A DNA stretch of 64,000 nucleotides from Garicola koreensis (GTDB lineage: Bacteria > Actinomycetota > Actinomycetes > Actinomycetales > Micrococcaceae): contig NZ_JACIBT010000001.1 of NCBI RefSeq assembly GCF_014195445.1, forward strand, positions 868,001-932,000, read 5' to 3'. Numbering within the stretch: the stretch's first letter is position 1; the number at the start of each line of letters is the position of its first letter. The position numbers and the translations under genes are program-made. Below, piece after piece: positions 1-64,000 of the stretch. The notes below the pieces were generated by a model, which saw nothing but the letters and a program-made list of their open reading frames with translations, searched no databases and had not been told where the DNA came from.

Positions 1-901
1 CCAGGGCCCCGGGGTCGGTGATCTTCTCCAGGTGCGGGTTCTCAGCTTTGAGGTGTCCGAAGAAGGACTCCACCCACGCCTGGTCGTTCGGTGTACCGGG
101 GCGGCCGAAGTGCTGAGCGATCCGCGCCCCTGCCATGAACGAAGCAGTGGCCTTCGAGGTCATCTGCGGGCCATTATCGGAGATCGCCAGCAGCACTGGG
201 ATCCGCTCATCATTATCGGGCACAGTCCCGGTGGCCAGCTCCTGAAGCAGCTCGGCATCGAGCAGGTGCTCTTTGCCGTCAGTGACCAGTGCCCGGGTGA
301 AGGCGACCTCGACCTGGGTGGAGGACTCCTCAGCAGAGACCACCGTGGAGAGCCAGTATTTGGAGATCACGTCGATGACCGCGACCACGCACCGGCCAGC
401 TCGGGGGAAATGGGTGAAGTCGTAAATCATGATCACCCCAGGTACCAGCTCAGCCCACTCGGGCCATGTCCGAGGGTCCAACGGTTCCCGGGCTGCGGGT
501 CCAGGAAGCCGCAGCCCAGCCTCTCGCAGCACCCGCAGGACCGTGGATTCGGAGGCATAGAAGGCCTCCAACCTGAATCCGCGGTGGGCCAGCTTCCGAT
601 GGGACCGGTCAATCTCAGCCCAGCCTTCTGCGATGTCCAGGGTTGCTTCCCGCTCAGCGGTCAGCAGCGCGTGGGCCGCCTCATCCGGTCCGGGCGGGGC
701 ATCATCGAGCTGGCCAGTCTGTGCCCGGTGCTGCCAGCGGATCACCCGCACATGATCTAACCCCAGGACCGCTGCGGCCCGGCGGAGCGACCAGTTGCCC
801 TCACGGCCAGCGTGGTTCACCAGTTCCAACAGTCCGGCCTTGACGGTAGCGTCTACTCGCGGCGGGACCAGGCCGGCGTTTAGCCCCAACGCGATTTTCC
901 C
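1..901 (-). CDS. IS3-type transposase OrfB, DDE integrase core (3' partial)
   Basis: This minus-strand frame stays open from the frameshift site to the window edge and has no start codon of its own, as expected for an OrfB made by -1 frameshifting. It encodes an HTH_21-like segment followed by an integrase core. The catalytic triad is visible: Asp in YDFTHF, Asp in ISDNGPQM and Glu in AWVESFFGH. The last tens of residues lie outside the window. It catalyses cut-and-paste or copy-out transposition of the element as an OrfAB fusion. No internal stop is seen, so the element may be active. Confidence 0.8.
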
Positions 902-1239
902 TGATGCAGATACAGCTCCACCGCCTGTTCAGTGACGGTGGCCCGCAGTCGTTCGATCTCAGTCTGGGCCTCTTCCAGCTGACGCTGCTCAGCGCTCTTC
1001 GTCGTGGCCCGGCGTCCTGGCACCGAGGCCGCCAGAGCATCCAGAGCGCCCTGCTTAGCGACCCGGCAGGCGTGGACCACCACCGAACGATCGACCTGGA
1101 ACCGCTCAGCAGCCTCACGCTGAGTGGCCTGACCAGAGAGCATGTTGACGTAGATCTCATACTTCTCCGAAGGCCCCAGCCGGGTACGCTTACCTCCAGT
1201 CGAGGCGGATGATTTCTGCTGTTCTGACACGGGATCCAA
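880..1239 (-). CDS. IS3-type transposase OrfA (HTH and leucine zipper)
   Basis: This 119-residue protein has a helix-turn-helix around residues 27-60 (segment QREAAERFQVDRSVV), followed by a heptad-like helix (EAQTEIERLRATVTEQAVEL) near the C-terminus. That is the usual OrfA plan for end recognition and dimerisation. Its stop codon lies just past the GGGAAAA slip site, so most ribosomes make OrfA alone and a fraction shift into OrfB. It is the first gene of the partial element at the left edge of the window and has no link to the ATP-grasp genes beyond proximity. Confidence 0.75.
   Translation of the reverse strand: MDPVSEQQKSSASTGGKRTRLGPSEKYEIYVNMLSGQATQREAAERFQVDRSVVVHACRVAKQGALDALAASVPGRRATTKSAEQRQLEEAQTEIERLRATVTEQAVELYLHQGKSRWG
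895..901 (-). other. Programmed -1 frameshift site GGGAAAA
   Basis: On the minus strand the OrfA codons read CAG GGA AAA TCG. The heptamer G GGA AAA fits the X XXY YYZ rule for -1 slippage. Shifting back one base enters the open OrfB frame. The OrfA stop follows 12-15 bases later. Confidence 0.7.
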
Positions 1240-1380
1240 CCTTTCAAACGAGCAGTGAATCTACCCGCCCGCTGGTTGGGTGAAAAACCCGAGACTGGTT
1301 CATTAACTCTGACGCGCAACGTTGTCGGCGCCGTCGCCTGGGCCGTTATCGCGGGCCTATAAAAGGGTCAGCGTTGACCC

Positions 1381-1593
1381 GGCGGTGTCGCACCAGGAAC
1401 GGTGGAGACGCCGTTCTCAAAGACCGCCGGCTACACGTAGGAGCAACTGGATCAGGCAACGACCCTGACTTTCGGGCGAGTTGCCCAACCTGAAGTGATC
1501 GCCGAGACGGTTGCGTTCCTGCTCAGTGACGCAGCGAGCTACGTCAACGGAACAACCCTCCACGCCGATGGAGGAACGACCGCTGAGGTCTAA
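1381..1593 (+). pseudogene. C-terminal remnant of a short-chain dehydrogenase (SDR)
   Basis: Plus-strand translation gives PGTVETPFSKTAGYT, an in-frame TAG at 1438-1440, then [13 protein letters not shown] and [17 protein letters not shown], ending [11 protein letters not shown] and TAA. This is the unmistakable last third of an SDR, from the PG motif after the catalytic region to the VNG...DGG terminus. The N-terminal part is missing and the frame decays upstream. It probably represents a gene destroyed near the insertion of the neighbouring IS element. There is no start codon and no Rossmann GxxxGxG segment, so it is non-functional. Confidence 0.75.
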
Positions 1594-1656
1594 TTCCCTG
1601 TACCTCCTTCGGAGGTTCGCTTCTCGAGCCACACCGGGATCGCGCCTAAGGCGGCG

Positions 1657-4602
1657 TTACTGAATGATGTGGCGGCAGAACTCATCGAAATCTCCCGCCA
1701 TGACGTGATCATCTTGAGAGTATCGCGGAGTTAGGGACATACCTTCGACAAGTACTGGGTCGGGTCGGCCATCGAGCAGTCGGCGACGGCGAAGGATCAG
1801 GTCGACAGCGACCCAGCGCAGCTCGGGAACCGCGCGTACTGCGCGGACGGCGACCCGACTGGCTTCCTCAACCTCGGTTGCGCTGAGGGTTCGGCGGGGT
1901 GCCTCTTCGGTGATGACCCAGGCTTTGTCGGGTGTGGCCAGTACTCTCAGGTGGCGACCCGAGGGTCGGGCCTGGACCCAGGTGGGTTGGAAAGGCAGAG
2001 CGCTGAGGTCGAGGGCTTCTTGTTCGGTCAGGGTCTGGACGCCATCTTGGTTCCATGCTGATTTCGTCGACATGAGGACGACTTGAGTGGTGCGTCCTTT
2101 GACGAAGCGTACCAACCCTTTAGTTGAGGTGATGGCCTGGGATCGAACGACAGGTACCGAGTCCTCTTCGAGGAGCTGGATCATCATGTAATGGTGTCTC
2201 ATTACTTTTCGGAGGACGTAACGATCAGCCGATGTGCGTCCTTCGGCGGTGACCCAGGTGCGCACCCCGCTATGTGACACGATGATGCTGACCTCATCGG
2301 TGATTCGTTCAACGGAGAGACCCTGCCTCAGCCAGGAGTCATGCATCGGGCCACCGATCGTCGAGCTCTCCTGAGCTCCAATGCAGTGTGTTGTCCACAG
2401 GGTGACGGGTTGAGTGGACGCGTCCGGTAGCTGAATAGGTGAATCTGAGGCCGGTACAGGTGCCGTGTCGGCGTATCGAAGCCGGTAAATGTCTTTAGTG
2501 ACGTCCCTGGATTGGCCATAGGTGGGGAAGGCGGCGGAGAGAAATCCCGCGTTGGTGTTGATCTCGATGACGAAAGCTTTCCCAGTCGTCAGGTCGGTGA
2601 TGAGGTCGACCCCGCCCCAGACCAACCCAGGAATCGCGGCGATTGCTTGGCGTGCGGTGTCTTTGACGTCATGGCTGGTGTTTTCCAGGTCCTGCTTGAT
2701 ATCGGCTCCCATGCTGTTGCCGCCGACATTGCGTACCGTCACTATCTCCCCCATCGCAGGGACATCTTCCAAGGTGATTCCCTGACGTTCGAGGAAGCGC
2801 AGTGTGACCCCGTCGATGGGGATCGCGCCGCGCCTAAAGATGGTGTTCCGCGCCCTTTGAAGGTTCTTGTCTCGGATCAGCTCTTGGACCGTAGAGGATC
2901 CGTCTCCCATCACATGCGGGAAAACGCGCACATTCACGGCCACAACCTCATCAGGAGAGGCCATCACACGCATCTCCTGGTCAACCTCGATGTGCTCTTG
3001 GACGATGATCTCGTCGCTATATTGACACGCGTACTCGAACCCGTTTCGGACGTCTTCATCCGAGATGAGGTCTGTGGCAACTCCCCGGCTCTGATTGCCA
3101 CCCTTGGGTTTGATCACGACCGGTCCTGTCATGGTCCTCGCCGCGCCGATTGCATCCTCCGCCGAGCGCACTACCTCAGTCCGCGGCGTTGACACTCCAT
3201 GGGCTTGCAGGAGTTCTGCGGTGAGTGCCTTGTCCCCAACGATCCTGGACCCGACATCCGACTCGTGTGCAGTAGGCCCGTTGGTGAGGAAACGTCTGTC
3301 ACCGGCATCGATTACGGAAGTCGAATCCGCCAGCCACCAAACCTCGGCGCCCGCCGCCTGGGCTCCAAGGGGGAGCGTCATCGCGCCTGAGGGCTTGTTG
3401 AAGCGGATCGCCGCATCCTCGAGAGTCGTGCCGGGACTCTGAAGAGGCCACTCGTTCGGGTCTCCCATCGTCGTTAGAGCTTCCAGCCGCGATGGACGCA
3501 GACCAGATGACCATGCCCCTAGGTCAAGTTTCAGGTGGTGCCCCAGTTCGTCAGCACCTGTCGTCATCGCTGGATTATCGAACCGCCATGGCCTAACCGG
3601 ACGCTCAGACAGAGCATTGACAACCGTCTCGAAGTCCTCCCCAGATACGGGACCAACAGCAACGTCGTTCAGACCCCCAGCCCCAGAGCGCACCGGGTAG
3701 AGCTTCAGGCTGACACGCCGAGAATCCTCGGAGTCGTGGACTTCGAGCATGGCCCACAGTGTGAATGGCAGCGCTTCGACCGTGTTGCTGGAGGATCTTG
3801 GTTGGTCATGTGAGGCGACGGGACTGTCTCCGAGTCCATAGACCACCCACCGTCCCCTCTTACGATGGACCTCCTGCATTCGCTCAGTACCGGTACCCAG
3901 GACGAGGTCAAAGTCCTTGTTGAGCATTTGATGCACCAGAGAGTACTGGAGGCGGCTGCGCCAAGCAGACTGAGTCCGCCAGGACGGCATGGCGACGTGA
4001 AATGCATCCATGCGTGTGGTCTCTAGCCGCGGTCTGGGGACCTCCACGGTACTCAGTGGAGCAAGACCGACGTGATCTTCCCGCGCAATGAGCGCCGAAT
4101 TGCCAGAGGAGCTTCGGGGGCGCATATGAAAGCCATAAAAGTTCAGCTGGCCGCCGCCTGCTGTCCTCGGGATCTCCACTCGCAACGGTTCTAGGGCTTC
4201 AGAGAGGCTTCGCCCAGCACCGAAGCGTTTGAGGTTCTGTTCATCAAGCGCGTCCAATAGCGCCTTCACGTCAGATTGCCCAACGTCTGAGAGGCTGCCC
4301 GAAGCCAAGTGAACTGCATTGACGCCGAGTTCCTGCATCTCCCCAACCCGGACCCTGAACTTGGCGAGACCGGCAGTGAACTCATCGCTTTCAGGCGAGT
4401 GTGACACGGCCACGTCTGTCGAAAGCGTTCCGATCGGAAGGGATGCGATGACATAGTCCGAACTCTCGACGAACGGCGCTGAGGGCTCTAAAGAGTGCGC
4501 AAAGCCCTCGGGCGCCGTCAGCCATGAACCAGTGGACCCGCGACCGCGCCCACCGCTTACGGGGAGCCGCAGAATAAGAACTCGAAAACTTCCTGACGTC
4601 AA
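1657..4602 (-). CDS. CapA-like / ATP-grasp / pseudo-ATP-grasp fusion protein
   Basis: A 981-residue three-part protein. Residues ~48-340 follow the fold order of CapA/PgsA poly-gamma-glutamate proteins (LDALDEQNLKRFGAGRSL, then VVYGLGDS). The metal-binding NNH and GHHPH motifs are replaced by SGSLSD and GTGTER, so the metallophosphatase site looks dead. Residues ~450-710 are an intact cyanophycin-synthetase/GshAB-like ATP-grasp: VVIKPKGGNQSRGV, IIVQEHI, GVDLI and VIEINTNAG carry the lysine, hinge and Mg ligands. Residues ~730-981 resemble a second ATP-grasp with lost ligands. The start is TTG at 4602 with GGAG seven bases upstream. It is the last gene of the minus-strand run. Likely an amide/peptide ligase; substrate unknown. 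Confidence 0.8.
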   Translation of the reverse strand: MTSGSFRVLILRLPVSGGRGRGSTGSWLTAPEGFAHSLEPSAPFVESSDYVIASLPIGTLSTDVAVSHSPESDEFTAGLAKFRVRVGEMQELGVNAVHLASGSLSDVGQSDVKALLDALDEQNLKRFGAGRSLSEALEPLRVEIPRTAGGGQLNFYGFHMRPRSSSGNSALIAREDHVGLAPLSTVEVPRPRLETTRMDAFHVAMPSWRTQSAWRSRLQYSLVHQMLNKDFDLVLGTGTERMQEVHRKRGRWVVYGLGDSPVASHDQPRSSSNTVEALPFTLWAMLEVHDSEDSRRVSLKLYPVRSGAGGLNDVAVGPVSGEDFETVVNALSERPVRPWRFDNPAMTTGADELGHHLKLDLGAWSSGLRPSRLEALTTMGDPNEWPLQSPGTTLEDAAIRFNKPSGAMTLPLGAQAAGAEVWWLADSTSVIDAGDRRFLTNGPTAHESDVGSRIVGDKALTAELLQAHGVSTPRTEVVRSAEDAIGAARTMTGPVVIKPKGGNQSRGVATDLISDEDVRNGFEYACQYSDEIIVQEHIEVDQEMRVMASPDEVVAVNVRVFPHVMGDGSSTVQELIRDKNLQRARNTIFRRGAIPIDGVTLRFLERQGITLEDVPAMGEIVTVRNVGGNSMGADIKQDLENTSHDVKDTARQAIAAIPGLVWGGVDLITDLTTGKAFVIEINTNAGFLSAAFPTYGQSRDVTKDIYRLRYADTAPVPASDSPIQLPDASTQPVTLWTTHCIGAQESSTIGGPMHDSWLRQGLSVERITDEVSIIVSHSGVRTWVTAEGRTSADRYVLRKVMRHHYMMIQLLEEDSVPVVRSQAITSTKGLVRFVKGRTTQVVLMSTKSAWNQDGVQTLTEQEALDLSALPFQPTWVQARPSGRHLRVLATPDKAWVITEEAPRRTLSATEVEEASRVAVRAVRAVPELRWVAVDLILRRRRLLDGRPDPVLVEGMSLTPRYSQDDHVMAGDFDEFCRHIIQ

Positions 4603-4604
4603 TT

Positions 4605-4665
4605 TTGCTCCAACACTATAGTATATTCATATCTTGTAAGTAAGAATTGACTCTATTCGACTTGT
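4605..4665 (-). promoter_or_regulatory. AT-rich promoter-like segment
   Basis: A short AT-rich pocket in GC-rich DNA directly upstream of the TTG-started CapA/ATP-grasp gene contains TATACTATAG on the minus strand, which can act as a -10 box. No clear -35 is seen. The 8-bp palindrome ACTATAGT lies within it. The segment suggests the 981-residue protein can be transcribed separately from the upstream pair. Confidence 0.3.
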
Positions 4666-4692
4666 TGGCGGCTGGCGCCTGCAGCCTCATCT

Positions 4693-5766
4693 TCAATCCC
4701 CCGATGCCGGTCGGCAGTGCACCAGGTGGGCAGAGTCTCCATTGGCGAAGCCTGCTATGGATTGAGTAGTGACAAGTGCAACATCACTTGCCGGTCCGCG
4801 CATACTCAGTTCGGCACCGTCAGCGACGCTCTGCGGCTCGCGAACCACGGTGACTCTGCCCAGCGCATTCACCATGGCGGCCAGCTCGGCGACGAATGAA
4901 TCCGGATCCGGCACGCCGGTAAAGACGAGATCAGCTGAGATCCGCGCGCTCGACTCAGCCAGCGAGATATCCAGTTCTCGGGCTGCATTCTGCACCAGCT
5001 GGTCGGCCAGCCGCAGCGCTTCCCTGCGGGAACCGGCCGCGAAGTCGCGCAGGTGCGGAGAACGCATCACCCGTTCCACCAGAGGCTGCCTGTCGACGTC
5101 GCTGTTCTTGAGCCGGGGGTCGGAGGTGGGGACGGAGATGGTGACCGCTGCCAGGTCCAACCCTGGAATGGCCTCCACTGCGGCCACTGCCAGCTGCAGC
5201 AGAGCAGGGTCAAGGTCCTCCGGGTGTAGTGCGCCTCGGTGGCCTTGGGCTCTCACGGCCAGGACCTGCTGGCCCTGCACCATCAGCCGGATCAGCTCCC
5301 CAGGGACGGTGCTGTGGACCAGCACTTGACCCTTGACCCGCTCAGCGACCTCGCCGAACGCCTTGCTGAGGGAGTCGGCGTCGTGGGCGGTGCGCCGGTA
5401 GGTGCCGGTGAGCGAGGAGACCACCGCGGGCAGGCCGATGCGTTGTGCGTAGGCCGCAGCTGCGGCCTGGGCGTCCGGGGCGAATGTCTGAGACTGCGGC
5501 ACCGGCACCCCGGAGCGGCGGAGCACCTGCCAGGCCCGGCGTGAGGTCTTCACCAGACCGAACCCCCCGTAGGTGGCGCCGTAGGAGCTGAGTTGGTTGA
5601 ATGCCAGCGGCTGCCCAGACTGCTCGGAGGTGAAGACCACCTGGCCGGGAAGACTGGTGGTGGGCAGCCGCCGCGACGCCAGCGCTGCACGGATGCACAT
5701 CGCGTCGTACTGGCCCCGGTTCAGAGACCCGGCGGTGTGGAGGCGCTCTGTGTGCTGTTCAGGCAT
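4693..5766 (-). CDS. Degenerate ATP-grasp partner protein (sub-cluster A)
   Basis: A 357-residue protein with the outline of the neighbouring ATP-grasp proteins (KTSRRAWQVLRRSGVPVP leading into the domain, VEAIPGLDLAAV near its end) but without the catalytic residues. The ATP-binding Lys position reads VVSSLTG, the hinge reads LVHSTVPGE, and the final E-x-N is absent. Its last ~80 residues have an acylphosphatase-like beta-alpha-beta-beta-alpha pattern. ATG 5766 is chosen because ATGCCTGA overlaps the stop of the upstream active ligase by 8 nt, indicating coupled translation and probably a stoichiometric complex. It is a counterpart of 12523-13713. Its role as an inactive subunit is an inference. 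Confidence 0.7.
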   Translation of the reverse strand: MPEQHTERLHTAGSLNRGQYDAMCIRAALASRRLPTTSLPGQVVFTSEQSGQPLAFNQLSSYGATYGGFGLVKTSRRAWQVLRRSGVPVPQSQTFAPDAQAAAAAYAQRIGLPAVVSSLTGTYRRTAHDADSLSKAFGEVAERVKGQVLVHSTVPGELIRLMVQGQQVLAVRAQGHRGALHPEDLDPALLQLAVAAVEAIPGLDLAAVTISVPTSDPRLKNSDVDRQPLVERVMRSPHLRDFAAGSRREALRLADQLVQNAARELDISLAESSARISADLVFTGVPDPDSFVAELAAMVNALGRVTVVREPQSVADGAELSMRGPASDVALVTTQSIAGFANGDSAHLVHCRPASGD

Positions 5767-7039
5767 GGACGGTTTCCACCTCCCGGACGGGGATCCGGTG
5801 TCGGTTGTCCTGTATGAGCGCAAGCCAGACGGCGGCGTGGCCGGCATCGCCCAACACTTCGGCGGCTAACCGGCCCTGGTCGTCAGTCCGCAGACGGCAG
5901 CGCAGCCGCATTTTCCGCGCCCTTGTTCGCAACCAGCGGCGGTAGCGCCAGGTGGCTGTAGGCGCGTCGATGGTGACCTTGAGGTTCACAGAGTCACGAT
6001 GCTCACCCAGCGCCAGGCCGTTGTGCTGCGCTGAGGCGGCCACCATGTCCCGGGCCACCGGCATGGCTGCGCCGTAGAGCGGGTATTCGTGGGAATCGAT
6101 GGCCGGCAGTGAGTTGACCTCACATATGCCCGCCCGCTGCTGACTCAGCGGCTGGCTGATGTCGGGGACCAGAAAGTCGACGCCGCCGAAGCCCAGTCCT
6201 GGCAACGCCTGAACGGCACTGACGCTGGCTTCCAGGATCGAGGGGTGGACTTCCGGCAGCACTTGGGCGGGTTCGCCGCCCATTTGGGTGTTGGAGCCAT
6301 AAGTGAATTCCACCACGCGACCCTCGGTGAGCACGGTGCCTAACGTAATGTCCTGTCGCTCCAGCAGATGCCGCATTCGCTCATCGATGCTGATGGGCCG
6401 GCTCATCAGGTGGGGATTCTGGGTTCGCAGCTCTTGGCGCTGCTCCACCAGCTGACGCACGGTATGCCTTCCGTCTCCGGTGATGGCTCCGCGGCGGCTG
6501 ATCAGAGCGGACACGGCCCGGTCGCCCACCACGATGATGCGGTAGGCCTCGCCGTCGATCTGTTCTTCCACGAGGATGTCGTCGTGAGCATAGGTGCTGG
6601 AGGCTACGTCCTGGAAAGCCCATTCAAGGTCTTCTGTGCTGGAGATCCCGGTCACGACCCCGTGTCCCTGGGCGCCGTGGAGTGGTTTGAGCACCACCGG
6701 GTAGCCGAGCTCTTCGGCGTATGCCGTGGCTGCGGCAATGTTGCTTTGGTCGAAACGCCGCCCGCGGGGAACCGGTACTCCTGCACCTTGGAGGAGCAGG
6801 CGGGTGGAGTGCTTATTGGTGGTCAGCGGACCGGCAGGCCGTGAGTTGAGCACCGTGCCGGACTTGTTGAACGAGATGCCTTGCCCGTCAGCGGCGGAAG
6901 CGATGAAAGTCTGCTCGGAGGTTCTCCACGTGGATAACCCGACGGCTAAGCACTCCCGCTCCAGCAGCACGGTGCTCAGGCCAGCATGGCTCAGACCACG
7001 CATATGAATCGCGATTGGATAGTCGTTCGGCCCGGGCAC
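5759..7039 (-). CDS. ATP-grasp ligase with C-terminal acylphosphatase-like domain (sub-cluster A)
   Basis: A 426-residue protein. The ATP-grasp spans ~70-330 and looks intact: VVLKPLHGAQGHGV (Lys118), ILVEEQI, GDGRHTV, GFGGVDFL and ICEVN. It is of the cyanophycin-synthetase type, which joins an amino group to an acyl-phosphate-activated carboxylate. There is no Mur-ligase domain as in CphA. Residues ~345-425 (NLKVTIDAP to the end) resemble acylphosphatase, but the catalytic Asn position is Thr (RLRTDDQG). It heads a two-gene coupled unit with the degenerate partner 4693-5766 and is a paralogue of 13706-15655 without that protein's ~190-residue N-terminal extension. The ligation substrate cannot be read from sequence. 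Confidence 0.85.
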   Translation of the reverse strand: MPGPNDYPIAIHMRGLSHAGLSTVLLERECLAVGLSTWRTSEQTFIASAADGQGISFNKSGTVLNSRPAGPLTTNKHSTRLLLQGAGVPVPRGRRFDQSNIAAATAYAEELGYPVVLKPLHGAQGHGVVTGISSTEDLEWAFQDVASSTYAHDDILVEEQIDGEAYRIIVVGDRAVSALISRRGAITGDGRHTVRQLVEQRQELRTQNPHLMSRPISIDERMRHLLERQDITLGTVLTEGRVVEFTYGSNTQMGGEPAQVLPEVHPSILEASVSAVQALPGLGFGGVDFLVPDISQPLSQQRAGICEVNSLPAIDSHEYPLYGAAMPVARDMVAASAQHNGLALGEHRDSVNLKVTIDAPTATWRYRRWLRTRARKMRLRCRLRTDDQGRLAAEVLGDAGHAAVWLALIQDNRHRIPVREVETVHA

Positions 7040-7055
7040 GCATCCACCGTACCCT

Positions 7056-7168
7056 CAAGGCCGAATGCCTGCTCCGCGACGACGGACGGAAGCATTGGCG
7101 TCTTCACTTTCGACAGGCAGCGTTTCGGACGCAACGATCCATGTAGCGGCACCGATAAGCATGGTCAC
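7056..7168 (-). pseudogene. Remnant of an MFS transporter C-terminus
   Basis: Minus-strand translation gives VTMLIGAATWIVASETLPVE followed by a TGA at 7056-7058. It matches the C-terminus of the MFS protein at 11033-12265 (GLIMLIGAAAWTAAPETLP). Nothing upstream continues the similarity. It is a relic of a second copy of that transporter gene and shows that sub-cluster A once carried, or recombined with, the exporter now found beside sub-cluster B. Confidence 0.65.
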
Positions 7169-7277
7169 CTAGTTCATGTCGTCTGTTCAGCCACGTTCTA
7201 CGCGGGATGAATGGCTCAACCTGGCAGGCCCTACGCTCTAGAATCCTCGCGAGCGCTCCGCGAGTATCGTTTAGCTT

Positions 7278-9176
7278 CTATTGAGGACTTTCCGAGGGTC
7301 CTGCTGCTCCATCGGGAGCTGACGGTCGGGCGCCTGCGATTAATAGGTCAAGTACTTTATCCATCGATCCGGCTACCAGTTCGCTCGCACCGCTGAAGGT
7401 CGGGTTGAGGGAAAGTTCTTCGACTACGGCATTCGGACGCTTTCGCGTCTCATGCTCTGGATAGCGCCGCATAACATCAACGACCGCCCACCGTAGATGC
7501 GGCACAGCTCGAACCGCGCGAGCAGCAAGTTGGGCGACCTCCTCTACAACGTTTTCGCTAGGTGAAGCCTGTTCGGATGGTGCAATCACCGCGAGAGCCT
7601 CATGGGGTGATGCAATAACGCTGAATCGTAAGCCGGGACGACGGGCTTGGACGAACCAGTTGTGACTTCCAGCGAGGATCGACTCATCGATCTGGCCCAC
7701 ACGTTCGATGAGCTTCGAGTGCGCTCTTCCCAAGGACTTGCGCGCCGGCATAACTGACACGCTATCGCCGACTCTTTCGCAAAAGGCAGCCAACTGTTCG
7801 CGGGTCTGGACACGACGACTCGCAGGCCTCGCGACCCGAGATTTGCGCAGGATTTCGCGAAGAAGAAGCGGCCTGCGTACCGGGTAGATGGCGATCGCAG
7901 GATCGCTCTCGTTGAGCACAGAGCCGAACCACAGTTGATCTTCCTCCGGCGTCTCAGCAGACCAGATTCGACGGTTGTGGTTAATGATCCGACAGCCGTT
8001 TGCTCGAAGCTTCCTTTGCATCAAGTCTGAGAGAGTCACTTTCTCGCCATCAGTTGTATCGAAGGAGAAGCCAAGACGACGTGGGACGTCCAGGAGTTTC
8101 GGAATCTGCGCCGCTCCAGTCGGTTCTGGAGTTGAACGCGCATACATCCGGCGCCAAAGCACCTTGCCAAGGTCACGTGGCGCACCAAAGACAGGGAACG
8201 TTGAACCGTTGATGGCCGCGTCGCTGTTAACTTCTATGACGTACGGAATGCCAGTCTTGTGATCGACGACAAGGTCAACCCCACCCCAGTCCATACCCGG
8301 GATCGCTGCGACAGCTGCGACGGCGGTTTGTTTGACTGGGTCGCTGACCAGATCCCAACACTGCTCCGAATCACCACCGCTGGTAATACCGTTGACATCG
8401 CGGACGTCCACGCGTCTGCCTTGTGGAAGGACAGAGTCCAACGTAAGTCCCCGACGCCGCAGGAAACCCTCCGCGACGGCGTCTATAGGGATCGGAGCCA
8501 GTCGGGTGGATGGATTGTGGCGTCGTATTTCGTTTTTCTGCTCAATGAGTTCAACGACAGTCGAATGACCGTCCCCGGTGATGTTGGGAAGAAGTCTGCG
8601 AAAAACTCCCTCACACGCCGTTGAGCTCGCATGAGCACGATACTCCGCCACAACGTCAATATACTGTTCGACTAGGACGCTTGCTTTGCCCTTGGCGGCT
8701 CGAACGAAGCCCTCACGGATATCGTCAGGGTCTGTGACGTTGACAGTAACGCCACGTCCCATGTTGCCATGGACCGGTTTGAGGACGACCGATTGTCCGA
8801 TTTCCTGCTGTGCTTGGATGGCGTCTTCTGCTGAGGATACGCCGCGACCAGCAGGAACCGAGACGCCTGCAGCCTTCATCAGCTCCTTAGCCAGTAGTTT
8901 GTCCCCCACCACCGCGGAAGCAAGCCAAGATTCAGTGCCGAAGTGGCCGAGGATCGCTACTCGCCGGTCGTTGAAAACTGCCCATAGGCTCCGTGTGGTA
9001 AGCCAATCAAGGTTAGCTCCCTGCTGTTCTGCCGCATAGGCAATCGTGGCTGCCCCAAGATTGCGACCATACTGGACACTTTGCTGGGTAAGTTCAAGCG
9101 AGCGTGCGTCGGAGTATTCGTTCGGTTCTCCTTGAGATGTCAAGGATGCAAGGTCTCGGGTTAATTTGTGACTCAT
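7278..9176 (-). CDS. Tandem ATP-grasp protein with degenerate second half
   Basis: A 632-residue protein. The first ATP-grasp (~90-350) is intact: VVLKPVHGNMGRGV with Lys133, VLVEQYI, GDGHSTV, DWGGVDLVV and YVIEVNSDAA. The second half (~360-620) keeps the ATP-grasp outline (LLREILRKSRVARP, WFVQARRPGLRFSVIA, HLRWAVVDVM) but has lost the Lys and the final E-x-N, reading VVEELSLNP. It is the same plan as 15720-17537 and the C-terminal two thirds of 1657-4602. The start ATG shares one base with the stop of the truncated racemase upstream (TGATG), so the two are translationally coupled. Predicted carboxylate-amine ligase, probably using an amino acid or peptide. Confidence 0.82.
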   Translation of the reverse strand: MSHKLTRDLASLTSQGEPNEYSDARSLELTQQSVQYGRNLGAATIAYAAEQQGANLDWLTTRSLWAVFNDRRVAILGHFGTESWLASAVVGDKLLAKELMKAAGVSVPAGRGVSSAEDAIQAQQEIGQSVVLKPVHGNMGRGVTVNVTDPDDIREGFVRAAKGKASVLVEQYIDVVAEYRAHASSTACEGVFRRLLPNITGDGHSTVVELIEQKNEIRRHNPSTRLAPIPIDAVAEGFLRRRGLTLDSVLPQGRRVDVRDVNGITSGGDSEQCWDLVSDPVKQTAVAAVAAIPGMDWGGVDLVVDHKTGIPYVIEVNSDAAINGSTFPVFGAPRDLGKVLWRRMYARSTPEPTGAAQIPKLLDVPRRLGFSFDTTDGEKVTLSDLMQRKLRANGCRIINHNRRIWSAETPEEDQLWFGSVLNESDPAIAIYPVRRPLLLREILRKSRVARPASRRVQTREQLAAFCERVGDSVSVMPARKSLGRAHSKLIERVGQIDESILAGSHNWFVQARRPGLRFSVIASPHEALAVIAPSEQASPSENVVEEVAQLAARAVRAVPHLRWAVVDVMRRYPEHETRKRPNAVVEELSLNPTFSGASELVAGSMDKVLDLLIAGARPSAPDGAAGPSESPQ

Positions 9177-9319
9177 CAGATCATCACCCGCAGGTGCTCC
9201 TGGTCTGTAACCGCGGGGGTGGCTGCGATCAGCTTGGAGTAGAAGTCGACTGTGGCAGCCGGCCCCATCCCGCCGAGGATCCCAACCAGCGGCGCCTGCT
9301 CGGAGTCCTGATTGCTCAC
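9176..9319 (-). pseudogene. Truncated aspartate/glutamate racemase (N-terminal 47 residues)
   Basis: The peptide VGILGGMGPAATVDFYSKLI, continuing to EHLRVMI, is the diagnostic N-terminus of the Asp/Glu racemase family. Family members run to about 230 residues; here a TGA follows at once. GTG 9319 is preceded by a strong GGAGGAG, and the stop overlaps the next start as TGATG, so a 47-residue product may still be translated to couple the downstream ATP-grasp gene. Both catalytic Cys residues would lie beyond the truncation, so it has no racemase activity. It points to a D-amino-acid step in the ancestral pathway. Confidence 0.75.
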
Positions 9320-9491
9320 AACTCCTCCCTGGGGTTCACGCTCTATCATGAAAACCAATATACGCGGTCCGGCGGTTGTCTCGTTCCAGGATCGCCCGCC
9401 ACGCCCACACGTAGACCTATCGTGGCGCCCCAGCCGTTACGATCGGGGTAGCCGCCAGAACCGTGGTTCCCACCAGTTGAGGTATTCATCG

Positions 9492-10970
9492 ATGACTAAG
9501 GCTACAGAGCAGGCACCGTCAGGCCGCCTGGTAAAGAATCTCCATCCGCATTGGGTGTGGGCGATCTCCCTGGGATCAGCGGTCGGGTGGGGCGCTTTTA
9601 TCCTGCCCGCAGACTGGATAGGAACCGCTGGTCCCCTCGGCGCTCTGCTGGGCATGGCCATCGGCGGCGGCCTGATGATTGTGGTTGGCGTCAGCTACGG
9701 ATTCCTCGCCCGCGTCTTTCCCGTCTCAGGTGGGGCCTTCGCCTACACCCTGGTTGGGTTCGGCAGGACACATGCCTTCATCTGCGCCTGGTTTATGACC
9801 TTAGGGTATGTCTCGATCGTCGCACTGAATGCCTCAGCTCTGGCGTTGCTGGGCAAACACGTCTTCCCGCAAGTCGTCGAACAAGTCCACCTCTATAACC
9901 TCGCCGGATGGGACGTCTACCTCGGCGAAGTACTGATCGCCTGTGCTGCGCTGGTGATCTTCGCTGCCATCAACATTCGAGGCGGCGGCAACTCCTCACG
10001 ACTGCAGTTCTGGCTGTGCGTAGTCATGATCGCTGCCGTGCTGTTCATGCTCATCGGAGTCCTCTTCTCCCCAGACGGACAGATCAGCAACATGGAACCA
10101 GTCTTTGCCCCTGGCACCGCGCCGATCGCCGGAGTATTGGCGATCGTGGCCATAGCACCGTGGGCCTTTATCGGCTTCGACAACATCCCGCAGACCGCCG
10201 AAGAGTTCAACTTCGCGGCCAAGAAGGCCTTCCCACTGATTTTCTGGTCGCTGGTATCAGCCACCGCGATCTACCTGGCGATGATCACTACCACCGCCTC
10301 CGGGCAGCCGTGGCAAGAGCTGCTCGGCGATCAGCCAGTCTGGGCCACCGCCGATGTGATCACCAACACTCTGGGAGTCACGGGGTTGACCGTGCTCTGC
10401 CTCGGAGCTGGGACCGGCATCGCCACCGGGCTCAACGGTTTCTACATCGCCTCGTCCCGGGTACTGCTCGCCATGGGACGAGCACACATGGTCCCCTCCG
10501 CGTTCCGGCAAATCCACCCTCGGTTCAAAACCCCAAACGTGGGGGTCATCTTCGTGATGGCCGTCTGCCTGATTGCCCCGTGGTTTGGGCGCAACGCCTT
10601 GAGCTGGATTGTCGATATGGCCTCGATCGGGTTTACCTTCGCCTTCCTCTACACCTGCGCCTGTGCATACAAGATGTTCCAATGGTCCGGGCACAAGGAC
10701 CGCGAACACGTCGAAGGTTCCGCCTCCACCCCCCTGAAGCTGCTGGCCGCCGCTGGTGTCCTCGTCGCTTTGGCGTTCACCGTGCTGCTGCTGGCACCGG
10801 GCTCACCTGCTCAACTGACGATGCCCTCGTTCATCGCGATGGGCGCCTGGCTGCTCATCGGGGCGATCTTCTACACCACCCAATACCGCCACAGCCGCTC
10901 ATTCCCAGACACCGAAATCGACGCCGCAGTGCTGGGCAAGCCTCGGCCCGAGTGGGCCCGTTTCAGCTGA
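9492..10970 (+). CDS. APC-superfamily amino-acid permease
   Basis: A 492-residue, about 12-helix membrane protein. The first helix carries the APC signature region (GSAVGWGAFILPADWIG). Later segments FIGFDNIPQTAEEFNF and FYIASSRVLLAMGRA are typical of amino-acid permeases. ATG 9492 (MTKATEQ) was chosen over upstream ATGs because a GAGG lies about 9 nt before it and the upstream extension is not transporter-like. It is transcribed away from the ATP-grasp/racemase unit and convergently with the MFS gene. In this setting it may import the amino-acid substrate of the ligases. The substrate is not predictable from sequence. Confidence 0.85.
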   Translation: MTKATEQAPSGRLVKNLHPHWVWAISLGSAVGWGAFILPADWIGTAGPLGALLGMAIGGGLMIVVGVSYGFLARVFPVSGGAFAYTLVGFGRTHAFICAWFMTLGYVSIVALNASALALLGKHVFPQVVEQVHLYNLAGWDVYLGEVLIACAALVIFAAINIRGGGNSSRLQFWLCVVMIAAVLFMLIGVLFSPDGQISNMEPVFAPGTAPIAGVLAIVAIAPWAFIGFDNIPQTAEEFNFAAKKAFPLIFWSLVSATAIYLAMITTTASGQPWQELLGDQPVWATADVITNTLGVTGLTVLCLGAGTGIATGLNGFYIASSRVLLAMGRAHMVPSAFRQIHPRFKTPNVGVIFVMAVCLIAPWFGRNALSWIVDMASIGFTFAFLYTCACAYKMFQWSGHKDREHVEGSASTPLKLLAAAGVLVALAFTVLLLAPGSPAQLTMPSFIAMGAWLLIGAIFYTTQYRHSRSFPDTEIDAAVLGKPRPEWARFS

Positions 10971-11032
10971 TCCGGCCCCCCTTGTTGCCCCTCCGAGGTC
11001 TGTTCTCGCGTCGCCCAGCTAGCGGAATCTGT

Positions 11033-12265
11033 TTAAGGATCGGAATCGGTTTTGCTGGGCAGCGTCTCTGGCGCGGCGGTCCATGCAGCGGCACCGATTA
11101 GCATGATCAATCCGGTGATGCCGAACGCCCAGGCGTAATCGAGGTAATCGACGAGGAACCCTGCTAGCAGCGGGCCGAGGATTCCACCGAGGTCTTGGCT
11201 CATCTGGAAAGTGGAGACGACCGAGCCGCCGTTTCGCCCCTCCCCTACTATGTCAGCAACAGCGGCCTGCTGAGCAGGAACTATCAGCCCGGTGCCGGCA
11301 CCTGCGATCAGACTCAGCGCCAGCAGCACCCACGGTTCAGGCGAGAGGCCCAGGAACCCTGTGGCCACCGCTGCGATCGTTAGGCCGACCATGATGGGGC
11401 GACGGCGCCCCCACTCGTCAGACCGTTTGGCCAGGGTGAGGACCACGGCGACGTTGCCGGCGGCGAAGACGGCTAGTGCGACGCCGGCGAGCTGGCTGGA
11501 GTCGATGACCCACCCTCCGCCGACGAACGCGGACGCCGCGAACAGCGGCACGATGGAGTTCCGAACCCCGAAAGTTGCCCAGCCGTTGGCGAATGCTGAG
11601 GTGAGGGCTGCGCGGTAGCTGGTCTGTGCCCACGCTTCTGCCAGGGTGGCGCGTTCTCGAGTGTCTTTATTGTTGCGATCCTCCAGCCGGGTACCCCGCA
11701 GCATGATGAAGACGAACCCGGCCGCAAGCACCAGTGCACCGCCGTAGACAAGGAATGGCACGCGCTGGCCGAATACCAGGAGCCCGGAGCCAAGCAGGGG
11801 CCCGGCGACGTTGCCGATGAGAAAGGCTGAGGCATAGGCCCCCGAGACCCGTCCTCGAATCCGGGGCGGCGCCTTGCGAGCCAAGAAGGTCATCGCGGAG
11901 ACGGTGAAGAACGTGGAGCCGATACCGCCCAGGGCGCGGAATATGAGCAGCAATTCGAAGTTGGGTGCGAACGCAGTGGCTATCATTGAGACCGCAACGA
12001 TCAGCAGCCCGATCACATAGACCGGGGTCTCCCCCAGCGCTTGTGTGAGTTTTCCGGACGCCGGGGCGAATAGGAGTCGGAAGAGACCGAAGGCGGAGAC
12101 CACCGCGGAAACCGCGAAGGCGGAGACTCCGAAGTCGGACGCGTACTGCGGCAGAATAGGCGCGACGATGCCGAAGCCGATAGCGATGATGAACGCTGAG
12201 GCGATCAGCACCTTCAGCTCTGCTGGGATTCGAGGCGCGGCTGGCCCTAACGCACTGGTACTCAC
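11033..12265 (-). CDS. MFS transporter (drug/metabolite efflux type)
   Basis: A 410-residue, 12-helix major facilitator protein: FRLLFAPASGKLTQALGE after helix 2 (motif A region), RALGGIGSTFFTVSAMTFLA, and AGAGTGLIVPAQQAAVADIV in the C-terminal half. It is divergent from the degenerate ATP-grasp gene at 12523, with about 257 bases between them. A fragment of a close paralogue persists at 7056-7168 beside sub-cluster A, so this transporter and the ATP-grasp pair travel together. I infer export of the ligase product. The substrate is unknown. Confidence 0.85.
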   Translation of the reverse strand: MSTSALGPAAPRIPAELKVLIASAFIIAIGFGIVAPILPQYASDFGVSAFAVSAVVSAFGLFRLLFAPASGKLTQALGETPVYVIGLLIVAVSMIATAFAPNFELLLIFRALGGIGSTFFTVSAMTFLARKAPPRIRGRVSGAYASAFLIGNVAGPLLGSGLLVFGQRVPFLVYGGALVLAAGFVFIMLRGTRLEDRNNKDTRERATLAEAWAQTSYRAALTSAFANGWATFGVRNSIVPLFAASAFVGGGWVIDSSQLAGVALAVFAAGNVAVVLTLAKRSDEWGRRRPIMVGLTIAAVATGFLGLSPEPWVLLALSLIAGAGTGLIVPAQQAAVADIVGEGRNGGSVVSTFQMSQDLGGILGPLLAGFLVDYLDYAWAFGITGLIMLIGAAAWTAAPETLPSKTDSDP

Positions 12266-12522
12266 ATGAAGTCCCTAACACCGCACCAAAGCATTGTCTT
12301 CCCCTGAACCACCATTGCCTTGGCGTCCCGCCTTGCGGCGGAGACGTGCCGCTGACCAGATCACAAGTCTGACCATCACTGCGCGAGGCACTTCGAGCAC
12401 GGGCGCCGGGTGGATTAGACTGTTCCAGATGTTCAGGGGCCACTCTCTTGCCTCACCCGGGTAACGAGTAAACCGCCCGCACGCGAAGATGCACCATATG
12501 ATTCGAAAGGGACCGTCTGCCG

Positions 12523-13713
12523 ATGAATCGTAAAGAAGAGGCCCGCGTGGACGCGGGCGGGGTCCCCTTACCAACCAGACTCGTCGACGGTTACCACGTG
12601 CATCGCGCAGCCCTGGCGAGAGATCTCGATGTTCTGTCCCTCCCGCGGCAGGTACTTCTTGCCGGCACTGAGGCGACCGTACCGTCCCAGGTGTCATTTA
12701 CCCACGGGGTCCCTGAAGCTTCAGGTCTGTCCGCCGTGACCTTCGCCCAAGATCAGCGCTTAACTCGCGCGCTGCTTGAGCGCGCGCAAGTTCCAAAGCC
12801 CGCGGGCGCATCTTTTTCTTGGCGGAGCATCTCCAAAGCCGAGAAGTGGGCCAGCAACTTAGGATTCCCAGTCCTCGTGCGCGAAGGCGTGGGCGAGAAC
12901 CCAGCGCGGGCCATCCGGCAATTAAACTCCGCCGAGGAACTGCGCGCGGCCTTCAATCAACTTCGCCGTCGCGACAAAGCCGATCGGACCCCGGGCAGCA
13001 ACCCACACATCGCCGGCTACGCCACCACCCGTCTCACGTTCACCTATGACGAAGAGGGGAATGAAGTTGCTCCTCTCCGGTCACGCATGTTGGTCGAGGA
13101 AGACCCTTTTGGACGCGCCATCCGCGGTTTCGTCCTGGGCGGCCGCCTCATAACGGCAGTGGAACTCGACGGCGACCGCAACACCGGGGTTCGTGAGGTG
13201 ACCGAGGAGTTGGACCCAGAAGTTATCGACGTTCTGGTGAAAGCTGCTGAGGCAGTACCTGGCTTAGCCTGCGCTACCGTGGACGTTCTTGACGAGCGCA
13301 GCGGTCCGGCTCGAGGACCGCTGGTAATGAGTGTGGCTGAACGACCCCGGATAGAAACGTATCTCTCAGCCAAGCATTCTCTCGGCGACCTCATCGGTGA
13401 CGCCCTCCTTGAGTTTCAGGCACGCGAAGCGAACATCGCCCTCGGAACCTCTAGGACTTCGCTTAAACGACACATGGAGATCGAAGGGCTACGCCACGCC
13501 GCCGAAGCGGCAGACCAACTGCCCAATATCGCCGAGAACTACGGCGCCGAAATCAGCATCGACAACGCTGATGCCGTCACTGGGGACGTTGAAGCTACGG
13601 CCACGGGCTCACCCGAGGTGCTTGCAGCACTCGCTGAGCTGCTCATGGCCGGTGAGCTCCTCAGAGACCGAGCTGCTGCAGTGAACTACTCGAAGGGACC
13701 ATCCATTGACTGA
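12523..13713 (+). CDS. Degenerate ATP-grasp partner protein (sub-cluster B)
   Basis: A 396-residue paralogue-like counterpart of 4693-5766. It has the lead-in LTRALLERAQVPKPAGASFS and the mid-region EAVPGLACATVDVL of ATP-grasp proteins. The ATP-binding Lys is replaced by Arg (VLVREGVGEN), and the final E-x-N becomes LVMSVAER. The last ~80 residues have an acylphosphatase-like pattern (RHMEIEGL ... GDVEATATGSPEV). An AAAGGGA precedes ATG 12523. Its stop overlaps the TTG start of the active ligase by 8 nt (TTGACTGA), so the inactive/active pair is coupled here too, in reversed order compared with sub-cluster A. Probably a structural or regulatory subunit. Confidence 0.7.
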   Translation: MNRKEEARVDAGGVPLPTRLVDGYHVHRAALARDLDVLSLPRQVLLAGTEATVPSQVSFTHGVPEASGLSAVTFAQDQRLTRALLERAQVPKPAGASFSWRSISKAEKWASNLGFPVLVREGVGENPARAIRQLNSAEELRAAFNQLRRRDKADRTPGSNPHIAGYATTRLTFTYDEEGNEVAPLRSRMLVEEDPFGRAIRGFVLGGRLITAVELDGDRNTGVREVTEELDPEVIDVLVKAAEAVPGLACATVDVLDERSGPARGPLVMSVAERPRIETYLSAKHSLGDLIGDALLEFQAREANIALGTSRTSLKRHMEIEGLRHAAEAADQLPNIAENYGAEISIDNADAVTGDVEATATGSPEVLAALAELLMAGELLRDRAAAVNYSKGPSID

Positions 13714-15655
13714 AATCGGCACTCCTGAAAGCAGTTCTGGTGCTATCAAAGTAAAGCAGCCAGCCACGATAACTTTTACACGTCTCGTTCGACTGCGTCG
13801 TAACGACGAGAGCCACCAGCCGAGCAGAATCTACGCTCAGATCGTCGGTGCGCACCCCGGCGGAGAGGTTTCAGCACTCGGCCACGCAGAACTATTCCAC
13901 GACGACGAACACGTCCCTCTGCCCGCGGAGGCTTGGTCAGCAGGCGAGGCAGTGCTGGAGGCGCTGCACCCCAACGAGATCACGCTGGACGACCACCGTC
14001 GGACTCGGGGCTTGATCGACGAGCTTACTCGCACGGCCGAGTACACTGCCAAGCGATCGCTCACCGATTACTCCCAAGAGGCGTTTGACACGGTTTTCCG
14101 TGCAGTCAAAGAAGCCTTCCTAGTCTTTTGCAACACCGAACCCACTGACGTTGCAGTTGATGAGCTCGGCGCGCTACTCGATCGGAACATGGGCAGCGTC
14201 ACGCGGTACTTCGTTTCGCCAGCGCCCGCCGCGCCGAGCTACCAGGGCACCCCCGCCAACGCCTTCCAGGACGCACCATACATTGAGCCCCTGCCTAAGG
14301 ACGGCACCAAGGGGCACCTTCTCGAACGAGAGGCGCTGCGGTACGGAATGGCGAGCGCCCGTTACCCCAACGGTGCGTTTGTTGTCACTGACCCTGATAG
14401 CGAAAAGCAGATGGCGTTCAAATGGGGACGATCGCCGCTGGCCAGCGGGGTCGCACTTTCCATCTGCTCCTATAAGGAAGCTACTCGACGCCTGCTTAAG
14501 AGAGTCGACGTCCCTGTTCCGAAGGGCCGAGTGTTCTCACCAGCCGACTGGGAGCTGGCGGTGGAGTATGCGGACCGCATCGGTTATCCCGTGGTGTGCA
14601 AACCCGTGGCGGGTCTTCGAGGTATTGGAGTGGTTGCCAACATCCAAAACCGCACTGAACTGGAGTCTGCTCTTAAGCTGTACCGACACAGTGAGCTCGG
14701 CGATGATGACTTTGTGATTGAGGAGCACGTTCCGGGCGAGGATTACCGCATCGTTGTGATTGGCGATCAGGTGGTGGCCTCAGTTGTTCGGGCCCCCGCT
14801 TCCGTCACCGGGGACGGCCGGCACACTATTGCTGACCTTATCGAATACAAGAACCGCGCCCGCCGCGAGAATCCACACCTCAGTTCACGGCTTATCAAGA
14901 TCAATGATTCCGTGGAGTATCAGCTGAGCCTGCGGAACCTCTCCTTCTCCTCTGTACCGGCACCTGGCCAGGTAGTGACGCTGGCTAACTCCGCCAACTT
15001 ATCGCAAGGTGGGGACAGCTTTGAAATTGCTGATGATATGCACCCGTCGATCAAGGAGCTCTCTGTCAAAGCGGTCCAGGCGGTCCCAGGTCTAGGGTTT
15101 TGCGGGCTGGACATGCTCATCGAGGACCACACGAAGCCTATATGGGAGCAGCGGGTAACCGTTATCGAACTCAACGCCCATGCGGCCATCGGCAGCGCCC
15201 AGTACCCGATGTGGGGCGAGCCCGCTCCAGTGGCGAAGAAGTTCTTTGAGGTGACTTCAGCACATAACAACATCGCTCTTCCTCTGACGCCAAGCGATGA
15301 ACTGACTCTGAAACTGACAGTGCGGGGCCGAGTTTCGCGTGGTAAGTACAAGGACTGGTTCCGGCGCCGTGCGGAAGATTTCGGGCTAGACGGCTACGTC
15401 AAGACGGCGGGACGGAACCGCGTGGAGGCTCTCGTCTCCGGCAACGCCGACGCCGTGTCTGCTCTGGGCTACCTCGCCATGCAGGGCCCCAAGCGAGCTA
15501 TTCCTACATCCGTCACCATGGAACCCGCTGTTTGGGATGAGCCTCATCACGGTTTCAAGGTTGTCTCCGATTCCGCAGCAGGCAGCGGCACCATTCTGGC
15601 CCGAAGGATCTTCTTCGGTCTTCGCCGAAGGGCGAGGAAAGCACTCTTAAGGTAA
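13706..15655 (+). CDS. ATP-grasp ligase with C-terminal acylphosphatase-like domain (sub-cluster B)
   Basis: A 649-residue protein. Residues ~1-190 are an extension of unknown fold absent from its paralogue 5759-7039. The ATP-grasp (~255-520) is intact: VVCKPVAGLRGIGV, FVIEEHVPGEDYRI, GDGRHTI, GFCGLDMLI and VIELNAHAAIG. Residues ~535-620 are a clear acylphosphatase-like domain (RGRVSRGKYKDWFRRRAEDF, then VEALVSG). In it, the catalytic Arg is Lys and the Asn is Thr, so hydrolase activity is unlikely. The C-terminal tail is strongly basic. The start is TTG 13706 with GAAGGGA upstream. It ends before a hairpin shared with the convergent 15720-17537. Confidence 0.85.
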   Translation: MTEIGTPESSSGAIKVKQPATITFTRLVRLRRNDESHQPSRIYAQIVGAHPGGEVSALGHAELFHDDEHVPLPAEAWSAGEAVLEALHPNEITLDDHRRTRGLIDELTRTAEYTAKRSLTDYSQEAFDTVFRAVKEAFLVFCNTEPTDVAVDELGALLDRNMGSVTRYFVSPAPAAPSYQGTPANAFQDAPYIEPLPKDGTKGHLLEREALRYGMASARYPNGAFVVTDPDSEKQMAFKWGRSPLASGVALSICSYKEATRRLLKRVDVPVPKGRVFSPADWELAVEYADRIGYPVVCKPVAGLRGIGVVANIQNRTELESALKLYRHSELGDDDFVIEEHVPGEDYRIVVIGDQVVASVVRAPASVTGDGRHTIADLIEYKNRARRENPHLSSRLIKINDSVEYQLSLRNLSFSSVPAPGQVVTLANSANLSQGGDSFEIADDMHPSIKELSVKAVQAVPGLGFCGLDMLIEDHTKPIWEQRVTVIELNAHAAIGSAQYPMWGEPAPVAKKFFEVTSAHNNIALPLTPSDELTLKLTVRGRVSRGKYKDWFRRRAEDFGLDGYVKTAGRNRVEALVSGNADAVSALGYLAMQGPKRAIPTSVTMEPAVWDEPHHGFKVVSDSAAGSGTILARRIFFGLRRRARKALLR

Positions 15656-15673
15656 GACCAGTCGTCATTTCAC

Positions 15674-15702
15674 GTACCTGGCACCTGCCGGGCGCCAGGT
15701 AC
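15674..15702. terminator. Stem-loop between convergent ATP-grasp genes
   Basis: A perfect 9-bp inverted repeat (GTACCTGGC at 15674-15682 with GCCAGGTAC at 15694-15702) sits in the 64-base gap between two converging genes. There is no strong T-run on either side. Probably a bidirectional terminator. Confidence 0.55.
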
Positions 15703-15719
15703 ATGAACGGATCCACCGA

Positions 15720-17537
15720 CTAGAACCCTGCGATCGTATCGAGCGCCAGCTCCAAGGACCCGGCACACAAGTAGTTGAAGCCCGCTAGGTTCCTCTGGAC
15801 CGACATGCCCTCGACTTGTACTGCACTCCCAAGCGCTTCCGGAATGACAACGTCAACCTCAGCCCACTGCAGGCCTGGGGTCGCCCTCACTGCGTCTAGA
15901 GCAGCCATGCTCACCCGATGTGCTTGCTCAGTCGTGGGGATGTAACTGGGGTCTCGAGAAAGGACGGCTAAGCAGCGGGTCCGGGAGCAAAGAGCCCGTA
16001 CATGCGCACCCGAAACTATGCGCTGAGCCAACAGTCTCGAGCGCATGTCAAGGGATAATTCCGCTTGTGCGCCCATGTAACGCTGGTGGCCGGCCCACCC
16101 CATTTCCCGCGGAACAAGCGCGAGCCCAACCTTTGACCGTTCTCGGTAGGCTTCAATCTGCTCGATGCCGATTACTTGGCTAGCCCTAGGTACGCGCACG
16201 TCTGCGTCGCGAAGAATGGATCGCACCGTGTGGTGACGTCGCAATAGAGAACTGACCCTAGCCGGAAAGCGTTCATCCATTACGCCGTTAAACCACTTCT
16301 CGTGATGAGGCGTCCTGCTGGCGCGCATGAGACGATCCGACTTCACGTCTACTAGCCAACCGTTTTTTTCTAGATGGGTTACCAATAGGGCTCTGAGGTT
16401 AGGCCCCTGGACACCGTGCTCAAGACCACTTTCGTCCCATCCCTCTTCCACTGCTGTCGGAGAAGCAAGCGGGGCCGCACCTTGACGCTCCTGTTTCTCC
16501 ACAGACGACTCGGCAAGCATGCGGGTCCAAGCAACCCGCCCGACATCTTTGGGTTCGCCGTAAACGGGGTAAGTGGAATTGCTAATGGCGGCGTTTGTAT
16601 TGAGCTCAAGAATATAAGGTGTACCGGACCCTGCGGATAAGAGAATGTCGGCGCCTCCCCACTCCATGGTGGGTATTGCAGCCATTGCATCACAGGCCAG
16701 GGTTGTCACGGAACGGTCAAGTAAGTCGAGACACTCACTGGCCTCCCCGCCACTACTAATCCCCCCAACATTGCGCACTATTATGCGTTCATCAGTCGCC
16801 AAAATGGATTCGAGCGTCAGACCTTGACGATGCAAGTGTTTCTCAGTGGTGTCGTCCACGGGAATCGGAAGCCTGCAGTTATTCGGGTTTCTTTTGCGAA
16901 CATCATTCTTCTCAGAAATTAATTCTTCGATCGTCGATGTTCCATTCCCGGCAACATGAGGAAGCAAGCGCCTTACAGCTCCGAAACACTCATCTGGCGT
17001 TGCCAGCAACCTAAATTCGACCCCGTCTATATACTCCTCAATTATAACGCCTTGCTTCCGTACCTCTATAGCGAAGAAGGCGTCACGAACCTCCGATGCG
17101 GACTGCACGTTGACCGTCACCCCCTTTCCCTGCCCCCCGAACCTTGGCTTCACCACAACCGACGATCCAAGTTCTGCTCGGATGGCTTCAGCCTCTTCGG
17201 GGGTGCTAGCAAGTCCACCGCGGGGGGTAGATAGCCCCGCATCCTGCAGGAACTGCTTGGTCAGGTACTTGTCTCTTACAATCTGCCCACTGGTGGCCGT
17301 GTCGGTGCACATATGTCCGCGTAATAAGACACGGCGGCCCGCTTTCTTCGCGATCGCAGTGTAAACGCCGTGCCATTCAACTGACGCCCCGTCCCGCTCG
17401 GCCGCGCGCGAGGTAACTAGGGTTCCAATACTCCGACCCCGGTCCAGTTGTTGAGAAACTATGCTTTGAGACTCCGGATCTTCGTACGTGTTGGGTTCAT
17501 CGGCAACAATCGGTGGAAACCTGTCAAAGATCGTCAT
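15720..17537 (-). CDS. Tandem ATP-grasp protein with degenerate second half
   Basis: A 605-residue protein of the same plan as 7278-9176. The N-terminal ATP-grasp (~85-345) is intact: VVVKPRFGGQGKGV, VIIEEYIDGVEFRLLA, EWGGADILL and YILELNTNAA. The C-terminal half (~400-605) retains LRDADVRVPRASQV and LQWAEVDVVIP but has no ATP-binding Lys and no E-x-N. Parts of the gene (around 16,550-17,050) are visibly richer in A and T than the flanking core genes, consistent with acquisition by transfer. It is convergent with 13706-15655. A predicted carboxylate-amine ligase of unknown substrate. Confidence 0.82.
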   Translation of the reverse strand: MTIFDRFPPIVADEPNTYEDPESQSIVSQQLDRGRSIGTLVTSRAAERDGASVEWHGVYTAIAKKAGRRVLLRGHMCTDTATSGQIVRDKYLTKQFLQDAGLSTPRGGLASTPEEAEAIRAELGSSVVVKPRFGGQGKGVTVNVQSASEVRDAFFAIEVRKQGVIIEEYIDGVEFRLLATPDECFGAVRRLLPHVAGNGTSTIEELISEKNDVRKRNPNNCRLPIPVDDTTEKHLHRQGLTLESILATDERIIVRNVGGISSGGEASECLDLLDRSVTTLACDAMAAIPTMEWGGADILLSAGSGTPYILELNTNAAISNSTYPVYGEPKDVGRVAWTRMLAESSVEKQERQGAAPLASPTAVEEGWDESGLEHGVQGPNLRALLVTHLEKNGWLVDVKSDRLMRASRTPHHEKWFNGVMDERFPARVSSLLRRHHTVRSILRDADVRVPRASQVIGIEQIEAYRERSKVGLALVPREMGWAGHQRYMGAQAELSLDMRSRLLAQRIVSGAHVRALCSRTRCLAVLSRDPSYIPTTEQAHRVSMAALDAVRATPGLQWAEVDVVIPEALGSAVQVEGMSVQRNLAGFNYLCAGSLELALDTIAGF

Positions 17538-17862
17538 TGTAGATCCGCCGTTCGTTATAGCTAGGCGCTATGCGCTTGTTGTGGCTGTTGGGTCTTTAGG
17601 TGAACCTGAGGTCACCCCGTGGGAGTACGCCCCGTTATTGGCTAGTGCACTGGATGGCCAGCGGCATCTCTTACCTCACTTGCAACCTTTCTCGTGAACA
17701 AATTCTAGGCCGTCGATAGCTTGTACGTTTACGAAATCCCAGGTGCGCCTTCGAAGGTTCGACAGCACCGCCAACTCTCAAAGCGGCCCGGGAAATTGAG
17801 CAACAACGTCGTAACCCCGCCACCCTTTGGGGCATCGGCGCCGAGACGTTCCGGACCAGCAC
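17538..17862. other. 325-base intergenic stretch with a possible gene remnant
   Basis: No intact gene is seen. The plus strand can be read as KAAREIEQQRRNPATLWGIG around 17780-17840, which looks protein-like but is bounded upstream by a stop and runs into the 3' end of the gene on the other strand. I do not recognise the family. No tRNA or att-like repeat was found here. Confidence 0.3.
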
Positions 17863-19299
17863 TCAGCGCTCTGTGCTTCTTCGAACCGCACTAAGCAGTT
17901 CTTCGGTGAAGTCTCCGAATAAGGGCTGTCCTGTAGCAAGCTGGTACAGCCACACAGCCCCCCGAAAGTTGCATTCGATGAGCACGGGCAGCCCGTCGTG
18001 ATCTATGGCGACGTCCCAAGACAGAAGGTCGAAGTAAGGGACGTCGTGATGGAGCCTCCGGGCGAACTCCACGACGTCGCCGTAGCCCGGGACCGACGGC
18101 ATGGACTTGAATGAGACGCTGCTATCGGGATGACTTTCGAAGAGCTTTCCGTGCTCGTTGATGGCGTACGTGTTGAAAGACCCGTCAGCCTGCACTCCGA
18201 CGCACAATCCGCCCGTGCCCGCATTGTCGTTTATGCGTCCGTCGACCCCGAACCGTGCAAAGGTCAGAAGGTGATGAACATCTCCGTTCCACCGAAGCGT
18301 GACGACCCGAAGGGTATTCAGGGAGTCCGGGTGAGGCGCGGCAAGGGTCGGATGCTGTGGGACTATTTCCTGCACCATGAAGTTCTGCCGATATCGCCGC
18401 TTCAATCCCCTGAGAGTCAGTTTCCTGCTGCCAACGCCGATCTTGTCTTCGCCTGCGTACTCCAAGAGCTCAACGCCACGACCATTGTCCAGGCTCGTGG
18501 GCTTGATGATACCCCTCCCTACTCGCGAAAGTATCTTGAGGACCTCCGTGTCATCCAGTATCCAGTTGGCATCCGCATCGTAGAAGCGCCCATCGATACA
18601 GACAAGCGGCATCCTCGGCTGCCTCTCATTTGGGACCAATCGGCTGAAGAGCACCTTGTCGGAATAGGCGGCTATCAAGTTGGCACCTGGGTTCAAAGCA
18701 CGCCAAATCGTTCGATATTCGGCTTGCGGAACCACCCTGCGATCCCAGGATTGAGTCACATTCGAGAAGGCGACGTGAAAACTGGGGTCCACATCCCGAC
18801 CCCAGAGCTCACGCCAGTACTGCTTCGACCGTTGTACCTCAGCCATCGGAGCATCTTGAAGAAGCCCGCTGGAGTGCAGGGCTGGGAACTGACGTGACGT
18901 CGTATCAATGCCGAGCGAGTCGTAATATGCAACGTCGTCTTCGTTCTCAAGGAGAAATTCTTCCCGCCGAATGCGAAAATTGGATGTCCCTTCGGCCTCA
19001 AGTGATTCTGCAAAATCGGCTCGCACATCCTCGGCCTCGTGAGTCCAGCTCTCTATGCTTTGGATGAAGTCCTGCAATCCGTGTGGACGGAAGGCGACAA
19101 CTTCAACGGTGCCGTCTGACCTTCGGCGTGCCCAACCAACAGTACCGGTTACGTTCGCAGCAGACCGGGCGTCACGAAGGATTTGGCGCGTATCGAGTTC
19201 CCCCTTCAGGATGATTTTCAACCCCGTAGAAGCATTGAAATTTTGGCCTTCAGAGCTTGCCTTCTGGTGCAACATAGTCCCTGCTTTCGGTTCGTTCAC
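17863..19299 (-). CDS. Acylphosphatase-like / sugar-transfer-associated ATP-grasp fusion
   Basis: A 478-residue protein. Residues ~26-90 are acylphosphatase-like (LKIILKGELDTRQILRDA, then TGTVGWARRRSDGTVEVV). The catalytic Asn is Arg and the P-loop-like turn is altered. Residues ~200-470 match the ATPgrasp_ST family (PF14397): SLNTLRVVTLRWNGDVH, an NDNAGTGGLCVGV segment, LLSWDVAID and PVLIECNFRGAVW carry the metal-binding end. ATPgrasp_ST proteins are often found with polysaccharide genes. It lies 80 bases downstream of smc on the same strand, at the edge of the island. The N-terminal fusion links it to the other acylphosphatase-bearing ligases here. Confidence 0.75.
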   Translation of the reverse strand: MNEPKAGTMLHQKASSEGQNFNASTGLKIILKGELDTRQILRDARSAANVTGTVGWARRRSDGTVEVVAFRPHGLQDFIQSIESWTHEAEDVRADFAESLEAEGTSNFRIRREEFLLENEDDVAYYDSLGIDTTSRQFPALHSSGLLQDAPMAEVQRSKQYWRELWGRDVDPSFHVAFSNVTQSWDRRVVPQAEYRTIWRALNPGANLIAAYSDKVLFSRLVPNERQPRMPLVCIDGRFYDADANWILDDTEVLKILSRVGRGIIKPTSLDNGRGVELLEYAGEDKIGVGSRKLTLRGLKRRYRQNFMVQEIVPQHPTLAAPHPDSLNTLRVVTLRWNGDVHHLLTFARFGVDGRINDNAGTGGLCVGVQADGSFNTYAINEHGKLFESHPDSSVSFKSMPSVPGYGDVVEFARRLHHDVPYFDLLSWDVAIDHDGLPVLIECNFRGAVWLYQLATGQPLFGDFTEELLSAVRRSTER

Positions 19300-19379
19300 C
19301 CAAGGGAAATCGTACCCCGCCCGAGGCCGGAGGGCTTTGAATCCGGATGGTGTTCCTATCTGGAAGCGATCATCGGTGG

Positions 19380-22300
19380 TCAGCTTCCCAAGCGCTGCGA
19401 TACAACTCGGGTTGAGCCGTCCTGTCGCATCGACACCCCATAGAGCGCATCGGCGATCTCCATCGTGCGTTTTTGGTGCGTGATGACGATCAGCTGGGAG
19501 TTCTCCCGCAGCTCGTCAAAGATCACCAGCAGCCGGGAGAGGTTGGTGTCATCCAAGGCGGCCTCGACCTCGTCCATCACATAGAACGGTGATGGCCGGG
19601 CCTTGAAGATCGCCACCAGCAGTGCGACCGCCGTCAGCGAGCGCTCACCGCCGGAGAGCAGCGACAGTCTGCGAATGCGTTTGCCCGGCGGCCGGGCGTG
19701 GACCTCAATGCCGGTATTGAGCATATCCTCCGGGTTGGTCAGCTCCAGGCGGCCCTCTCCCCCGGGGAAGAGTCTGGCGAAGACCCGTTCGAATTGGATC
19801 CGCGTGTCCTCCCAGGCGGCGGTGAAGACTTTGTGCACCTCGGAGTCGACCTCGGCGATAATGTCCAACAGGTCTTGGCGGGACGTCTTCAGGTCCGCCA
19901 ATTGGCCCTGCAGGTAGGTGTGGCGCTCTTCCAGTGCGGCGTGCTCCTCCAGGGCGAGCGGGTTGACCTTGCCCAGTGCCTTCAGGTCTCTTCGAGCCCG
20001 ACCGAGCCGTGCTTCCTGCTCTTCGCGCACATACGGCGCCGACGCTGCTTCCGCGTCGTCGCCCTCATGGTCGCTGTCCACATCGGGGACGGGCTGATCG
20101 GGACCATAGTGTTCGATCAGGTACGCCGCGGTGAGGCTGAGCTCCTCATCGGCACGGTTCTCGGCGGCCTCCATGGCCAGGCGCAGCTCAGTCTGCTGCA
20201 GTTCTGCCTGGTGCAGCCGAGAGGTGATCTCTTCCAGCTGCTTGGACTGGGCCGCGCGGGTCTCGGTCAGTTCTGCGATCTGTGTCTTCACCCCAGCATG
20301 CCGGTCTGCCGCGGTCTGCTGGGCGGTTTGGGTCTGAGTCAGTTGGGCGGTGATCGTCTGAATCGCCTCATCGGCTTCAATGCGCACCGTGTCGGCCTGC
20401 TGGGCGCGCTCGCTGCGAGCTTCGGCGGTGCGGCGGGCCTGTTCGCGGCGGTGCTCCTCCGCCTGCGCTGAGCGCCGCAAGGATGCTGCGCGTTCCTGCA
20501 GCTGCTTGAGCTCCTCCTGGGCTGCGCGCACGGCCAGTCGAGCGTCGACCTCTTCCCGCCGGGCTGAAGAGGCCGCTTCGGTGAGCCGGTCGCGTTCCTC
20601 AGTGGAGGGCTCCTCGACCAATTCTTCGTTCTCGGCGGCTTCGAGCCGACGGGTGATCTCACGCAGCTGTTCAGCGGCGTCGACGGCGGCCGTCTCGGCT
20701 TCCTGGATTTCTTGGGCGAAGCCGGTGACCCGTTGCTGGGAACGACCAATCTCTGCTTTGAGCCGGTTCAGCTGGTCTGTGGTTGAGCTCAGCTGCGTCT
20801 CGTTGGTCTGCAGGGTCTCCAAGGTTCGGTTGACCTCCAGCTCGGCGGCGTTCACCTCGGTGTGGCTGCGCTGGCTCTGTTCGGTGACCCGCTCAAGGTC
20901 CTTCTCTGCGGTGCTGATCTTCGCGGAGAGTTCCTCAATCTGAGCGTTGATCGCGATTTCAGCGTTCTCGACTGCAGCCCCACCGATCCGCTCGCCTGCC
21001 CGCAGGATCACCCCCTCGGCGGTGACAGCTGCGGTGACCCCCGTGGTCCCCACCAGCTGCTCCCCCGCCGCTTCGTCGGCGACGACCACCACACCAGTCA
21101 GCGCCGAGACCAGCGGCGCGGCCAGCTCGGCTGAGACGGTGACGACGTCAAGCGCCCAGTGCGCACCGTTGGGAAGCTCGCCGGACGGAGAGTCGCTGCG
21201 CTGGGCAGTCTGCGGGTAGACCAGGTGGGCCCGCCCACCGCCGTGATCGCCCAACCAGGCGATGGCTGAGGAGGCTGCCTGGGCGTCGGAGACGACCAGA
21301 GCAGAGTCCAGCGAGCCCAGCACAGCAGCAAGAGCCGTCTCCCAGCCGCGGTGGACCCTCAGTGTGTCCGCATAGGGCCCGGTGATCCACCCCGCATCCT
21401 GTTCTTCCAGGGCTGCGGCACCGTCTCTGGGACTGCGTGCGGCCTGCAGCCCGGATAGGCGTGCACGGTACTCGCTGACCGCGATCTCCAGGCGCCGTTG
21501 TTCAGCTGTGAGCTCCTCGTACTGTGACCGCAGTTCGCCGTGGCGCTCCTGTGCCCGCTGATAGGCCTGTTCCAGCCCTGGTCCCTCAGTGTCGACGTCG
21601 GCCAGCCGCTGCTCAAACTCGGCCAGCTCGGCACGGGACTCTTCAACTGCTGCATGTTCAGCATCATGCTGGTCCTGGGCACGACGCTGTCGTGACTGTG
21701 CCGCCTCGAGGCGTCCTTGGGCGGTTTCGACCTGCCCGTGAAGAGTGGCCAGTCCGGCGCGGCGATCGGCGACTGCACGCAGCTGCTCGGTGATGCGCGA
21801 TTCCTCGGTCTTCAGTCTCTCTTCAGCCTCAGCGCGGACGGTGCTGGTGGCCTCCAGCGTGGCTGTGGCCGCCTCGACCTGCTGCTGCGCGGCTTCAGTC
21901 TCCTCATCCACCTGATCGGCCTGGTCGCGCAGCTGCTGGGGGTCGCGACCCGCGGAGAAGTCCACGCTGGCTGATGCTTCCAGGCTGCGGGAACGCTCAG
22001 CGGCGAGCGAGGCGACCGAACGCAGCCGCTCTTGGATTTGGGCCAGCCGGTGGCCGCCGGCGCTGAACTTCTCAGCACGCACTCGCAGCGTCTCCGCTTG
22101 GCTGTTCAGCTCAGCAATCTGGGTGTCCTGTGCAGCGAGCGTGTCCTTCAGCTGGGCGGCGGCGTCGACGTCGTGCTGTTCACCCTGGCTGGAGGCTTGC
22201 AGCGCCGTGGCGGCCTGGACTAAGTCATCAGCGATGAGTCGGCTGAGTGCATCACGGACCTCGTATTGGATGCGTTGGGCACGTCGTGCGACTTTGGCCT

Positions 22301-22922
22301 GCCGGCCCAGCGGGGCCAGCTGGCGGGAGATCTCTGCGATGAGGTCCTCCAGCCGGTCCAGGTTGGTCTGCATTGACTCCAGCTTGCGTACCGAACGTTC
22401 CCGCCGCCTGCGGTGTTTGAGCACTCCGGCGGCCTCTTCGATGAACCCGCGGCGCTGTTCGGGTGTGGCATGGAGGATCTGGTCCAGTTGGCCTTGGCCG
22501 ACGATGACGTGCATCTCTCGGCCCAGACCAGAATCGGAAAGCAGCTCCTGGATATCCAGCAGCCGGCATTTGCTGCCATTGATCGTGTACTCCGATCCCC
22601 CGGAGCGGAACATGGTCCGGGAGATGGTCACTTCGGTGTAGTCGATGGGCAGTGCGGCATCGGAGTTGTCGATGGTGAGGCTCACCGAGGCGCGTCCCAG
22701 CGGCTGACGTTCAGCGGTGCCGGCGAAGATCACATCCTCCATGGATCCCCCGCGCAGAGATTTCACACCCTGCTCCCCCATCACCCAGGCCAGCGCGTCC
22801 ACCACATTGGACTTTCCCGAGCCGTTGGGGCCGACCACCGCTGTGACACCGGGTTCGAAGGCGAAGGTGGTGGCAGATGAGAAGGATTTGAAGCCGCGGA
22901 CGGTCAGCGTCTTCAGATACAT
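19380..22922 (-). CDS. smc: Chromosome segregation protein SMC
   Basis: A 1180-residue condensin ATPase. The N-terminal Walker A is VGPNGSGKSNVVDALAWVMG, two long Ala/Glu/Gln-rich coiled coils flank a hinge near residues ~500-650, and the C-terminal signature is LSGGERSLTAVALL with Walker B FYVMDEVEAALDD. It forms a homodimer that organises and segregates the nucleoid with ScpAB. Full length and uninterrupted. In most actinobacteria the gene after smc is ftsY; here the island ATP-grasp gene follows, so this is a likely insertion boundary. Confidence 0.97.
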   Translation of the reverse strand: MYLKTLTVRGFKSFSSATTFAFEPGVTAVVGPNGSGKSNVVDALAWVMGEQGVKSLRGGSMEDVIFAGTAERQPLGRASVSLTIDNSDAALPIDYTEVTISRTMFRSGGSEYTINGSKCRLLDIQELLSDSGLGREMHVIVGQGQLDQILHATPEQRRGFIEEAAGVLKHRRRRERSVRKLESMQTNLDRLEDLIAEISRQLAPLGRQAKVARRAQRIQYEVRDALSRLIADDLVQAATALQASSQGEQHDVDAAAQLKDTLAAQDTQIAELNSQAETLRVRAEKFSAGGHRLAQIQERLRSVASLAAERSRSLEASASVDFSAGRDPQQLRDQADQVDEETEAAQQQVEAATATLEATSTVRAEAEERLKTEESRITEQLRAVADRRAGLATLHGQVETAQGRLEAAQSRQRRAQDQHDAEHAAVEESRAELAEFEQRLADVDTEGPGLEQAYQRAQERHGELRSQYEELTAEQRRLEIAVSEYRARLSGLQAARSPRDGAAALEEQDAGWITGPYADTLRVHRGWETALAAVLGSLDSALVVSDAQAASSAIAWLGDHGGGRAHLVYPQTAQRSDSPSGELPNGAHWALDVVTVSAELAAPLVSALTGVVVVADEAAGEQLVGTTGVTAAVTAEGVILRAGERIGGAAVENAEIAINAQIEELSAKISTAEKDLERVTEQSQRSHTEVNAAELEVNRTLETLQTNETQLSSTTDQLNRLKAEIGRSQQRVTGFAQEIQEAETAAVDAAEQLREITRRLEAAENEELVEEPSTEERDRLTEAASSARREEVDARLAVRAAQEELKQLQERAASLRRSAQAEEHRREQARRTAEARSERAQQADTVRIEADEAIQTITAQLTQTQTAQQTAADRHAGVKTQIAELTETRAAQSKQLEEITSRLHQAELQQTELRLAMEAAENRADEELSLTAAYLIEHYGPDQPVPDVDSDHEGDDAEAASAPYVREEQEARLGRARRDLKALGKVNPLALEEHAALEERHTYLQGQLADLKTSRQDLLDIIAEVDSEVHKVFTAAWEDTRIQFERVFARLFPGGEGRLELTNPEDMLNTGIEVHARPPGKRIRRLSLLSGGERSLTAVALLVAIFKARPSPFYVMDEVEAALDDTNLSRLLVIFDELRENSQLIVITHQKRTMEIADALYGVSMRQDGSTRVVSQRLGS

Positions 22923-23103
22923 GCCGTGGGCCTCTCCTCTCGGCTGCCGATCACTACCGGTTCAACCCACCAGCCTATCGTCACGGCAGGTTCCCACCCT
23001 GGGGACTTCCCGACGGTCGAGGCGACAAGAATGGAATAGGGTGCTCAACAGGTGAACGGGCGGCACCAGCGTGGGCCGTATGCGTGAGGAATCGGAGGGC
23101 GCC

Positions 23104-24327
23104 ATGGGGAGCAGACCAGCGGGCAAGCCGGGTCCTGGGCTGCTGACTGTCCTGCTGGGTGCAGTGGGAGCCGGTCCGCTGCTGCTCTACGGCCTCAGTG
23201 CCACCAGTGAGAGGATCATCGGAGACCTGGGGATCGATGAGGCGCAGTTCGGTCTGCTGGCTACCGTGTGCTTCGCCTGCGCGGCCTTCGGCAACGCCAC
23301 CCTGGGCCGTTTGGCGGACCGGCACTCTGATCTGTCACTGATGACCGTCGTCTTTGTTCTGTCGACCGCAGCCCTGCTGCTGGCCGCGGTGCCGGCCGGC
23401 TACTGGCTGCTGTTGGTCGCGGTGGGGATGTCTGGGTTCGCACAATCCTTCCCCAATGGTGTGACCAACCGAATCCTGCTGCAGCGGGTGCCTGCCCGGC
23501 GTCGCATCGGCTGGGTGGGTGTCAAACAGTCCGGTGTCCAAGTCAGCCAGCTCACCGCCAGCCTCATCTTCCCGCTACTGGCCCTAGGCATGGGGTGGCG
23601 GGGAGCAGCTTTGGTGACCACGCTGCTGCCTCTGGTGCTTCTGGTGCTCACCTGGCGCTCCCTGCGATCGGTCCCTCTGCTGCCGGAGGCGCAGTCACGC
23701 CCCGCTGAGCCGACCTCCTCCGCTCAGAACGGGGGCAGCCGCGCCCGTCGGTACCCGGCAATGGTGTGGGCGTTGGCTGCATTCGGGCTGCTCAACGGCA
23801 TCGGGGTCCAGGCAACCAACGTGTATATGCCGCTCTTCGCAGTCCGTGAGTTAGATTTCTCCCTGGTCCTCGGTGGGGTGACCGCGGCAGTATCCGGAGT
23901 GGTCGGCGTCATGGCTCGTGTGGGCTGGGCCAGGGTGATGGCCCGCGGCGCGTCCGGGCCACTGGTGCTGCTGACTCTGGGGATTCTGGCCTTCGCCGGT
24001 GCGGCGTCCTTCTACGGGGCCTGGGCCACCGGCTGGTCACCGCTGCTGTGGACCGCGGTGGCGTTGCACGGTGTCTCCGCCTTGGGTGTATCGGTCGTGG
24101 TGATGAGCGCACTGATGCGAGTCATCCCCTCAGAGTCGATGGCCTCCGCCAGTGCGGTGGTCACTGCGGGCATGTTCGCCGGCTTCGCCGCCGGTCCAGT
24201 CGCGATGGGAGCGATCATCAGCTCTCCCGGCGGCTTCCAACTGGGCTGGGTCGCCGTAGGCGCGGTGTATCTGTTGTGCATGGGTTTGGCTGCGGTACTC
24301 ATTCGCAGGAGCCGCCGGTCAGAGTGA
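23104..24327 (+). CDS. MFS transporter
   Basis: A 407-residue, 12-helix major facilitator protein with FGNATLGRLADRHSD at the motif A position and MSGFAQSFPNGVTNRILLQR in helix 4. ATG 23104 (MGSRPAG) is preferred to ATG 23071 because GGAGG lies 7 nt upstream. It is divergent from smc. It resembles cyanate/CynX-type or sugar MFS members of Actinobacteria, but I cannot assign a substrate. Confidence 0.85.
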   Translation: MGSRPAGKPGPGLLTVLLGAVGAGPLLLYGLSATSERIIGDLGIDEAQFGLLATVCFACAAFGNATLGRLADRHSDLSLMTVVFVLSTAALLLAAVPAGYWLLLVAVGMSGFAQSFPNGVTNRILLQRVPARRRIGWVGVKQSGVQVSQLTASLIFPLLALGMGWRGAALVTTLLPLVLLVLTWRSLRSVPLLPEAQSRPAEPTSSAQNGGSRARRYPAMVWALAAFGLLNGIGVQATNVYMPLFAVRELDFSLVLGGVTAAVSGVVGVMARVGWARVMARGASGPLVLLTLGILAFAGAASFYGAWATGWSPLLWTAVALHGVSALGVSVVVMSALMRVIPSESMASASAVVTAGMFAGFAAGPVAMGAIISSPGGFQLGWVAVGAVYLLCMGLAAVLIRRSRRSE

Positions 24328-24411
24328 GGCCGTTGTTGTCACCGCACTAGCCGCGCCGGACTGTGCGAGCCTATTCCACCGCTGCACCGCATCGCCGGTA
24401 CCATCGCAATC

Positions 24412-25587
24412 ATGCCCCAAGACTCGGCCTCCCCTTCGAAAAAGCCCGGATACCCCAAGCGACTGGCCCAGCGCGCACTGAACAACGTGAAGGATCCCCG
24501 CGGGATCCCGGAGCGCACTGCGAAGACCTACCGCTACCGCCGTCGTCAGTTCGGTGCCGCTCGTCGCTTCCTGCGCAAAGAGTTCCGGTGGGCCACCGAC
24601 TGGTCCAACCGCAAGCCCGAATGGTGGCGCCGCGGGTTCCTCTCCCGCTCGGTGACGCTGTATCAGCTGCCCGATAATGACCCCTCGCTCTACATCAACG
24701 ACGTCCAGCGCTACTTCCGCACCAAGAACATGGTCAGTCCCCACCTGCAGGAGGTGCTGAACAATAAGTTCTCCTTCTTCCTGCTGGTCAACAGTCTGGG
24801 CCTGGACAGCGACGTCGTCGACCTGTTGGGGGTGCACTCCCGCGGGTATGTGCAGCCGTTCCCGAAGAAGGGACGGATCGAGCTGGAGACCTTCCTGGAG
24901 CAGACCCTGAAGGAACGCGGCCACATCTTCGTCAAACCCCTCCACGGTGCCGAAGCCAACGGGGTCCGCTCACTGAAGCTCACCGACGAGGGCTACCGCA
25001 TGGACGGCAGCGCGGCTGAGCTGCACCAGATCGCCGACTGGGTCCGCACGTTCCCCCGCCCGCTGCTCTTTGAGGCGGCACTGACGCAGCACGGCGACCA
25101 AGCTGCGCTGAACCCGCACTCGACCAACACCATCCGGCTGCTGACCATGCCGGATGTCGAAGGCGACTTCTCCCCCTTCATCGCCCGAGCCTCCCAACGG
25201 ATCGGCAGCCTGCGCTCCGGCCACATCGACAACTGGACCAAGGGCGGGCTGAGCGCCAACGTGGACTTAGACGACGGCACACTCTCGGCCGCCGCGCAGC
25301 TGCCTGAGGACAACCAGCTGCACTGGTTCTCCGAGCACCCCGACAGCGGTGCGCGCATCCAGGGCCACCAGGTCCCCTTCTGGGAAGAGACCAAGGAACT
25401 GGTGCTGGAGGCCGCCGGCCGGCTGGCGTTCATGGAGTACGTCGGCTGGGACATTGTCATCACCGCCTCCGGGCCAGTCATCCTGGAAGCCAATATCAAC
25501 TCCGGGATGAACGTGCTGCAGGTCCACGGCCCGCTGCTGGCCGACCCGCGCGCCGCCGCCTACTACCGCTCCCGCGGGGTGGTCTGA
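24412..25587 (+). CDS. Sugar-transfer-associated ATP-grasp protein (ATPgrasp_ST)
   Basis: A 391-residue protein with a basic N-terminus (~1-90) followed by an ATP-grasp: HIFVKPLHGAEANGVRSL supplies the ATP-binding Lys, NTIRLLTMPD and HIDNWTKGGLSANVDL are ATPgrasp_ST (PF14397) hallmarks, and YVGWDIVITASGPVILEAN gives the metal-binding Asp and E-x-N. It belongs to the same family as 17863-19299 but lacks the acylphosphatase-like domain, so the two flank smc with different architectures. Family members are thought to modify surface polysaccharides or peptides. Substrate unknown. Confidence 0.8.
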   Translation: MPQDSASPSKKPGYPKRLAQRALNNVKDPRGIPERTAKTYRYRRRQFGAARRFLRKEFRWATDWSNRKPEWWRRGFLSRSVTLYQLPDNDPSLYINDVQRYFRTKNMVSPHLQEVLNNKFSFFLLVNSLGLDSDVVDLLGVHSRGYVQPFPKKGRIELETFLEQTLKERGHIFVKPLHGAEANGVRSLKLTDEGYRMDGSAAELHQIADWVRTFPRPLLFEAALTQHGDQAALNPHSTNTIRLLTMPDVEGDFSPFIARASQRIGSLRSGHIDNWTKGGLSANVDLDDGTLSAAAQLPEDNQLHWFSEHPDSGARIQGHQVPFWEETKELVLEAAGRLAFMEYVGWDIVITASGPVILEANINSGMNVLQVHGPLLADPRAAAYYRSRGVV

Positions 25588-25598
25588 GCCCCCGCCCC

Positions 25599-25615
25599 TG
25601 AGGGCTGGACCCTCA
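25599..25615. terminator. Short hairpin between convergent genes
   Basis: TGAGGG (25599-25604) and CCCTCA (25610-25615) form a 6-bp stem with a 5-nt loop in the 39-base gap between the convergent ATPgrasp_ST and nitroreductase genes. There is no T-run, so only a candidate terminator. Confidence 0.35.
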
Positions 25616-25626
25616 TGGCTGGGCGT

Positions 25627-26223
25627 TCAGTGCTGACCGTCTCCGGCGGGACCCGGCATGGAGCCCAGAAACTGGTGCGGATCCAAGGCGGGGCGGTTTG
25701 ACTCGAGCATACGGCGCCGAAACGAGTCGGAAATGCTGCCCACGTACAGCCATCCCATCAGGTGCTCTTGCTCGCTCAGCCCGTGGGCCGCACGCACTTC
25801 CGCGCTGTTGGCCAGCACACCGGTGCGCCACATGACGCCCCATCCTGCCTGCCACAGCGCCAGTTCCAACAAGTGGCCCGCCCCAGCAGCGGTAGCCAGC
25901 TGCTCCCACTCTGGGACCTTCGGGTGGTCGGTGGGACTGGCAACCATTGCGATGAGCAGCTCGGCGCGCAGGGGCTTGGTGTTGGAGTCACCGGGTTCGC
26001 GCACTGTGCCAGCCGCGGCATCCAGCGCCTCGCCCAGCCGAGCACGGTCGTCCCCGCGCAGGGTGATCAACCGCCAGGGCCGCAGCGCTTTGTGATCAGC
26101 CACCGGGGTCACCGCGGCCAAAAGCTCCAGAAGCTCCTCATCGGTGGGGGCCTCCGGACCCACTTTGGACACCGACCGTCGGGTCGCCATGGATTCCAGG
26201 ACCGGATCGGAGAAGAACGTCAT
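25627..26223 (-). CDS. Nitroreductase family protein
   Basis: A 198-residue FMN-dependent nitroreductase-fold protein. It starts MTFFSDPVLESMATRRSVSK (the Arg-Arg-Ser of the FMN site), with ALRPWRLITLRGDDR and the C-terminal helix region LLELALWQAGWGVMWRTG typical of the YdjA/NfsB group. ATG 26223 is chosen over an upstream 116-residue extension that reads through the divergent regulator's promoter. It is divergent from an HTH regulator, with an inverted repeat between them. Predicted NAD(P)H-dependent reduction of nitro compounds, quinones or a dehydrogenation. Confidence 0.85.
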   Translation of the reverse strand: MTFFSDPVLESMATRRSVSKVGPEAPTDEELLELLAAVTPVADHKALRPWRLITLRGDDRARLGEALDAAAGTVREPGDSNTKPLRAELLIAMVASPTDHPKVPEWEQLATAAGAGHLLELALWQAGWGVMWRTGVLANSAEVRAAHGLSEQEHLMGWLYVGSISDSFRRRMLESNRPALDPHQFLGSMPGPAGDGQH

Positions 26224-26291
26224 AGCCTCGATTGTCCCTTGCCGCTCGCCGGCAGCGCCAGCGAGTCCCCCGCCTGCGATCGACGTCGTTG

Positions 26292-26308
26292 ATACCGAGG
26301 AACGGTAT
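26292..26308. promoter_or_regulatory. Inverted-repeat operator between nitroreductase and HTH regulator
   Basis: ATACCG (26292-26297) and CGGTAT (26303-26308) form a perfect 6-bp inverted repeat with a 5-nt spacer in the divergent intergenic region. It is positioned to control both genes, and I infer that the adjacent HTH regulator binds it. Confidence 0.5.
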
Positions 26309-26319
26309 TCTCGACGCAT

Positions 26320-26359
26320 GAGCGTGAATACTTCAATCAGCTTGGACGTGGGGTTATGA
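26320..26359 (+). CDS. Possible 12-13 residue leader ORF overlapping the regulator start
   Basis: ATG 26320 opens MSVNTSISLDVGL, whose TGA overlaps the regulator start as ATGA at 26356-26359. It lies directly downstream of the inverted repeat. It could couple translation to the regulator gene or be the N-terminal trace of an old start. Support is positional only. Confidence 0.3.
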
Positions 26360-27051
26360 GCCAGGATCCGGTCGATGATCGCGCAGAGTACGCCCGAGCT
26401 GACTCGCGCGGACGAGTCCTTCAAGTAATCCGCGCGTCTGCTGCCGGATGTGATGTCCAGTTCATCGCTGAGCAGACCGGTTTGCACCCCAACACAGTGC
26501 GTTTTCACCTGGAACGGCTCGAAGCAGACGATCTGGTGCTGCGGCACGTGGGACGCGGTGGCGGCCATGGGCGTCCTCCGTTGATGTACACCGCCGCGGC
26601 GGTTCCGAATGCCGGGGACAAACAGCGCGAATTCGGTCAGCTCGCTAGGGTCCTGGCGAGACTCATCGCGACTATGGACTCTGACCCAGTCGGGCCGTCT
26701 ATCGAGGCTGGTCGGGCCTGGGGCCTCGAGCTGTCGTCGGATTCTTCTGAGGCACAGTCCCCAGAAGATGCGGTGGACGCACTGACCCAGATCCTAGACC
26801 AGATCGGCTTTGCGCCAGAGGTCTCCCACGACGGTCAAGGCCTGGTAGTCCTGCAGCGCCACTGTCCGTTTCTGGAGGTAGCCCAGTCCCATCAGGACGT
26901 CGTCTGCTCAGTGCACCTGGGTCTGATGCGAGGACTCCTCGAGGGGCTGGACGCCCCGGTAGCTGTCGACCGTCTGACACCTTTCGCCACTCCAAACGGC
27001 TGCCGAGCGTCACTGTCGCCGTTGACGAAGCCATCTGAGGTGGCGCAGTGA
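26356..27051 (+). CDS. HTH transcriptional regulator with Cys-containing C-terminal domain
   Basis: A 231-residue protein. An N-terminal winged helix (~18-75; VQFIAEQTGLHPNTVRFHLE, then RGGGHGRPPLMYTA) resembles actinobacterial SufR/Rv1460-like and other DeoR/ArsR-type regulators. The C-terminal half contains RHCPFLEVAQ, VVCSVHLGLMRGLLEG and NGCRASLSP, three cysteines spaced like the Fe-S-binding cysteines of SufR-type proteins. It is divergent from the nitroreductase with a shared inverted repeat, so redox or Fe-S-responsive control of that gene is a reasonable inference. No suf genes are in the window. Confidence 0.7.
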   Translation: MSQDPVDDRAEYARADSRGRVLQVIRASAAGCDVQFIAEQTGLHPNTVRFHLERLEADDLVLRHVGRGGGHGRPPLMYTAAAVPNAGDKQREFGQLARVLARLIATMDSDPVGPSIEAGRAWGLELSSDSSEAQSPEDAVDALTQILDQIGFAPEVSHDGQGLVVLQRHCPFLEVAQSHQDVVCSVHLGLMRGLLEGLDAPVAVDRLTPFATPNGCRASLSPLTKPSEVAQ

Positions 27052-27216
27052 ATACCAGCTCGGTCAGACAGGCCTCATCACCGGGGGTTCATGTGCGGTT
27101 CTAACGCCAGTAGTCGTTGGCTGCCGCCACCGTGCTGAACTCTGTGGCTACCACATGGGAAGCCATAGTGAGTGAATCGGCACTTGTGGCGTACCCGGAT
27201 GCTAAAGAAGATCGTC

Positions 27217-28164
27217 CTACTCTTCGAGGCGGGGATCTTCGCCGGCCGGCACAACCATCACCGGACCCGCAGCGTGCATGATGACATCAGAGGACGTCGA
27301 GCCCAGCAGTGCACGCGCAACTCCACCTCGACCGCGAGTTCCTACAACGGTCAGCTGGGAGCGGTCAGTCTCTTCCCCTAAGACCTCCCCTGAGGGGCCG
27401 TCATAGAGTGCGGGGGTGATTGTCAGGGTGCTGAAGTGCTTGGAGAGCCACTGCACGTCGTCTTCAAGTTGGTCTTCCAGCTGACGCCGGCGTCGTTCTC
27501 CCTCCTCCTCCCGCGGCCCCAGTTCTGGGTACCAGATCAATGATCCCTCTATGGGTGCGATTGCCATGACAACACGCAGCTCCACCTGTAGGGCGGCGGC
27601 CACTTCGGCCGCGCGCAGGGCTGCCAGTCTGGAGCCCTTGGACTGGTCTATTCCCACGACGACGGGACGCTGATCCACGCGCGTGTATCGGGCTTGACCC
27701 TCGCCCTGAGGCGGCTCGTAGTACTGATCCACAACCACGGTGGGGCAATTGGCGTGGGCTGGCAGCGCCGAAGAGACCGAGCCGAGCATCCGACCGACGA
27801 ACCCACCGCGCCCACGGGCACCGACGACGGCGATCTCAGCCTCGCGGGATCGGGCGACCAACACCCCTGCGGCGTCACCGTCATCAATGTGGAAACTCAC
27901 ATCGCCGGGATAGTCCTTCAGCTGTTCACGGGCCTTCTCCACCACTTCCTCAGCCACGCGGCGGGCCAGCGACTCATCAGAGTCGTAAGGGACATCGCCG
28001 GCGATCAGACGGGGCACGGTGAAGGCGCTCACGACAGTCAGCGGCACCCCGCGGGCGAGCGCTTCGATGGCGCTCCAATGCAATGCGCGAACGGCGTGCT
28101 CGGAACCGTCGAAACCGACCAGAACTCCCAGGGAATTGGTGCTTCCAACGCTCTGCGCGGCCAT
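27217..28164 (-). CDS. Universal stress protein, tandem UspA domains
   Basis: A 315-residue protein with two UspA repeats. Repeat 1 starts LGVLVGFDGSEHAVRALHWS and ends with the ATP-binding signature VGARGRGGFVGRMLGSVS. Repeat 2 starts VVVGIDQSKGSRLAAL and ends VGTRGRGGVARALLGSTS. G-2x-G-9x-G-S/T motifs in both indicate ATP binding. It is divergent from a second tandem Usp at 28343. Such pairs in actinobacteria respond to hypoxia or starvation; no DosR-type box was identified here. Confidence 0.9.
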   Translation of the reverse strand: MAAQSVGSTNSLGVLVGFDGSEHAVRALHWSAIEALARGVPLTVVSAFTVPRLIAGDVPYDSDESLARRVAEEVVEKAREQLKDYPGDVSFHIDDGDAAGVLVARSREAEIAVVGARGRGGFVGRMLGSVSSALPAHANCPTVVVDQYYEPPQGEGQARYTRVDQRPVVVGIDQSKGSRLAALRAAEVAAALQVELRVVMAIAPIEGSLIWYPELGPREEEGERRRRQLEDQLEDDVQWLSKHFSTLTITPALYDGPSGEVLGEETDRSQLTVVGTRGRGGVARALLGSTSSDVIMHAAGPVMVVPAGEDPRLEE

Positions 28165-28342
28165 GAATACCCCTCCTCGTCCCGTTAGAGGACCTCGTCG
28201 TCGCCCTTTACATGCAGACTAGCAGTGCTATGTATCACAGTATAGGTCGAGCCATCGACTAGACTCAGTCATGCCGGGGCGGTTTATCACGGGGGGCTGC
28301 CGCTACCGTCTTCGCTCCAGCGCCCCCGAGAGAGGGCCTTCC

Positions 28343-29314
28343 ATGGACAAGGACGCTGCCACCGCCAGAGGCGCAACGGATTTCATCTCGGCCGACCGGA
28401 AGCTGGGGGTCGTGGTGGGGTTCGACGGATCCCCCTACGCAAAGCTGGCCCTGCACTATGCTGCACGATCCGCCCAACGCCGCGGCTGTGTCCTGACTGT
28501 GCTCACCTCATTCACGGTGCCGCCAGGGGTCTACGCCCACCTGGCGAGTGTTCCGCGCGTACCCGATGAGCAGCTGAAGGAGCAGGCCACCAAAGAGAGA
28601 CTGGACCAGGCCCGTGAGCTGCTGAAGGACTATCCCGGCGAGGTCTCCTACGTCGCTGAAGAGGGCGACGCCGCCGGCATCCTGGTGGAGAAGTCTCAGG
28701 ATGCGCAGCTATTGGTGGTCGGTGGCCGCGGCCTCGGCGGCTTCTTGGGGCTGCTGCTGGGCTCGGTGGCCTCGGCTCTGCCAGCACACGCCAACTGCCC
28801 CACTGTCATTGTTCCGGGCAATTACGACGAGGGCGAAGGCGCAGCTCGGTTCGCCCCGGTGGAGCGCTCTGTGCCGGTCGTCGTCGGTGTTGACGGCTCC
28901 GCGAATAGCCGCACAGCTGTCCTGGAGGCGGCGCGGGCGGCCGTGGAGCGCGAGGTCCAGCTGCAGGTTCTCATGGTGCTGCCCCCGCTGGAGGGTGCAT
29001 TGACCTGGTATCCGGAGCTGACCGACCAGATGACTGAGCGGACCGAACAGCGCCGGGCAGAACTGCAGGAAACCCTCAATGACGAATCCCACTGGGTCAA
29101 GGGGCACTTCCCCGAGGTAGAGGTAGCGACAACTGTGGAGTCCGGTGATCCGGTCGCGGTGCTGCGCGAGAAATCTCGAACAGCGCAGCTGACTGTAGTC
29201 GGCACCCGTGGCAACGGCGGATTCAAAAGCGCCATGCTGGGTTCGGTCTCCCGAGGGCTGCTGCTCCGCGCTGAGGGCCCGGTGATGGTCGTCCCCCAGC
29301 CGCACAAAGACTGA
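28343..29314 (+). CDS. Universal stress protein, tandem UspA domains
   Basis: A 323-residue paralogue of the divergent Usp gene. Repeat 1 has LGVVVGFDGSPYAKLAL and VVGGRGLGGFLGLLLGSVAS; repeat 2 has VVVGVDGSANSRTAVL and VVGTRGNGGFKSAMLGSVSR. ATG 28343 (MDKDAAT) is preceded by GAGGG and avoids a 24-residue upstream extension without Usp similarity. It is followed by fdxA on the same strand. A cytoplasmic ATP-binding stress protein. Confidence 0.9.
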   Translation: MDKDAATARGATDFISADRKLGVVVGFDGSPYAKLALHYAARSAQRRGCVLTVLTSFTVPPGVYAHLASVPRVPDEQLKEQATKERLDQARELLKDYPGEVSYVAEEGDAAGILVEKSQDAQLLVVGGRGLGGFLGLLLGSVASALPAHANCPTVIVPGNYDEGEGAARFAPVERSVPVVVGVDGSANSRTAVLEAARAAVEREVQLQVLMVLPPLEGALTWYPELTDQMTERTEQRRAELQETLNDESHWVKGHFPEVEVATTVESGDPVAVLREKSRTAQLTVVGTRGNGGFKSAMLGSVSRGLLLRAEGPVMVVPQPHKD

Positions 29315-29472
29315 CTGGCACTTTTATCCCATTGCTACTTGTATAAATACTGCTATCGTGGTCAGCATCCGAAGGTCGCGATGTGGGCTGGGTGCGAGCG
29401 CCTTGCACAACCTGATACCGGGGATGGTGCATCTATGCCACTGAGATCTAATGTGCGCGTAAAGGAGTGCTG

Positions 29473-29790
29473 ATGACCTACGTGATCGCCCTGCCCTGTG
29501 TTGATGTCAAAGATCTGGCGTGCGTCGACGAGTGCCCGGTCGACTGCATCTACGAGGGTGAGCGCAGCCTCTACATTCACCCGGATGAATGCATCGACTG
29601 CGGTGCCTGTGAACCGGTATGCCCCGTGGAAGCCATCTACTACGAAGATGATCTCCCGGAGAAATGGTCTGAGTATTACCGGGCGAACGTGGAGTTCTTC
29701 GACGATCTCGGCTCCCCCGGCGGGGCCGCGCAAACAGGTCCGATACCAAAAGACCACGAAGTGGTGGCCCAGCTGCCGCCGCAGACCTAG
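29473..29790 (+). CDS. fdxA: 7Fe ferredoxin FdxA
   Basis: A 105-residue ferredoxin. MTYVIALPCVDVKDLACVDE is followed by CPVDCIYEG and CIDCGACEPVCP. The cysteine spacing fits one [3Fe-4S] and one [4Fe-4S] cluster, as in the actinobacterial FdxA family. ATG 29473 is chosen because AAGGAG lies just upstream and the family starts MTYVIA; an upstream ATG only two codons earlier overlaps the Shine-Dalgarno. It is followed at 64 bases by sdhB. It serves as an electron carrier for, among others, P450s and oxidoreductases. Confidence 0.93.
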   Translation: MTYVIALPCVDVKDLACVDECPVDCIYEGERSLYIHPDECIDCGACEPVCPVEAIYYEDDLPEKWSEYYRANVEFFDDLGSPGGAAQTGPIPKDHEVVAQLPPQT

Positions 29791-29854
29791 AGCACCGACT
29801 CAACACCAAATCGGTGGTATTCACCCGCTACGAGCCGATGGAGCGTAAGTACTG

Positions 29855-30643
29855 ATGAGCACTCCCACAGTTGAGCAAGAGCCCCCTTCCAAGATCGACC
29901 TGGCCGAAACCGGTGACGGCGGCGCAGCTGCTGAGAGCTTTGAGATCACCCTGAAGGTCCGCCGCTATGACCCCGAGCGTGCTGAGGAGACCTGGTGGGA
30001 CGAGTGGACGCTGACCATGGACGGCACCGACCGTGTGCTGGATGCGCTGCACCAGGTCAAGTGGTACACGGACGGTTCCCTGACCTTCCGCCGCTCCTGC
30101 GCCCACGGCATCTGCGGCTCCGACGCGATGCGCATCAACGGCTTCAACCGGTTGGCCTGCAAGACTCTGGTGAAAGACTTGGACACCTCCAAGCCCATCA
30201 CCGTGGAGGCGATCAAGGGCCTGCCGATCGAGAAGGACCTGATCGTAGACATGGAGCCATTCTTCCAGTCCTACCGGGAGATCATGCCCTTCTTCATCAA
30301 CAACTCCCCGGAGCCCAGCGCTGAGCGGCAACAGTCACCGGAGGAGCGCGAGCGCTTCGATGACACCACCAAGTGCATCCTGTGTGCCGCCTGCACCAGC
30401 GCCTGCCCTGTCTTCTGGACCGACGGCCAGTACTTCGGCCCAGCAGCGATCGTCAACGCCCACCGCTTCATCTTCGACTCCCGCGACGACGCCGGAGACA
30501 TGCGACTGGAGGTGCTCAACGACAAGGAGGGGGTGTGGCGCTGCCGCACCACCTTCAACTGCACCGACGCCTGCCCCCGCGGCATTCAGGTCACCAAGGC
30601 CATTTCCGAAGTCAAGAACGCAATCCTCACCCGCTCCCTCTGA
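29855..30643 (+). CDS. sdhB: Succinate dehydrogenase/fumarate reductase iron-sulfur subunit
   Basis: A 262-residue SdhB. It has the [2Fe-2S] region (RRSCAHGICGSDAMRING), the [4Fe-4S] ligands CILCAACTSACP, and the third cluster segment CTDACPRGIQVTKAI. It carries electrons from the flavoprotein SdhA to the membrane anchors. Unusually, neither sdhA nor sdhC/D is adjacent: fdxA precedes it and a glycan-locus gene converges from the other side. The usual actinobacterial order is sdhCDAB, so either the rest of the complex is elsewhere or this is a second copy. Confidence 0.92.
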   Translation: MSTPTVEQEPPSKIDLAETGDGGAAAESFEITLKVRRYDPERAEETWWDEWTLTMDGTDRVLDALHQVKWYTDGSLTFRRSCAHGICGSDAMRINGFNRLACKTLVKDLDTSKPITVEAIKGLPIEKDLIVDMEPFFQSYREIMPFFINNSPEPSAERQQSPEERERFDDTTKCILCAACTSACPVFWTDGQYFGPAAIVNAHRFIFDSRDDAGDMRLEVLNDKEGVWRCRTTFNCTDACPRGIQVTKAISEVKNAILTRSL

Positions 30644-30675
30644 CCCCGGTTCACCGTTGCGGCGCAGTGCGCGCC

Positions 30676-31221
30676 CTACCGCCTGGCCACCGGCGTGTGA
30701 ACCCGGGTGAGCCGCCGCAGGACCGCGGCCCGGTGACCCGCCGACCCCTGAGCGTCCAGCAGCGCCGTGCGCTCAGCTCCGGCGAAGTCCTCCACCGCCG
30801 CCACCACCTGCGGATCGGCGGTGACCAGGTGGGTGACCACCGCTGCCAGCGGGTGCTGCACCTGCGCAGCCGCGGTCACCACCAGCACGGTCGGCACACT
30901 GTGCTGCTCGGCCAGGATCAGCGGCTCCAGGTACTCAGGCGGAATCTGCTCGGAGGCTTCCGGGACGGTGAGCACGACGACGTCGAGGCGGCGGACCTCA
31001 GCCGCGGCGGCCTCAGATCTCAGTGGTGCCGCAGCAGGCAGCGAGAATGGCAGCTCGCCCAACACACCCTCGCCCAACATCCCTTCGCTCAACACACCGG
31101 TGCGCGGCAGGATCCGGCTGCGTGCTGCGCGCAGCATTCTGCGGCTGAAGCGCCGGCCCCGGCGCAGGGTGGGCAGCAGCGTGGTTCCGACCCATGTGGT
31201 CTCCAGCGGCTTATCAGGCAT
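30676..31221 (-). CDS. Hypothetical protein at the end of a glycan gene run
   Basis: A 181-residue protein I do not recognise. After a basic N-terminus, residues ~75-150 (RLDVVVLTVPEASEQIPPEY, then HSVPTVLVVTAA and VTHLVTADPQVV) look like one Rossmann-type half of a glycosyltransferase-like fold, without a donor-binding half. Its ATG overlaps the stop of the asparagine-synthetase-like gene by 8 nt (ATGCCTGA), so it is translated with it. It is the last gene of a three-gene minus-strand operon. Confidence 0.6.
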   Translation of the reverse strand: MPDKPLETTWVGTTLLPTLRRGRRFSRRMLRAARSRILPRTGVLSEGMLGEGVLGELPFSLPAAAPLRSEAAAAEVRRLDVVVLTVPEASEQIPPEYLEPLILAEQHSVPTVLVVTAAAQVQHPLAAVVTHLVTADPQVVAAVEDFAGAERTALLDAQGSAGHRAAVLRRLTRVHTPVARR

Positions 31222-32926
31222 CGAGGATCCTTCGGGGGTCGGTTTCCGTCAGCTGCGAACCGTAGTCCTCCAGCCACAGCGCCAGTACGGCCAGTCCGCG
31301 GATCAGGTGCTGGGGCCGCTGGGAGTTCAGCAGCCGCTGCCAGACCACCAGCCCGTGGGGTTCCTCTGGGTCGGCCTGCGCCAGCGTCTTAGAGAGCAGA
31401 TCCCGCACCGCGGACCCCCGGATGAGCCGGGCCAGGTAGCCGGCACCTTCTCGGCTGGCGATGCGCCGCTTGTGGTGGTGGGTGCCCACCAGGTCGTCGG
31501 CGGTGGCCATGCCGCGCAGCCGCAGATCTGAGGCGGCCAACAGGTCCGGGTACCAGGCGCCGTCGGCCTTGACCCGGTGCGGCAGCTGAAGGGCCAGGCG
31601 CACCACATGGTCACCGATCATCGGCATCACGGTGGGCCGGGCCCCGCCTAAGACTTTTGCCGGCGCCTGGGCGATTCCCGGCACTGAACGCATCCGGTAG
31701 GCGGCCAGGGTGTGACCGTTGGGGTGATCGAAGTACTTCTCCACCAGCGGCACAGCTCGCCCCCGGCTGCGTGTGCTCACCGCCTGAGCACCAGGTTCGC
31801 TCAGCACTTTGGGTCCGGCGCTCAGGTAGCGGGTGCGGGCTGCGATGCGTGCCTCCACCAGCTCGGCAGCCGACATCGAATCGGCGTCGGGCGGGTCAGC
31901 GAAGCCCCCGCCGAAGAACACGCCTCCGCCGAGTCCGTCGAAGACTGGGCCGGACTGCTGCCGCAGCCGCTGCGCCACCGGGGTCAGCCAGAAGTGGAAG
32001 GAGGCTTGGTAGTCCACGGCGTCCACGTAGCGCCTGAAGTCCTGGCCGAAGTCGGCGTAGCCGCCCACGATGATCTGCTGGCGCACCCCCAGCCGCTGCG
32101 CCACCCGGGCACCGATCAGTTCCTCCAGGGCGGATCCGGCATCAGAGCTGGTCGTCCACGCGGTCACCTGCTCCGGCTGCTGGGCCTCGCGCAGCGCTAG
32201 GGCGGTCAGCATCCGGGAGTCCCGGCCCCCGGAGAGCATCGGGTTGGCGACCCCTGCCGGTTCCAGGTAGGGGCGCATCGTGGCCGCCATCTGTTCCACC
32301 GTCTCGTGGGTGACGTCCTCCAGGTTGGCCGGAGTCTGCGGCGTGTAGTCCTCCCAGGGCCAGTGGGCGCAGCGCAGCTGTGCGGTTCCGGTCTCATCCA
32401 GCTGGATGTGCTCCATGGGCATCAGCCGGTGGTAGTCGGTGAACGTGGTGCGGCCCTCCAGCGGGGCGCCGAAGGCGATGATCTCCGCCCAGGACTGCCA
32501 GTCGGGGGTGAGCCGTTCGGCGGTGTCGGCCAGCCAGCGCAGTCGGGTGGAGAAGAAGACCGCGCCCTCAGCGGCGTGGACGTAGATGACCTGCGCGCCA
32601 GAGACGCTGCCGTGCACCACCCCGGTGCCGTCGAGGATCCGGAACCCGCAGGCATCAGCAGTGCGGGCCGTCTCGGTCCAGGAGTCCGCTGTGTCCGCGG
32701 CGCCTGCGGCGTTCCAGGCTGCGGCCAGGGTGCCGTCAGCCAGCTGGACGATCTGCAGCGCGGAACTGCCGAACACCATGATCCCCGCCTGCTGATGCTG
32801 CACGCTGAGGTCCACGCCTTCGGTCTGTGCCCGTTGGGCCATATCGGCTGCCCGGCGGCGGTGCTCCTCGGTCAGGTCACCGAAGGCACCGCAGACCGCT
32901 GTGGGTTCGTCGGTGCGCTCAATCAT
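31214..32926 (-). CDS. Asparagine-synthetase-like protein without glutaminase Cys
   Basis: A 570-residue protein. Residues ~220-420 carry the PP-loop ATP-pyrophosphatase motif (PMLSGGRDSRMLTALAL), and FDGLGGGVFFGGG and ERIAS-like segments of the synthetase domain follow. The N-terminus starts MIERTD and lacks the Cys2 nucleophile needed to use glutamine, although ~50-180 keeps a weak Ntn-like outline (QVIYVHAAEGAVFFSTRLRW). Such proteins occur in capsule and lasso-peptide loci. Here the 8-nt overlaps with the glycosyltransferase upstream and the gene downstream argue for amidation of, or bond formation on, a surface polymer. Substrate unknown. Confidence 0.75.
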   Translation of the reverse strand: MIERTDEPTAVCGAFGDLTEEHRRRAADMAQRAQTEGVDLSVQHQQAGIMVFGSSALQIVQLADGTLAAAWNAAGAADTADSWTETARTADACGFRILDGTGVVHGSVSGAQVIYVHAAEGAVFFSTRLRWLADTAERLTPDWQSWAEIIAFGAPLEGRTTFTDYHRLMPMEHIQLDETGTAQLRCAHWPWEDYTPQTPANLEDVTHETVEQMAATMRPYLEPAGVANPMLSGGRDSRMLTALALREAQQPEQVTAWTTSSDAGSALEELIGARVAQRLGVRQQIIVGGYADFGQDFRRYVDAVDYQASFHFWLTPVAQRLRQQSGPVFDGLGGGVFFGGGFADPPDADSMSAAELVEARIAARTRYLSAGPKVLSEPGAQAVSTRSRGRAVPLVEKYFDHPNGHTLAAYRMRSVPGIAQAPAKVLGGARPTVMPMIGDHVVRLALQLPHRVKADGAWYPDLLAASDLRLRGMATADDLVGTHHHKRRIASREGAGYLARLIRGSAVRDLLSKTLAQADPEEPHGLVVWQRLLNSQRPQHLIRGLAVLALWLEDYGSQLTETDPRRILDA

Positions 32927-34121
32927 CGCTCACTCCATAGTCCTTCAGTCGCAACAGATGCGTGCCCGGGCCGAACTGAGCGGCGAACTGCTGGGCGCGG
33001 CGGGACTGTTCCAGAAACATCTGCCGGGACTGCCAAAACTCGGTGACGGTGGTTTGGACTCCAGCGGGCTCGGTGTAGACCGCAGCGTCTGCGAAGATGT
33101 CGCGCAGATAGGGTGGCAGCACCACCACGCAGCCCGCCGCGAGCGCCTCGATGATCGCCCGTCCGAATGCCTCGCGCCACTGCGGGTGGTGCATATAGAC
33201 CCAGAAGTCCACCCGAGCTAGGAACCGCTGCGGGTCCTCCGCGCCGAAAGGCTGCACATGCCAGGCCTCCGGCAGTCTGCCCAGGATCTGCTCGGGGATC
33301 TCTGCCCCGCCGAGGATCTCCACCCGCCGCTGCCCGGTGTCCGGGTAGGCGGCCAGCAGGTCCTCGGCAGTGTCTGGCCACTTCTCCCGCTGCGGGCGCG
33401 AGTGCCGGCCCAGCACCGGCACCTCGGCGACGAATCCGCTGCGGGCCGCAAGCTCGGGCACGGTGCCGAAGATGTTCACCCAGTCCTGTTCTGCCACGCG
33501 CACAGCTGTCTGCTGGGCGGCGAGACTCTGGCGCACCACCGGGCTGATCGGCGCCCACACCGGGTCCACACCGAACAGCTCGCGCACTCGGTCGTCAGTC
33601 TGCTGCACGTGGTAGTGCCAGGTTCCTGCGGCGTCGACGGCGGGGTGGTTGGCCACGATCACCACCCGCTCAGCGGTGATGCCGGTGAACTGCGCGGCGG
33701 CGGTTTCGATGACTCTTGGGTGGCGGATCACCAGCAGCGAGGTGTGCAGCCGGGCCCGTGCGGAGACGATGTGGACGTCGTCGAGGGTCATGACCTTCTG
33801 GATGTGGCTGCTGAAGCCGACCATGGTCTTGGTGGTCTGACTCTGGGCGTGGATCAGTGCGGAGCTCATCCCTGCCGCCGACTGGGCGCGAACCTCCTCC
33901 GCGATGGATGCGGTGGTGCCCCCGGGCAGCCTCAAGTCGGAGAGGATCGCCACGTCGGTCTGCTCCAGCGGGTCGGGGTCCAGCTGCTGGACTTTGGCGC
34001 TCAGTGCGCTGACCTCACCGGCGAGTTCGCTCAGCTCAGCGTGCAGCGCGTCGACGTCGCTGCCGGTGGCCCGGCGGTAGATTCGGCCCGCCCGGCGTCG
34101 GAGGTCACTTATGCGGCTCAT
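32919..34121 (-). CDS. Glycosyltransferase, GT4-like
   Basis: A 400-residue protein. After an N-terminal coiled-coil stretch (~20-50; HAELSELAGEVSALSAKVQQ) come two Rossmann halves. The second contains WREAFGRAIIEALAAGCVVV, whose two Glu residues seven apart fit the donor-nucleotide site of GT4 retaining enzymes, then LPPYLRDIFADAAVY. ATG 34121 is preferred to the GTG one codon upstream. It is the first gene of the minus-strand run and is divergent from the ATP-grasp gene at 34215. It probably builds the polymer exported by the ABC pair at 35438-37454. Confidence 0.75.
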   Translation of the reverse strand: MSRISDLRRRAGRIYRRATGSDVDALHAELSELAGEVSALSAKVQQLDPDPLEQTDVAILSDLRLPGGTTASIAEEVRAQSAAGMSSALIHAQSQTTKTMVGFSSHIQKVMTLDDVHIVSARARLHTSLLVIRHPRVIETAAAQFTGITAERVVIVANHPAVDAAGTWHYHVQQTDDRVRELFGVDPVWAPISPVVRQSLAAQQTAVRVAEQDWVNIFGTVPELAARSGFVAEVPVLGRHSRPQREKWPDTAEDLLAAYPDTGQRRVEILGGAEIPEQILGRLPEAWHVQPFGAEDPQRFLARVDFWVYMHHPQWREAFGRAIIEALAAGCVVVLPPYLRDIFADAAVYTEPAGVQTTVTEFWQSRQMFLEQSRRAQQFAAQFGPGTHLLRLKDYGVSDD

Positions 34122-34214
34122 CACCGGCCACTCTAGCGCTCATTGTCCGCTTCATCCCGGAGCACAGGTTGCGCCTGTCCCTGAGCGGGCCCCGCACATA
34201 TTAGGCTGTAGGTC

Positions 34215-35336
34215 ATGCCCGAGACGACCACTGTGCCGGACGCGCAGCGTCCCATCGGCCGGTTCATCACTGAGCAGGTGCTGCCGCAGTGGGACGCGCT
34301 GAACCGGTATCCCGTGATGGACGTACACAATCGCATCATGAACCGCGCCTTGGCCCGGCAGACCATCCAGGTCACCCAGACCGACAGGTTCAGCGCCGCT
34401 TTTCTGCACAACGGCAGGGTCGTCGGCGGCAGGTATGGGCGGGAAACCACCCTGGTCAGCGATCAGGCTGCCGAGGCGTGCTCCTCCAAATCACTGACCC
34501 GCCAGTACTGGGCAGCCGCCGGTGTGCCCACCGCTGAGGCATCCCGCTTCTACGGCGACGACGTCGACGCCGCCCGCGACTTCGTCCGCTCGGCTCCTGC
34601 CCCGGTGGTGATGAAACCAGACAGCGGCCGGCATGGCGCCGGTGTCACCTTCGGGGTCACCGCAGCTGGGTTTGATGCAGCGTGGAAAGTCGCCGTGGAG
34701 GCCAACCGGGTTCCCGGCATGGGAGACGGGGTGCTGCTGGAGCCGTTTCAGGATGCGCTGTGTCTGCGGTTCTTCGTGGTCGGCGGCCAAACCCGGGCCG
34801 TCACGCTCCGAGTGCCGCTGTTCGTGACCGGCGACGGAGAATCCACCCTCCAGCAGCTGCTGGAGCAGTCCTTCGCCCATCAGCAGCGCAATGTGTTCCT
34901 CAGCCGTAACCGGCCGCGCATCACCGATCAGCTGGTGGCCGCCAGTGGACTGGCGCTCACCGATGTGCCGGCTGCCGGTGCCCTGCACATCCTCAAAGAG
35001 AACGTCAGCATGCTTGCCGGGGGACTGCCCTACGACGTCACCGCCCGGGTCAGCTCCGATCTGCGCAGCCTGGCCAATGACGCTGCTGTGGCCATTCCGG
35101 GACTGGGTGCGGCCGGCATCGATGTGCTCACCCCCTCCCTGGACAGTGCCGAGGGCGCGCTGGCTCTGGACGCCGACTCCTGGGCCAGTCTGCTGATGCA
35201 CGGCTACCCTGCGTTCGGGCTCCGGCGCATTGTGGCCAGGCCGCTGACCCATCAGCTGCGGCTGCGCGCCGAGCACTGGGAGAGGCCCGTCTACTCCGGC
35301 TCAGCGCTGAGCGCAGTGAGCCCCGAGGACGAATGA
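34215..35336 (+). CDS. Cyanophycin-synthetase-like ATP-grasp protein of the glycan locus
   Basis: A 373-residue single-domain protein. Lys134 lies in VVMKPDSGRHGAGVTF, then VLLEPFQDALCLRFFVVG, VTGDGESTLQQLLEQS and GLGAAGIDVLT. The terminal E-x-N Mg ligands are not seen: the expected position reads ALALDADSWASLLMHGYP. It therefore has most but not all catalytic residues and may be weak, altered in metal binding, or non-catalytic. It is divergent from the glycosyltransferase and followed by the ABC exporter genes, suggesting attachment of an amino acid to the surface polymer. It belongs to the same superfamily as the island proteins but is single-domain. Confidence 0.75.
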   Translation: MPETTTVPDAQRPIGRFITEQVLPQWDALNRYPVMDVHNRIMNRALARQTIQVTQTDRFSAAFLHNGRVVGGRYGRETTLVSDQAAEACSSKSLTRQYWAAAGVPTAEASRFYGDDVDAARDFVRSAPAPVVMKPDSGRHGAGVTFGVTAAGFDAAWKVAVEANRVPGMGDGVLLEPFQDALCLRFFVVGGQTRAVTLRVPLFVTGDGESTLQQLLEQSFAHQQRNVFLSRNRPRITDQLVAASGLALTDVPAAGALHILKENVSMLAGGLPYDVTARVSSDLRSLANDAAVAIPGLGAAGIDVLTPSLDSAEGALALDADSWASLLMHGYPAFGLRRIVARPLTHQLRLRAEHWERPVYSGSALSAVSPEDE

Positions 35337-35437
35337 CCTAAGCGTGGGAGCATCGCTGGCTGAACCTGCGCTGATAGACTGGGCGCCGCTCTGCCGGGGC
35401 TCATGGCCCGGCACGATCGGCTGATAGGGAAGGAATC

Positions 35438-36373
35438 ATGGCTGCACCTGCCACCGAGCGCACTACGCCCAGCTTCACCGTCGGAGCTCAGCGGGTCGTT
35501 CAGATGGACGGCACCAACCTAGCCCGTGTGGGCGCCCGCCCACGGCTCACGCGGTATCTGCGCGAAATTTGGGACTTCCGCCACTTTCTGATCTACGATT
35601 CCCACTCCCGAGCCTCCTCGCAGAACTCCATGGATGCCCTGGGCCGGGTCTGGATGGTCATCAACCCCATCCTGCAGGCGATGGTGTACCTCACGATCTT
35701 CGGCTACATCCTGGAGACCCACCGCGGGGTCACCAACTTCATCGGGTACCTGATCATCGGAGTCTTCACTTTCCGCTTCATCCAAGGCGCGGTGACCGGC
35801 GGAGCTAATTCCATCGCCAGCAACCAGAAGGTCGTCCAGGCGTTCAACTTCCCGCGGGCGATCCTGCCTATCTCCTCCACGGTGCGCGAGCTCTTCGCTA
35901 CAGTGCCGACCTTCGTGGTGATGGCGGTCCTGGTCTACTTCTTAGGCGATATGCAGATCGGGGACATGGTCCGCGAACCGATCACGCTCAGCTGGCACTG
36001 GCTGCTGTTCTTCCCCGCCATCTTCTTAGCACTGCTGGTCATGGTGGCGCTCAGTCTCGTCTTCGCCCGACTGGTCAACGCCTACAACGACGTGAAGAAC
36101 CTGATCAGCATCGGCACCCGCATCTGGTTCTACACCTCCGCGGTGATCTTCAGCGTCGACCGCTTCGCCGATAAGGGCCACGAGTGGATCATGTGGCTGA
36201 TGTACCACAACCCGGCCTTCTGCGTACTGGACATCATCCGCCACGCCTGGCTCTACAACGACTTCGCCGACCCCTACCGCTGGATCGTGCTGGCCGCCTG
36301 GGCCGTCGTCGGCACCATCATCGGCTTCATCATCTTCTGGGAGGGCGAAGAGACCTACGGAAGGGAGCGGTGA
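35438..36373 (+). CDS. ABC-2 type polysaccharide export permease
   Basis: A 311-residue ABC-2 membrane protein with about six helices. It has RYLREIWDFRHFLIYDSHSR before helix 1 and VWMVINPILQAMVYLTIFGY, the pattern of TagG/RfbA/Wzm-type permeases. GGGAAGGAATC precedes ATG 35438. It works with the ATPase encoded 10 bases downstream to move a lipid-linked glycan or teichoic-acid-like polymer across the membrane. The adjacent glycosyltransferase and amidation genes supply the likely cargo. Confidence 0.9.
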   Translation: MAAPATERTTPSFTVGAQRVVQMDGTNLARVGARPRLTRYLREIWDFRHFLIYDSHSRASSQNSMDALGRVWMVINPILQAMVYLTIFGYILETHRGVTNFIGYLIIGVFTFRFIQGAVTGGANSIASNQKVVQAFNFPRAILPISSTVRELFATVPTFVVMAVLVYFLGDMQIGDMVREPITLSWHWLLFFPAIFLALLVMVALSLVFARLVNAYNDVKNLISIGTRIWFYTSAVIFSVDRFADKGHEWIMWLMYHNPAFCVLDIIRHAWLYNDFADPYRWIVLAAWAVVGTIIGFIIFWEGEETYGRER

Positions 36374-36383
36374 GCGGACACTG

Positions 36384-37454
36384 ATGAGCGTACCGACACC
36401 CAGCTACACCCCCAACTACACCCCGCGACGGGCCAATTGGTTAGCCTCCAACGGCACCAAGACCGCCGAAGGGCTCGACGTCGACCCGGAGATCCTTGAC
36501 GATGGATTCGGCTTCGACGAGATCGAAGAGATCCCCTGGGACGATCAGCCGCTGACCCACAGCGCCCCCGTGGTGGAGACCATCGACCCGAAGAAGATCG
36601 CCGTAGCGGTCGACGGCGCCTCCAAAACCTACCGGGTCCGATCCTCCAGTGAGCATCTGAAAACCCAGAACCGCGTCGGCCGCAGAATCCAACGCGTCCT
36701 GGGATCCGGATGGGCGGAGATCCCTGCGGTGGAGGAAGTCAGCTTCGTCGTCCGGCGCGGTGAGACGGTCGGAGTCATCGGCACCAACGGCTCCGGCAAG
36801 TCCACACTGATGAAGCTGCTGACCGGCAAGATCCGCCCGACCTCCGGCGACGTCTATGCGACCTCCACCCCGGTCATGCTGGGTGTCAACGCGGCACTGG
36901 TGCGCACGATCTCCGGGCGGGAGAACATCAAACTCGGCTGCCTGGCCATGGGCCTGACCCCGAAGGAAGCCGATGACCGGTTCGACATGATCGTGGAGAT
37001 CTCCGGACTGCAGGACGCCCTGGATATGCCGCTGCGAGCCTACTCATCCGGAATGGCCTCCCGGCTGCAGTTCGCCATCGCCACCGCAGTGGACCCCGAC
37101 ATTCTGCTCATCGATGAGGCCCTGAACACCGGCGACGCCCAGTTCAGAGCCCGCACCAAGAAGCGCCTGGATGAGGTGCGCGCCCAGGCCGGCTGCGTCT
37201 TCTTGGTCTCCCACTCCCTGGGCACCATCAAACAGATGTGCACCCGGGTGATCTGGGTCGAACAGGGCCGGCTGCTGGCCGACGGTGACCCCGAATGGGT
37301 CTGCGCCCAGTACGAGGAGTACACCGACCACAAGGCCAACGACCGTGTGCGCTCAGCCCAGATCGTCTACGACCGCACCCTGCTGAAGCTCTCCCCGGTC
37401 CACATCGAATTCACCGAAGGCACCCGCCCCACCGAGGCCAGCCAGGCGCGGTAG
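36384..37454 (+). CDS. ABC polysaccharide export ATP-binding protein
   Basis: A 356-residue ATPase of the TagH/Wzt type. A ~100-residue N-terminal extension precedes the nucleotide-binding domain: Walker A VIGTNGSGKSTLMKLL, signature YSSGMASRLQFAIA, Walker B PDILLIDEALNTGD, and the switch His in FLVSHSLGTIK. It partners the permease just upstream. The gene ends at 37454, only 14 bases before an arsC-like remnant on the other strand. Confidence 0.92.
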   Translation: MSVPTPSYTPNYTPRRANWLASNGTKTAEGLDVDPEILDDGFGFDEIEEIPWDDQPLTHSAPVVETIDPKKIAVAVDGASKTYRVRSSSEHLKTQNRVGRRIQRVLGSGWAEIPAVEEVSFVVRRGETVGVIGTNGSGKSTLMKLLTGKIRPTSGDVYATSTPVMLGVNAALVRTISGRENIKLGCLAMGLTPKEADDRFDMIVEISGLQDALDMPLRAYSSGMASRLQFAIATAVDPDILLIDEALNTGDAQFRARTKKRLDEVRAQAGCVFLVSHSLGTIKQMCTRVIWVEQGRLLADGDPEWVCAQYEEYTDHKANDRVRSAQIVYDRTLLKLSPVHIEFTEGTRPTEASQAR

Positions 37455-37468
37455 CGTCACACCTGGCA

Positions 37469-37525
37469 TCAGAGGCGGTCGCGCTTCCCTGCCCCGTCTG
37501 TGAGCTCACGAGGCGGTCAGGTCAT
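37469..37525 (-). pseudogene. 3' remnant of an arsenate reductase gene
   Basis: On the minus strand GAGCTCACAGACGGG leads to KRDRL and a TGA at 37469-37471. The last 40 nt match the 3' end of the intact arsC (38313-38352) at 33 of 40 positions, including the stop, and both read ELTDG before the tail diverges. The preceding codons are disrupted by a 4-nt insertion. It marks the outer side of the vapBC pair. Confidence 0.55.
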
Positions 37526-37932
37526 CCGGTCCATGGGTTGAAGAGGGTGAGGCCTGTGGCTTCGAAATCCTCTGTATTACGAGTTGCCAGCGTCGCTTCT
37601 TGGGCCGCACAGATAGCAGCAATCTGCGCATCTGCCATGGTGATCGGGGTGCCCACCCGCTCCCGGCGGACAACGATGTCGGCATAGCGACGTGCAGCCC
37701 GCGCATCCAAGGGAAGGATCACGTCATCAAAGTCCGCGAACACATCGGCCGCAGTTGCCGACAGACGATCTTTCCGGCGACCTTCCGGAAGCCGAGCGAT
37801 GCCGTAGTCAATCTCAGTGAGAGTTATCACTGTGGTGTGCAGCCGGCCCGCCCTCTGGGTCCACGCCAGCACCTGTGGGTTCGGCTCTTCCCGCATCATC
37901 TCGGAGATGATGTTGGTGTCGATGATGATCAC
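37522..37932 (-). CDS. vapC: VapC-like PIN-domain toxin
   Basis: A 136-residue PIN-domain RNase. MIIIDTNIISEMM gives the first acidic ligand, TLTEIDYGIARL the conserved Glu, and GTPITMADAQIAAICAA the C-terminal Asp. The order fits FitB/VapC toxins that cleave RNA with Mg2+. The start is GTG 37932, two bases after the antitoxin stop. It forms a toxin-antitoxin operon with the gene upstream. Confidence 0.9.
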   Translation of the reverse strand: MIIIDTNIISEMMREEPNPQVLAWTQRAGRLHTTVITLTEIDYGIARLPEGRRKDRLSATAADVFADFDDVILPLDARAARRYADIVVRRERVGTPITMADAQIAAICAAQEATLATRNTEDFEATGLTLFNPWTG

Positions 37933-37934
37933 GA

Positions 37935-38183
37935 CTACTCCGGCAAGTCTGCGGCACGGGGGCGGTCTCGCCGGACAGGAATCTCCAACTCGTCTGCACC
38001 GATGCCGGCGAAGCGCGTCCGGACGGCCTGCGCAAGGTTGGGCCGGTCATGCTCCTCGTCGGTCAGAGTTTCTGTGAGTATCACGCGAACCTCAGCCTCC
38101 ATCGACCGCCCGTGGCGGGCGGCTCGCACTTTCAGTCGAGCGGAAATATCCTCGCTGAGGCCGCGTACGCTAATCGCTGCCAT
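37935..38183 (-). CDS. vapB: VapB/FitA-like ribbon-helix-helix antitoxin
   Basis: An 82-residue protein. An N-terminal ribbon-helix-helix (MAAISVRGLSEDISARLKVR, then AARHGRSMEAEVR) matches FitA-like antitoxins, followed by a toxin-wrapping tail. ATG 38183 has AAGG about 8 nt upstream; GTG codons just before are alternatives. It neutralises the downstream VapC and probably represses the operon by binding the TGCTAGCA repeats upstream. Confidence 0.88.
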   Translation of the reverse strand: MAAISVRGLSEDISARLKVRAARHGRSMEAEVRVILTETLTDEEHDRPNLAQAVRTRFAGIGADELEIPVRRDRPRAADLPE

Positions 38184-38196
38184 CACCACCACCTTC

Positions 38197-38213
38197 TGCT
38201 AGCAATGCTAGCA
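38197..38213. promoter_or_regulatory. Putative VapB operator: two TGCTAGCA palindromes
   Basis: TGCTAGCA occurs at 38197-38204 and again at 38206-38213, each an 8-bp palindrome, separated by one base. The pair sits 14 bases upstream of the antitoxin start, as expected for an autoregulatory site of an RHH antitoxin. Confidence 0.6.
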
Positions 38214-38232
38214 GGCTTATGCTGTGCTCTGC

Positions 38233-38267
38233 GGCTCAGCCGAACCAGATGCTGATCTCGTGCTCGG
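38233..38267 (-). repeat. Direct repeat of the ndk 3' end (left copy)
   Basis: Bases 38233-38261 are identical to 43621-43649, the 3' end of ndk with its stop codon, and 5 of the next 6 bases also match. The same orientation at both ends brackets the arsenic genes. It is a candidate attachment or target-site repeat. Confidence 0.75.
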
Positions 38268-38283
38268 TTGTTTCCGCCTCGAC
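38236..38283 (-). pseudogene. 3' remnant of ndk (nucleoside diphosphate kinase)
   Basis: On the minus strand the last codons read VEAETTEHEISIWFG followed by TGA, against VESAEYEISIWFG in the intact ndk at 43624. Only about 15 codons are left and no upstream ndk sequence follows. It is the coding content of the left direct repeat. Confidence 0.75.
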
Positions 38284-38312
38284 GTCCAGGCCCGCTAGCC
38301 CCATGCCCACTG

Positions 38313-38768
38313 TCAGCGGGGGCCGCGGCTGCCTGGCCCGTCTGTGAGCTCAGCGAGCAGGTCCCGGACCCGGTTGTTGATGTCGTCGCGGACCAGACGC
38401 ATCCGTTCGGCACCTTCGATGCCGCGGTGTGAGGGTTCCTCGGTGTGCCAGGTCTCGATGGTGGCTCTCATGTCCGCAACCGGTTCTACTCGGGCTTCAT
38501 CACCGAGCACGATGACCCGATCGACCCGTCGTAGCAGGTCAGCATCGATCGGCTTAGGCACCTCTGCTGACATGTCGGCGCCGGCTTCTGCGATGACCTC
38601 GGCGGAGAGCTGGTTCACCGTGCTGCCGGGGCGGGTGCCGGCGGAGTGGACCTCAACGTCTGCGCCAGCTTCATCGGCGCGGCGGCGCATCAGGGCTGCG
38701 GCCATCTGTGATTTTCCGCCGTTCTTCACGCAGACGAACAGCACGCTGGGGGTGGCTGAGGCGGTCAT
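38313..38768 (-). CDS. arsC: Arsenate reductase, low-molecular-weight phosphatase type (mycothiol-dependent class)
   Basis: A 151-residue LMW-PTPase-fold protein beginning [20 protein letters not shown]. The phosphate loop is C-X5-K rather than C-X5-R, a variant I recall for actinobacterial arsenate-mycothiol transferases. [13 protein letters not shown] and the WHTEEPSH segment provide the later active-site loop. ATG 38768 overlaps the acr3 stop by 4 nt (ATGA), so the two are coupled. It would convert arsenate, via a mycothiol adduct, to arsenite for export by Acr3. The mycothione reductase at 59740 fits this redox partner. Confidence 0.88.
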
Positions 38769-39922
38769 GAGTGGGCTCCTGTCGTGGTCTCGGAGGTGGT
38801 GGCGGCAGCAGTCGGTGCCGATGCCCGGCGGGCGGGAACGGTCGGGTCCCCGGGGAAGAGTCGGCGTCCAGCCCACAGTGCCACGTAGACCAGGCCGATG
38901 AGCACGGGGACTTCGATCAGCGGGCCGACCACTCCGGCCAGTGCTTGGCCGGAGGTCACCCCGAAGGTGCCGATGGCGACTGCGATGGCCAGTTCGAAGT
39001 TGTTGCCGGAGGCGGTGAACGCCACTGAGGTGGACTTGGCATAATTCAGTCCCACTGTCTTAGAAACCAGCAGGCTGAAGCCGAACATCAGCACGAAGTA
39101 GAGCAGCAGCGGCACTGCGATGCGTGCGACGTCCAGTGGGTTGGAGGTGATGGCCTCGCCCTGCATGGCGAAGAGCAGCACGATGGTGAACAGCAGCCCG
39201 TAGAGGGCCCACGGCCCGACCTTCGGCAAGAATGTCTCCTCATACCAGGCGCGCCCCTTGGTCTTCTCCCCGAGGGTGCGGGTGAGGAATCCGGCCAACA
39301 GCGGGATGCCGAGGAAGACCAGCACCGAGACCACGATCGCGGTGATGGAAAATTCTGCTGAGGTGGTCTGCAATCCCAGCCAGGAGGGCAGGGCCTGGAG
39401 GTAGAACCAGCCCAGCAGGGCGTAGGCGAAGAGCTGGAATACCGAGTTGATGGCCACCAGCACGGCGGCGGCCTCTCGGTCTCCGCAGGCTAAGTCGTTC
39501 CAGATGAACACCATGGCGATGCAGCGGGCCAGTCCCACAATGATCAGCCCGGTGCGGAACTCCGGAAGATCGGGTAAGAAGATCCAGGCCAGGACGAACA
39601 TGAAGGCGGGGCCGGCAACCCAGTTCAGCACCAGGGAAAGCACGATCAGCCGCCGGTCTCCGGTGACCCGGCGGGTCTCGTCGTAGCGGACCTTGGCCAG
39701 CACCGGGTACATCATCACCAGCAGACCCACTGCGATCGGCACCGAGATCCCGCCGATGCTTAAGGAATCCAACACCGTATTCAGGCCGGGTATGAACCGG
39801 CCCAGCAGCAGGCCTGCTCCCATTGCCAGCAGGATCCATACCGCCAGCCACCGGTCCACAAAGGACATCTGCCGGCGCACCGGCGCCCCGGTCAGCGCAG
39901 GATTGGTGCCGGTGGTGCTCAT
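38765..39922 (-). CDS. acr3: Arsenite efflux permease ACR3
   Basis: A 385-residue, 10-helix permease of the ACR3/BASS superfamily. The conserved segment [19 protein letters not shown] contains the essential Cys of helix 4, and [20 protein letters not shown] is the matching helix 9 signature. It exports arsenite through the plasma membrane. It is divergent from arsR (40010) across 87 bases containing two palindromes, and coupled to arsC downstream. The C-terminus is short and hydrophilic. Confidence 0.95.
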
Positions 39923-39938
39923 TCGCGGAACCCTTCGT

Positions 39939-39954
39939 ATAGATGATCATCTAT
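39939..39954. promoter_or_regulatory. Palindromic operator in the acr3-arsR intergenic region
   Basis: ATAGATGATCATCTAT is a perfect 16-bp palindrome 17 bases upstream of acr3. It is placed to repress acr3-arsC and is the likeliest site for the adjacent ArsR. Confidence 0.6.
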
Positions 39955-39981
39955 TGGACAGAGTGACAGTACCCCGACTGA

Positions 39982-39995
39982 TTGATACGCGTCAA
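39982..39995. promoter_or_regulatory. Second ArsR-type inverted repeat
   Basis: TTGATACGCGTCAA (39982-39995) is an inverted repeat with the TTGA...TCAA ends typical of ArsR/SmtB operators. It lies just upstream of arsR and abuts an in-frame ATG at 39995, which favours the later start at 40010. Confidence 0.45.
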
Positions 39996-40009
39996 TGTAT
40001 GGTTGTCCT

Positions 40010-40366
40010 ATGACTGCTGCACCAGAAGCCATCAAGGTCTCGACTGAGGCACCGCAGAAGTGCTGCTCGTTGCTGAGCGGGCCACTTCAGCCCCACGACG
40101 CCGAGCGGATCGCGGGGACCCTGAAGGCCCTCGCTGATCCGACCCGGCTTCGGGTGCTCTCCCACGTTGCGGCCCAGGGCTGTGACGCCGTCTGCGCCTG
40201 CGACCTGGTGGAGGTGCTGGACATCAGCCAGCCCACCATCAGCCATCACTTGAAGAAGCTCGTTGAGGTGGGGCTGCTGGTCCGTGAGCAGCGCGGCCGG
40301 TGGGCCCACTACTCAGTAGTGCGCGAAGCCTTCGCAGAGCTGCGCAACTTCCTCGACCTGGGCTGA
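40010..40366 (+). CDS. arsR: ArsR-family arsenic-responsive repressor
   Basis: A 118-residue winged-helix repressor. QKCCSLLSGPL near the N-terminus and AVCACDLVEVLDISQPTISH in the recognition region give Cys-Cys plus a helix Cys, the As(III)-binding arrangement described for Corynebacterium glutamicum ArsR. Start 40010 (MTAAPEA) is preferred to ATG 39995, which touches the operator-like repeat; neither has a clear Shine-Dalgarno. It represses the divergent acr3-arsC until arsenite binds. Confidence 0.88.
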   Translation: MTAAPEAIKVSTEAPQKCCSLLSGPLQPHDAERIAGTLKALADPTRLRVLSHVAAQGCDAVCACDLVEVLDISQPTISHHLKKLVEVGLLVREQRGRWAHYSVVREAFAELRNFLDLG

Positions 40367-40395
40367 GGCTATCTCCACCTCCAGCAGACCCGCTG

Positions 40396-41628
40396 CTACT
40401 CACCCGATGAGTCCGGCGACCTCGTGCGCGGGATGCTGAAACCCAGCAGCGCCGCGGCCAGGACACCGATGCCAGCAAGGATCAGATACATGGCTTCGAA
40501 GCTGTTGAGCTGCTCGGCGGTGACGGCTCCCAGCCACGGGGACACGGCGACGGCCAGCATGATGGGAGCGCTCATGACTCCAGAGAGTCTGCCGTAGGCC
40601 CGGGGCCCCCAGCGGTCGGTGACAGCGGTGGCCTGCAGCAGGGTGGAGATCCCGCGACTGGTCCCAGCCAGCATCGAAATGCCCATCAGCAGCAGCCCGT
40701 GGGTGAGGTCGACGGCCAGCGCAGCAGTGGTGACGGCTAACAGCCCGAAGATCATGACCGTGCGCGCCCGGACTGTGGTCCCGCGCGCCAATCGTGCGTA
40801 GAAGAGCCGCCCCAGCACTTGCCCGATGCCGCCAACCCCGAGCACCCAGGCGGCCGTGGTGGGAGAGACCCCTCGTTCTATGAGCATGGGGACCAGATTG
40901 ATCAGGCCGGCGAAGGCGGCCAGGGAGCCTAAGCCTAAGCCGAGCACCATGCAGATGTAGGCACCGCTGCGCAGGATCCGGTTGGAGTAGTCCGCATCCC
41001 CCTGGGGGTCCTCGGTGTTGTGCGCAGCTGGCCAGGTGCGCCTGAGCACCACCGCGTGCACCGGTATCGTCACCACTGCCAGCATTACCGCCAGTACGGT
41101 ATAGACCCCGCGCCAGTCCATGTAGCCGGTCAATGCCTGGGTCAGCGGCGCGAAGACGGTGCTGGCCAGCCCACCTACCAAAGTGACCATTGTCAGCGCG
41201 AACACCCTGCGGGCCCCATACCACCGGGTCACCGCCGCGAAGGCCGGAGGGTATAGCGTACCGGCCATCGCGACACCGACCACTAGCCAACCCACCACAA
41301 ACACAGGCAGCGACGGCGCCCAGGACAGGATCAGCAGTCCGAGCGCCGCCAGGCAGGAGCCGGCGGTCATCACCATCCGGGGTCCGCGGACATCGAGGAT
41401 CTTCCCCACCGGGATCCCGACCAGCGCAGAAACCACCAGGGCTGCGGAGAAACCGGCGGTGATCGCCGAGGTCGACCAGCCGGTATCTGCTGTGATCTCT
41501 GCCGAAAGTACGGGAAAGGCGTAGTACAGCACGCCCCAGGCGGCGATCTGGGTGATGCACAGCCCGGTCAGCACGGTCCGCAGCAGCGGACGTTCTGTCT
41601 CCGGGGATTTCACCGTGCTATCTGCCAC
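40396..41628 (-). CDS. MFS transporter in the arsenic island
   Basis: A 410-residue, 12-helix MFS protein: LCITQIAAWGVLYYAFPVLS in helix 1, ALVGIPVGKILDVRGPR at motif A, and YPPAFAAVTRWYGARR after helix 4. GTG 41628 is chosen because GAGG lies 5 nt upstream and the flavoprotein stop is 7 bases earlier; ATG 41676 would overlap that gene by 41 nt. It is co-transcribed with the flavoprotein 41636-43024 under the second arsR. Its substrate may be an organic or thiolated arsenical, but this is an inference from position. Confidence 0.8.
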   Translation of the reverse strand: MADSTVKSPETERPLLRTVLTGLCITQIAAWGVLYYAFPVLSAEITADTGWSTSAITAGFSAALVVSALVGIPVGKILDVRGPRMVMTAGSCLAALGLLILSWAPSLPVFVVGWLVVGVAMAGTLYPPAFAAVTRWYGARRVFALTMVTLVGGLASTVFAPLTQALTGYMDWRGVYTVLAVMLAVVTIPVHAVVLRRTWPAAHNTEDPQGDADYSNRILRSGAYICMVLGLGLGSLAAFAGLINLVPMLIERGVSPTTAAWVLGVGGIGQVLGRLFYARLARGTTVRARTVMIFGLLAVTTAALAVDLTHGLLLMGISMLAGTSRGISTLLQATAVTDRWGPRAYGRLSGVMSAPIMLAVAVSPWLGAVTAEQLNSFEAMYLILAGIGVLAAALLGFSIPRTRSPDSSGE

Positions 41629-41635
41629 ACAGGCC

Positions 41636-43024
41636 TCAGGCGCCGCCGCGTCCGTGCACCAGCCCGGTGGGCACACCGAGCGTCACCGGCTGACTCTCAG
41701 CACTGCAGCACCCGCCGCCTGCACCGGCGTCGTCAGGAGCCTGGGTCTGCGCAGGTTCCGCTGCTGAGCAGACCCCCGTCTCCGGAAGGTTCAACGGTCG
41801 GACCGTGGCGTCCTGGCCTGCGAGGTGGGCGGCGATTGAGCGGACCTGCTCATAGCCGGTGGCCAGCAGAAACGTCGGTGCTCGGCCGTAGGATTTCATG
41901 CCCGCGATAAAGAAGCCCTCTTCCGGGTGTGCAAGCGTTTCAGCCCCGTGGGCTTCCACGGTGCCGCAGGAGTGGAACTGCGGGTCAATCAGGGGAGCCA
42001 GCCGTGAGGGGGCCTCCACACCTGGGTCCAGGTCTACTCGCAGCTCCCGGAAGACCTCCAGGTCTGGCCGGAACCCGGTGGCGGCAGCAAGGAAATCAGG
42101 ACTTAGACGCCGACCGTCGTCGAAGGTGACCGCTACCTGACCCGCCTCCGTGAGCGCCAGCGAATGCACGGTCGCCGAGGGCACCAGAGTGATGCGACCA
42201 GCCTCGACTGCTTCCCGCAGCCGCTGACCCAGAGCGCCACGCTCAAGCAGACCATCCGCATCGCCGCCGCCGTAGGTGGCTTCTGGACTGTCTCCACGGA
42301 TCGCCCAGGTGATCGTCGTCTCTGGCGCCTCGCGCTGCAGGGCAACAAGGTTCAGCAGCGTGTTGACCGCACTATGGCCACCGCCGAGTACCAGGACGTG
42401 TTTTCCAGTGACCTCCCGGCGCCGTTCACTCAGGACATCCGGCAACCCGCCCAATAAAGTGCTGGCTACCTCCGGGTCATCCTCGCCCAGTGCCGGAAGG
42501 CCAGCAGCTCCCACAGGATTGGGGTGCCCCCAGGTTCCGGAGGCATCGATAATTGCTCGGGCCCGGTAGTCGACCAGCCCCTGGGCGCTCTGAACCCGAA
42601 CAATGAACGGAGCCTCACTGCGGGCCTGCGCGTGTGTCTTATCGCGTTGGCCGCGACTGATGCCGATGACTTGTTCCCCGGTGCGGATCCTGCCCACCAA
42701 TTCCGGCACCGCCGCCAACGGAGCCAGATAGTGTGCCACAAACTCCGCCCCGGTCGGCAGCCCAGCAGGATCTGGCTCTTTCCATCCTTGAGCTTGCAAC
42801 AGTCTCTGTGCCGCAGCATCAACGTTGTGACGCCACGACGAGAACAACCGGATATGGCCCCACTCAGTGATCGCCGCTGCCGGGATATCTCCGGCTTCAA
42901 GCACCAGCGGATCTAAACCGGTTTCCACCAGATGCGCGGCGGCGGCCAACCCCACAGGACCGGCACCAATCACCACCACCGGAAGCTCGTCGTCGGAGAC
43001 CATGCCCCGATCTGTCTGCGTCAT
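41636..43024 (-). CDS. ArsO-like FAD/NAD(P)-dependent oxidoreductase
   Basis: A 462-residue flavoprotein monooxygenase-like protein. The N-terminal FAD-binding segment is PVVVIGAGPVGLAAAAHLVE, the NADPH Rossmann motif is HVLVLGGGHSAVNTLLNLVA, and AAATGFRPDLEVFREL fits the ATG motif region. ATG 43024 (MTQTDRG) is used because the longer frame runs through the divergent arsR promoter. It ends VHGRGGA after a Cys-rich stretch (GGGCCSAESQ). Flavoproteins of this type recur in ars operons (ArsO). The reaction is unproven. It is divergent from the arsR at 43128. Confidence 0.82.
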   Translation of the reverse strand: MTQTDRGMVSDDELPVVVIGAGPVGLAAAAHLVETGLDPLVLEAGDIPAAAITEWGHIRLFSSWRHNVDAAAQRLLQAQGWKEPDPAGLPTGAEFVAHYLAPLAAVPELVGRIRTGEQVIGISRGQRDKTHAQARSEAPFIVRVQSAQGLVDYRARAIIDASGTWGHPNPVGAAGLPALGEDDPEVASTLLGGLPDVLSERRREVTGKHVLVLGGGHSAVNTLLNLVALQREAPETTITWAIRGDSPEATYGGGDADGLLERGALGQRLREAVEAGRITLVPSATVHSLALTEAGQVAVTFDDGRRLSPDFLAAATGFRPDLEVFRELRVDLDPGVEAPSRLAPLIDPQFHSCGTVEAHGAETLAHPEEGFFIAGMKSYGRAPTFLLATGYEQVRSIAAHLAGQDATVRPLNLPETGVCSAAEPAQTQAPDDAGAGGGCCSAESQPVTLGVPTGLVHGRGGA

Positions 43025-43050
43025 TGTGGTCCTATCTCTCAGTGCGTCGA

Positions 43051-43066
43051 ATCGAAAAATATCGAT
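43051..43066. promoter_or_regulatory. ArsR-type inverted repeat between flavoprotein and arsR2
   Basis: ATCGA...TCGAT arms with a 6-nt AT-rich spacer at 43051-43066 lie between the divergent flavoprotein and arsR genes. A further TTGTCAATGCATGACG segment lies nearer to arsR. Candidate operator for the second repressor. Confidence 0.45.
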
Positions 43067-43127
43067 GTGGTGCACCACTTTCACTGATCCATCGAAACTT
43101 GTCAATGCATGACGTAGACTCACCACC

Positions 43128-43502
43128 ATGGGAAGTACTGCCACCGTTTCCGCACCCGAAGGCTCCCCAGCTGTCTCGCCCGCCGAGGCTGCCTGCTGCA
43201 CCCCCACCTTTACCCGGGTCCTTACAGAAGCCGAGGCTGAGCCCCTGGCGAAGGTGTTCAAAGCAGTGGCCGACCCGGCGCGCATCCGGCTGCTGTCCAT
43301 CATTGAGAATGAGGACGACGGCGAAGCATGCGTCTGCCATCTCACCGAACCACTGGGCCTTTCCCAGCCGACAGTGTCCCATCACCTGAAGATACTTGTT
43401 GAGGCTGGCCTGCTCACCCGCACCAAACGCGGCCGCTGGTCCTACTACGCCGTCGTCGAGCCGGCCCTACAGGAGTTCGGCACGCTGCTCAACCGAGGCT
43501 GA
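43128..43502 (+). CDS. arsR: ArsR-family arsenic-responsive repressor (second copy)
   Basis: A 124-residue winged-helix repressor. AACCTPTFTRVL near residue 21 and GEACVCHLTEPLGLSQPTVS give the same Cys-Cys plus helix-Cys arrangement as the other ArsR of the island. The DNA-recognition helices are similar but the sequence and upstream repeat differ, so the two probably control separate transcripts (acr3-arsC and flavoprotein-MFS). It converges on ndk, with a weak hairpin (CTCCAG/CTGGAG, 43532-43553) between them. Confidence 0.88.
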   Translation: MGSTATVSAPEGSPAVSPAEAACCTPTFTRVLTEAEAEPLAKVFKAVADPARIRLLSIIENEDDGEACVCHLTEPLGLSQPTVSHHLKILVEAGLLTRTKRGRWSYYAVVEPALQEFGTLLNRG

Positions 43503-43620
43503 CCGCCCACCGCCCACGGCAGAACCCATCCCTCCAGTATCAGTTCGCTGGAGAGGCTGGCAGCCCTCCTCCTGCCGACACGGCTCATGGGACTATTCAC
43601 TGGCCGGCATACCGGAGGCT

Positions 43621-43655
43621 GGCTCAGCCGAACCAGATGCTGATCTCGTACTCGG
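43621..43655 (-). repeat. Direct repeat of the ndk 3' end (right copy, in intact ndk)
   Basis: This is the partner of 38233-38267: 29 identical bases, one mismatch (A for G at 43650), then 5 more matches. Here the repeat is part of the complete ndk gene, so the inserted arsenic segment would lie between 38268 and 43620. Confidence 0.75.
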
Positions 43656-44037
43656 CGGATTCCACCGAGTCTGATCCGTGGACCAGGTTCTTCTGCACCT
43701 TCTCGCCCCAGTCGCGCCCCAGGTCCCCGCGGATCGTGCCAGGAGCTGCCACCGTGGGCTCGGTAGTGCCGGCCATGGTGCGGAACCCTTCGATGACCCG
43801 GTCGCCCTCGACCACGGCGGCGACAGTCGGCCCGGAGAGCATAAAGTCCACCAGCGGCTGGTAGAAGGGTTTGCCCTGATGCTCGGCATAGTGGGCCGCC
43901 AGCTGCTCCTCAGATGCGCTGACCTGCTTCAGTGCGGTGATGGTGTAGCCCTTGGCCTCCACCCGGCGCAGGATCTCACCGGTGAGTCCGCGCGCTACGC
44001 CGTCGGGTTTGATCAGCACCAGGGTACGTTCGCTCAT
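43624..44037 (-). CDS. ndk: Nucleoside diphosphate kinase
   Basis: A 137-residue Ndk of normal length. RTLVLIKPDGVARGLTGEIL starts the fold, TIRGDLGRDWGEKVQ follows, and NLVHGSDSVESAE contains the phosphorylated His. It transfers the gamma phosphate from ATP to other (d)NDPs. It is last in the ileS-folC-DUF4233-ndk run. Its 3' end is duplicated at 38233-38283. Confidence 0.97.
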   Translation of the reverse strand: MSERTLVLIKPDGVARGLTGEILRRVEAKGYTITALKQVSASEEQLAAHYAEHQGKPFYQPLVDFMLSGPTVAAVVEGDRVIEGFRTMAGTTEPTVAAPGTIRGDLGRDWGEKVQKNLVHGSDSVESAEYEISIWFG

Positions 44038-44049
44038 GAAGTCTGCTCC

Positions 44050-44547
44050 TCAGTTGTTGTCCGGGTCCTCGTTCTGTGAGGCGGCCCGGCGGGTCTGCGC
44101 CTCGAGTTCTTCTTCCGCCCTATATCTTTCCATCTTTTCCGCGTCGAGCACTTCACCCTTGGTGACCGCGTACCACCAGCAGGCGGTAAAGGCCACACCA
44201 GGGATCAGTGCCAGCAGCACCCCGAGCCCATACTCGGAGAGCAGCGCGACGGTGACAAAGCTGAGCACCATCATCACCTGCAGCACCCACCCCAGCGGGT
44301 ATCCGAAAGGTCTGTGCAGCACGGCGCAGGCCAGGACACAGACCCCGGCGAGGGCGCAGAGGCCGCCGAAGAGCCACCACGCGTACCAGTCGTTCTGGTT
44401 CAGCCCCCAGGCGGCGAGCCCGAAGAAGAACAGCAGGACCCCCTCCAGGCACAGCACCGTGGAGGCGAAGAGCGCCTTCACCGAGCGCGGCGGCTGGCTC
44501 TGCCCTGGGCGCCACTCACGCTGGGCGCGGGTACGGCGTGGGGCCAT
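44050..44547 (-). CDS. DUF4233-family membrane protein
   Basis: A 165-residue protein with four hydrophobic segments (LFASTVLCLEGVLLFFFGLA; WWLFGGLCALAGVCVLACAV; VLQVMMVLSFVTVALLSEY; LLALIPGVAFTACWWYAV) and charged ends. The family is regularly found between folC and ndk in actinobacteria, as here. ATG 44547 shares one base with the folC stop (TGATG). Function unknown; the fixed position suggests a housekeeping envelope role. Confidence 0.85.
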   Translation of the reverse strand: MAPRRTRAQREWRPGQSQPPRSVKALFASTVLCLEGVLLFFFGLAAWGLNQNDWYAWWLFGGLCALAGVCVLACAVLHRPFGYPLGWVLQVMMVLSFVTVALLSEYGLGVLLALIPGVAFTACWWYAVTKGEVLDAEKMERYRAEEELEAQTRRAASQNEDPDNN

Positions 44548-45956
44548 CACCGGCTGCCGCCGATATCGCCGGTGATGCCGGTGTCCTCCACGCCCAGCAG
44601 GGTCCGTGCCTCACCGGCCAACGTGATGGACCCGGTGATCAGAATGCCGCCGTCGGCAGTGGCCTCGTCCTCATCGATGCGGGCCACTGCCCAGTCGATG
44701 GCCTCGTCGAGCTGGTCGGTGGTGTGGATGGCGTCCTCGTCGAATCCTGCGTCCAGGGCGAGTTCGGCCAAAGTCTGCGCCGGTACCGCCCGCGGAGAGG
44801 TGGACTGGGTGAAGCAGACCTCCTCGGCCACCTCACCGTACTGCTGGTAGAGGGTCTCCAGCATCGCTCGGGCGTCCTTCTCCTGAAGGATCCCGACCAC
44901 CAGCACCAGTTTGGTCAGCCCGAAACTTTCCTGCACCGCCAGCGCGCTGGCCTCAAGGCCGGCCGGGTTGTGGGCGGCGTCGGCGATGATCGCCGGTCCG
45001 CTGCGCAGGGTCTCCAGACGGCCGGGCGAGGTGATGTGCTCAGTGGCCAGCTGAAGGTTCTCCAGCACCAGCTCCTGCTCACCGCCGCCGATGAACGCCT
45101 CCAGCGCGGCGACGGCCAGCGCGAAGTTCTGCCCCTGGTGGGCGCCCAGCAGCGGCAGCAGCAGGTCCGGGTAGCGTCCGGCGAGACCCTGAATGGTCAG
45201 CTGCTGACCCCCCACGCCGGGCATCCGAGTCTCCACGCCGAACTCCACGCCTTCGAACCGGAACTCCACCTGCGCCTCGCGGGCCGCAGCCAGCAGGACA
45301 TCGGCGACGTCGGGCAGCTGGGCGGCCGAGACCATGAACCCGCCGGGTTTGATGATGCCGGCCTTCTCCTCGGCGATCTGCACCTCGGTGTCGCCCAACA
45401 TGTCGGTGTGGTCCAGGCTGATCGGGGTGATGACCTGCACATCGGCCTCAACTACGTTGGTCGCGTCCCAGGTGCCGCCGAGTCCGGTCTCAATGACCAT
45501 GACGTCGACCGGTTCGTCGGCGAACACCGCAAAGGCCATCACGGTCAGCAGCTCGAAGAGAGTCAGGGCCGCTTCCCCGCGCGCAGACAGCTGCTGGTCG
45601 ATCAAGCTGATGTGCGGACGGATCTCATCCCAGATCCGCACGAAGGTCTCATCTGCCACCGGTGCCCCGTCGACGGCAATCCGCTCGGTGACCTTGCCCA
45701 GGTGCGGTGAGCTGTAGCGGCCGACCCGCAGCTCGTGGGCCAGCAGCCCGGCTTCGATCATCCGCGCCGTGGAGGTCTTGCCGTTGGTGCCGGCCACGTG
45801 GATGACTTTGGCCGACTTCTGCGGCTCCCCCAGGACGTCCATGGCCAGGCGCATCGGCTCCAGGCGCGGGCGCATGTCATTCTCCGGGGCGCGGGCGAGC
45901 ATCTCGGCGTAGATGCTGGCCACCGAGTACTGGTCAACGGGCTGCTGCTCACTCAT
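44547..45956 (-). CDS. folC: Bifunctional folylpolyglutamate / dihydrofolate synthase
   Basis: A 469-residue Mur-ligase-superfamily enzyme. The P-loop VIHVAGTNGKTSTARMIEAG, the omega-loop region RYSSPHLGKVTERI, and TPISLDHTDMLGDTEVQIAEEK with ADAAHNPAGLEASAL are diagnostic of FolC. It adds glutamates to folates. ATG 45956 overlaps the ileS stop by 8 nt (ATGAGTGA); the longer frame from 46007 would overlap ileS by 59. It is followed by the DUF4233 gene. Confidence 0.95.
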   Translation of the reverse strand: MSEQQPVDQYSVASIYAEMLARAPENDMRPRLEPMRLAMDVLGEPQKSAKVIHVAGTNGKTSTARMIEAGLLAHELRVGRYSSPHLGKVTERIAVDGAPVADETFVRIWDEIRPHISLIDQQLSARGEAALTLFELLTVMAFAVFADEPVDVMVIETGLGGTWDATNVVEADVQVITPISLDHTDMLGDTEVQIAEEKAGIIKPGGFMVSAAQLPDVADVLLAAAREAQVEFRFEGVEFGVETRMPGVGGQQLTIQGLAGRYPDLLLPLLGAHQGQNFALAVAALEAFIGGGEQELVLENLQLATEHITSPGRLETLRSGPAIIADAAHNPAGLEASALAVQESFGLTKLVLVVGILQEKDARAMLETLYQQYGEVAEEVCFTQSTSPRAVPAQTLAELALDAGFDEDAIHTTDQLDEAIDWAVARIDEDEATADGGILITGSITLAGEARTLLGVEDTGITGDIGGSR

Positions 45957-48900
45957 CGGCTGCCTCCACGGGGCTGACGCTTGCGCGGGTCTGTTCGTTG
46001 TGATCACCCTGCAGAAGGTGCAGCTGCAGGGTCAGCGTCTCGGACTTGACCAGTTCGGCGTGCTCCTCCACGGCGGCGGTCACCTCAGGCGAGGCGGTCA
46101 GCGTGGTGGAGATCCGCTCGGAGACGTTGAGATCAGCGTCCTTGCGGGCCGACTGCACGGTGCGGATCACATCGCGGGCGATGCCCTCGGCCACCAGCTC
46201 GTCGGTGAGCGCCGTGTCCAGCACCAGGAAGCCGCCGTCGTCCAGGACGGTGACGGCTTTGTCCCCCAGCTCTTCAGAGACGGTGGTGCTCAGCGTGTAC
46301 TCCCCCTCGTGCAGCTGCAGCCCACCGGCGATGACGGCCCCCTCGGTGATGCTCCAATCACCGGTTTTGGCCCCTTTGATGGCGTGCTGGACGTCCTTGC
46401 CCAGCCGCGGGCCGGCCGCACGGGCGTTGACCACCAATTGGCGGCCGATCCCCCAGGCGTCGGCGTTGGTCTCGGAGGCCTCGCGCAGGTCAATGCGTTT
46501 GATATTGAGCTCATCGGCGATGATCTGCTGGTAGGTGCCGGTCAGCGCGGCGGCGTCGTCGACCACCACGGTCAGCGCTGCCAACGGCTGACGCACCCGC
46601 TGCTTGGCCTGCTTGCGCAGCGCGGAGGCGGCAGAGGTGATCACCCGGGTGCGCTCCATCAGCTCCACCGCGCGCTCATCCTTCACATAGGCGCCCGGAT
46701 CGGGCCAGTCGGCCAGGTGCACGCTGCGCCCACCGGTGAGGCCGCGCCAGATCTCCTCGCTGATCAGCGGCAGCAGCGGGGCGGCCACCCGGGTGAAGGT
46801 CTCCAGGGCGGTGTAGAGGACGTCGTAGGCGGTGAGGTCCTCGCTGTAGAAGCGTGACCGTGAGCGGCGGATGTACCAGTTGGTCAGCGTGTCGGCGTAG
46901 CGGCGCAGCGCATCGGAGGCGCTGGCCACCGAGAACTCGTCCAACGCATCGGTGACATCGCGGACCAGGTCGCCGGTGGCGGCGAGGATGTAGTGGTCCA
47001 GCGGAGTCAGCCGCCCGTCGTCGTGGGTGACCGCTTGTGCCTGGTAGCCCGCACCGGCCTTGGCCGTGTTGGAGTAGAGGGCGAAGAAGTGCCAGGCGTT
47101 CCACATCGGCAGCAGCACCTGGCGCACGCCTTCGCGGATCCCCTCCTCGTTGACGATGAGGTTGCCCCCGCGCAGAATCGGCGAGCTCATCAGGAACCAG
47201 CGCATCGCATCGGAGCCGTCGCGGTCGAAGACTTCGTTGACGTTGGGGTAGTTCTGCAGCGATTTGGACATCTTCTGGCCGTCGGAGCCCAGCACGACGC
47301 CGTGGCTGATCACGTTGGTGAAGGCCGGGCGGTCGAACAGGGCGGCGGCCAGAATGTGCATGGTGTAGAACCACCCGCGGGTCTGACCGATGTACTCGAC
47401 GATGAAATCGGCCGGGTGGTGGGACTCGAACCATTCGGCGTTCTCAAAGGGGTAGTGCACCTGGGCGAACTGCATGGACCCGGAGTCGAACCAGACGTCA
47501 AGGACGTCCTCGACCCGCACCATCGTCGACTTTCCGGTCGGGTCATCCGGGTTGGGCCGGGTCAGCTGATCGATCCAGGGCCGGTGCAGGTCCGGCTCGC
47601 CCTCGGCGTTGCGCGGGTACTCGCCGAAGGCCTCCTTCAGCTCCTCCAGGGACCCGTACACCTCGGTGCGCGGGTAGTCGGGGTCATCGGAGACCCACAC
47701 CGGGATGGGACTGCCCCAGTAGCGGTTGCGGGAGATGGACCAGTCCCGGGCGTTGGCCAACCATGTGCCGAACTGGCCGTGCTTGACGTTGGAGGGGATC
47801 CAGTTGATCTGCTCGTTGTGGGCCAGCATGCGGTCTTTGATCTCGGTGACGGCCACATACCAGCTGGTGACCGCCTTGTAGATCAGCGGGGTGCGGCAGC
47901 GCCAGCAGTGCGGGTAGGAGTGCACGTAGGACTGTTCGCGCACCAGGCGGCCATCGGCGCTGAGCTTCCGGATGATCGGGCGGTTGGCCGCAAAGACTTG
48001 GACTCCGGCGATATCGGCCAGCGGGGCCTCGCCGCTGGGGGTGGGCTCGGCAAACATGGGCAGAAACTGGCCGGCGGCGTCGACGGAGAGGATCACCGGG
48101 ATGCCGTGCTCCTCAGAGGACTGCTGGTCCTCCTCACCGTAGGCCGAGGCCTGGTGGACCAGCCCGGTGCCGTCGGTGGTGGTGATGTAGTCCTCGGCCA
48201 CCACCTGCCAGGCGTTCTGGGTGCCCCAGGTGTCAGTGTCGGTGTAGTAGTCCCACAGCGGCTGGTATTTCAGCCCGGCCAGCTCGCTGCCGCGGTGGCG
48301 GGAGACGACGGCGGCGTCGGCGGCCTGGGCGGCGGTGGCGTCGTCGTTGTCGGTGAATCCCAGATCCTTGGCGTAGGCGCCCACCAGCTCGGCGGCCAGC
48401 ATGTGCTGACCGGGGAACGGCCCCTCCTGGGGTGCTTGGACCACAGCGTATTCGACCTCCGGGCCCACCGCGATGGAGAAGTTGGTGGGCAGCGTCCAGG
48501 GGGTGGTGGTCCAGGCCAGCAGGTTCACCCCGCGCAGCTGCTCCCCCAGGCCTGTTCCCCCGGTGACCGGGAAGGTGACGGTGACGGAGGGGTCCTGGCG
48601 CTCCTTGTAGACCTCGTCGTCCATGCGCAGCTCGTGGTTGGACAGCGGGGTCTCGTCCTTCCAGCAGTAGGGCAGCACGCGGAACCCCTGGTAGGTCAGG
48701 CCCTTCTGATGCAGCTGCTTGAAGGCCCAGATCACCGATTCCATGAACTCGACGTTCAGCGTCTTATAGTCGTTGTCGAAGTCCACCCAGCGGGCCTGGC
48801 GGGTGACGTAGCTTTCCCACTCTTTGGTGTACTTCAGCACGTTGTTGCGGCACGCCTGGTTGAAGTTCTCGATGCCCAGCGACTCGATCTCGGCCTTATC

Positions 48901-49275
48901 GGTCATGCCCAGTTCCTTCATGGCCGACAGTTCGGCGGGCAGCCCGTGGGTGTCCCAGCCGAACCGGCGCTCCACCCGCTTACCGCGCATGGTCTGGTAG
49001 CGCGGGACCAGGTCCTTCACGTAGCCGGTGAGCAGGTGGCCGTAGTGCGGCAGCCCGTTGGCGAAGGGCGGGCCGTCGTAGAAGACGAACTCGTCCTCTT
49101 CGGGGCGGTTCTCGATGGAGGCGGCGAAGGTGCCGTCCTCGTCCCAGTACTTCAGGACCCGCTCTTCGATCTGCGGGAACCGGACGGCGGAGGGGACCCT
49201 GCGCTCATCGAGGGAGGTCACGCGCGGGTAGACGGGCTGGGAGGGGGTCGGGCCCGAGGAAGACTGCTCAGTCAT
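45949..49275 (-). CDS. ileS: Isoleucyl-tRNA synthetase
   Basis: A 1108-residue class I synthetase of the large, eukaryote-like type. The HIGH-equivalent is PPFANGLPHYGHLLTGYV, the editing domain lies at about 200-410, the KMSKS motif is DGQKMSKSLQNYPNV, and the C-terminal anticodon-binding and ferredoxin-like parts are complete. ATG 49275 (MTEQSSS) is favoured; ATG 49284 is an alternative. Upstream is a T-box leader with an ATC (Ile) specifier. This synthetase type is often less sensitive to mupirocin (family knowledge, not seen here). Confidence 0.96.
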   Translation of the reverse strand: MTEQSSSGPTPSQPVYPRVTSLDERRVPSAVRFPQIEERVLKYWDEDGTFAASIENRPEEDEFVFYDGPPFANGLPHYGHLLTGYVKDLVPRYQTMRGKRVERRFGWDTHGLPAELSAMKELGMTDKAEIESLGIENFNQACRNNVLKYTKEWESYVTRQARWVDFDNDYKTLNVEFMESVIWAFKQLHQKGLTYQGFRVLPYCWKDETPLSNHELRMDDEVYKERQDPSVTVTFPVTGGTGLGEQLRGVNLLAWTTTPWTLPTNFSIAVGPEVEYAVVQAPQEGPFPGQHMLAAELVGAYAKDLGFTDNDDATAAQAADAAVVSRHRGSELAGLKYQPLWDYYTDTDTWGTQNAWQVVAEDYITTTDGTGLVHQASAYGEEDQQSSEEHGIPVILSVDAAGQFLPMFAEPTPSGEAPLADIAGVQVFAANRPIIRKLSADGRLVREQSYVHSYPHCWRCRTPLIYKAVTSWYVAVTEIKDRMLAHNEQINWIPSNVKHGQFGTWLANARDWSISRNRYWGSPIPVWVSDDPDYPRTEVYGSLEELKEAFGEYPRNAEGEPDLHRPWIDQLTRPNPDDPTGKSTMVRVEDVLDVWFDSGSMQFAQVHYPFENAEWFESHHPADFIVEYIGQTRGWFYTMHILAAALFDRPAFTNVISHGVVLGSDGQKMSKSLQNYPNVNEVFDRDGSDAMRWFLMSSPILRGGNLIVNEEGIREGVRQVLLPMWNAWHFFALYSNTAKAGAGYQAQAVTHDDGRLTPLDHYILAATGDLVRDVTDALDEFSVASASDALRRYADTLTNWYIRRSRSRFYSEDLTAYDVLYTALETFTRVAAPLLPLISEEIWRGLTGGRSVHLADWPDPGAYVKDERAVELMERTRVITSAASALRKQAKQRVRQPLAALTVVVDDAAALTGTYQQIIADELNIKRIDLREASETNADAWGIGRQLVVNARAAGPRLGKDVQHAIKGAKTGDWSITEGAVIAGGLQLHEGEYTLSTTVSEELGDKAVTVLDDGGFLVLDTALTDELVAEGIARDVIRTVQSARKDADLNVSERISTTLTASPEVTAAVEEHAELVKSETLTLQLHLLQGDHNEQTRASVSPVEAADE

Positions 49276-49284
49276 GGGATCCAT

Positions 49285-49525
49285 CCTGCTGTACGGCCAG
49301 TGCGGCTGCGGTGCTCTGCAAGGACGTCGACGCCGGTCGGCGCGCTGACGCGGTACCACCTTGCTTGTCCGAGCCCCGGTGTCGTGCACCAGAGGTTCGG
49401 GCCTCTCCATGACTGCTGTGACGGGCTTACCCGTCCGGCTCTACTGGCACGACGACGAATGGCCCGTCGTCCTGCGTTCTTCCGGAAGCTCACCGGTGAT
49501 GGCCGGGTCCACGCTGCTGCGGGCC
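49285..49525 (-). promoter_or_regulatory. T-box riboswitch leader of ileS (actinobacterial type)
   Basis: The T-box core GGTGGTACCGCG is at 49349-49360 on the minus strand, about 75 nt before the ileS start. Upstream on the same strand, GGCCATCACCGGTGAG followed by CTTCCGGAAGAAC is the Stem I specifier region seen in actinobacterial ileS T-boxes, with the ATC specifier at 49498-49500. The leader lacks an obvious intrinsic terminator, and the sequence between T-box and start could sequester the Shine-Dalgarno, so control is probably at translation initiation. Uncharged tRNA-Ile would turn ileS and the downstream folC run on. The exact 5' end is not determined. Confidence 0.85.
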
Positions 49526-49638
49526 ATTCTACGCCAGCGCCGTCAACTCCGCCGAATCCCCGCCCTGCCCGGCCCAGTCGACGCTGGCGGCTATTCAGCT
49601 ATGACGGCACGTAGACGCCGAGCGCCCTCGAAGGGCGG

Positions 49639-49902
49639 TCACAGCGCTGGCGCATCGGACTGAGCAGCTGGCACATCGTCGGTGATCACGTGGACATAGG
49701 TACCAACTATGTTGGCAGCTTCAGCGGCAAATCGTGCCACAGCACCGTAACCAGGATTGGGAGCATGCACAATCACAGTGCCGTCATCACCGAGGCGCGC
49801 GTGGTCTAGGCCACACATGCTTACACGCCTTCGTATCTCACTTCGACGGCTGGCGACCTCGGGGCGCGAAGCCCGTCGGTCGCTGATGATCATATCCGCC
49901 AT
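49639..49902 (-). CDS. Hypothetical small protein
   Basis: An 87-residue protein with a basic N-terminus (SDRRASRPEVASRRSEIRRR) and a conserved-looking middle (GTVIVHAPNPGYGAVARFAA, then EAANIVGTYVHVITDD). I do not recognise a family. Codon use is ordinary and a T-box leader follows on the same strand, so it is probably a real gene upstream of, and perhaps terminated before, ileS. Confidence 0.5.
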   Translation of the reverse strand: MADMIISDRRASRPEVASRRSEIRRRVSMCGLDHARLGDDGTVIVHAPNPGYGAVARFAAEAANIVGTYVHVITDDVPAAQSDAPAL

Positions 49903-50010
49903 ACGTTCATTCTACCTTTTCCGTTGAGAACCCGCGTAGCGGCCCCGGCCCGCCGACCCGGTGGTAGGCTCGCCACGGTCCGGCGAGTCGGTGACGCATG
50001 CCGGCGGTAA

Positions 50011-50037
50011 CCGGATCATCCAGACCGGATCATCCAG
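50011..50037. repeat. Tandem 13-bp repeat upstream of the transhydrogenase gene
   Basis: CCGGATCATCCAG occurs at 50011-50023 and again at 50025-50037, one base apart, 28 bases before the start of the gene at 50065. Two direct copies at this spacing suggest a regulator-binding site or a recent slippage duplication. Confidence 0.5.
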
Positions 50038-50064
50038 CTGTGCACAGGAGATTGGTAGAACCCT

Positions 50065-51339
50065 ATGGAGCAGGACCTGCGTCCCAATGAATCTGTCTTC
50101 ACTTGGGCGGCACCGCCGCTGAAGTTCGGTGAGGGGGCCATCGATGAGATCTCCTCCGATGTTGTTGGATTCGGCATCTCCAAGGCACTGATCATCACCG
50201 ACGCAGGAGTTCGGCAAGCTGGTGTCCCCGATCGGGTGGCCGAGCAGCTGCGCAGTGCGGGGGTGTCCTGCGAAGTCTTCGACCAGGTCGCGGTGGAACC
50301 GACGGATGTCTCCATCACCGAGGCCGTGGAGTACGCCAGGCAGGGTGACTGGGACGGGTTCGTCGCCATCGGGGGCGGCTCGGCGCTCGACACGGCCAAG
50401 GCTGTGAACCTCATGACCACCCACCAGGGCGAGCTCCTCGATTTCATCACCCCACCCATCGGAGGCGGACGCAAGCCCGACCGACCGCTCAAGCCGCTCA
50501 TCGCGGTCCCCACCACTGCCGGCACCGGTTCCGAATCGACGAACATCTGCGTGGTGGACATGCTCAGCCTGCACCTGAAAGCCGGTATCTCCAGCCCCGC
50601 GCTCAAACCCCGGCTGGCCGTGGTCGACCCCACTGTGACCTACACGCTGCCCCCGCAGGTCACCGCCTCCAGCGGCATGGACGTCCTCTCCCACGCGCTG
50701 GAGAGCTATACGGCCACTCCCTTCGACCGGATGCCGGCCGCTGAGGATCCCGCCAAACGCCCACCCTTCGCCGGATCGAATCCCGTCAGCGACGTGTGGT
50801 GCGAGATGGCGCTGGACTTAGTGGGGCGCTACCTGCGCAGGGCCGTGATCAACGGCCGCGACCGGCAGGCCCGCCACCAGCTGGCCCTGGCCTCGATGTA
50901 CGCAGGAACCGGGTTCGGCAACGCGGGCACGCACCTGCCCCACGCCAACGCCTACCCGGTGGCTGGTGCCGTGAAGGACTACCAGGCCGAGGGCTACCCG
51001 CAGATGCCTATGGTGCCCCATGGTCAGGCGGTCTCCGCCACAGCCGCAGAGGTCTTCCGCTGGACCTACGTCGCCAATCCTCAGCGCCACCTGAAGGCGG
51101 CCGAGCTGCTCTCCGGAGAGACCTTCACCTCCGCAGACGGCGCCGATGCCCTGCCGGGGGTCCTGCGCTCGCTGATGCGCGATATCGACATGCCCCACGG
51201 GCTGCGCTCATTCGGATACGACCAAGACGACCTGGACACCCTGGTGGACGGCACGCTGAAGCAGACTCGCCAGCTCGCCGTCGTCCCGCGCCCGGCGGAT
51301 CGCCACGCATTCCGGGAGATCTTCCGCAAATCGCTCTGA
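50065..51339 (+). CDS. Hydroxyacid-oxoacid transhydrogenase (iron-containing alcohol dehydrogenase)
   Basis: A 424-residue group III Fe-ADH. The nucleotide-binding segment is WDGFVAIGGGSALDTAKAVN, then PTTAGTGSESTNICVVDM. The metal ligands are in SGMDVLSHALESYTATPF and MPMVPHGQAVSATAAEVFRW. Length and sequence fit the ADHFE1-like hydroxyacid-oxoacid transhydrogenases, which oxidise 4-hydroxybutyrate with 2-oxoglutarate as acceptor. It forms a unit with the MHS-type transporter that follows, which suggests uptake of a hydroxy- or dicarboxylic acid. A tandem 13-bp repeat precedes it. Confidence 0.88.
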   Translation: MEQDLRPNESVFTWAAPPLKFGEGAIDEISSDVVGFGISKALIITDAGVRQAGVPDRVAEQLRSAGVSCEVFDQVAVEPTDVSITEAVEYARQGDWDGFVAIGGGSALDTAKAVNLMTTHQGELLDFITPPIGGGRKPDRPLKPLIAVPTTAGTGSESTNICVVDMLSLHLKAGISSPALKPRLAVVDPTVTYTLPPQVTASSGMDVLSHALESYTATPFDRMPAAEDPAKRPPFAGSNPVSDVWCEMALDLVGRYLRRAVINGRDRQARHQLALASMYAGTGFGNAGTHLPHANAYPVAGAVKDYQAEGYPQMPMVPHGQAVSATAAEVFRWTYVANPQRHLKAAELLSGETFTSADGADALPGVLRSLMRDIDMPHGLRSFGYDQDDLDTLVDGTLKQTRQLAVVPRPADRHAFREIFRKSL

Positions 51340-51365
51340 TGCCGATCAGCGAAGGACCAGAACCT

Positions 51366-52760
51366 ATGAACACCGACGACGCCGACCACACCAGCCCCGG
51401 GACGGCCGCAGGGACTGCCGCTGCAGAGCCCCACAGGCAGCCGCAGGAGGTCTCCAAGAAGGAAGTTCGCACCGCGGTCTCCTCAGCGACGATCGGCACC
51501 ACCATCGAGTGGTACGACTTCTTCCTCTACGGCACAGCAGCCGGTTTGGTCTTCGACCAGCTCTACTTCCCCAACGACGATGAGACAGTGGCGCTGCTGC
51601 TGGCCTACTCAACCTTCGCCGTCGGGTTCCTGGCCCGGCCGCTGGGCGGGATCCTGTTCGGGCACCTGGGCGACCGGATCGGCCGAAAGAAGACTCTGGT
51701 GGCCACGATGTACATCATGGGGATCGCCACCTTCCTCATCGGGGCCATACCCACCTACGACCAGATCGGAATCTGGGCGCCCATCCTGCTGATCCTGCTG
51801 CGGATCGCACAGGGCATCGCGATCGGCGGCGAATGGGGTGGTGCCGTCCTGCTCAGCGTGGAGTTCGCTCCGAAGAACAGACGCGGCTTCTTCGGCAGCT
51901 TCCCACAGCTTGGTCTGGCGCTGGGACTGCTGATGGGCACTGGAGCCTTCACACTGCTCAGCGTGGTGATGTCTGATGAGGCGTTCCTGGCCTGGGGCTG
52001 GCGGATCGCCTTCTTCGTCAGCATCATCCTGGTCGTCGTCGGCGTCTACCTGCGTTCGAAGATCGCCGAGACCCCCAGCTTCCGCGCCGCGCAGAAGGAG
52101 CTGGGCCAGCTGCGCCGGCAGATTCCGCTGGCGCAGCTGCTGAAGGACCGGATCTCGCGGCGCCACCTGCTGCTGGGCATGGGCACACGCTATGCCGAAG
52201 GTGTGGCCTACAACCTCTGGGCGGTCTTCGTCATCGCCTACGCCACCGGCACTGTGGGCTTTGAGCGACTGGAGGTGCTGTTGGCGATCATGGTGGCCGC
52301 CGTGGTGCTGGCGTTCGGCATCCCGCTGTCTGGGCGGCTCTCGGATGCGATCCCGCGGCGGGTGGTGTTCTCGGCGGGTGCAGTGCTGCTGGCGCTGCTC
52401 ATCTTCCCGGCCTTCGGGGTGATTCAGACAGGTTCCTGGTGGATGCTCGCCGGTGTCCTGGTAGTCATGCTGGGCTTGGCCTACCCCTTGATGTACGGGT
52501 CCCAGGCCGCGTTCTATGCCGAACTTTTTCCGCCCTCCACGCGCTACAGCGGCATTTCCATCGTCTACCAGCTCTCCGGAATCGTCGCTTCGGGCCTGAC
52601 CCCCATGATCCTCACCTGGCTGATCGGAGGCCCTGGGCTGGCCGTCGCGCTGGGATATGTGATCTTCACCTGCGTGGTGACCCTGATCTGCGTCTGGCTG
52701 ATCCGAGCTGAGGACATCAGGGCTGTCAGCGGCACCGAAGGTGATGTCACCGTGAGCTGA
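51366..52760 (+). CDS. MHS-family (MFS) metabolite:H+ symporter
   Basis: A 464-residue transporter of the ProP/ShiA/KgtP subfamily. SATIGTTIEWYDFFLYGTAA in helix 1 and GHLGDRIGRKKTLVATMYIM (motif A) are diagnostic, as is RIAQGIAIGGEWGGAVLLSV in helix 4. ATG 51366 has AAGGA about 9 nt upstream; an ATG at 51339 that shares a base with the preceding stop is also possible. It probably imports a small organic acid for the transhydrogenase encoded directly upstream. Confidence 0.88.
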   Translation: MNTDDADHTSPGTAAGTAAAEPHRQPQEVSKKEVRTAVSSATIGTTIEWYDFFLYGTAAGLVFDQLYFPNDDETVALLLAYSTFAVGFLARPLGGILFGHLGDRIGRKKTLVATMYIMGIATFLIGAIPTYDQIGIWAPILLILLRIAQGIAIGGEWGGAVLLSVEFAPKNRRGFFGSFPQLGLALGLLMGTGAFTLLSVVMSDEAFLAWGWRIAFFVSIILVVVGVYLRSKIAETPSFRAAQKELGQLRRQIPLAQLLKDRISRRHLLLGMGTRYAEGVAYNLWAVFVIAYATGTVGFERLEVLLAIMVAAVVLAFGIPLSGRLSDAIPRRVVFSAGAVLLALLIFPAFGVIQTGSWWMLAGVLVVMLGLAYPLMYGSQAAFYAELFPPSTRYSGISIVYQLSGIVASGLTPMILTWLIGGPGLAVALGYVIFTCVVTLICVWLIRAEDIRAVSGTEGDVTVS

Positions 52761-52822
52761 CGACGACGCAGCCCCGGCTGATGCCTGTTCAGCCACGCAC
52801 ATTTGGCGACTAGATTGGTCAG

Positions 52823-53530
52823 ATGGACCTCGACCTCTTGCCGGACACGCTGCTCACTGAAGCACTGCTGCTGATCAGCGCGTTCGTGCTCTCCGGGGTC
52901 ATCGGGCTTGAGCGGGAAATCCGGCAGAAGTCAGCTGGGACCCGGACCCACATTCTTGTGGGCATGGGGTCCGCCCTGTTCACACTGGTCTCGGCGTACG
53001 GGTTCGCCCACGTGCTCGGTGATGATGTGATTCTGGACCCCTCACGCATCGCCGCCCAGATCGTCACCGGCATCGGCTTCCTCGGCGCCGGGGTGATCTT
53101 TGTGCGGCAGAACATCGTCTCCGGACTGACCACGGCCTCCTCCGTGTGGGTGACCGCTGCGGTGGGAATGGCCTGCGGAGCAGGGATGCCGCTGATCGCA
53201 GCCCTGACGGTGGTGCTGTATCTGCTGACCGTCACACTGCTGACCTGGCTGGTGCGCCGCCTGCCCAAGCACGGCCGCACCCGACTGTATTCCGTCCGCT
53301 ACGCCGACGGGCGCGGGGTGCTGCGTGACATCCTGCGCGCAGCCAGCGATATGGGCTACGAATCGACGCTTTCCCACACCAAGCGGCTCGAGGCGTCCGA
53401 CGGGGAGGTCGTCGAGGCCTCGATGCGATTCACCCGCCGGCAGCAGAACGCCGACGAGGACCTCTTCCGGCAGCTCAGTGAACTGCCCGGCGTCTTCGAA
53501 GTCCGCTCAGCCGAGCAGGAACACGACTGA
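52823..53530 (+). CDS. MgtC/SapB family membrane protein
   Basis: A 235-residue protein. The N-terminal MgtC domain (~1-145) has about five helices: LLISAFVLSGVIGLEREIRQ, KSAGTRTHILVGMGSALFTL and QIVTGIGFLGAGVIFV are family hallmarks. The C-terminal ~90 residues form a soluble ACT-like domain (MRFTRRQQNADEDLFRQLSE). Family members help growth at low Mg2+ and low pH. It is convergent with the secreted nuclease gene. Confidence 0.92.
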   Translation: MDLDLLPDTLLTEALLLISAFVLSGVIGLEREIRQKSAGTRTHILVGMGSALFTLVSAYGFAHVLGDDVILDPSRIAAQIVTGIGFLGAGVIFVRQNIVSGLTTASSVWVTAAVGMACGAGMPLIAALTVVLYLLTVTLLTWLVRRLPKHGRTRLYSVRYADGRGVLRDILRAASDMGYESTLSHTKRLEASDGEVVEASMRFTRRQQNADEDLFRQLSELPGVFEVRSAEQEHD

Positions 53531-53547
53531 CGGGCCGCTGTCGACAA

Positions 53548-54747
53548 TCAGCAGGGCTTCCACCAGTTGCCGCCGGGCAGGAAGCACCGAGGACCTGTGT
53601 AACTGGTCGGTGCCTCCCTGTGTAAGTACCCCGGAGGCGCCTGATCGGGGCCTAAGTTCGGCGTACCGGCTCCCCCACCGCTGCTCTTACTCGGCGCAGG
53701 TGGTGGCGGTGCGGGTGCCTGCGTCCTCTCCGGCGCTGGTTCAGGTTCGGGGGCCGGAGCTGGCGAGGCTGTCTGCACTGGCTTTGGTGCCGGTGCCTGG
53801 GTGGTCGGGGCAGGCTGGGGCGCCGGCGGGGTGATCTGTCGCTGCCGTTCGGCCTCACGTTCGGCCTCGCGTTCAGCCTCGCGTTCAGCCTTACGTTCGG
53901 CCTCAGCTTGCCGTTCAGCTTCCTCACGACGCTCTTCTTCCAGCCGCTCCTCCTCGAGCCGCTCCTCCTCCTGGATGGCGTCGATGCGTTCTTCCGCATC
54001 TGACTCGAGGTTCTCGAGCTTTTCAGCATCGGCACGAAGTGTCTTCTTCAACTCTTCGGAACGATCTGTGAATCCCCTGGAAATACCTACGTCGGGAAAC
54101 TCGGCGAAAACGGCCAGCGACGCCTGCGCGGCAGATACTGCCTCTGCGGCAGCCAGAATGACTAAGACCTGTTCCTCGATGCCGCTGACTTCATCGGCAA
54201 GTTCTTCCGGGACCGCTGAGACCTGCTCTTCGACTGCGCTCATCATGGCGGTTACAGTGCAGTCTTCCGATTCGTCGAACAGTCCCAGGCCCTTACTTTC
54301 GGCTTCGTGCTGTGCGCTGCTCACCTCATCATAGAAGCGCACATTGGGCTCATAGGACACCGCAACTCCAAAGCCTGCCCGGGCAATCTCGGCATTGACC
54401 AGTTCGCCCTCTTTGTACACACCCGCCAATACGCGCTCGTACTGGTCAGTTCGCTCCTCATCGAACTCGAGCTGAATCTCTTGCCCGACTGGCAGCTGTT
54501 CTTCCAGGAACGCGGTAGCTTCCGGCCCGAGGCACTCCAGCTCCTTCTCGGGGTGCTTCGTCTCCGGGGTGTCTACGTTGAGCAGCCGTACGCGTTCGGT
54601 CTCTCCATCGATTCGGACATCAACAGTGTCGCCGTCGATCACTCTTTCCACCGTGGTGGTGGTGTCTCCAGACTGTGCGTAGACGGCCACACCGCCCACC
54701 AGAACTGTCCCCACAGTCAGAGCCCCGACCCAACCAGCACGCCTCAC
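53548..54747 (-). CDS. Secreted thermonuclease-like (SNase) protein with charged coiled coil
   Basis: A 399-residue protein. A signal peptide (~1-25, VGALTVGTVLVGGVAVYAQS) precedes an SNase domain (~30-165): VIDGDTVDV, RLLNVDTPETKHP and DQYERVLAGVYKEGE supply the catalytic Arg, Glu and Arg and the Ca-site Asp. Residues ~255-315 are a highly charged repeat (EERLEEERLEEERREEAERQ, then AEREAERE units) visible as DNA repeats at 53850-53960. A Pro/Ala-rich linker follows, and a tail ending PRCFLPGGNWWKPC that resembles a small Cys-bearing wall- or metal-binding end. Probably an extracellular DNase/RNase. Confidence 0.85.
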   Translation of the reverse strand: MRRAGWVGALTVGTVLVGGVAVYAQSGDTTTTVERVIDGDTVDVRIDGETERVRLLNVDTPETKHPEKELECLGPEATAFLEEQLPVGQEIQLEFDEERTDQYERVLAGVYKEGELVNAEIARAGFGVAVSYEPNVRFYDEVSSAQHEAESKGLGLFDESEDCTVTAMMSAVEEQVSAVPEELADEVSGIEEQVLVILAAAEAVSAAQASLAVFAEFPDVGISRGFTDRSEELKKTLRADAEKLENLESDAEERIDAIQEEERLEEERLEEERREEAERQAEAERKAEREAEREAEREAERQRQITPPAPQPAPTTQAPAPKPVQTASPAPAPEPEPAPERTQAPAPPPPAPSKSSGGGAGTPNLGPDQAPPGYLHREAPTSYTGPRCFLPGGNWWKPC

Positions 54748-54850
54748 GCGAACTCCTTATATGCAGCTGAACATTACCTGCATTTTACCTTATTTTGGGG
54801 GCCCAAGAACGTTCCGGAAGGGGTGGCCTCCACCACTGTCCTGAAGAGGC

Positions 54851-55108
54851 CTAGCTGCGCTTGTCGAACGGGATGGACTCAGCGTGGTCGCGGAGCACCG
54901 GCGTCTTGGGTCCGAAGAACCCGGTCTTCGCGTCCACCACGACCGGCCGGGGGTTGGATGTCCGCAACCGCGTAGTGCCCCAGAATACGGCGCGCTCGTC
55001 GACCGGCTCGTCATTGACGATGAGTCGCGCCCGATACCAGAACAGCATCCCGAGATCGAACTCCACATCCACCGTGAGCCCCTCATGGGTCAGTGTGTAC
55101 TGCTTCAT
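54851..55108 (-). CDS. Hypothetical small protein
   Basis: An 85-residue protein starting MKQYTLTHEGLTVDVEFDLG. It is beta-strand-rich, with FWYRARLIVNDEPVDERAVF and a C-terminal VVVDAKTGFFGPKTPVL. It looks like a single compact domain with no membrane segment or signal. A GGAGG lies upstream of ATG 55108. I do not recognise the family; it stands alone between the nuclease gene and valS. Confidence 0.6.
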   Translation of the reverse strand: MKQYTLTHEGLTVDVEFDLGMLFWYRARLIVNDEPVDERAVFWGTTRLRTSNPRPVVVDAKTGFFGPKTPVLRDHAESIPFDKRS

Positions 55109-55245
55109 GGTTACCTCCTCCCGAGGCGGAAAACTGCACAGCGGTATTCAGATCTCATAGCCTGATCAGGCGCAGTTCCTTCACAGCGCTGTGAGGTTTG
55201 GCGCTCAGGCTGGGAGGTCTGGGGTCGGGCCGGGCAACTGCCGGG

Positions 55246-57915
55246 TTAGGCAGGCTGTTCGGCCTCAGCGAGGACGACGTCGGAGACCTCGATCTCCTGG
55301 GCCGCTTCACCTTCGCTGATCAGGTCCAGGCTGCGCGCCTTGGTGGCCGCCTGCAGGTCGCTCAGCGCCGCCTCCACATGGCCCAGCTCCTCCGCCGGGC
55401 CGGTGACGCGTCCGGAGAGGATCTCGGTGCGCTGCTTGACCTTCGCGTCAGACTTCGCCCGGCGCAGCCCGGACAGGGCCTCGCTGACCGAGCCGAGGAT
55501 CGTCGGATCGCCTGCCACAGCGTCCAGGTCGCCGGCCTGCGGCCAGGCAGCACCGTGCACGGAGCCGGAGCGCCACCATCGCCACACCTCATCGGCGGCG
55601 AAGGGCATGATCGGTGCGAAGAGTCGCAGCAGCTTGTCCAGCACCGTCGCCATCGTCGCCCGCACTGAGGCCTGGCCCGCCTCCCCGTGGGAGCCGTAGG
55701 CCCGGTCCTTGACCAGTTCCACGTAGTCGTCGGTGAACTCCCAGAAGAAGTGTTCGACCACGCCCAGTGCCCGGGCGTAGTCGTAGTTCTCAAAATGCTC
55801 GGTAGCCTGGGCGACCACATCGCGCAGCTGGGCCAGCACGGAACGGTCCAACGGTTCGGTGATCACCGCGGCCCCACTCTCCCCCGAGCCAGTCTCCCCA
55901 GCGACGATGTGGGCCTCAGTGACGCCCATGCCGAAGGCGAATTTGGAGGCGTTGAGCAGTTTGATGGCCAAACGGCGGCCGATCTTCATCTGCGCCTCCT
56001 CGAACGCGGTGTCGGCGCCCAGCTTCGCTGAGGCCGCCCAGTAGCGCACTGCGTCGGTGCCGAAGCGCACCAGCAGGTCATCGGGCACCACCACGTTGCC
56101 CTTGGACTTGGACATCTTCTTGCGCTCCGGGTCCAGGATCCACCCGGAGAGGGCAGTGTGGGTCCACGGGATCGTCTCGTGCAGCGAATGGGCCCGCACC
56201 ATCGTGGAGAACAGCCAGGTGCGGATGATGTCGTGGCCCTGCGGGCGCAGGTCGTAGGGGAAGACGCGGGCGAAGAAGTCGTTGTCCCGCTCCCACTTGC
56301 CGGCAATCTGTGGGGTCAACGACGACGTCGCCCAGGTGTCGAGCACGTCCTGCTCCCCCACGAATCCGCCGGGCACCCCACGCAGATCCTCGGACAGGCC
56401 AGGGGCCGGGTCCGAGGAGGGGTCCACCGGAAGCTGAGACTCCTCGGGCAGGATCGGGTCCTGGTAGTCGGGGTTGGCGTCGTCGTCGAGCCGGTACCAG
56501 ACCGGGATCGGTACCCCGAAGAACCGTTGGCGGGAGATCAGCCAGTCGCCGTTGAGGCCCTCCACCCAGTTCTCGTAGCGCGAGCGCATGAAGCTGGGGT
56601 GCCACTGCACTTGCCGGCCGCGATTGATCAGCTGCGCCCGCCGGTCAGCGTCGCGGCCGCCGTTGCGGATGTACCACTGACGCGAGGTGACGACCTCCAG
56701 GGGCTTATCGCCCTTCTCGTAGAAGGCCACCGCGTGGGTGATCGGCTCCGGTTCCCCGTCGAGCAGGTCGTTTTCCGTCAGCAGCTCCACCACGGCTTCC
56801 TTGGCCGAGTGCACGGTCTTGCCGGCCATCCGCTGGTAGGCGGTGATCCCGGATTCGCTGGTGATCCACTGCGGGGTCTCCCGGGAGAAGCGGCCGTCGC
56901 GGCCGATCAGCGCGCGGATGGGCAGCTGCAGCTCGCGCCACCAGGTCACATCGGTCATATCGCCGAAGGTGCAGATCATCGCGATGCCCGAGCCCTTCTC
57001 CGGGTCCGCCAGGTGGTGGGCCTTGACCTCCACGTCGACGCCGAAGATCGGTGAGGTCACCATCTGGCCGAATAGGTGCTGGTAGCGCTCATCCTCGGGG
57101 TGGGCCACCAGCGCCACGCAGGCCGGCAGCAGCTCGGGCCGGGTGGTCTCGACGAAGACCTTCTCGCCGTTGGCGGTGAAGAAAGGGTAGCGGTGGTAGG
57201 CGCTGGGGCGCTCCTTGGCCTCCAGTTCAGCCTGGGCGACCGCAGTGCGGAAGGTGATGTCCCACAGGGTGGGCGCCTCGGCGGTGTAGGCGTTGCCGGA
57301 GTGCACATCGCGCAAAAAGGCCCGCTGGGAGGTGGCGCGGGAGTCGTCGTCGATGGTGCGGTAGCTCTGCTGCCAGTCCACTGAGAGACCGAGCCGGGTG
57401 AAGAGGTCCTCGAAGACCTTCTCGTCCTCCAGGGTGAGCTCCTCGCACAGCTCGATGAAGTTGCGCCGGCTGATCGCGTCCCAGTCACGCTGGTTCTTCG
57501 CCGGCTTCTCCGGCGGAGTGTAGTGCGGATCATAGGCCACTGCAGGGTCGCAGCGGACTCCGTAGTAGTTCTGCACCCGCCGCTCGGTGGGCAGCCCGTT
57601 GTCGTCCCAGCCCAGCGGGTAGAAGACCTCATAGCCGTTCATCCGCTTGAAGCGGGCCACCACATCGGTCTGGGTGTAGGAGAACACGTGGCCGACGTGC
57701 AGCGACCCGGAGGCGGTCGGCGGCGGGGTGTCGATGGAGTAGACCTGCTCGCGGCTCGCCGACTCGTCAAAGTGGTAGAGCTGCTCGGCCTGCCATGCGG
57801 CGTCGAGCTTTGCCTCCAAACCTTCCAGAGCGGGCTTCTCGGGGACTGCGGGGGTGTGTGCGTGCGGGCGGGCGGGCGTGTCTGTGCCCTCAAAGTTCTC
57901 GGCCATGGGTGCCAT
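55246..57915 (-). CDS. valS: Valyl-tRNA synthetase
   Basis: An 889-residue class I synthetase. The HIGH-equivalent is PTASGSLHVGHVFSYTQTDV, editing domain residues fall at ~190-350, and the KMSKS motif is RKKMSKSKGNVVVPDDLL. The C-terminal anticodon-binding domain is present, and the long Val-arm coiled coil is short, as in this ValS subtype. ATG 57915 (MAPMAEN) or ATG 57906 (MAENFEG) are both possible; an in-frame ATG at 57978 is less likely. No T-box core was found upstream. It is divergent from the SDR at 57993. Confidence 0.95.
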   Translation of the reverse strand: MAPMAENFEGTDTPARPHAHTPAVPEKPALEGLEAKLDAAWQAEQLYHFDESASREQVYSIDTPPPTASGSLHVGHVFSYTQTDVVARFKRMNGYEVFYPLGWDDNGLPTERRVQNYYGVRCDPAVAYDPHYTPPEKPAKNQRDWDAISRRNFIELCEELTLEDEKVFEDLFTRLGLSVDWQQSYRTIDDDSRATSQRAFLRDVHSGNAYTAEAPTLWDITFRTAVAQAELEAKERPSAYHRYPFFTANGEKVFVETTRPELLPACVALVAHPEDERYQHLFGQMVTSPIFGVDVEVKAHHLADPEKGSGIAMICTFGDMTDVTWWRELQLPIRALIGRDGRFSRETPQWITSESGITAYQRMAGKTVHSAKEAVVELLTENDLLDGEPEPITHAVAFYEKGDKPLEVVTSRQWYIRNGGRDADRRAQLINRGRQVQWHPSFMRSRYENWVEGLNGDWLISRQRFFGVPIPVWYRLDDDANPDYQDPILPEESQLPVDPSSDPAPGLSEDLRGVPGGFVGEQDVLDTWATSSLTPQIAGKWERDNDFFARVFPYDLRPQGHDIIRTWLFSTMVRAHSLHETIPWTHTALSGWILDPERKKMSKSKGNVVVPDDLLVRFGTDAVRYWAASAKLGADTAFEEAQMKIGRRLAIKLLNASKFAFGMGVTEAHIVAGETGSGESGAAVITEPLDRSVLAQLRDVVAQATEHFENYDYARALGVVEHFFWEFTDDYVELVKDRAYGSHGEAGQASVRATMATVLDKLLRLFAPIMPFAADEVWRWWRSGSVHGAAWPQAGDLDAVAGDPTILGSVSEALSGLRRAKSDAKVKQRTEILSGRVTGPAEELGHVEAALSDLQAATKARSLDLISEGEAAQEIEVSDVVLAEAEQPA

Positions 57916-57992
57916 TGTGTCATGGTCACCAGGTGGGACCAGCTTTGTCGCATACCCCACATCCGTGCCGCAACTCACTATCCTTAGGAACT

Positions 57993-58769
57993 ATGATCCA
58001 CGACGCCGCCACGCACCCTGCGCCCACCCGACGCGCCCTGGTCACCGGAGCCTCCTCCGGGATCGGTGCCGCCACCGCCCAACGTCTCACCTCGGAGGGC
58101 TGGCAGGTCTTTGCCCTGGCCCGCCGGGCCGAGAAGCTCGAACACCTGGCTGAGCAGGAAGGCATCATCCCGCTGGTCTGCGATGTGACCGATCAGCAGC
58201 AGGTGGCCTCCGTCCTGGAGCAGATCACTGAGGCCGGCGGCATCGACACACTGATCAACAATGCCGGCGGGGCACTCGGCGTCGACCCGGTGGCCGACGG
58301 ACGCAGCGACGACTGGAGCTGGATGTTCCGAGTCAACGTGCTGGGCACCCTGCACGTCACTCAGGCGTTCCTGCCGATGCTGCGCGCCCACGGCGAGGCC
58401 ACCGTGCTGAACCTGACCTCCACCGCCGCGCAGGTCGCCTACGAGGGCGGGGCCGGCTACAACGCCACCAAATCCGGTCAGCATATGCTCACCGGCGCCC
58501 TGCGCCTGGAGGAGGCCGAACACAACATCCGGGTCATCGAGGTGCTGCCGGGGCTGGTGAAGACCGAGGAGTTCACCACCAAGCGGCTCGGCGGCGACGC
58601 CGCGGCCGCGCAGAAGCTCTACGAAGGGGTGGACAAGCCCCTGCTGGCCGAAGACGTCGCCGAGGTCATCGCTCAGGCGGTGACGCTGCCGCACCACATC
58701 AACCTGGACCAGGTCGTGGTGCGCCCGGTGGCGCAGGCCGCCCAGCACAAGCTGATCCGCCGAGGCTGA
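57993..58769 (+). CDS. Short-chain dehydrogenase/reductase (classical SDR)
   Basis: A 258-residue SDR. The cofactor motif is RALVTGASSGIGAATAQRLT, then LINNAGGAL, the catalytic Ser in LNLTSTAAQVAYEG, and Y-x3-K in AGYNATKSGQHM. It closely fits the YdfG/serine-3-dehydrogenase-like group. AGGA precedes ATG 57993. It oxidises or reduces a small hydroxy compound with NADP(H); substrate unknown. It is divergent from valS. Confidence 0.92.
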   Translation: MIHDAATHPAPTRRALVTGASSGIGAATAQRLTSEGWQVFALARRAEKLEHLAEQEGIIPLVCDVTDQQQVASVLEQITEAGGIDTLINNAGGALGVDPVADGRSDDWSWMFRVNVLGTLHVTQAFLPMLRAHGEATVLNLTSTAAQVAYEGGAGYNATKSGQHMLTGALRLEEAEHNIRVIEVLPGLVKTEEFTTKRLGGDAAAAQKLYEGVDKPLLAEDVAEVIAQAVTLPHHINLDQVVVRPVAQAAQHKLIRRG

Positions 58770-58848
58770 TTCCTCCGGCAGGAATGATGCTGGCCACTGC
58801 AGAGTTGGCAGTGAATAGACCCTCATACCCATCTGAAAGGAACTCATC

Positions 58849-59448
58849 ATGGCTGAGCGCGTGGACTTCTGGTTCGACCCCATCTGCCCCTTCGCCTTCG
58901 CAACCTCACGCTGGATCCTGGAGGTGGAGAAGGTCCGCGACGTTGAGACGCACTGGAACGTGATGAGCCTTGGCGTGCTCAACGAAGCCAAGAACGCCTC
59001 CCCCGAGGAGGACGAGGACGTGCTGGCCCGCTGGATCCCGGCCCGCACCGCCACAGCGGTCAGCCAGAGAGCCCCGGAGAAGCTGGGCGACTTCTACACG
59101 GCGGCTGGCACCCAGATCCACATCAACGGCCACCGCGACTTCGAGGCCGTCGCCCGCCGTGCGGTGACCGAAGTGGGGCTGGACGAGTCGCTGGTCGATG
59201 AGGCCAAGACCGATAAGCACGACGACGTCATGCGCGCCTCCCACCAGGAAGGCATCTCCCAAGTCGGTCAGGACGTGGGAACCCCCGTGGTGGCCTTCGG
59301 CGGAACCGCCTTCTTCGGCCCCGTCATCACCCGCATCCCGCAGGGTGAGGAGGCCGGCAAGCTCTTCGACGCCTCCGTGACCCTGGCGAACTACCCCTAC
59401 TTCTTCGAGCTCAAGCGCAGCCGGTCCGAAACCCCACAGTTCGACTGA
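58849..59448 (+). CDS. DsbA-family oxidoreductase (Rv2466c-like, mycothiol-dependent type)
   Basis: A 199-residue thioredoxin-fold protein with an inserted helical domain. The N-terminus VDFWFDPICPFAFATSRWI matches Rv2466c-type mycothiol-dependent nitroreductases, and GQDVGTPVVAFGGTAFFGPV is the cis-Pro segment. Only the first Cys of the CPxC motif is left (CPFAF), so the protein would act through a mixed disulfide with mycothiol. AAAGGA precedes ATG 58849. A strong terminator follows, and mycothione reductase is encoded convergently next door. Confidence 0.85.
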   Translation: MAERVDFWFDPICPFAFATSRWILEVEKVRDVETHWNVMSLGVLNEAKNASPEEDEDVLARWIPARTATAVSQRAPEKLGDFYTAAGTQIHINGHRDFEAVARRAVTEVGLDESLVDEAKTDKHDDVMRASHQEGISQVGQDVGTPVVAFGGTAFFGPVITRIPQGEEAGKLFDASVTLANYPYFFELKRSRSETPQFD

Positions 59449-59477
59449 ACCTGCGGGGACCTGACACTGCGACGACG

Positions 59478-59523
59478 ACGCGGGGTCCGCTGCGGCTGCA
59501 GGCTGCGGCGGACCCCGCGTTTT
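59478..59523 (+). terminator. Rho-independent terminator
   Basis: ACGCGGGGTCCGC (59478-59490) pairs perfectly over 13 bp with GCGGACCCCGCGT (59508-59520) around a 17-nt loop, followed by TTT. It ends the DsbA-family gene transcript. Confidence 0.85.
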
Positions 59524-59610
59524 CGTCGCTGCGCCGCTGAGAGACCGTCGCGCCGGCCTCCCCAGCCGGTCCTGGCCGGCCCGTCCCGGCCGTCTCGCCC
59601 TTCCCCACCG

Positions 59611-59677
59611 ATTATCCCCACCCTCGTTTCGTCCGAGCGCCGAGAATCGTCGCGGATGAAACACCGGCGGGGATAAT
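59611..59677. repeat. 67-nt imperfect palindrome
   Basis: ATTATCCCC at 59611 mirrors GGGGATAAT ending at 59677. The inner arms (CGTTTCGTCCGAG and CGCGGATGAAAC) also pair with few mismatches. It lies alone between the terminator and mtr, outside any gene. It could be the mtr-side terminator or a repeated extragenic element. Confidence 0.6.
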
Positions 59678-59739
59678 GTGCCGCCGCAGCCCGGCACCCC
59701 GGCTGATGCTGCGCCCAGCCGCCGGCCGGTGAGCTCGGC

Positions 59740-61191
59740 CTACAGCGGGGCGTCGTCGGGCACCGGTACTTCCAGCCCCAGCATGGCGTTCTCCGTGACC
59801 TCCATCAGCGCCGGGTGGATCCAGTACTGGCCGCGGGCCGCAGTGTAGGCGTCCTGGCCGAAGCTCATCGCGTGCACGATCGGCTGAATCAGGTTCGAGG
59901 CCTGGTGCCCCATCGCGTGGCCGCCGAGGATCATCCCGTCGCGGCGGTCGGCGATCACCTTCATCAGCCCGTACTCGTCCTCCATCGCCCAGCCGTAGGC
60001 GGTGTCCCCGTAGCGCTGGGTCTTGGTGGTCACGTTCTGCGCACCCACGGCCTCAGCCGCCTGCGCTTCCGTGAGTCCCACCTGGGCCAGCTCCGGGTGG
60101 GAGAAGACTGCCGAGGGCACCGCGTGGGTCCGTGGGCTGCGCAGCCGATCGGGGTGTTCGAGGTTGTGGGCGACCACGCGGGCCTCGTGGTTGGCCACAT
60201 GCTTCAGCATCGCCTCGGAGCTGATATCGCCCAGTGCGTAGAGGCCCTCGACCGGCTCGCCTGCGCTGAGCACCCGTTGGTGCTCATCAACTGCGATGCG
60301 CCCGTCCTCGAGCACATCGAGTCCTGCCTCGGCCGCCCCCACCAGGTCACTGTTGGGGGTGCGCCCGATGGCCACCAGCACCAGGTCGACGTCGTGCTGC
60401 TCCTCACGCCCGTCTGAGGTCACCAGGTGGGCGGTCACCCCAGCCGGGCCACCGTCGCGGTCGGGGCTGCGCTCCTCCACTGCGGCCAGGGTGCGCTGGT
60501 ACTGCACCGTCCAGTTCTGCTGCGCCTGCTGCGAGTAGGCTGCGGCGATCTCCTCGTCGAGCTGGTTCATCAGCCCGATGCTGCGGTTGATCTGGATGAC
60601 CTCACTGCCCAGTCCGGAGAAGATGGCGGCGAACTCGCAAGCGATGTAGCCGCCGCCGACGATCAGGATCCGCTGCGGCATCTGCTCCACGCGCATGACC
60701 GTCTCGGAGGTGTGAATCTGCGGCAGGTCCATCCCCGGCACCTGCGACAGCACCGGGCGCGAACCGGCGGCGATGACCATCTGCTCTGCCTGAACCTCGT
60801 TGCCGGAGGCGGTGCGGAAGGACTTGGTGCCGGTCAGGGTGATCTCCTCGGAGATCAGCTCCACGTTGCTCAAGCCTTCGCGGTACTGCCGCCCCCCGGT
60901 GGAGATGCCGTCGATCCTGGAGAAGATGCGGTCGCGGATCGCCGGCCAGTCGGCGCCGACGGTGTGCTGCTCCACGCCCAGCCGTGCCGCTTCCTCGGGG
61001 GTGCGGGCCAGGGCGGCGGGACGGACGAACATCTTGGTGGGGATGCAGCCGACGTTCAGGCAGGTGCCGCCGAAGGCCCCGGTGGCCGGGATGCCCCGAT
61101 CGGCCAGGGCCACCTGCTTATCGTCCCAGTACGGGGTGATCAGCGAATTGCCGGAACCGGATCCGATGATCGCCAGGTCATAGTGAGTCAT
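59740..61191 (-). CDS. mtr: Mycothione reductase
   Basis: A 483-residue flavoprotein disulfide reductase. The FAD motif is DLAIIGSGSGNSLI, the redox disulfide GGTCLNVGCIPTKMFVRPA, the NADPH motif RILIVGGGYIACEFAAIFSG, and the C-terminal His-Glu region in QYWIHPALMEVTENAMLGL. It reduces mycothiol disulfide with NADPH, which marks the host as an actinobacterium that makes mycothiol. It sits near the mycothiol-linked DsbA-family gene. Its start is 6 bases from the ParA-like gene's stop. Confidence 0.95.
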   Translation of the reverse strand: MTHYDLAIIGSGSGNSLITPYWDDKQVALADRGIPATGAFGGTCLNVGCIPTKMFVRPAALARTPEEAARLGVEQHTVGADWPAIRDRIFSRIDGISTGGRQYREGLSNVELISEEITLTGTKSFRTASGNEVQAEQMVIAAGSRPVLSQVPGMDLPQIHTSETVMRVEQMPQRILIVGGGYIACEFAAIFSGLGSEVIQINRSIGLMNQLDEEIAAAYSQQAQQNWTVQYQRTLAAVEERSPDRDGGPAGVTAHLVTSDGREEQHDVDLVLVAIGRTPNSDLVGAAEAGLDVLEDGRIAVDEHQRVLSAGEPVEGLYALGDISSEAMLKHVANHEARVVAHNLEHPDRLRSPRTHAVPSAVFSHPELAQVGLTEAQAAEAVGAQNVTTKTQRYGDTAYGWAMEDEYGLMKVIADRRDGMILGGHAMGHQASNLIQPIVHAMSFGQDAYTAARGQYWIHPALMEVTENAMLGLEVPVPDDAPL

Positions 61192-61197
61192 AGATGT

Positions 61198-62004
61198 TTA
61201 GCCGTTCAGTGCTTTCGCCGGGACCAGCTGCTTGAGCAGCTCGTCGAAACTCTGTGCCATATCGCGCACCTGGTCGCCGGGCCACTGGTGGACCGGGTAC
61301 GCCGCGCCCTGAATCTGCTGCCAGGAGGAGTTCTCCTCCAGCACCGGCAGCATCAGCTTGTCCAGGTAGAGCCGCTCCATCTCCAGCAGTCGGTACTCGT
61401 GCTCGGCGGAGTCGGCCCGGGCGCGGTTGACCACCACTCCGGCCTGGGTCAGCTGCGGGGCGAATTCGTTGGAGAACAGCCGGATGGCGCGCATCGTGCG
61501 TTCAGTGCCGGCCACGGAGAAGAGGCTGGGTTCGGCCACCAGCAGCACCTGGTGGGAGGCGGCCCATGCGATGCGGGTCAGCCCCGACAGCGAGGGCGGG
61601 CAGTCCACCAGCACCAGGTCGTAGCCGCTGAGCCCGTGGAGCAGGGTCTTCAGCCGCTTCATATCGCGCGGACGGATGTCTGGACGGTCGAAGGTGGAGG
61701 ACAGCGCAGAACCGACGACGACGTCGAGCGTGGCATCGCGCTGCAGCTCCTCCGGGAGCAGGTCGATCCAGCCGGAGCGCACGGTGTGCTCAGCGATGTT
61801 GGCCCTGCGCGCCTCACGCAGCAGCTGGCCGGCTTCGCGGCCGGCCCCGCGGGAGACGCTGAGCCCGGTGGTGGCATCAGCGTGCGGATCCAAGTCGATC
61901 ACCAGGGTCTTCACCCCGTTGTGGAGGGCGGCAGATGCCAAGCCCATGGTGACCGAGGTCTTGCCGACCCCGCCTTTCAAACTGGATACGCTGAGAATCT
62001 GCAC
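61198..62004 (-). CDS. ParA/Soj-family ATPase
   Basis: A 268-residue deviant Walker A ATPase: SVSSLKGGVGKTSVTMGLAS, VIDLDPHADATTGLSVSRG, and VLVDCPPSLSGLTRIAWAAS. No adjacent parB or parS-like sites were seen, so this is not the chromosomal parABS locus. In Actinobacteria orphan ParA-like ATPases position cell-division or polar complexes. It is followed by mtr on the same strand, and the MerR/DUF151 block is nearby. Confidence 0.9.
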   Translation of the reverse strand: MQILSVSSLKGGVGKTSVTMGLASAALHNGVKTLVIDLDPHADATTGLSVSRGAGREAGQLLREARRANIAEHTVRSGWIDLLPEELQRDATLDVVVGSALSSTFDRPDIRPRDMKRLKTLLHGLSGYDLVLVDCPPSLSGLTRIAWAASHQVLLVAEPSLFSVAGTERTMRAIRLFSNEFAPQLTQAGVVVNRARADSAEHEYRLLEMERLYLDKLMLPVLEENSSWQQIQGAAYPVHQWPGDQVRDMAQSFDELLKQLVPAKALNG

Positions 62005-62082
62005 TGTTCCATCCTAAGGGTGAAATCTGTCCCCGCCAGGTCTGACCTGCCCGGGTACGACGAAGGGTGAGCCGGGCGCAGC

Positions 62083-62412
62083 TCAGTCCACCTTCATCTC
62101 CCCCATCTCGTCCCAACCGTCGGCGTCGATGCGCCGGGAAATGATCTTCGGGGTCGCAGCCAGCGCCTGGTGCATGGCGCTCTGGGCGGACATGGCCTTC
62201 TGGAAGTGCTCGGAGTTCACGTGCGCTTCTGCGGCGTCGTCGTCGAAGCCTTCCACCAGCACGTACTCGTTGGGGTCCTCGAGGCTGCGCGACCAGTCGA
62301 AGAACTTATTGCCGGGCTCAGCGCGGGTGGCCTCGGTGAACTCAGCCACGATCTGCGGCCATTGGTCCGCAAATTGGGGCTTCACCGGAAACTTCACGAC
62401 GATCAGGATCAT
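62083..62412 (-). CDS. Antibiotic biosynthesis monooxygenase (ABM) domain protein
   Basis: A 109-residue single-domain protein with the dimeric ferredoxin-like ABM fold: MILIVVKFPVKPQFADQWPQ, NKFFDWSRSLEDPNEYVLVE and HVNSEHFQKAMS. ATG 62412 is preferred over a longer frame that would run into the upstream MerR gene. Small ABM proteins include heme-degrading enzymes and quinol oxygenases. The substrate is not evident. Confidence 0.85.
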   Translation of the reverse strand: MILIVVKFPVKPQFADQWPQIVAEFTEATRAEPGNKFFDWSRSLEDPNEYVLVEGFDDDAAEAHVNSEHFQKAMSAQSAMHQALAATPKIISRRIDADGWDEMGEMKVD

Positions 62413-62467
62413 GGGCCAAGGACCTTTCGACGGGTGTGAACGAGTTCTCCCCCACCCTATCGAGTCC

Positions 62468-63097
62468 TCAGGAAGCTTTTTGGCGGCGGGCGCGCATCTG
62501 CGCCAGTTCGTCGGTGCCGCCGAAGCTTCCCGCGTCAGGTTCACCAGCGTCGGGCCGTCCTGCGGCGACGTAGTTGTCGCTGCGTTCACGCGGCAGCTCT
62601 GCCAGGCTTCCTTCAACTTCGCGCCAGACGCGGCCCACGGCGATGCCGAACACGCCCTGGCCGCCCTGGACCAGGTCGATGACCTCATCGGTGGAGGTGC
62701 ATTCGTAGACACTGGCGCCGTCGGACATCAGGGTGATCTGGGCCAGGTCGTCCACCCCGCGCTCACGCAGGTGCTCAATGGCTGCGCGGATCTGCTGCAG
62801 CGAGACTCCGGTGTCCAGCAGCCGCTTCACGACTTTGAGCACCAGAATATCGCGGAAGGAGTACAGCCGCGCCGAACCGGATCCGGAGGCGTTGCGCAGT
62901 GAGGGCTCGACCAGTTTGGTCCGCGCCCAGTAGTCGAGCTGGCGGTAGGTGATGCCGGCCGCCGAGCAGGCGATCGGCCCGCGGTAGCCCAGCTCCTCAT
63001 TCAAATCCGGCATGCCGTCGTCGAACAGCGGCTCCTGGGCGGCGGCCGTCGGCGCTGCGGGGCTTCGCGGCGTATTGGCACGTGAATCCAAGCTCAA
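62468..63097 (-). CDS. MerR-family regulator (Rv1830-like)
   Basis: A 209-residue protein with an N-terminal winged helix (~45-115): SAAGITYRQLDYWARTKLVE, then LYSFRDILVLKVVKRLLDTG and VSLQQIRAAIEHLRERGV. The C-terminal half is acidic and has no metal-binding Cys pair. Its place in the order Rv1830-like, DUF151, Rv1828-like (read right to left) is conserved in actinobacteria, where this block is linked to growth and division control. Confidence 0.9.
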   Translation of the reverse strand: MSLDSRANTPRSPAAPTAAAQEPLFDDGMPDLNEELGYRGPIACSAAGITYRQLDYWARTKLVEPSLRNASGSGSARLYSFRDILVLKVVKRLLDTGVSLQQIRAAIEHLRERGVDDLAQITLMSDGASVYECTSTDEVIDLVQGGQGVFGIAVGRVWREVEGSLAELPRERSDNYVAAGRPDAGEPDAGSFGGTDELAQMRARRQKAS

Positions 63098-63270
63098 CGG
63101 GCACCTTCCGTGGGGTAGGGGCTGCTCAACGGCCGCAGCCAGCAGGTTCGGCTTCTGGTCTCTGATGCTTCAGTGTATCGGCGCGCATCACCATTGGGGT
63201 ACCGTCCGGCACCTGTGCGGCGTGTCAGCCTCCAGAGCGCACGCCGCTGGGCCGGTCTCATGGTCGGCTC

Positions 63271-63834
63271 TCATGAGCGGTCGAAGTCATCGGGCTCGGC
63301 GTCGGAGAGGAACTTTTCGAACTCGCGGATCTCGTCTTCGGAGATCGGGTCCTTGCGCGGCACGGTCTGCGACTCGGGGCTGGCGCCGGGGCTCGAGGCT
63401 GCCTGGTCGCTGGATCCGCGCACCCGCGGGGTCACCGAGACCGCGCGCAGTGTGGTCTTCTCCATGGTGACCCGGCACTGGGCCCGAACGGCGACCGCGA
63501 TGGCGTCCGAGGCCCGGGCGTCGACCTCGTGACCGTTCTTCATCCGAATGGTGCCCGCGTAGGTGCTGGTGTCCAGCAGCCGGACCTCCACGGAATCGAT
63601 GCCGCCGCCGGAGTACTGCAGCACCTCGGTGAGCAGATCATGGGTCATCGGCCGCGGCGGAGTCTCTCCCTGCAGGGCGCGGGCGACTGCAGCAGCCTCA
63701 GCGGGCCCGACGACGACGGCCACGTGGTAGTTCTCCGTGCCAGGCTCAGAGCCGCGCAGGATGAGCACAGGCTGGTTGCTGGGCAACTCGACGCGGACGC
63801 CGACCACTTCTAGCACTACCTGCTGTTCTTCCAT
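63271..63834 (-). CDS. Bifunctional nuclease family protein (DUF151, Rv1829-like)
   Basis: A 187-residue protein with the BFN/DUF151 domain at ~1-130: VVLEVVGVRVELPSNQPVLI, RPMTHDLLTEVLQ, IRMKNGHEVDARASDAIAVA. A ~50-residue charged tail follows. Plant BFN proteins have DNase/RNase activity; the bacterial role is uncertain. It lies between the two MerR-type genes as in Mycobacterium. Confidence 0.9.
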   Translation of the reverse strand: MEEQQVVLEVVGVRVELPSNQPVLILRGSEPGTENYHVAVVVGPAEAAAVARALQGETPPRPMTHDLLTEVLQYSGGGIDSVEVRLLDTSTYAGTIRMKNGHEVDARASDAIAVAVRAQCRVTMEKTTLRAVSVTPRVRGSSDQAASSPGASPESQTVPRKDPISEDEIREFEKFLSDAEPDDFDRS

Positions 63835-63913
63835 ACCCTCAGTCTAGGCTGGTCGGAGGCACTTTGGGCAGGGAGTGTGCGGCCCTGTTGATTTTTGGGT
63901 GGTGTCAGCGCCG

Positions 63914-64000
63914 TCAGCGCCGGTCGATCTTCTCGACTTCAGCGTCCATGATGGAGGATCGCAGCTCCTGCAGACACTGCAGCATCTCTTTGGAGGCCTC
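63914..64000 (-). CDS. MerR-family regulator, C-terminal end (FtsR/Rv1828-like), partial
   Basis: The last 28 codons read EASKEMLQCLQELRSSIMDA, then EVEKIDRR and TGA at 63914-63916. The rest lies outside the window. By position beside the DUF151 gene it should be the Rv1828-like MerR protein, whose Corynebacterium counterpart FtsR activates ftsZ. Identity rests on context; only a helical tail is visible. Confidence 0.6.
   Translation of the reverse strand, partial: EASKEMLQCLQELRSSIMDAEVEKIDRR

Follow-up and report, generated by a model that had tools for sequence, protein, structure and literature searches.

Between ftsY and smc of Garicola koreensis, a Nesterenkonia-type bacterium, lies an island of ATP-grasp genes in which each catalytic domain has a non-catalytic partner, and genes of this kind are linked in many other genomes. 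ATP-grasp amino-acid ligases are already known one at a time, and it is the sets of live/dead pairs that are new here. With moderate confidence, we suggest that the island encodes ligases that build a short, non-ribosomally made peptide or isopeptide, often with D-residues, on an exported surface glycopolymer resembling teichuronopeptide.

Organization of the island

The window, which is the whole 64,000-nucleotide stretch of DNA analysed here, contains the island at positions 1657-19299. Its right boundary is smc, and its left boundary, ftsY, lies upstream of the window. Eight ATP-grasp ORFs are present (A to D and G to J in Table 1), as the preliminary description had counted them, and they hold eleven ATP-grasp domains since A, D and I carry two each. 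Five domains are catalytic and of the cyanophycin-synthetase type, five are non-catalytic, and one is of the sugar-transfer type. The same description had assigned intact residues to five of the proteins. Both ATP-site Lys residues, the Asp and the E-x-N motif are indeed found in A, C, D, H and I, but A has a Gln at the position of the hinge Glu and a Glu adjoining it. Homology and these residues support its view that the proteins are probably amide-bond ligases acting through acyl phosphates. The APC permease and the MFS protein that it named were found by Pfam search, and its racemase remnant proved real, being 81% identical over 48 residues to the full racemase of a congener (PF01177, E 0.0011, 19.3 bits, cut-off 31).

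The island is not a product of chance. When the 2.25 Mb genome, which is 80% complete, was searched with H, there were 16 match lines at E<=0.001, a number that includes H itself, counts G twice and contains one line matching the acylphosphatase domain only. Linkage of the genes recurs across many other genomes, which also answers the concern raised earlier that they might be unlinked elsewhere.

Table 1. Features of the island and of the region beyond smc (window positions)
Feature	Position	Strand	Evidence and remarks
A: degenerate CapA (PGA_cap) + catalytic ATP-grasp + dead ATP-grasp	1657..4602	-	PF09587 E 4.3e-15, residues; alternative start at 4413 (gene caller)
B: stand-alone dead ATP-grasp, partner of C	4693..5766	-	Family profile comparison; overlaps C by 8 nt; alternative start at 5847 (longest ORF, 4693-5847)
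C: catalytic ATP-grasp + acylphosphatase-like domain	5759..7039	-	Family searches, catalytic residues
D: catalytic ATP-grasp + dead ATP-grasp	7278..9176	-	Residues; AlphaFold2 pLDDT 87.2, PDB matches
Asp/Glu-type racemase remnant, about the first 50 residues	9176..9358	-	PF01177, congener identity
APC-type amino acid permease	9555..10970	+	PF13520 E 5e-39; longest ORF from 9312
MFS transporter	11033..12265	-	Pfam search; gene caller start 12211
G: stand-alone dead ATP-grasp + acylphosphatase-like part, partner of H	12523..13713	+	Profile, AlphaFold2
H: enolase-N-like stretch (weak) + catalytic ATP-grasp + acylphosphatase domain	13706..15655	+	Overlaps G by 8 nt
I: catalytic ATP-grasp + dead ATP-grasp	15720..17537	-	Family searches, catalytic residues
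J: acylphosphatase-like + sugar-transfer-associated ATP-grasp	17863..19299	-	PF14397 E 8.2e-39; acylphosphatase part PF00708 E 8e-4, under cut-off
smc, right boundary of the island	19380..22922	-	
Sugar-transfer ATP-grasp (PF14397)	24412..25587	+	Family adjoins H in relatives, 29/37 loci
Small conserved protein after the Asn-synthase-like gene	30676..31221	-	Similar genes in congeners; Pfam search without match
Asparagine-synthase-like protein	31214..32926	-	PF00733 E 4.6e-6; family in 18/37 loci
Glycosyltransferase-like protein	32919..34124	-	Pfam GT matches under cut-off; family in 18/37 loci
Single ATP-grasp, D-x-D replacing E-x-N	34215..35336	+	Genome search with H, residue check
ABC-2 permease	35438..36373	+	Best NCBIfam names Wzm/KpsM, under cut-off
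ABC ATPase	36384..37454	+	Best NCBIfam names TagH/Wzt, under cut-off

Pairing of catalytic and dead domains

Every catalytic domain of the island has a dead partner, which is fused to it in A, D and I and encoded by an overlapping gene in C+B and H+G. By dead we mean that a segment and the Asn are missing, a definition by sequence and not by activity. A stretch of about 68 residues, corresponding to H 367-437, is missing from the B/G family, and the C-terminal halves of D, I and A lack the same segment of about 70 residues (longest gap 65). At the last position of E-x-N, Asn is absent in 27 of 27 members of the B/G family and is replaced by Ser in 24. Because most of these members keep the second ATP-site Lys (23/27) and the hinge Glu (26/27), we rejected a classification of B and G as plainly dead, and the domains of this family may keep nucleotide binding.

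B has no Pfam match and weak NCBIfam matches, and both B and G are weak in single-sequence search; when profiles were aligned, the B/G family matched H at 100% with an E-value of 1.4e-41 (hhalign). The AlphaFold2 model of G has a pLDDT of 90.3 and its top PDB matches are cyanophycin synthetase, ArgX/LysX and RimK. The ATP-grasp fold proposed earlier for such weak members was confirmed in the predicted structures of G and D. In one related locus (L015:3022-5475) a C-type ligase is fused to a dead domain. Against N. natronophila, the pN/pS values were 0.12 for the ligase domain of H, 0.30 for G, 0.22 for C and 0.43 for B (partial). Many live ATP-grasps of the named loci are unpaired, namely 12 of the 55 that carry an acylphosphatase domain and 25 of the 58 that do not, and this counts against the favoured reading.

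Related loci and glycan genes

We compared 37 related (H-type) loci with 40 controls, which are loci that hold other ligases of the cyanophycin type. H and G, noted earlier as a coupled pair, are neighbours with the same orientation in 35 of the 37, including one named locus that is in pieces, and they overlap in 20 of these 35. The two loci without the pair are L081, which lies at a contig end, and L089, which was anchored on a paralog. The hosts of H+G loci belong to Actinomycetota, Halomonas and Sulfitobacter, and several host names, as names only, hint at salt or alkali. The dead family occurs in none of the 40 controls. The family of 24412-25587 occurs in 29 related loci and one control, the asparagine-synthase-like and glycosyltransferase families each in 18 and none, and UDP-sugar dehydrogenase in 10 and one. 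For the ABC ATPase profile the counts were 9/37 and 7/40, and only 3/37 related loci had a match to the ABC permease profile within the retrieved flanks. Loci of Halomonas and Sulfitobacter lack the asparagine-synthase-like and glycosyltransferase families of the window. These two findings count against a glycopolymer. A surface glycopolymer is indicated by the company that the ligases often keep in relatives, namely glycosyltransferases, UDP-sugar dehydrogenases and ATP-grasps of the sugar-transfer type, and by the Wzm/Wzt-type exporters of some loci.

In the window, the glycan genes lie beyond smc and do not share an operon with the island. Among the 72 genes called in the window plus 18 kb upstream, no UDP-sugar dehydrogenase, enolase or Mur was found by profile, racemase is present only as the stub, and CapA only as the degenerate domain of A. 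These absences and the position of the glycan genes run counter to a glycopolymer. On another contig of the own genome there is a single distant UDP-sugar dehydrogenase relative (29% identity). The earlier statement that Mur is missing thus holds for these 72 genes but not for the related loci, 10 of 37 of which carry Mur-ligase genes or fusions.

Domains linked to D-amino acids

A link to D-amino acids, also proposed in the preliminary description, is supported by relatives, whereas this strain itself seems to have lost the functions of racemase, CapA and enolase. Racemase is encoded in 12/37 related loci, the CapA domain in 20/37 and the enolase domain in 30/37, against 0/40 controls in each case. 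The stub is the sole racemase match in the own genome, which is 80% complete and gave no complete racemase of this type; full relatives of the stub carry the NCBIfam name cysteate racemase. The CapA domain of A exceeds the cut-off of PF09587, has lost the conserved active-site residues and shows a pN/pS of 0.61. Those of relatives match the MslH chains (8gq9), a lasso peptide epimerase as identified in the accessible text of PMC10406935, although with scores of 48-83 bits where the cut-off is 700. They keep Asp, NNH and His positions that we read as probable catalytic residues of MslH, in a tabulation that leaves out the Asp91 position; the copy in the window differs from MslH in lacking the residues that relatives keep.

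The N-terminus of H resembles the enolase N-domain weakly (E 0.001 when ten sequences were searched with filters off), and the own genome, at 80% completeness, gave no enolase-domain match in a search run without a positive control. We rejected the H-fused enolase domain as an active epimerase, as the R-K-D-E-DE-K set is incomplete in every H-type protein. The set is kept in 13 rows (11 distinct proteins) in which the domain is fused to CapA, Mur or other ligases, and it is absent from other non-H enolase proteins such as L059_8, L067_9 and stand-alone ones of Halomonas. We infer that this set is the intact one; by our reading, the solved epimerase 3q45 has Lys at the first position.

Comparison with known systems

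For the five live domains, cyanophycin synthetase (CphA1/CphA2) is the NCBIfam model that fits best, and its solved structures are the top matches of the H family in sequence and of D in fold. Unlike it, the ligases of the window have no fused Mur domain, score far below the cut-off and have an added dead partner. In agreement with what was noted earlier for poly-gamma-glutamate synthesis, the own genome (80% complete) gave no PgsC match, and its one PgsB match reached 19 bits where the cut-off is 222.7, while both models exceed their cut-offs in one control genome; the CapA domain of A is not intact either, despite its Pfam match.

ATP-grasp roles in teichuronopeptides were reportedly discussed by Iyer et al. 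in 2009. The TupA model matched none of the scanned proteins, and PF14397 was found instead in J and 24412-25587; TupA-like ATP-grasps form a family separate from the many paired cyanophycin-type ligases of the island. As far as the accessible text of PMC8153356 goes, teichuronopeptide is a wall polymer of poly-gamma-glutamate and polyglucuronate to which TupA is linked. The accessible text of PMC11800379 describes a Campylobacter TupA-like ATP-grasp, Cj1438, beside a glycosyltransferase, that amidates capsule glucuronic acid, and the proposed system would resemble Cj1438C as an ATP-grasp amide ligase acting on this sugar. In graspetide branch 8, a truncated inactive ATP-grasp with two N-terminal domains only stands beside an active one, according to the accessible part of PMC8939145, whereas the inactive fold of the island is complete except for one segment. 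The accessible part of PMC13338154, on a penicillin-by-ligases cascade, concerns an engineered in-vitro system and does not describe such loci, and we set that candidate aside. Antiphage defence was also rejected, as the eight proteins have no PADLOC match. A literature search that covered mostly papers open without subscription found no description of this gene set in titles or abstract openings.

Possible functions of the island

The preliminary description favoured export of a free product, an oligo-amino-acid or isopeptide, for which the MFS protein could serve, and in that case the surface-polymer genes would be a separate unit. Ligases of the cyanophycin/glutathione type act on free amino acids or peptides, and both the APC permease and the MFS gene are located within the island, which would also fit a soluble compound. 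Copies of the permease (74% identical) occur in two congener loci, and those of the MFS protein (73-87% identical) in congeners, near ftsY or smc in several. However, neither family was found in any of 24 non-Nesterenkonia loci, where the 24412-25587 family occurs in 21, the glycosyltransferase in 13 and the asparagine-synthase-like family in 10, and genome G135 carries the MFS gene with a ftsY-smc region that has one unpaired ATP-grasp and no dead partner. As the ligases of relatives are also often accompanied by glycosyltransferases and UDP-sugar dehydrogenases, we now consider a free product rather doubtful. It is still less probable that the island makes a cytoplasmic storage polymer or compatible solute, cyanophycin-like or N-acetylglutaminylglutamine-like, for instance under osmotic stress. 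Cyanophycin synthetase and, at lower scores, N-acetylglutaminylglutamine synthetase are the best NCBIfam families, and the host names would fit, but H scores 217.5 bits against a cut-off of 877 for the former, the best TIGR03103 score is 139.1 against 569 for the latter, the ligases of the window have no Mur domain, and it is glycan-type genes that recur.

Decay of the island in this strain, with no product here and functional loci in relatives, appears unlikely to a similar degree. The racemase stub, the residue-less CapA domain, the acylphosphatase domain of H, which lacks the Arg and Asn, the transposase adjoining the left end and the presence of the same island in pieces in N. pannonica are all consistent with it. 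On the contrary, all eight ATP-grasp ORFs are open across the expected domains, and most island genes are under selective constraint: whole-gene pN/pS values against N. natronophila were 0.22-0.51 for A, B, C, G, H and I, a comparison without D and J, and 0.31 for the head of smc. The least probable reading, to which we give very little weight, is a ribosomal-peptide system (graspetide- or lasso-like) or a protein-tagging system. The asparagine-synthase-like gene is weakly similar to macrolactam cyclases, the CapA domains of relatives resemble the lasso epimerase MslH, and an inactive ATP-grasp partner is described for the graspetide branch mentioned above; but the ligases are of the amino-acid-ligase type, and inspection by eye of 20 loci, in which genes of at least 60 residues were called, showed no recurrent small precursor gene beside H+G.

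For the favoured reading, ligases acting on a surface glycopolymer, we propose substrates, glycan attachment, order of steps and roles of the dead and epimerase domains as follows. A live domain would activate a carboxylate, either of a sugar uronic acid or at the end of the growing peptide, as acyl phosphate and join it to an amino group, while its dead partner may hold or position the acceptor or the live subunit. Residues would be added by the five pairs either one after another or at separate sites, and the acylphosphatase domains may clear or bind stray acyl phosphates. In relatives, the racemase could supply a D-acidic amino acid and the enolase- and CapA/MslH-type domains could epimerise residues after ligation. 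The glycosyltransferase-like and amide-forming genes nearby would make the glycan, and the ABC-2 type transporter would export it.

More tentatively, these loci could be template-free peptide assembly lines. Each step would be carried out by a heterodimer or fused dimer of live and dead ATP-grasps with the dead one as acceptor-binding subunit, and the order of the pairs and built-in epimerases of two folds would fix sequence and chirality on the surface glycan. The ftsY-smc loci would have been reshuffled between Nesterenkonia strains and moved between phyla, perhaps mostly in bacteria of salty or alkaline places.

Paired ligases thus occur in two phyla, in relatives together with racemases, fused epimerase- and Mur-type domains and often glycan genes. 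If our reading is true, these loci would represent a route to peptide-bearing surface polymers, with D-residues in relatives, that needs neither ribosomes nor NRPS. The dead ATP-grasp domain would gain a testable role, and the loci would be a source of ligase-epimerase fusions.

Live and dead ATP-grasp domains of the island

The open reading frames, domains and catalytic residues assigned to the island in the preliminary description were borne out by ORF calling, domain searches and a residue check. When the H protein was searched against its own genome, 16 lines were obtained at E<=0.001. Besides H itself, these cover the island genes A, B, C, D and I once each and G twice; the rest are the gene at 34215, one acylphosphatase domain and six ATP-grasps from other parts of the genome.

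By profile comparison, the B/G and H families align over 336 columns (E 1.4e-41), spanning the ATP-grasp and acylphosphatase parts. The B/G family lacks about 68 residues, H 367-437, that carry the GDG, KN and GG motifs. In the alignment of its 27 members the Asn of E-x-N is replaced by Ser (24), Ala (2) or Met (1). Of the other residues, the hinge Glu and a Glu following the motif are each present in 26 members, the Asp in 24, the second ATP-site Lys in 23, the Glu of E-x-N itself in 16 and the first Lys in 12. G of the window, whose predicted structure has a pLDDT of 90.3, carries Gln and Arg at the two Lys positions and Ser at the Glu position. We call such domains dead, and those with intact catalytic residues live. 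In D, I and A the C-terminal half can be aligned with the live N-terminal half of the same protein (E 2.7e-17; D residues 378-618), and the longest gap, 65 residues, lies at the same place as the segment missing from B/G. Each of the five live domains in the island is therefore matched by a dead partner, within the same protein for A, D and I and encoded by a separate overlapping gene for C+B and H+G. One congener joins a dead domain to a C-type ligase in a single 817-residue protein.

Not every live domain is paired in this way. Among the named loci, 55 ligases carry an acylphosphatase domain, of which 42 have a dead neighbour, 1 a fused dead domain and 12 no partner; of the 58 other live ATP-grasps, 13 have a fused partner, 11 a neighbour and 25 none, and 9 lie at an edge. 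In the handle-fetched loci, which include own-genome loci and overlap the named ones, the former (n=22) gave neighbour 20, fused 1 and none 1, and the latter (n=56) fused 16, neighbour 1, edge 2 and none 37.

Positions of features in the window and in loci of relatives (L-numbers)
Feature	Position	Remark
Transposase/integrase-core gene (PF00665)	window 2-889(-)	adjoins island's left end, runs on upstream
Short ORF	window 880-1230	before the transposase/integrase-core gene
G	window 12523-13713(+)	dead partner
H	window 13706-15655(+)	ligase
smc	window 19380-22922	island flank
Sugar-transfer ATP-grasp (PF14397)	window 24412-25587	
Asn-synthase-like gene	window 31214-32926	
Glycosyltransferase	window 32919-34124	
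Single ATP-grasp	window 34215-35336(+)	D-x-D replaces E-x-N; beside exporter; similar genes in congeners
C-type ligase + dead domain	L015:3022-5475	
H-type + CapA + second live and dead ATP-grasp	L057:9932-15019(+)	Phytoactinopolyspora halotolerans, 1695 residues
Enolase + CapA + ATP-grasp	L031:82-4443(-)	N. alkaliphila, 1453 residues, one chain
BspA-type leucine-rich repeats + CapA + ATP-grasp	L013:2812-6222(+)	1136 residues

Occurrence and gene company of the H+G pair

Of 120 genomes sampled from the family, the own one among them, 2 gave an H match at E<=1e-60, and both belong to the genus Nesterenkonia; within the genus, 30 of 30 genomes gave a match at 1e-20 and 13 of 30 at E<=1e-100. The dead-partner profile matched at least 3 of 396 phylum genomes at E<=1e-25, own genome included, a lower bound from four candidates scored per listed genome.

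Scanning genomes with the H alignment gave 77 loci: 37 H-type loci (L054-L090), 24 of them outside Nesterenkonia, and 40 control loci (L091-L130), which are weaker matches, mostly other cyanophycin-type ligases, and include three Nesterenkonia loci and five without an ATP-grasp by profile. The H-type gene and its dead partner are adjacent on the same strand in 35/37 H-type loci, overlapping in 20, and in 7 of the 35 the partner precedes the H-type gene. These 35 include L069 (N. pannonica), where the two genes are in pieces and lie 624 nt apart. Of the remaining two, L081 is cut off by the contig end, and L089, whose anchor was a paralog, contains an H+G pair at its end.

Gene families in H-type and control loci (profiles built from H-type set members; several rows share a species or genome; control loci are shorter, 16.0 kb vs 19.8 kb)
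Family	H-type (of 37)	Control (of 40)
Dead partner	36	0
Enolase	30	0
Family of the sugar-transfer ATP-grasp at 24412-25587	29	1
CapA	20	0
Asn-synthase-like	18	0
Glycosyltransferase	18	0
Racemase	12	0
UDP-sugar dehydrogenase	10	1
Mur	10	21
ABC ATPase	9	7
MFS	6	4
ABC permease	3	0
APC	0	0

Hosts outside Nesterenkonia are Brevibacterium, Phytoactinopolyspora, Haloechinothrix, Actinophytocola, Ruania, Leucobacter, Glutamicibacter, Propionibacteriaceae and a Micromonosporaceae bin, and further Halomonas/Vreelandella and Sulfitobacter. The window's Asn-synthase-like and glycosyltransferase families are both absent from the loci of Halomonas, Vreelandella and Sulfitobacter; in Halomonas stenophila (L073) the pair adjoins dTDP-rhamnose-type sugar genes and a Wzz-like chain-length gene. 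About 50 kb of a 3.57-Mb contig of another genome (G143; L014-L017) holds two H+G sets, UDP-sugar dehydrogenases, several more ATP-grasps and large double glycosyltransferase proteins.

Racemase, enolase and CapA domains

An Asp/Glu-type racemase directly precedes H in several relatives (e.g. L059, L062, L065, L071). The four full-length racemases compared with NCBIfam were identified as cysteate racemase (208-259 bits, cut-off 190), and the Asp-racemase subfamily model is passed as well. The enolase active-site set is retained in 13 rows, which represent 11 distinct proteins and include no H-type one; H-type enolase domains do not keep it. CapA domains from relatives are similar to MslH, a lasso epimerase (PDB 8gq9; Halomonas domain E 1.3e-17) whose catalytic residues are reported to be His88/Asp91 and His295/Asp11 (PMC10406935). 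All tabulated Asp/NxE/NNH/His positions are kept in 19/32 listed rows, duplicates included, and we infer that the CapA domains in these loci are epimerases.

The window strain retains only a racemase stub, and no second copy was found in its 80% complete genome; the CapA of A has lost the conserved residues, and a second CapA-like match in the genome holds an internal stop. No enolase domain was found in the window or, by a search run without a positive control, in the own genome.

Genomic site and selection

The window belongs to contig C1 of a 2.25-Mb genome. The island is flanked by ftsY, upstream of the window, and smc. Among seven loci with both flanks on fetched DNA, the ftsY-smc distance is 25.3 kb in the window, 15.3 in G137 (N. 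sedimenti), 12.3 in G133, 10.5 in G126 (N. haasae), 6.8 in G132, 6.7 in G012 and 4.3 in G135; the site is therefore variable. It is not the sole site, as the sets of G131 (Nesterenkonia sp. GX14115) and G143 lie in stretches in which neither ftsY nor smc was found. In N. pannonica (L030/L069) the same island is in pieces, with stops splitting genes, an example of loss within the genus.

Using N. natronophila (L054) as the reference, we calculated pN/pS for H, G, C, B (partial), I, A, the smc head and MFS; dS was saturated for several genes, so the values indicate direction alone. The values were 0.28 for H (ligase 0.12, N-terminal part 0.45, acylphosphatase 0.48), 0.30 for G, 0.22 for C, 0.43 for B, 0.37 for I (live 0.29, dead 0.46), 0.51 for A (CapA 0.61, live 0.37, dead 0.59), 0.31 for the smc head and 0.12 for MFS. 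All are below 1, and within the same protein or pair the live domain is more constrained than the dead one. The relaxed CapA of A fits the loss of its residues.

Possible function

Because of their family membership, the ATP-grasp ligases of the island very probably form amide bonds. We somewhat favour a role in building a peptide or isopeptide on an exported surface glycopolymer, as suggested by gene context and by two precedents: amidation of capsule glucuronic acid by Campylobacter Cj1438C (PMC11800379) and the teichuronopeptide of Bacillus halodurans (PMC8153356). According to a 2015 paper, successive ligations in such products are often done by linked ATP-grasp ligases (PMC4431377). Two observations count against the glycan link: no UDP-sugar dehydrogenase was found in the window and just a distant one in the own genome, and transporters lie inside the island. 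An assembly line in which each step is run by a live/dead ATP-grasp pair is less likely.

No description of the paired architecture and gene set was found in the literature searched. The catalytic unit and ATP-grasp systems for surface polymers or peptides are already known.
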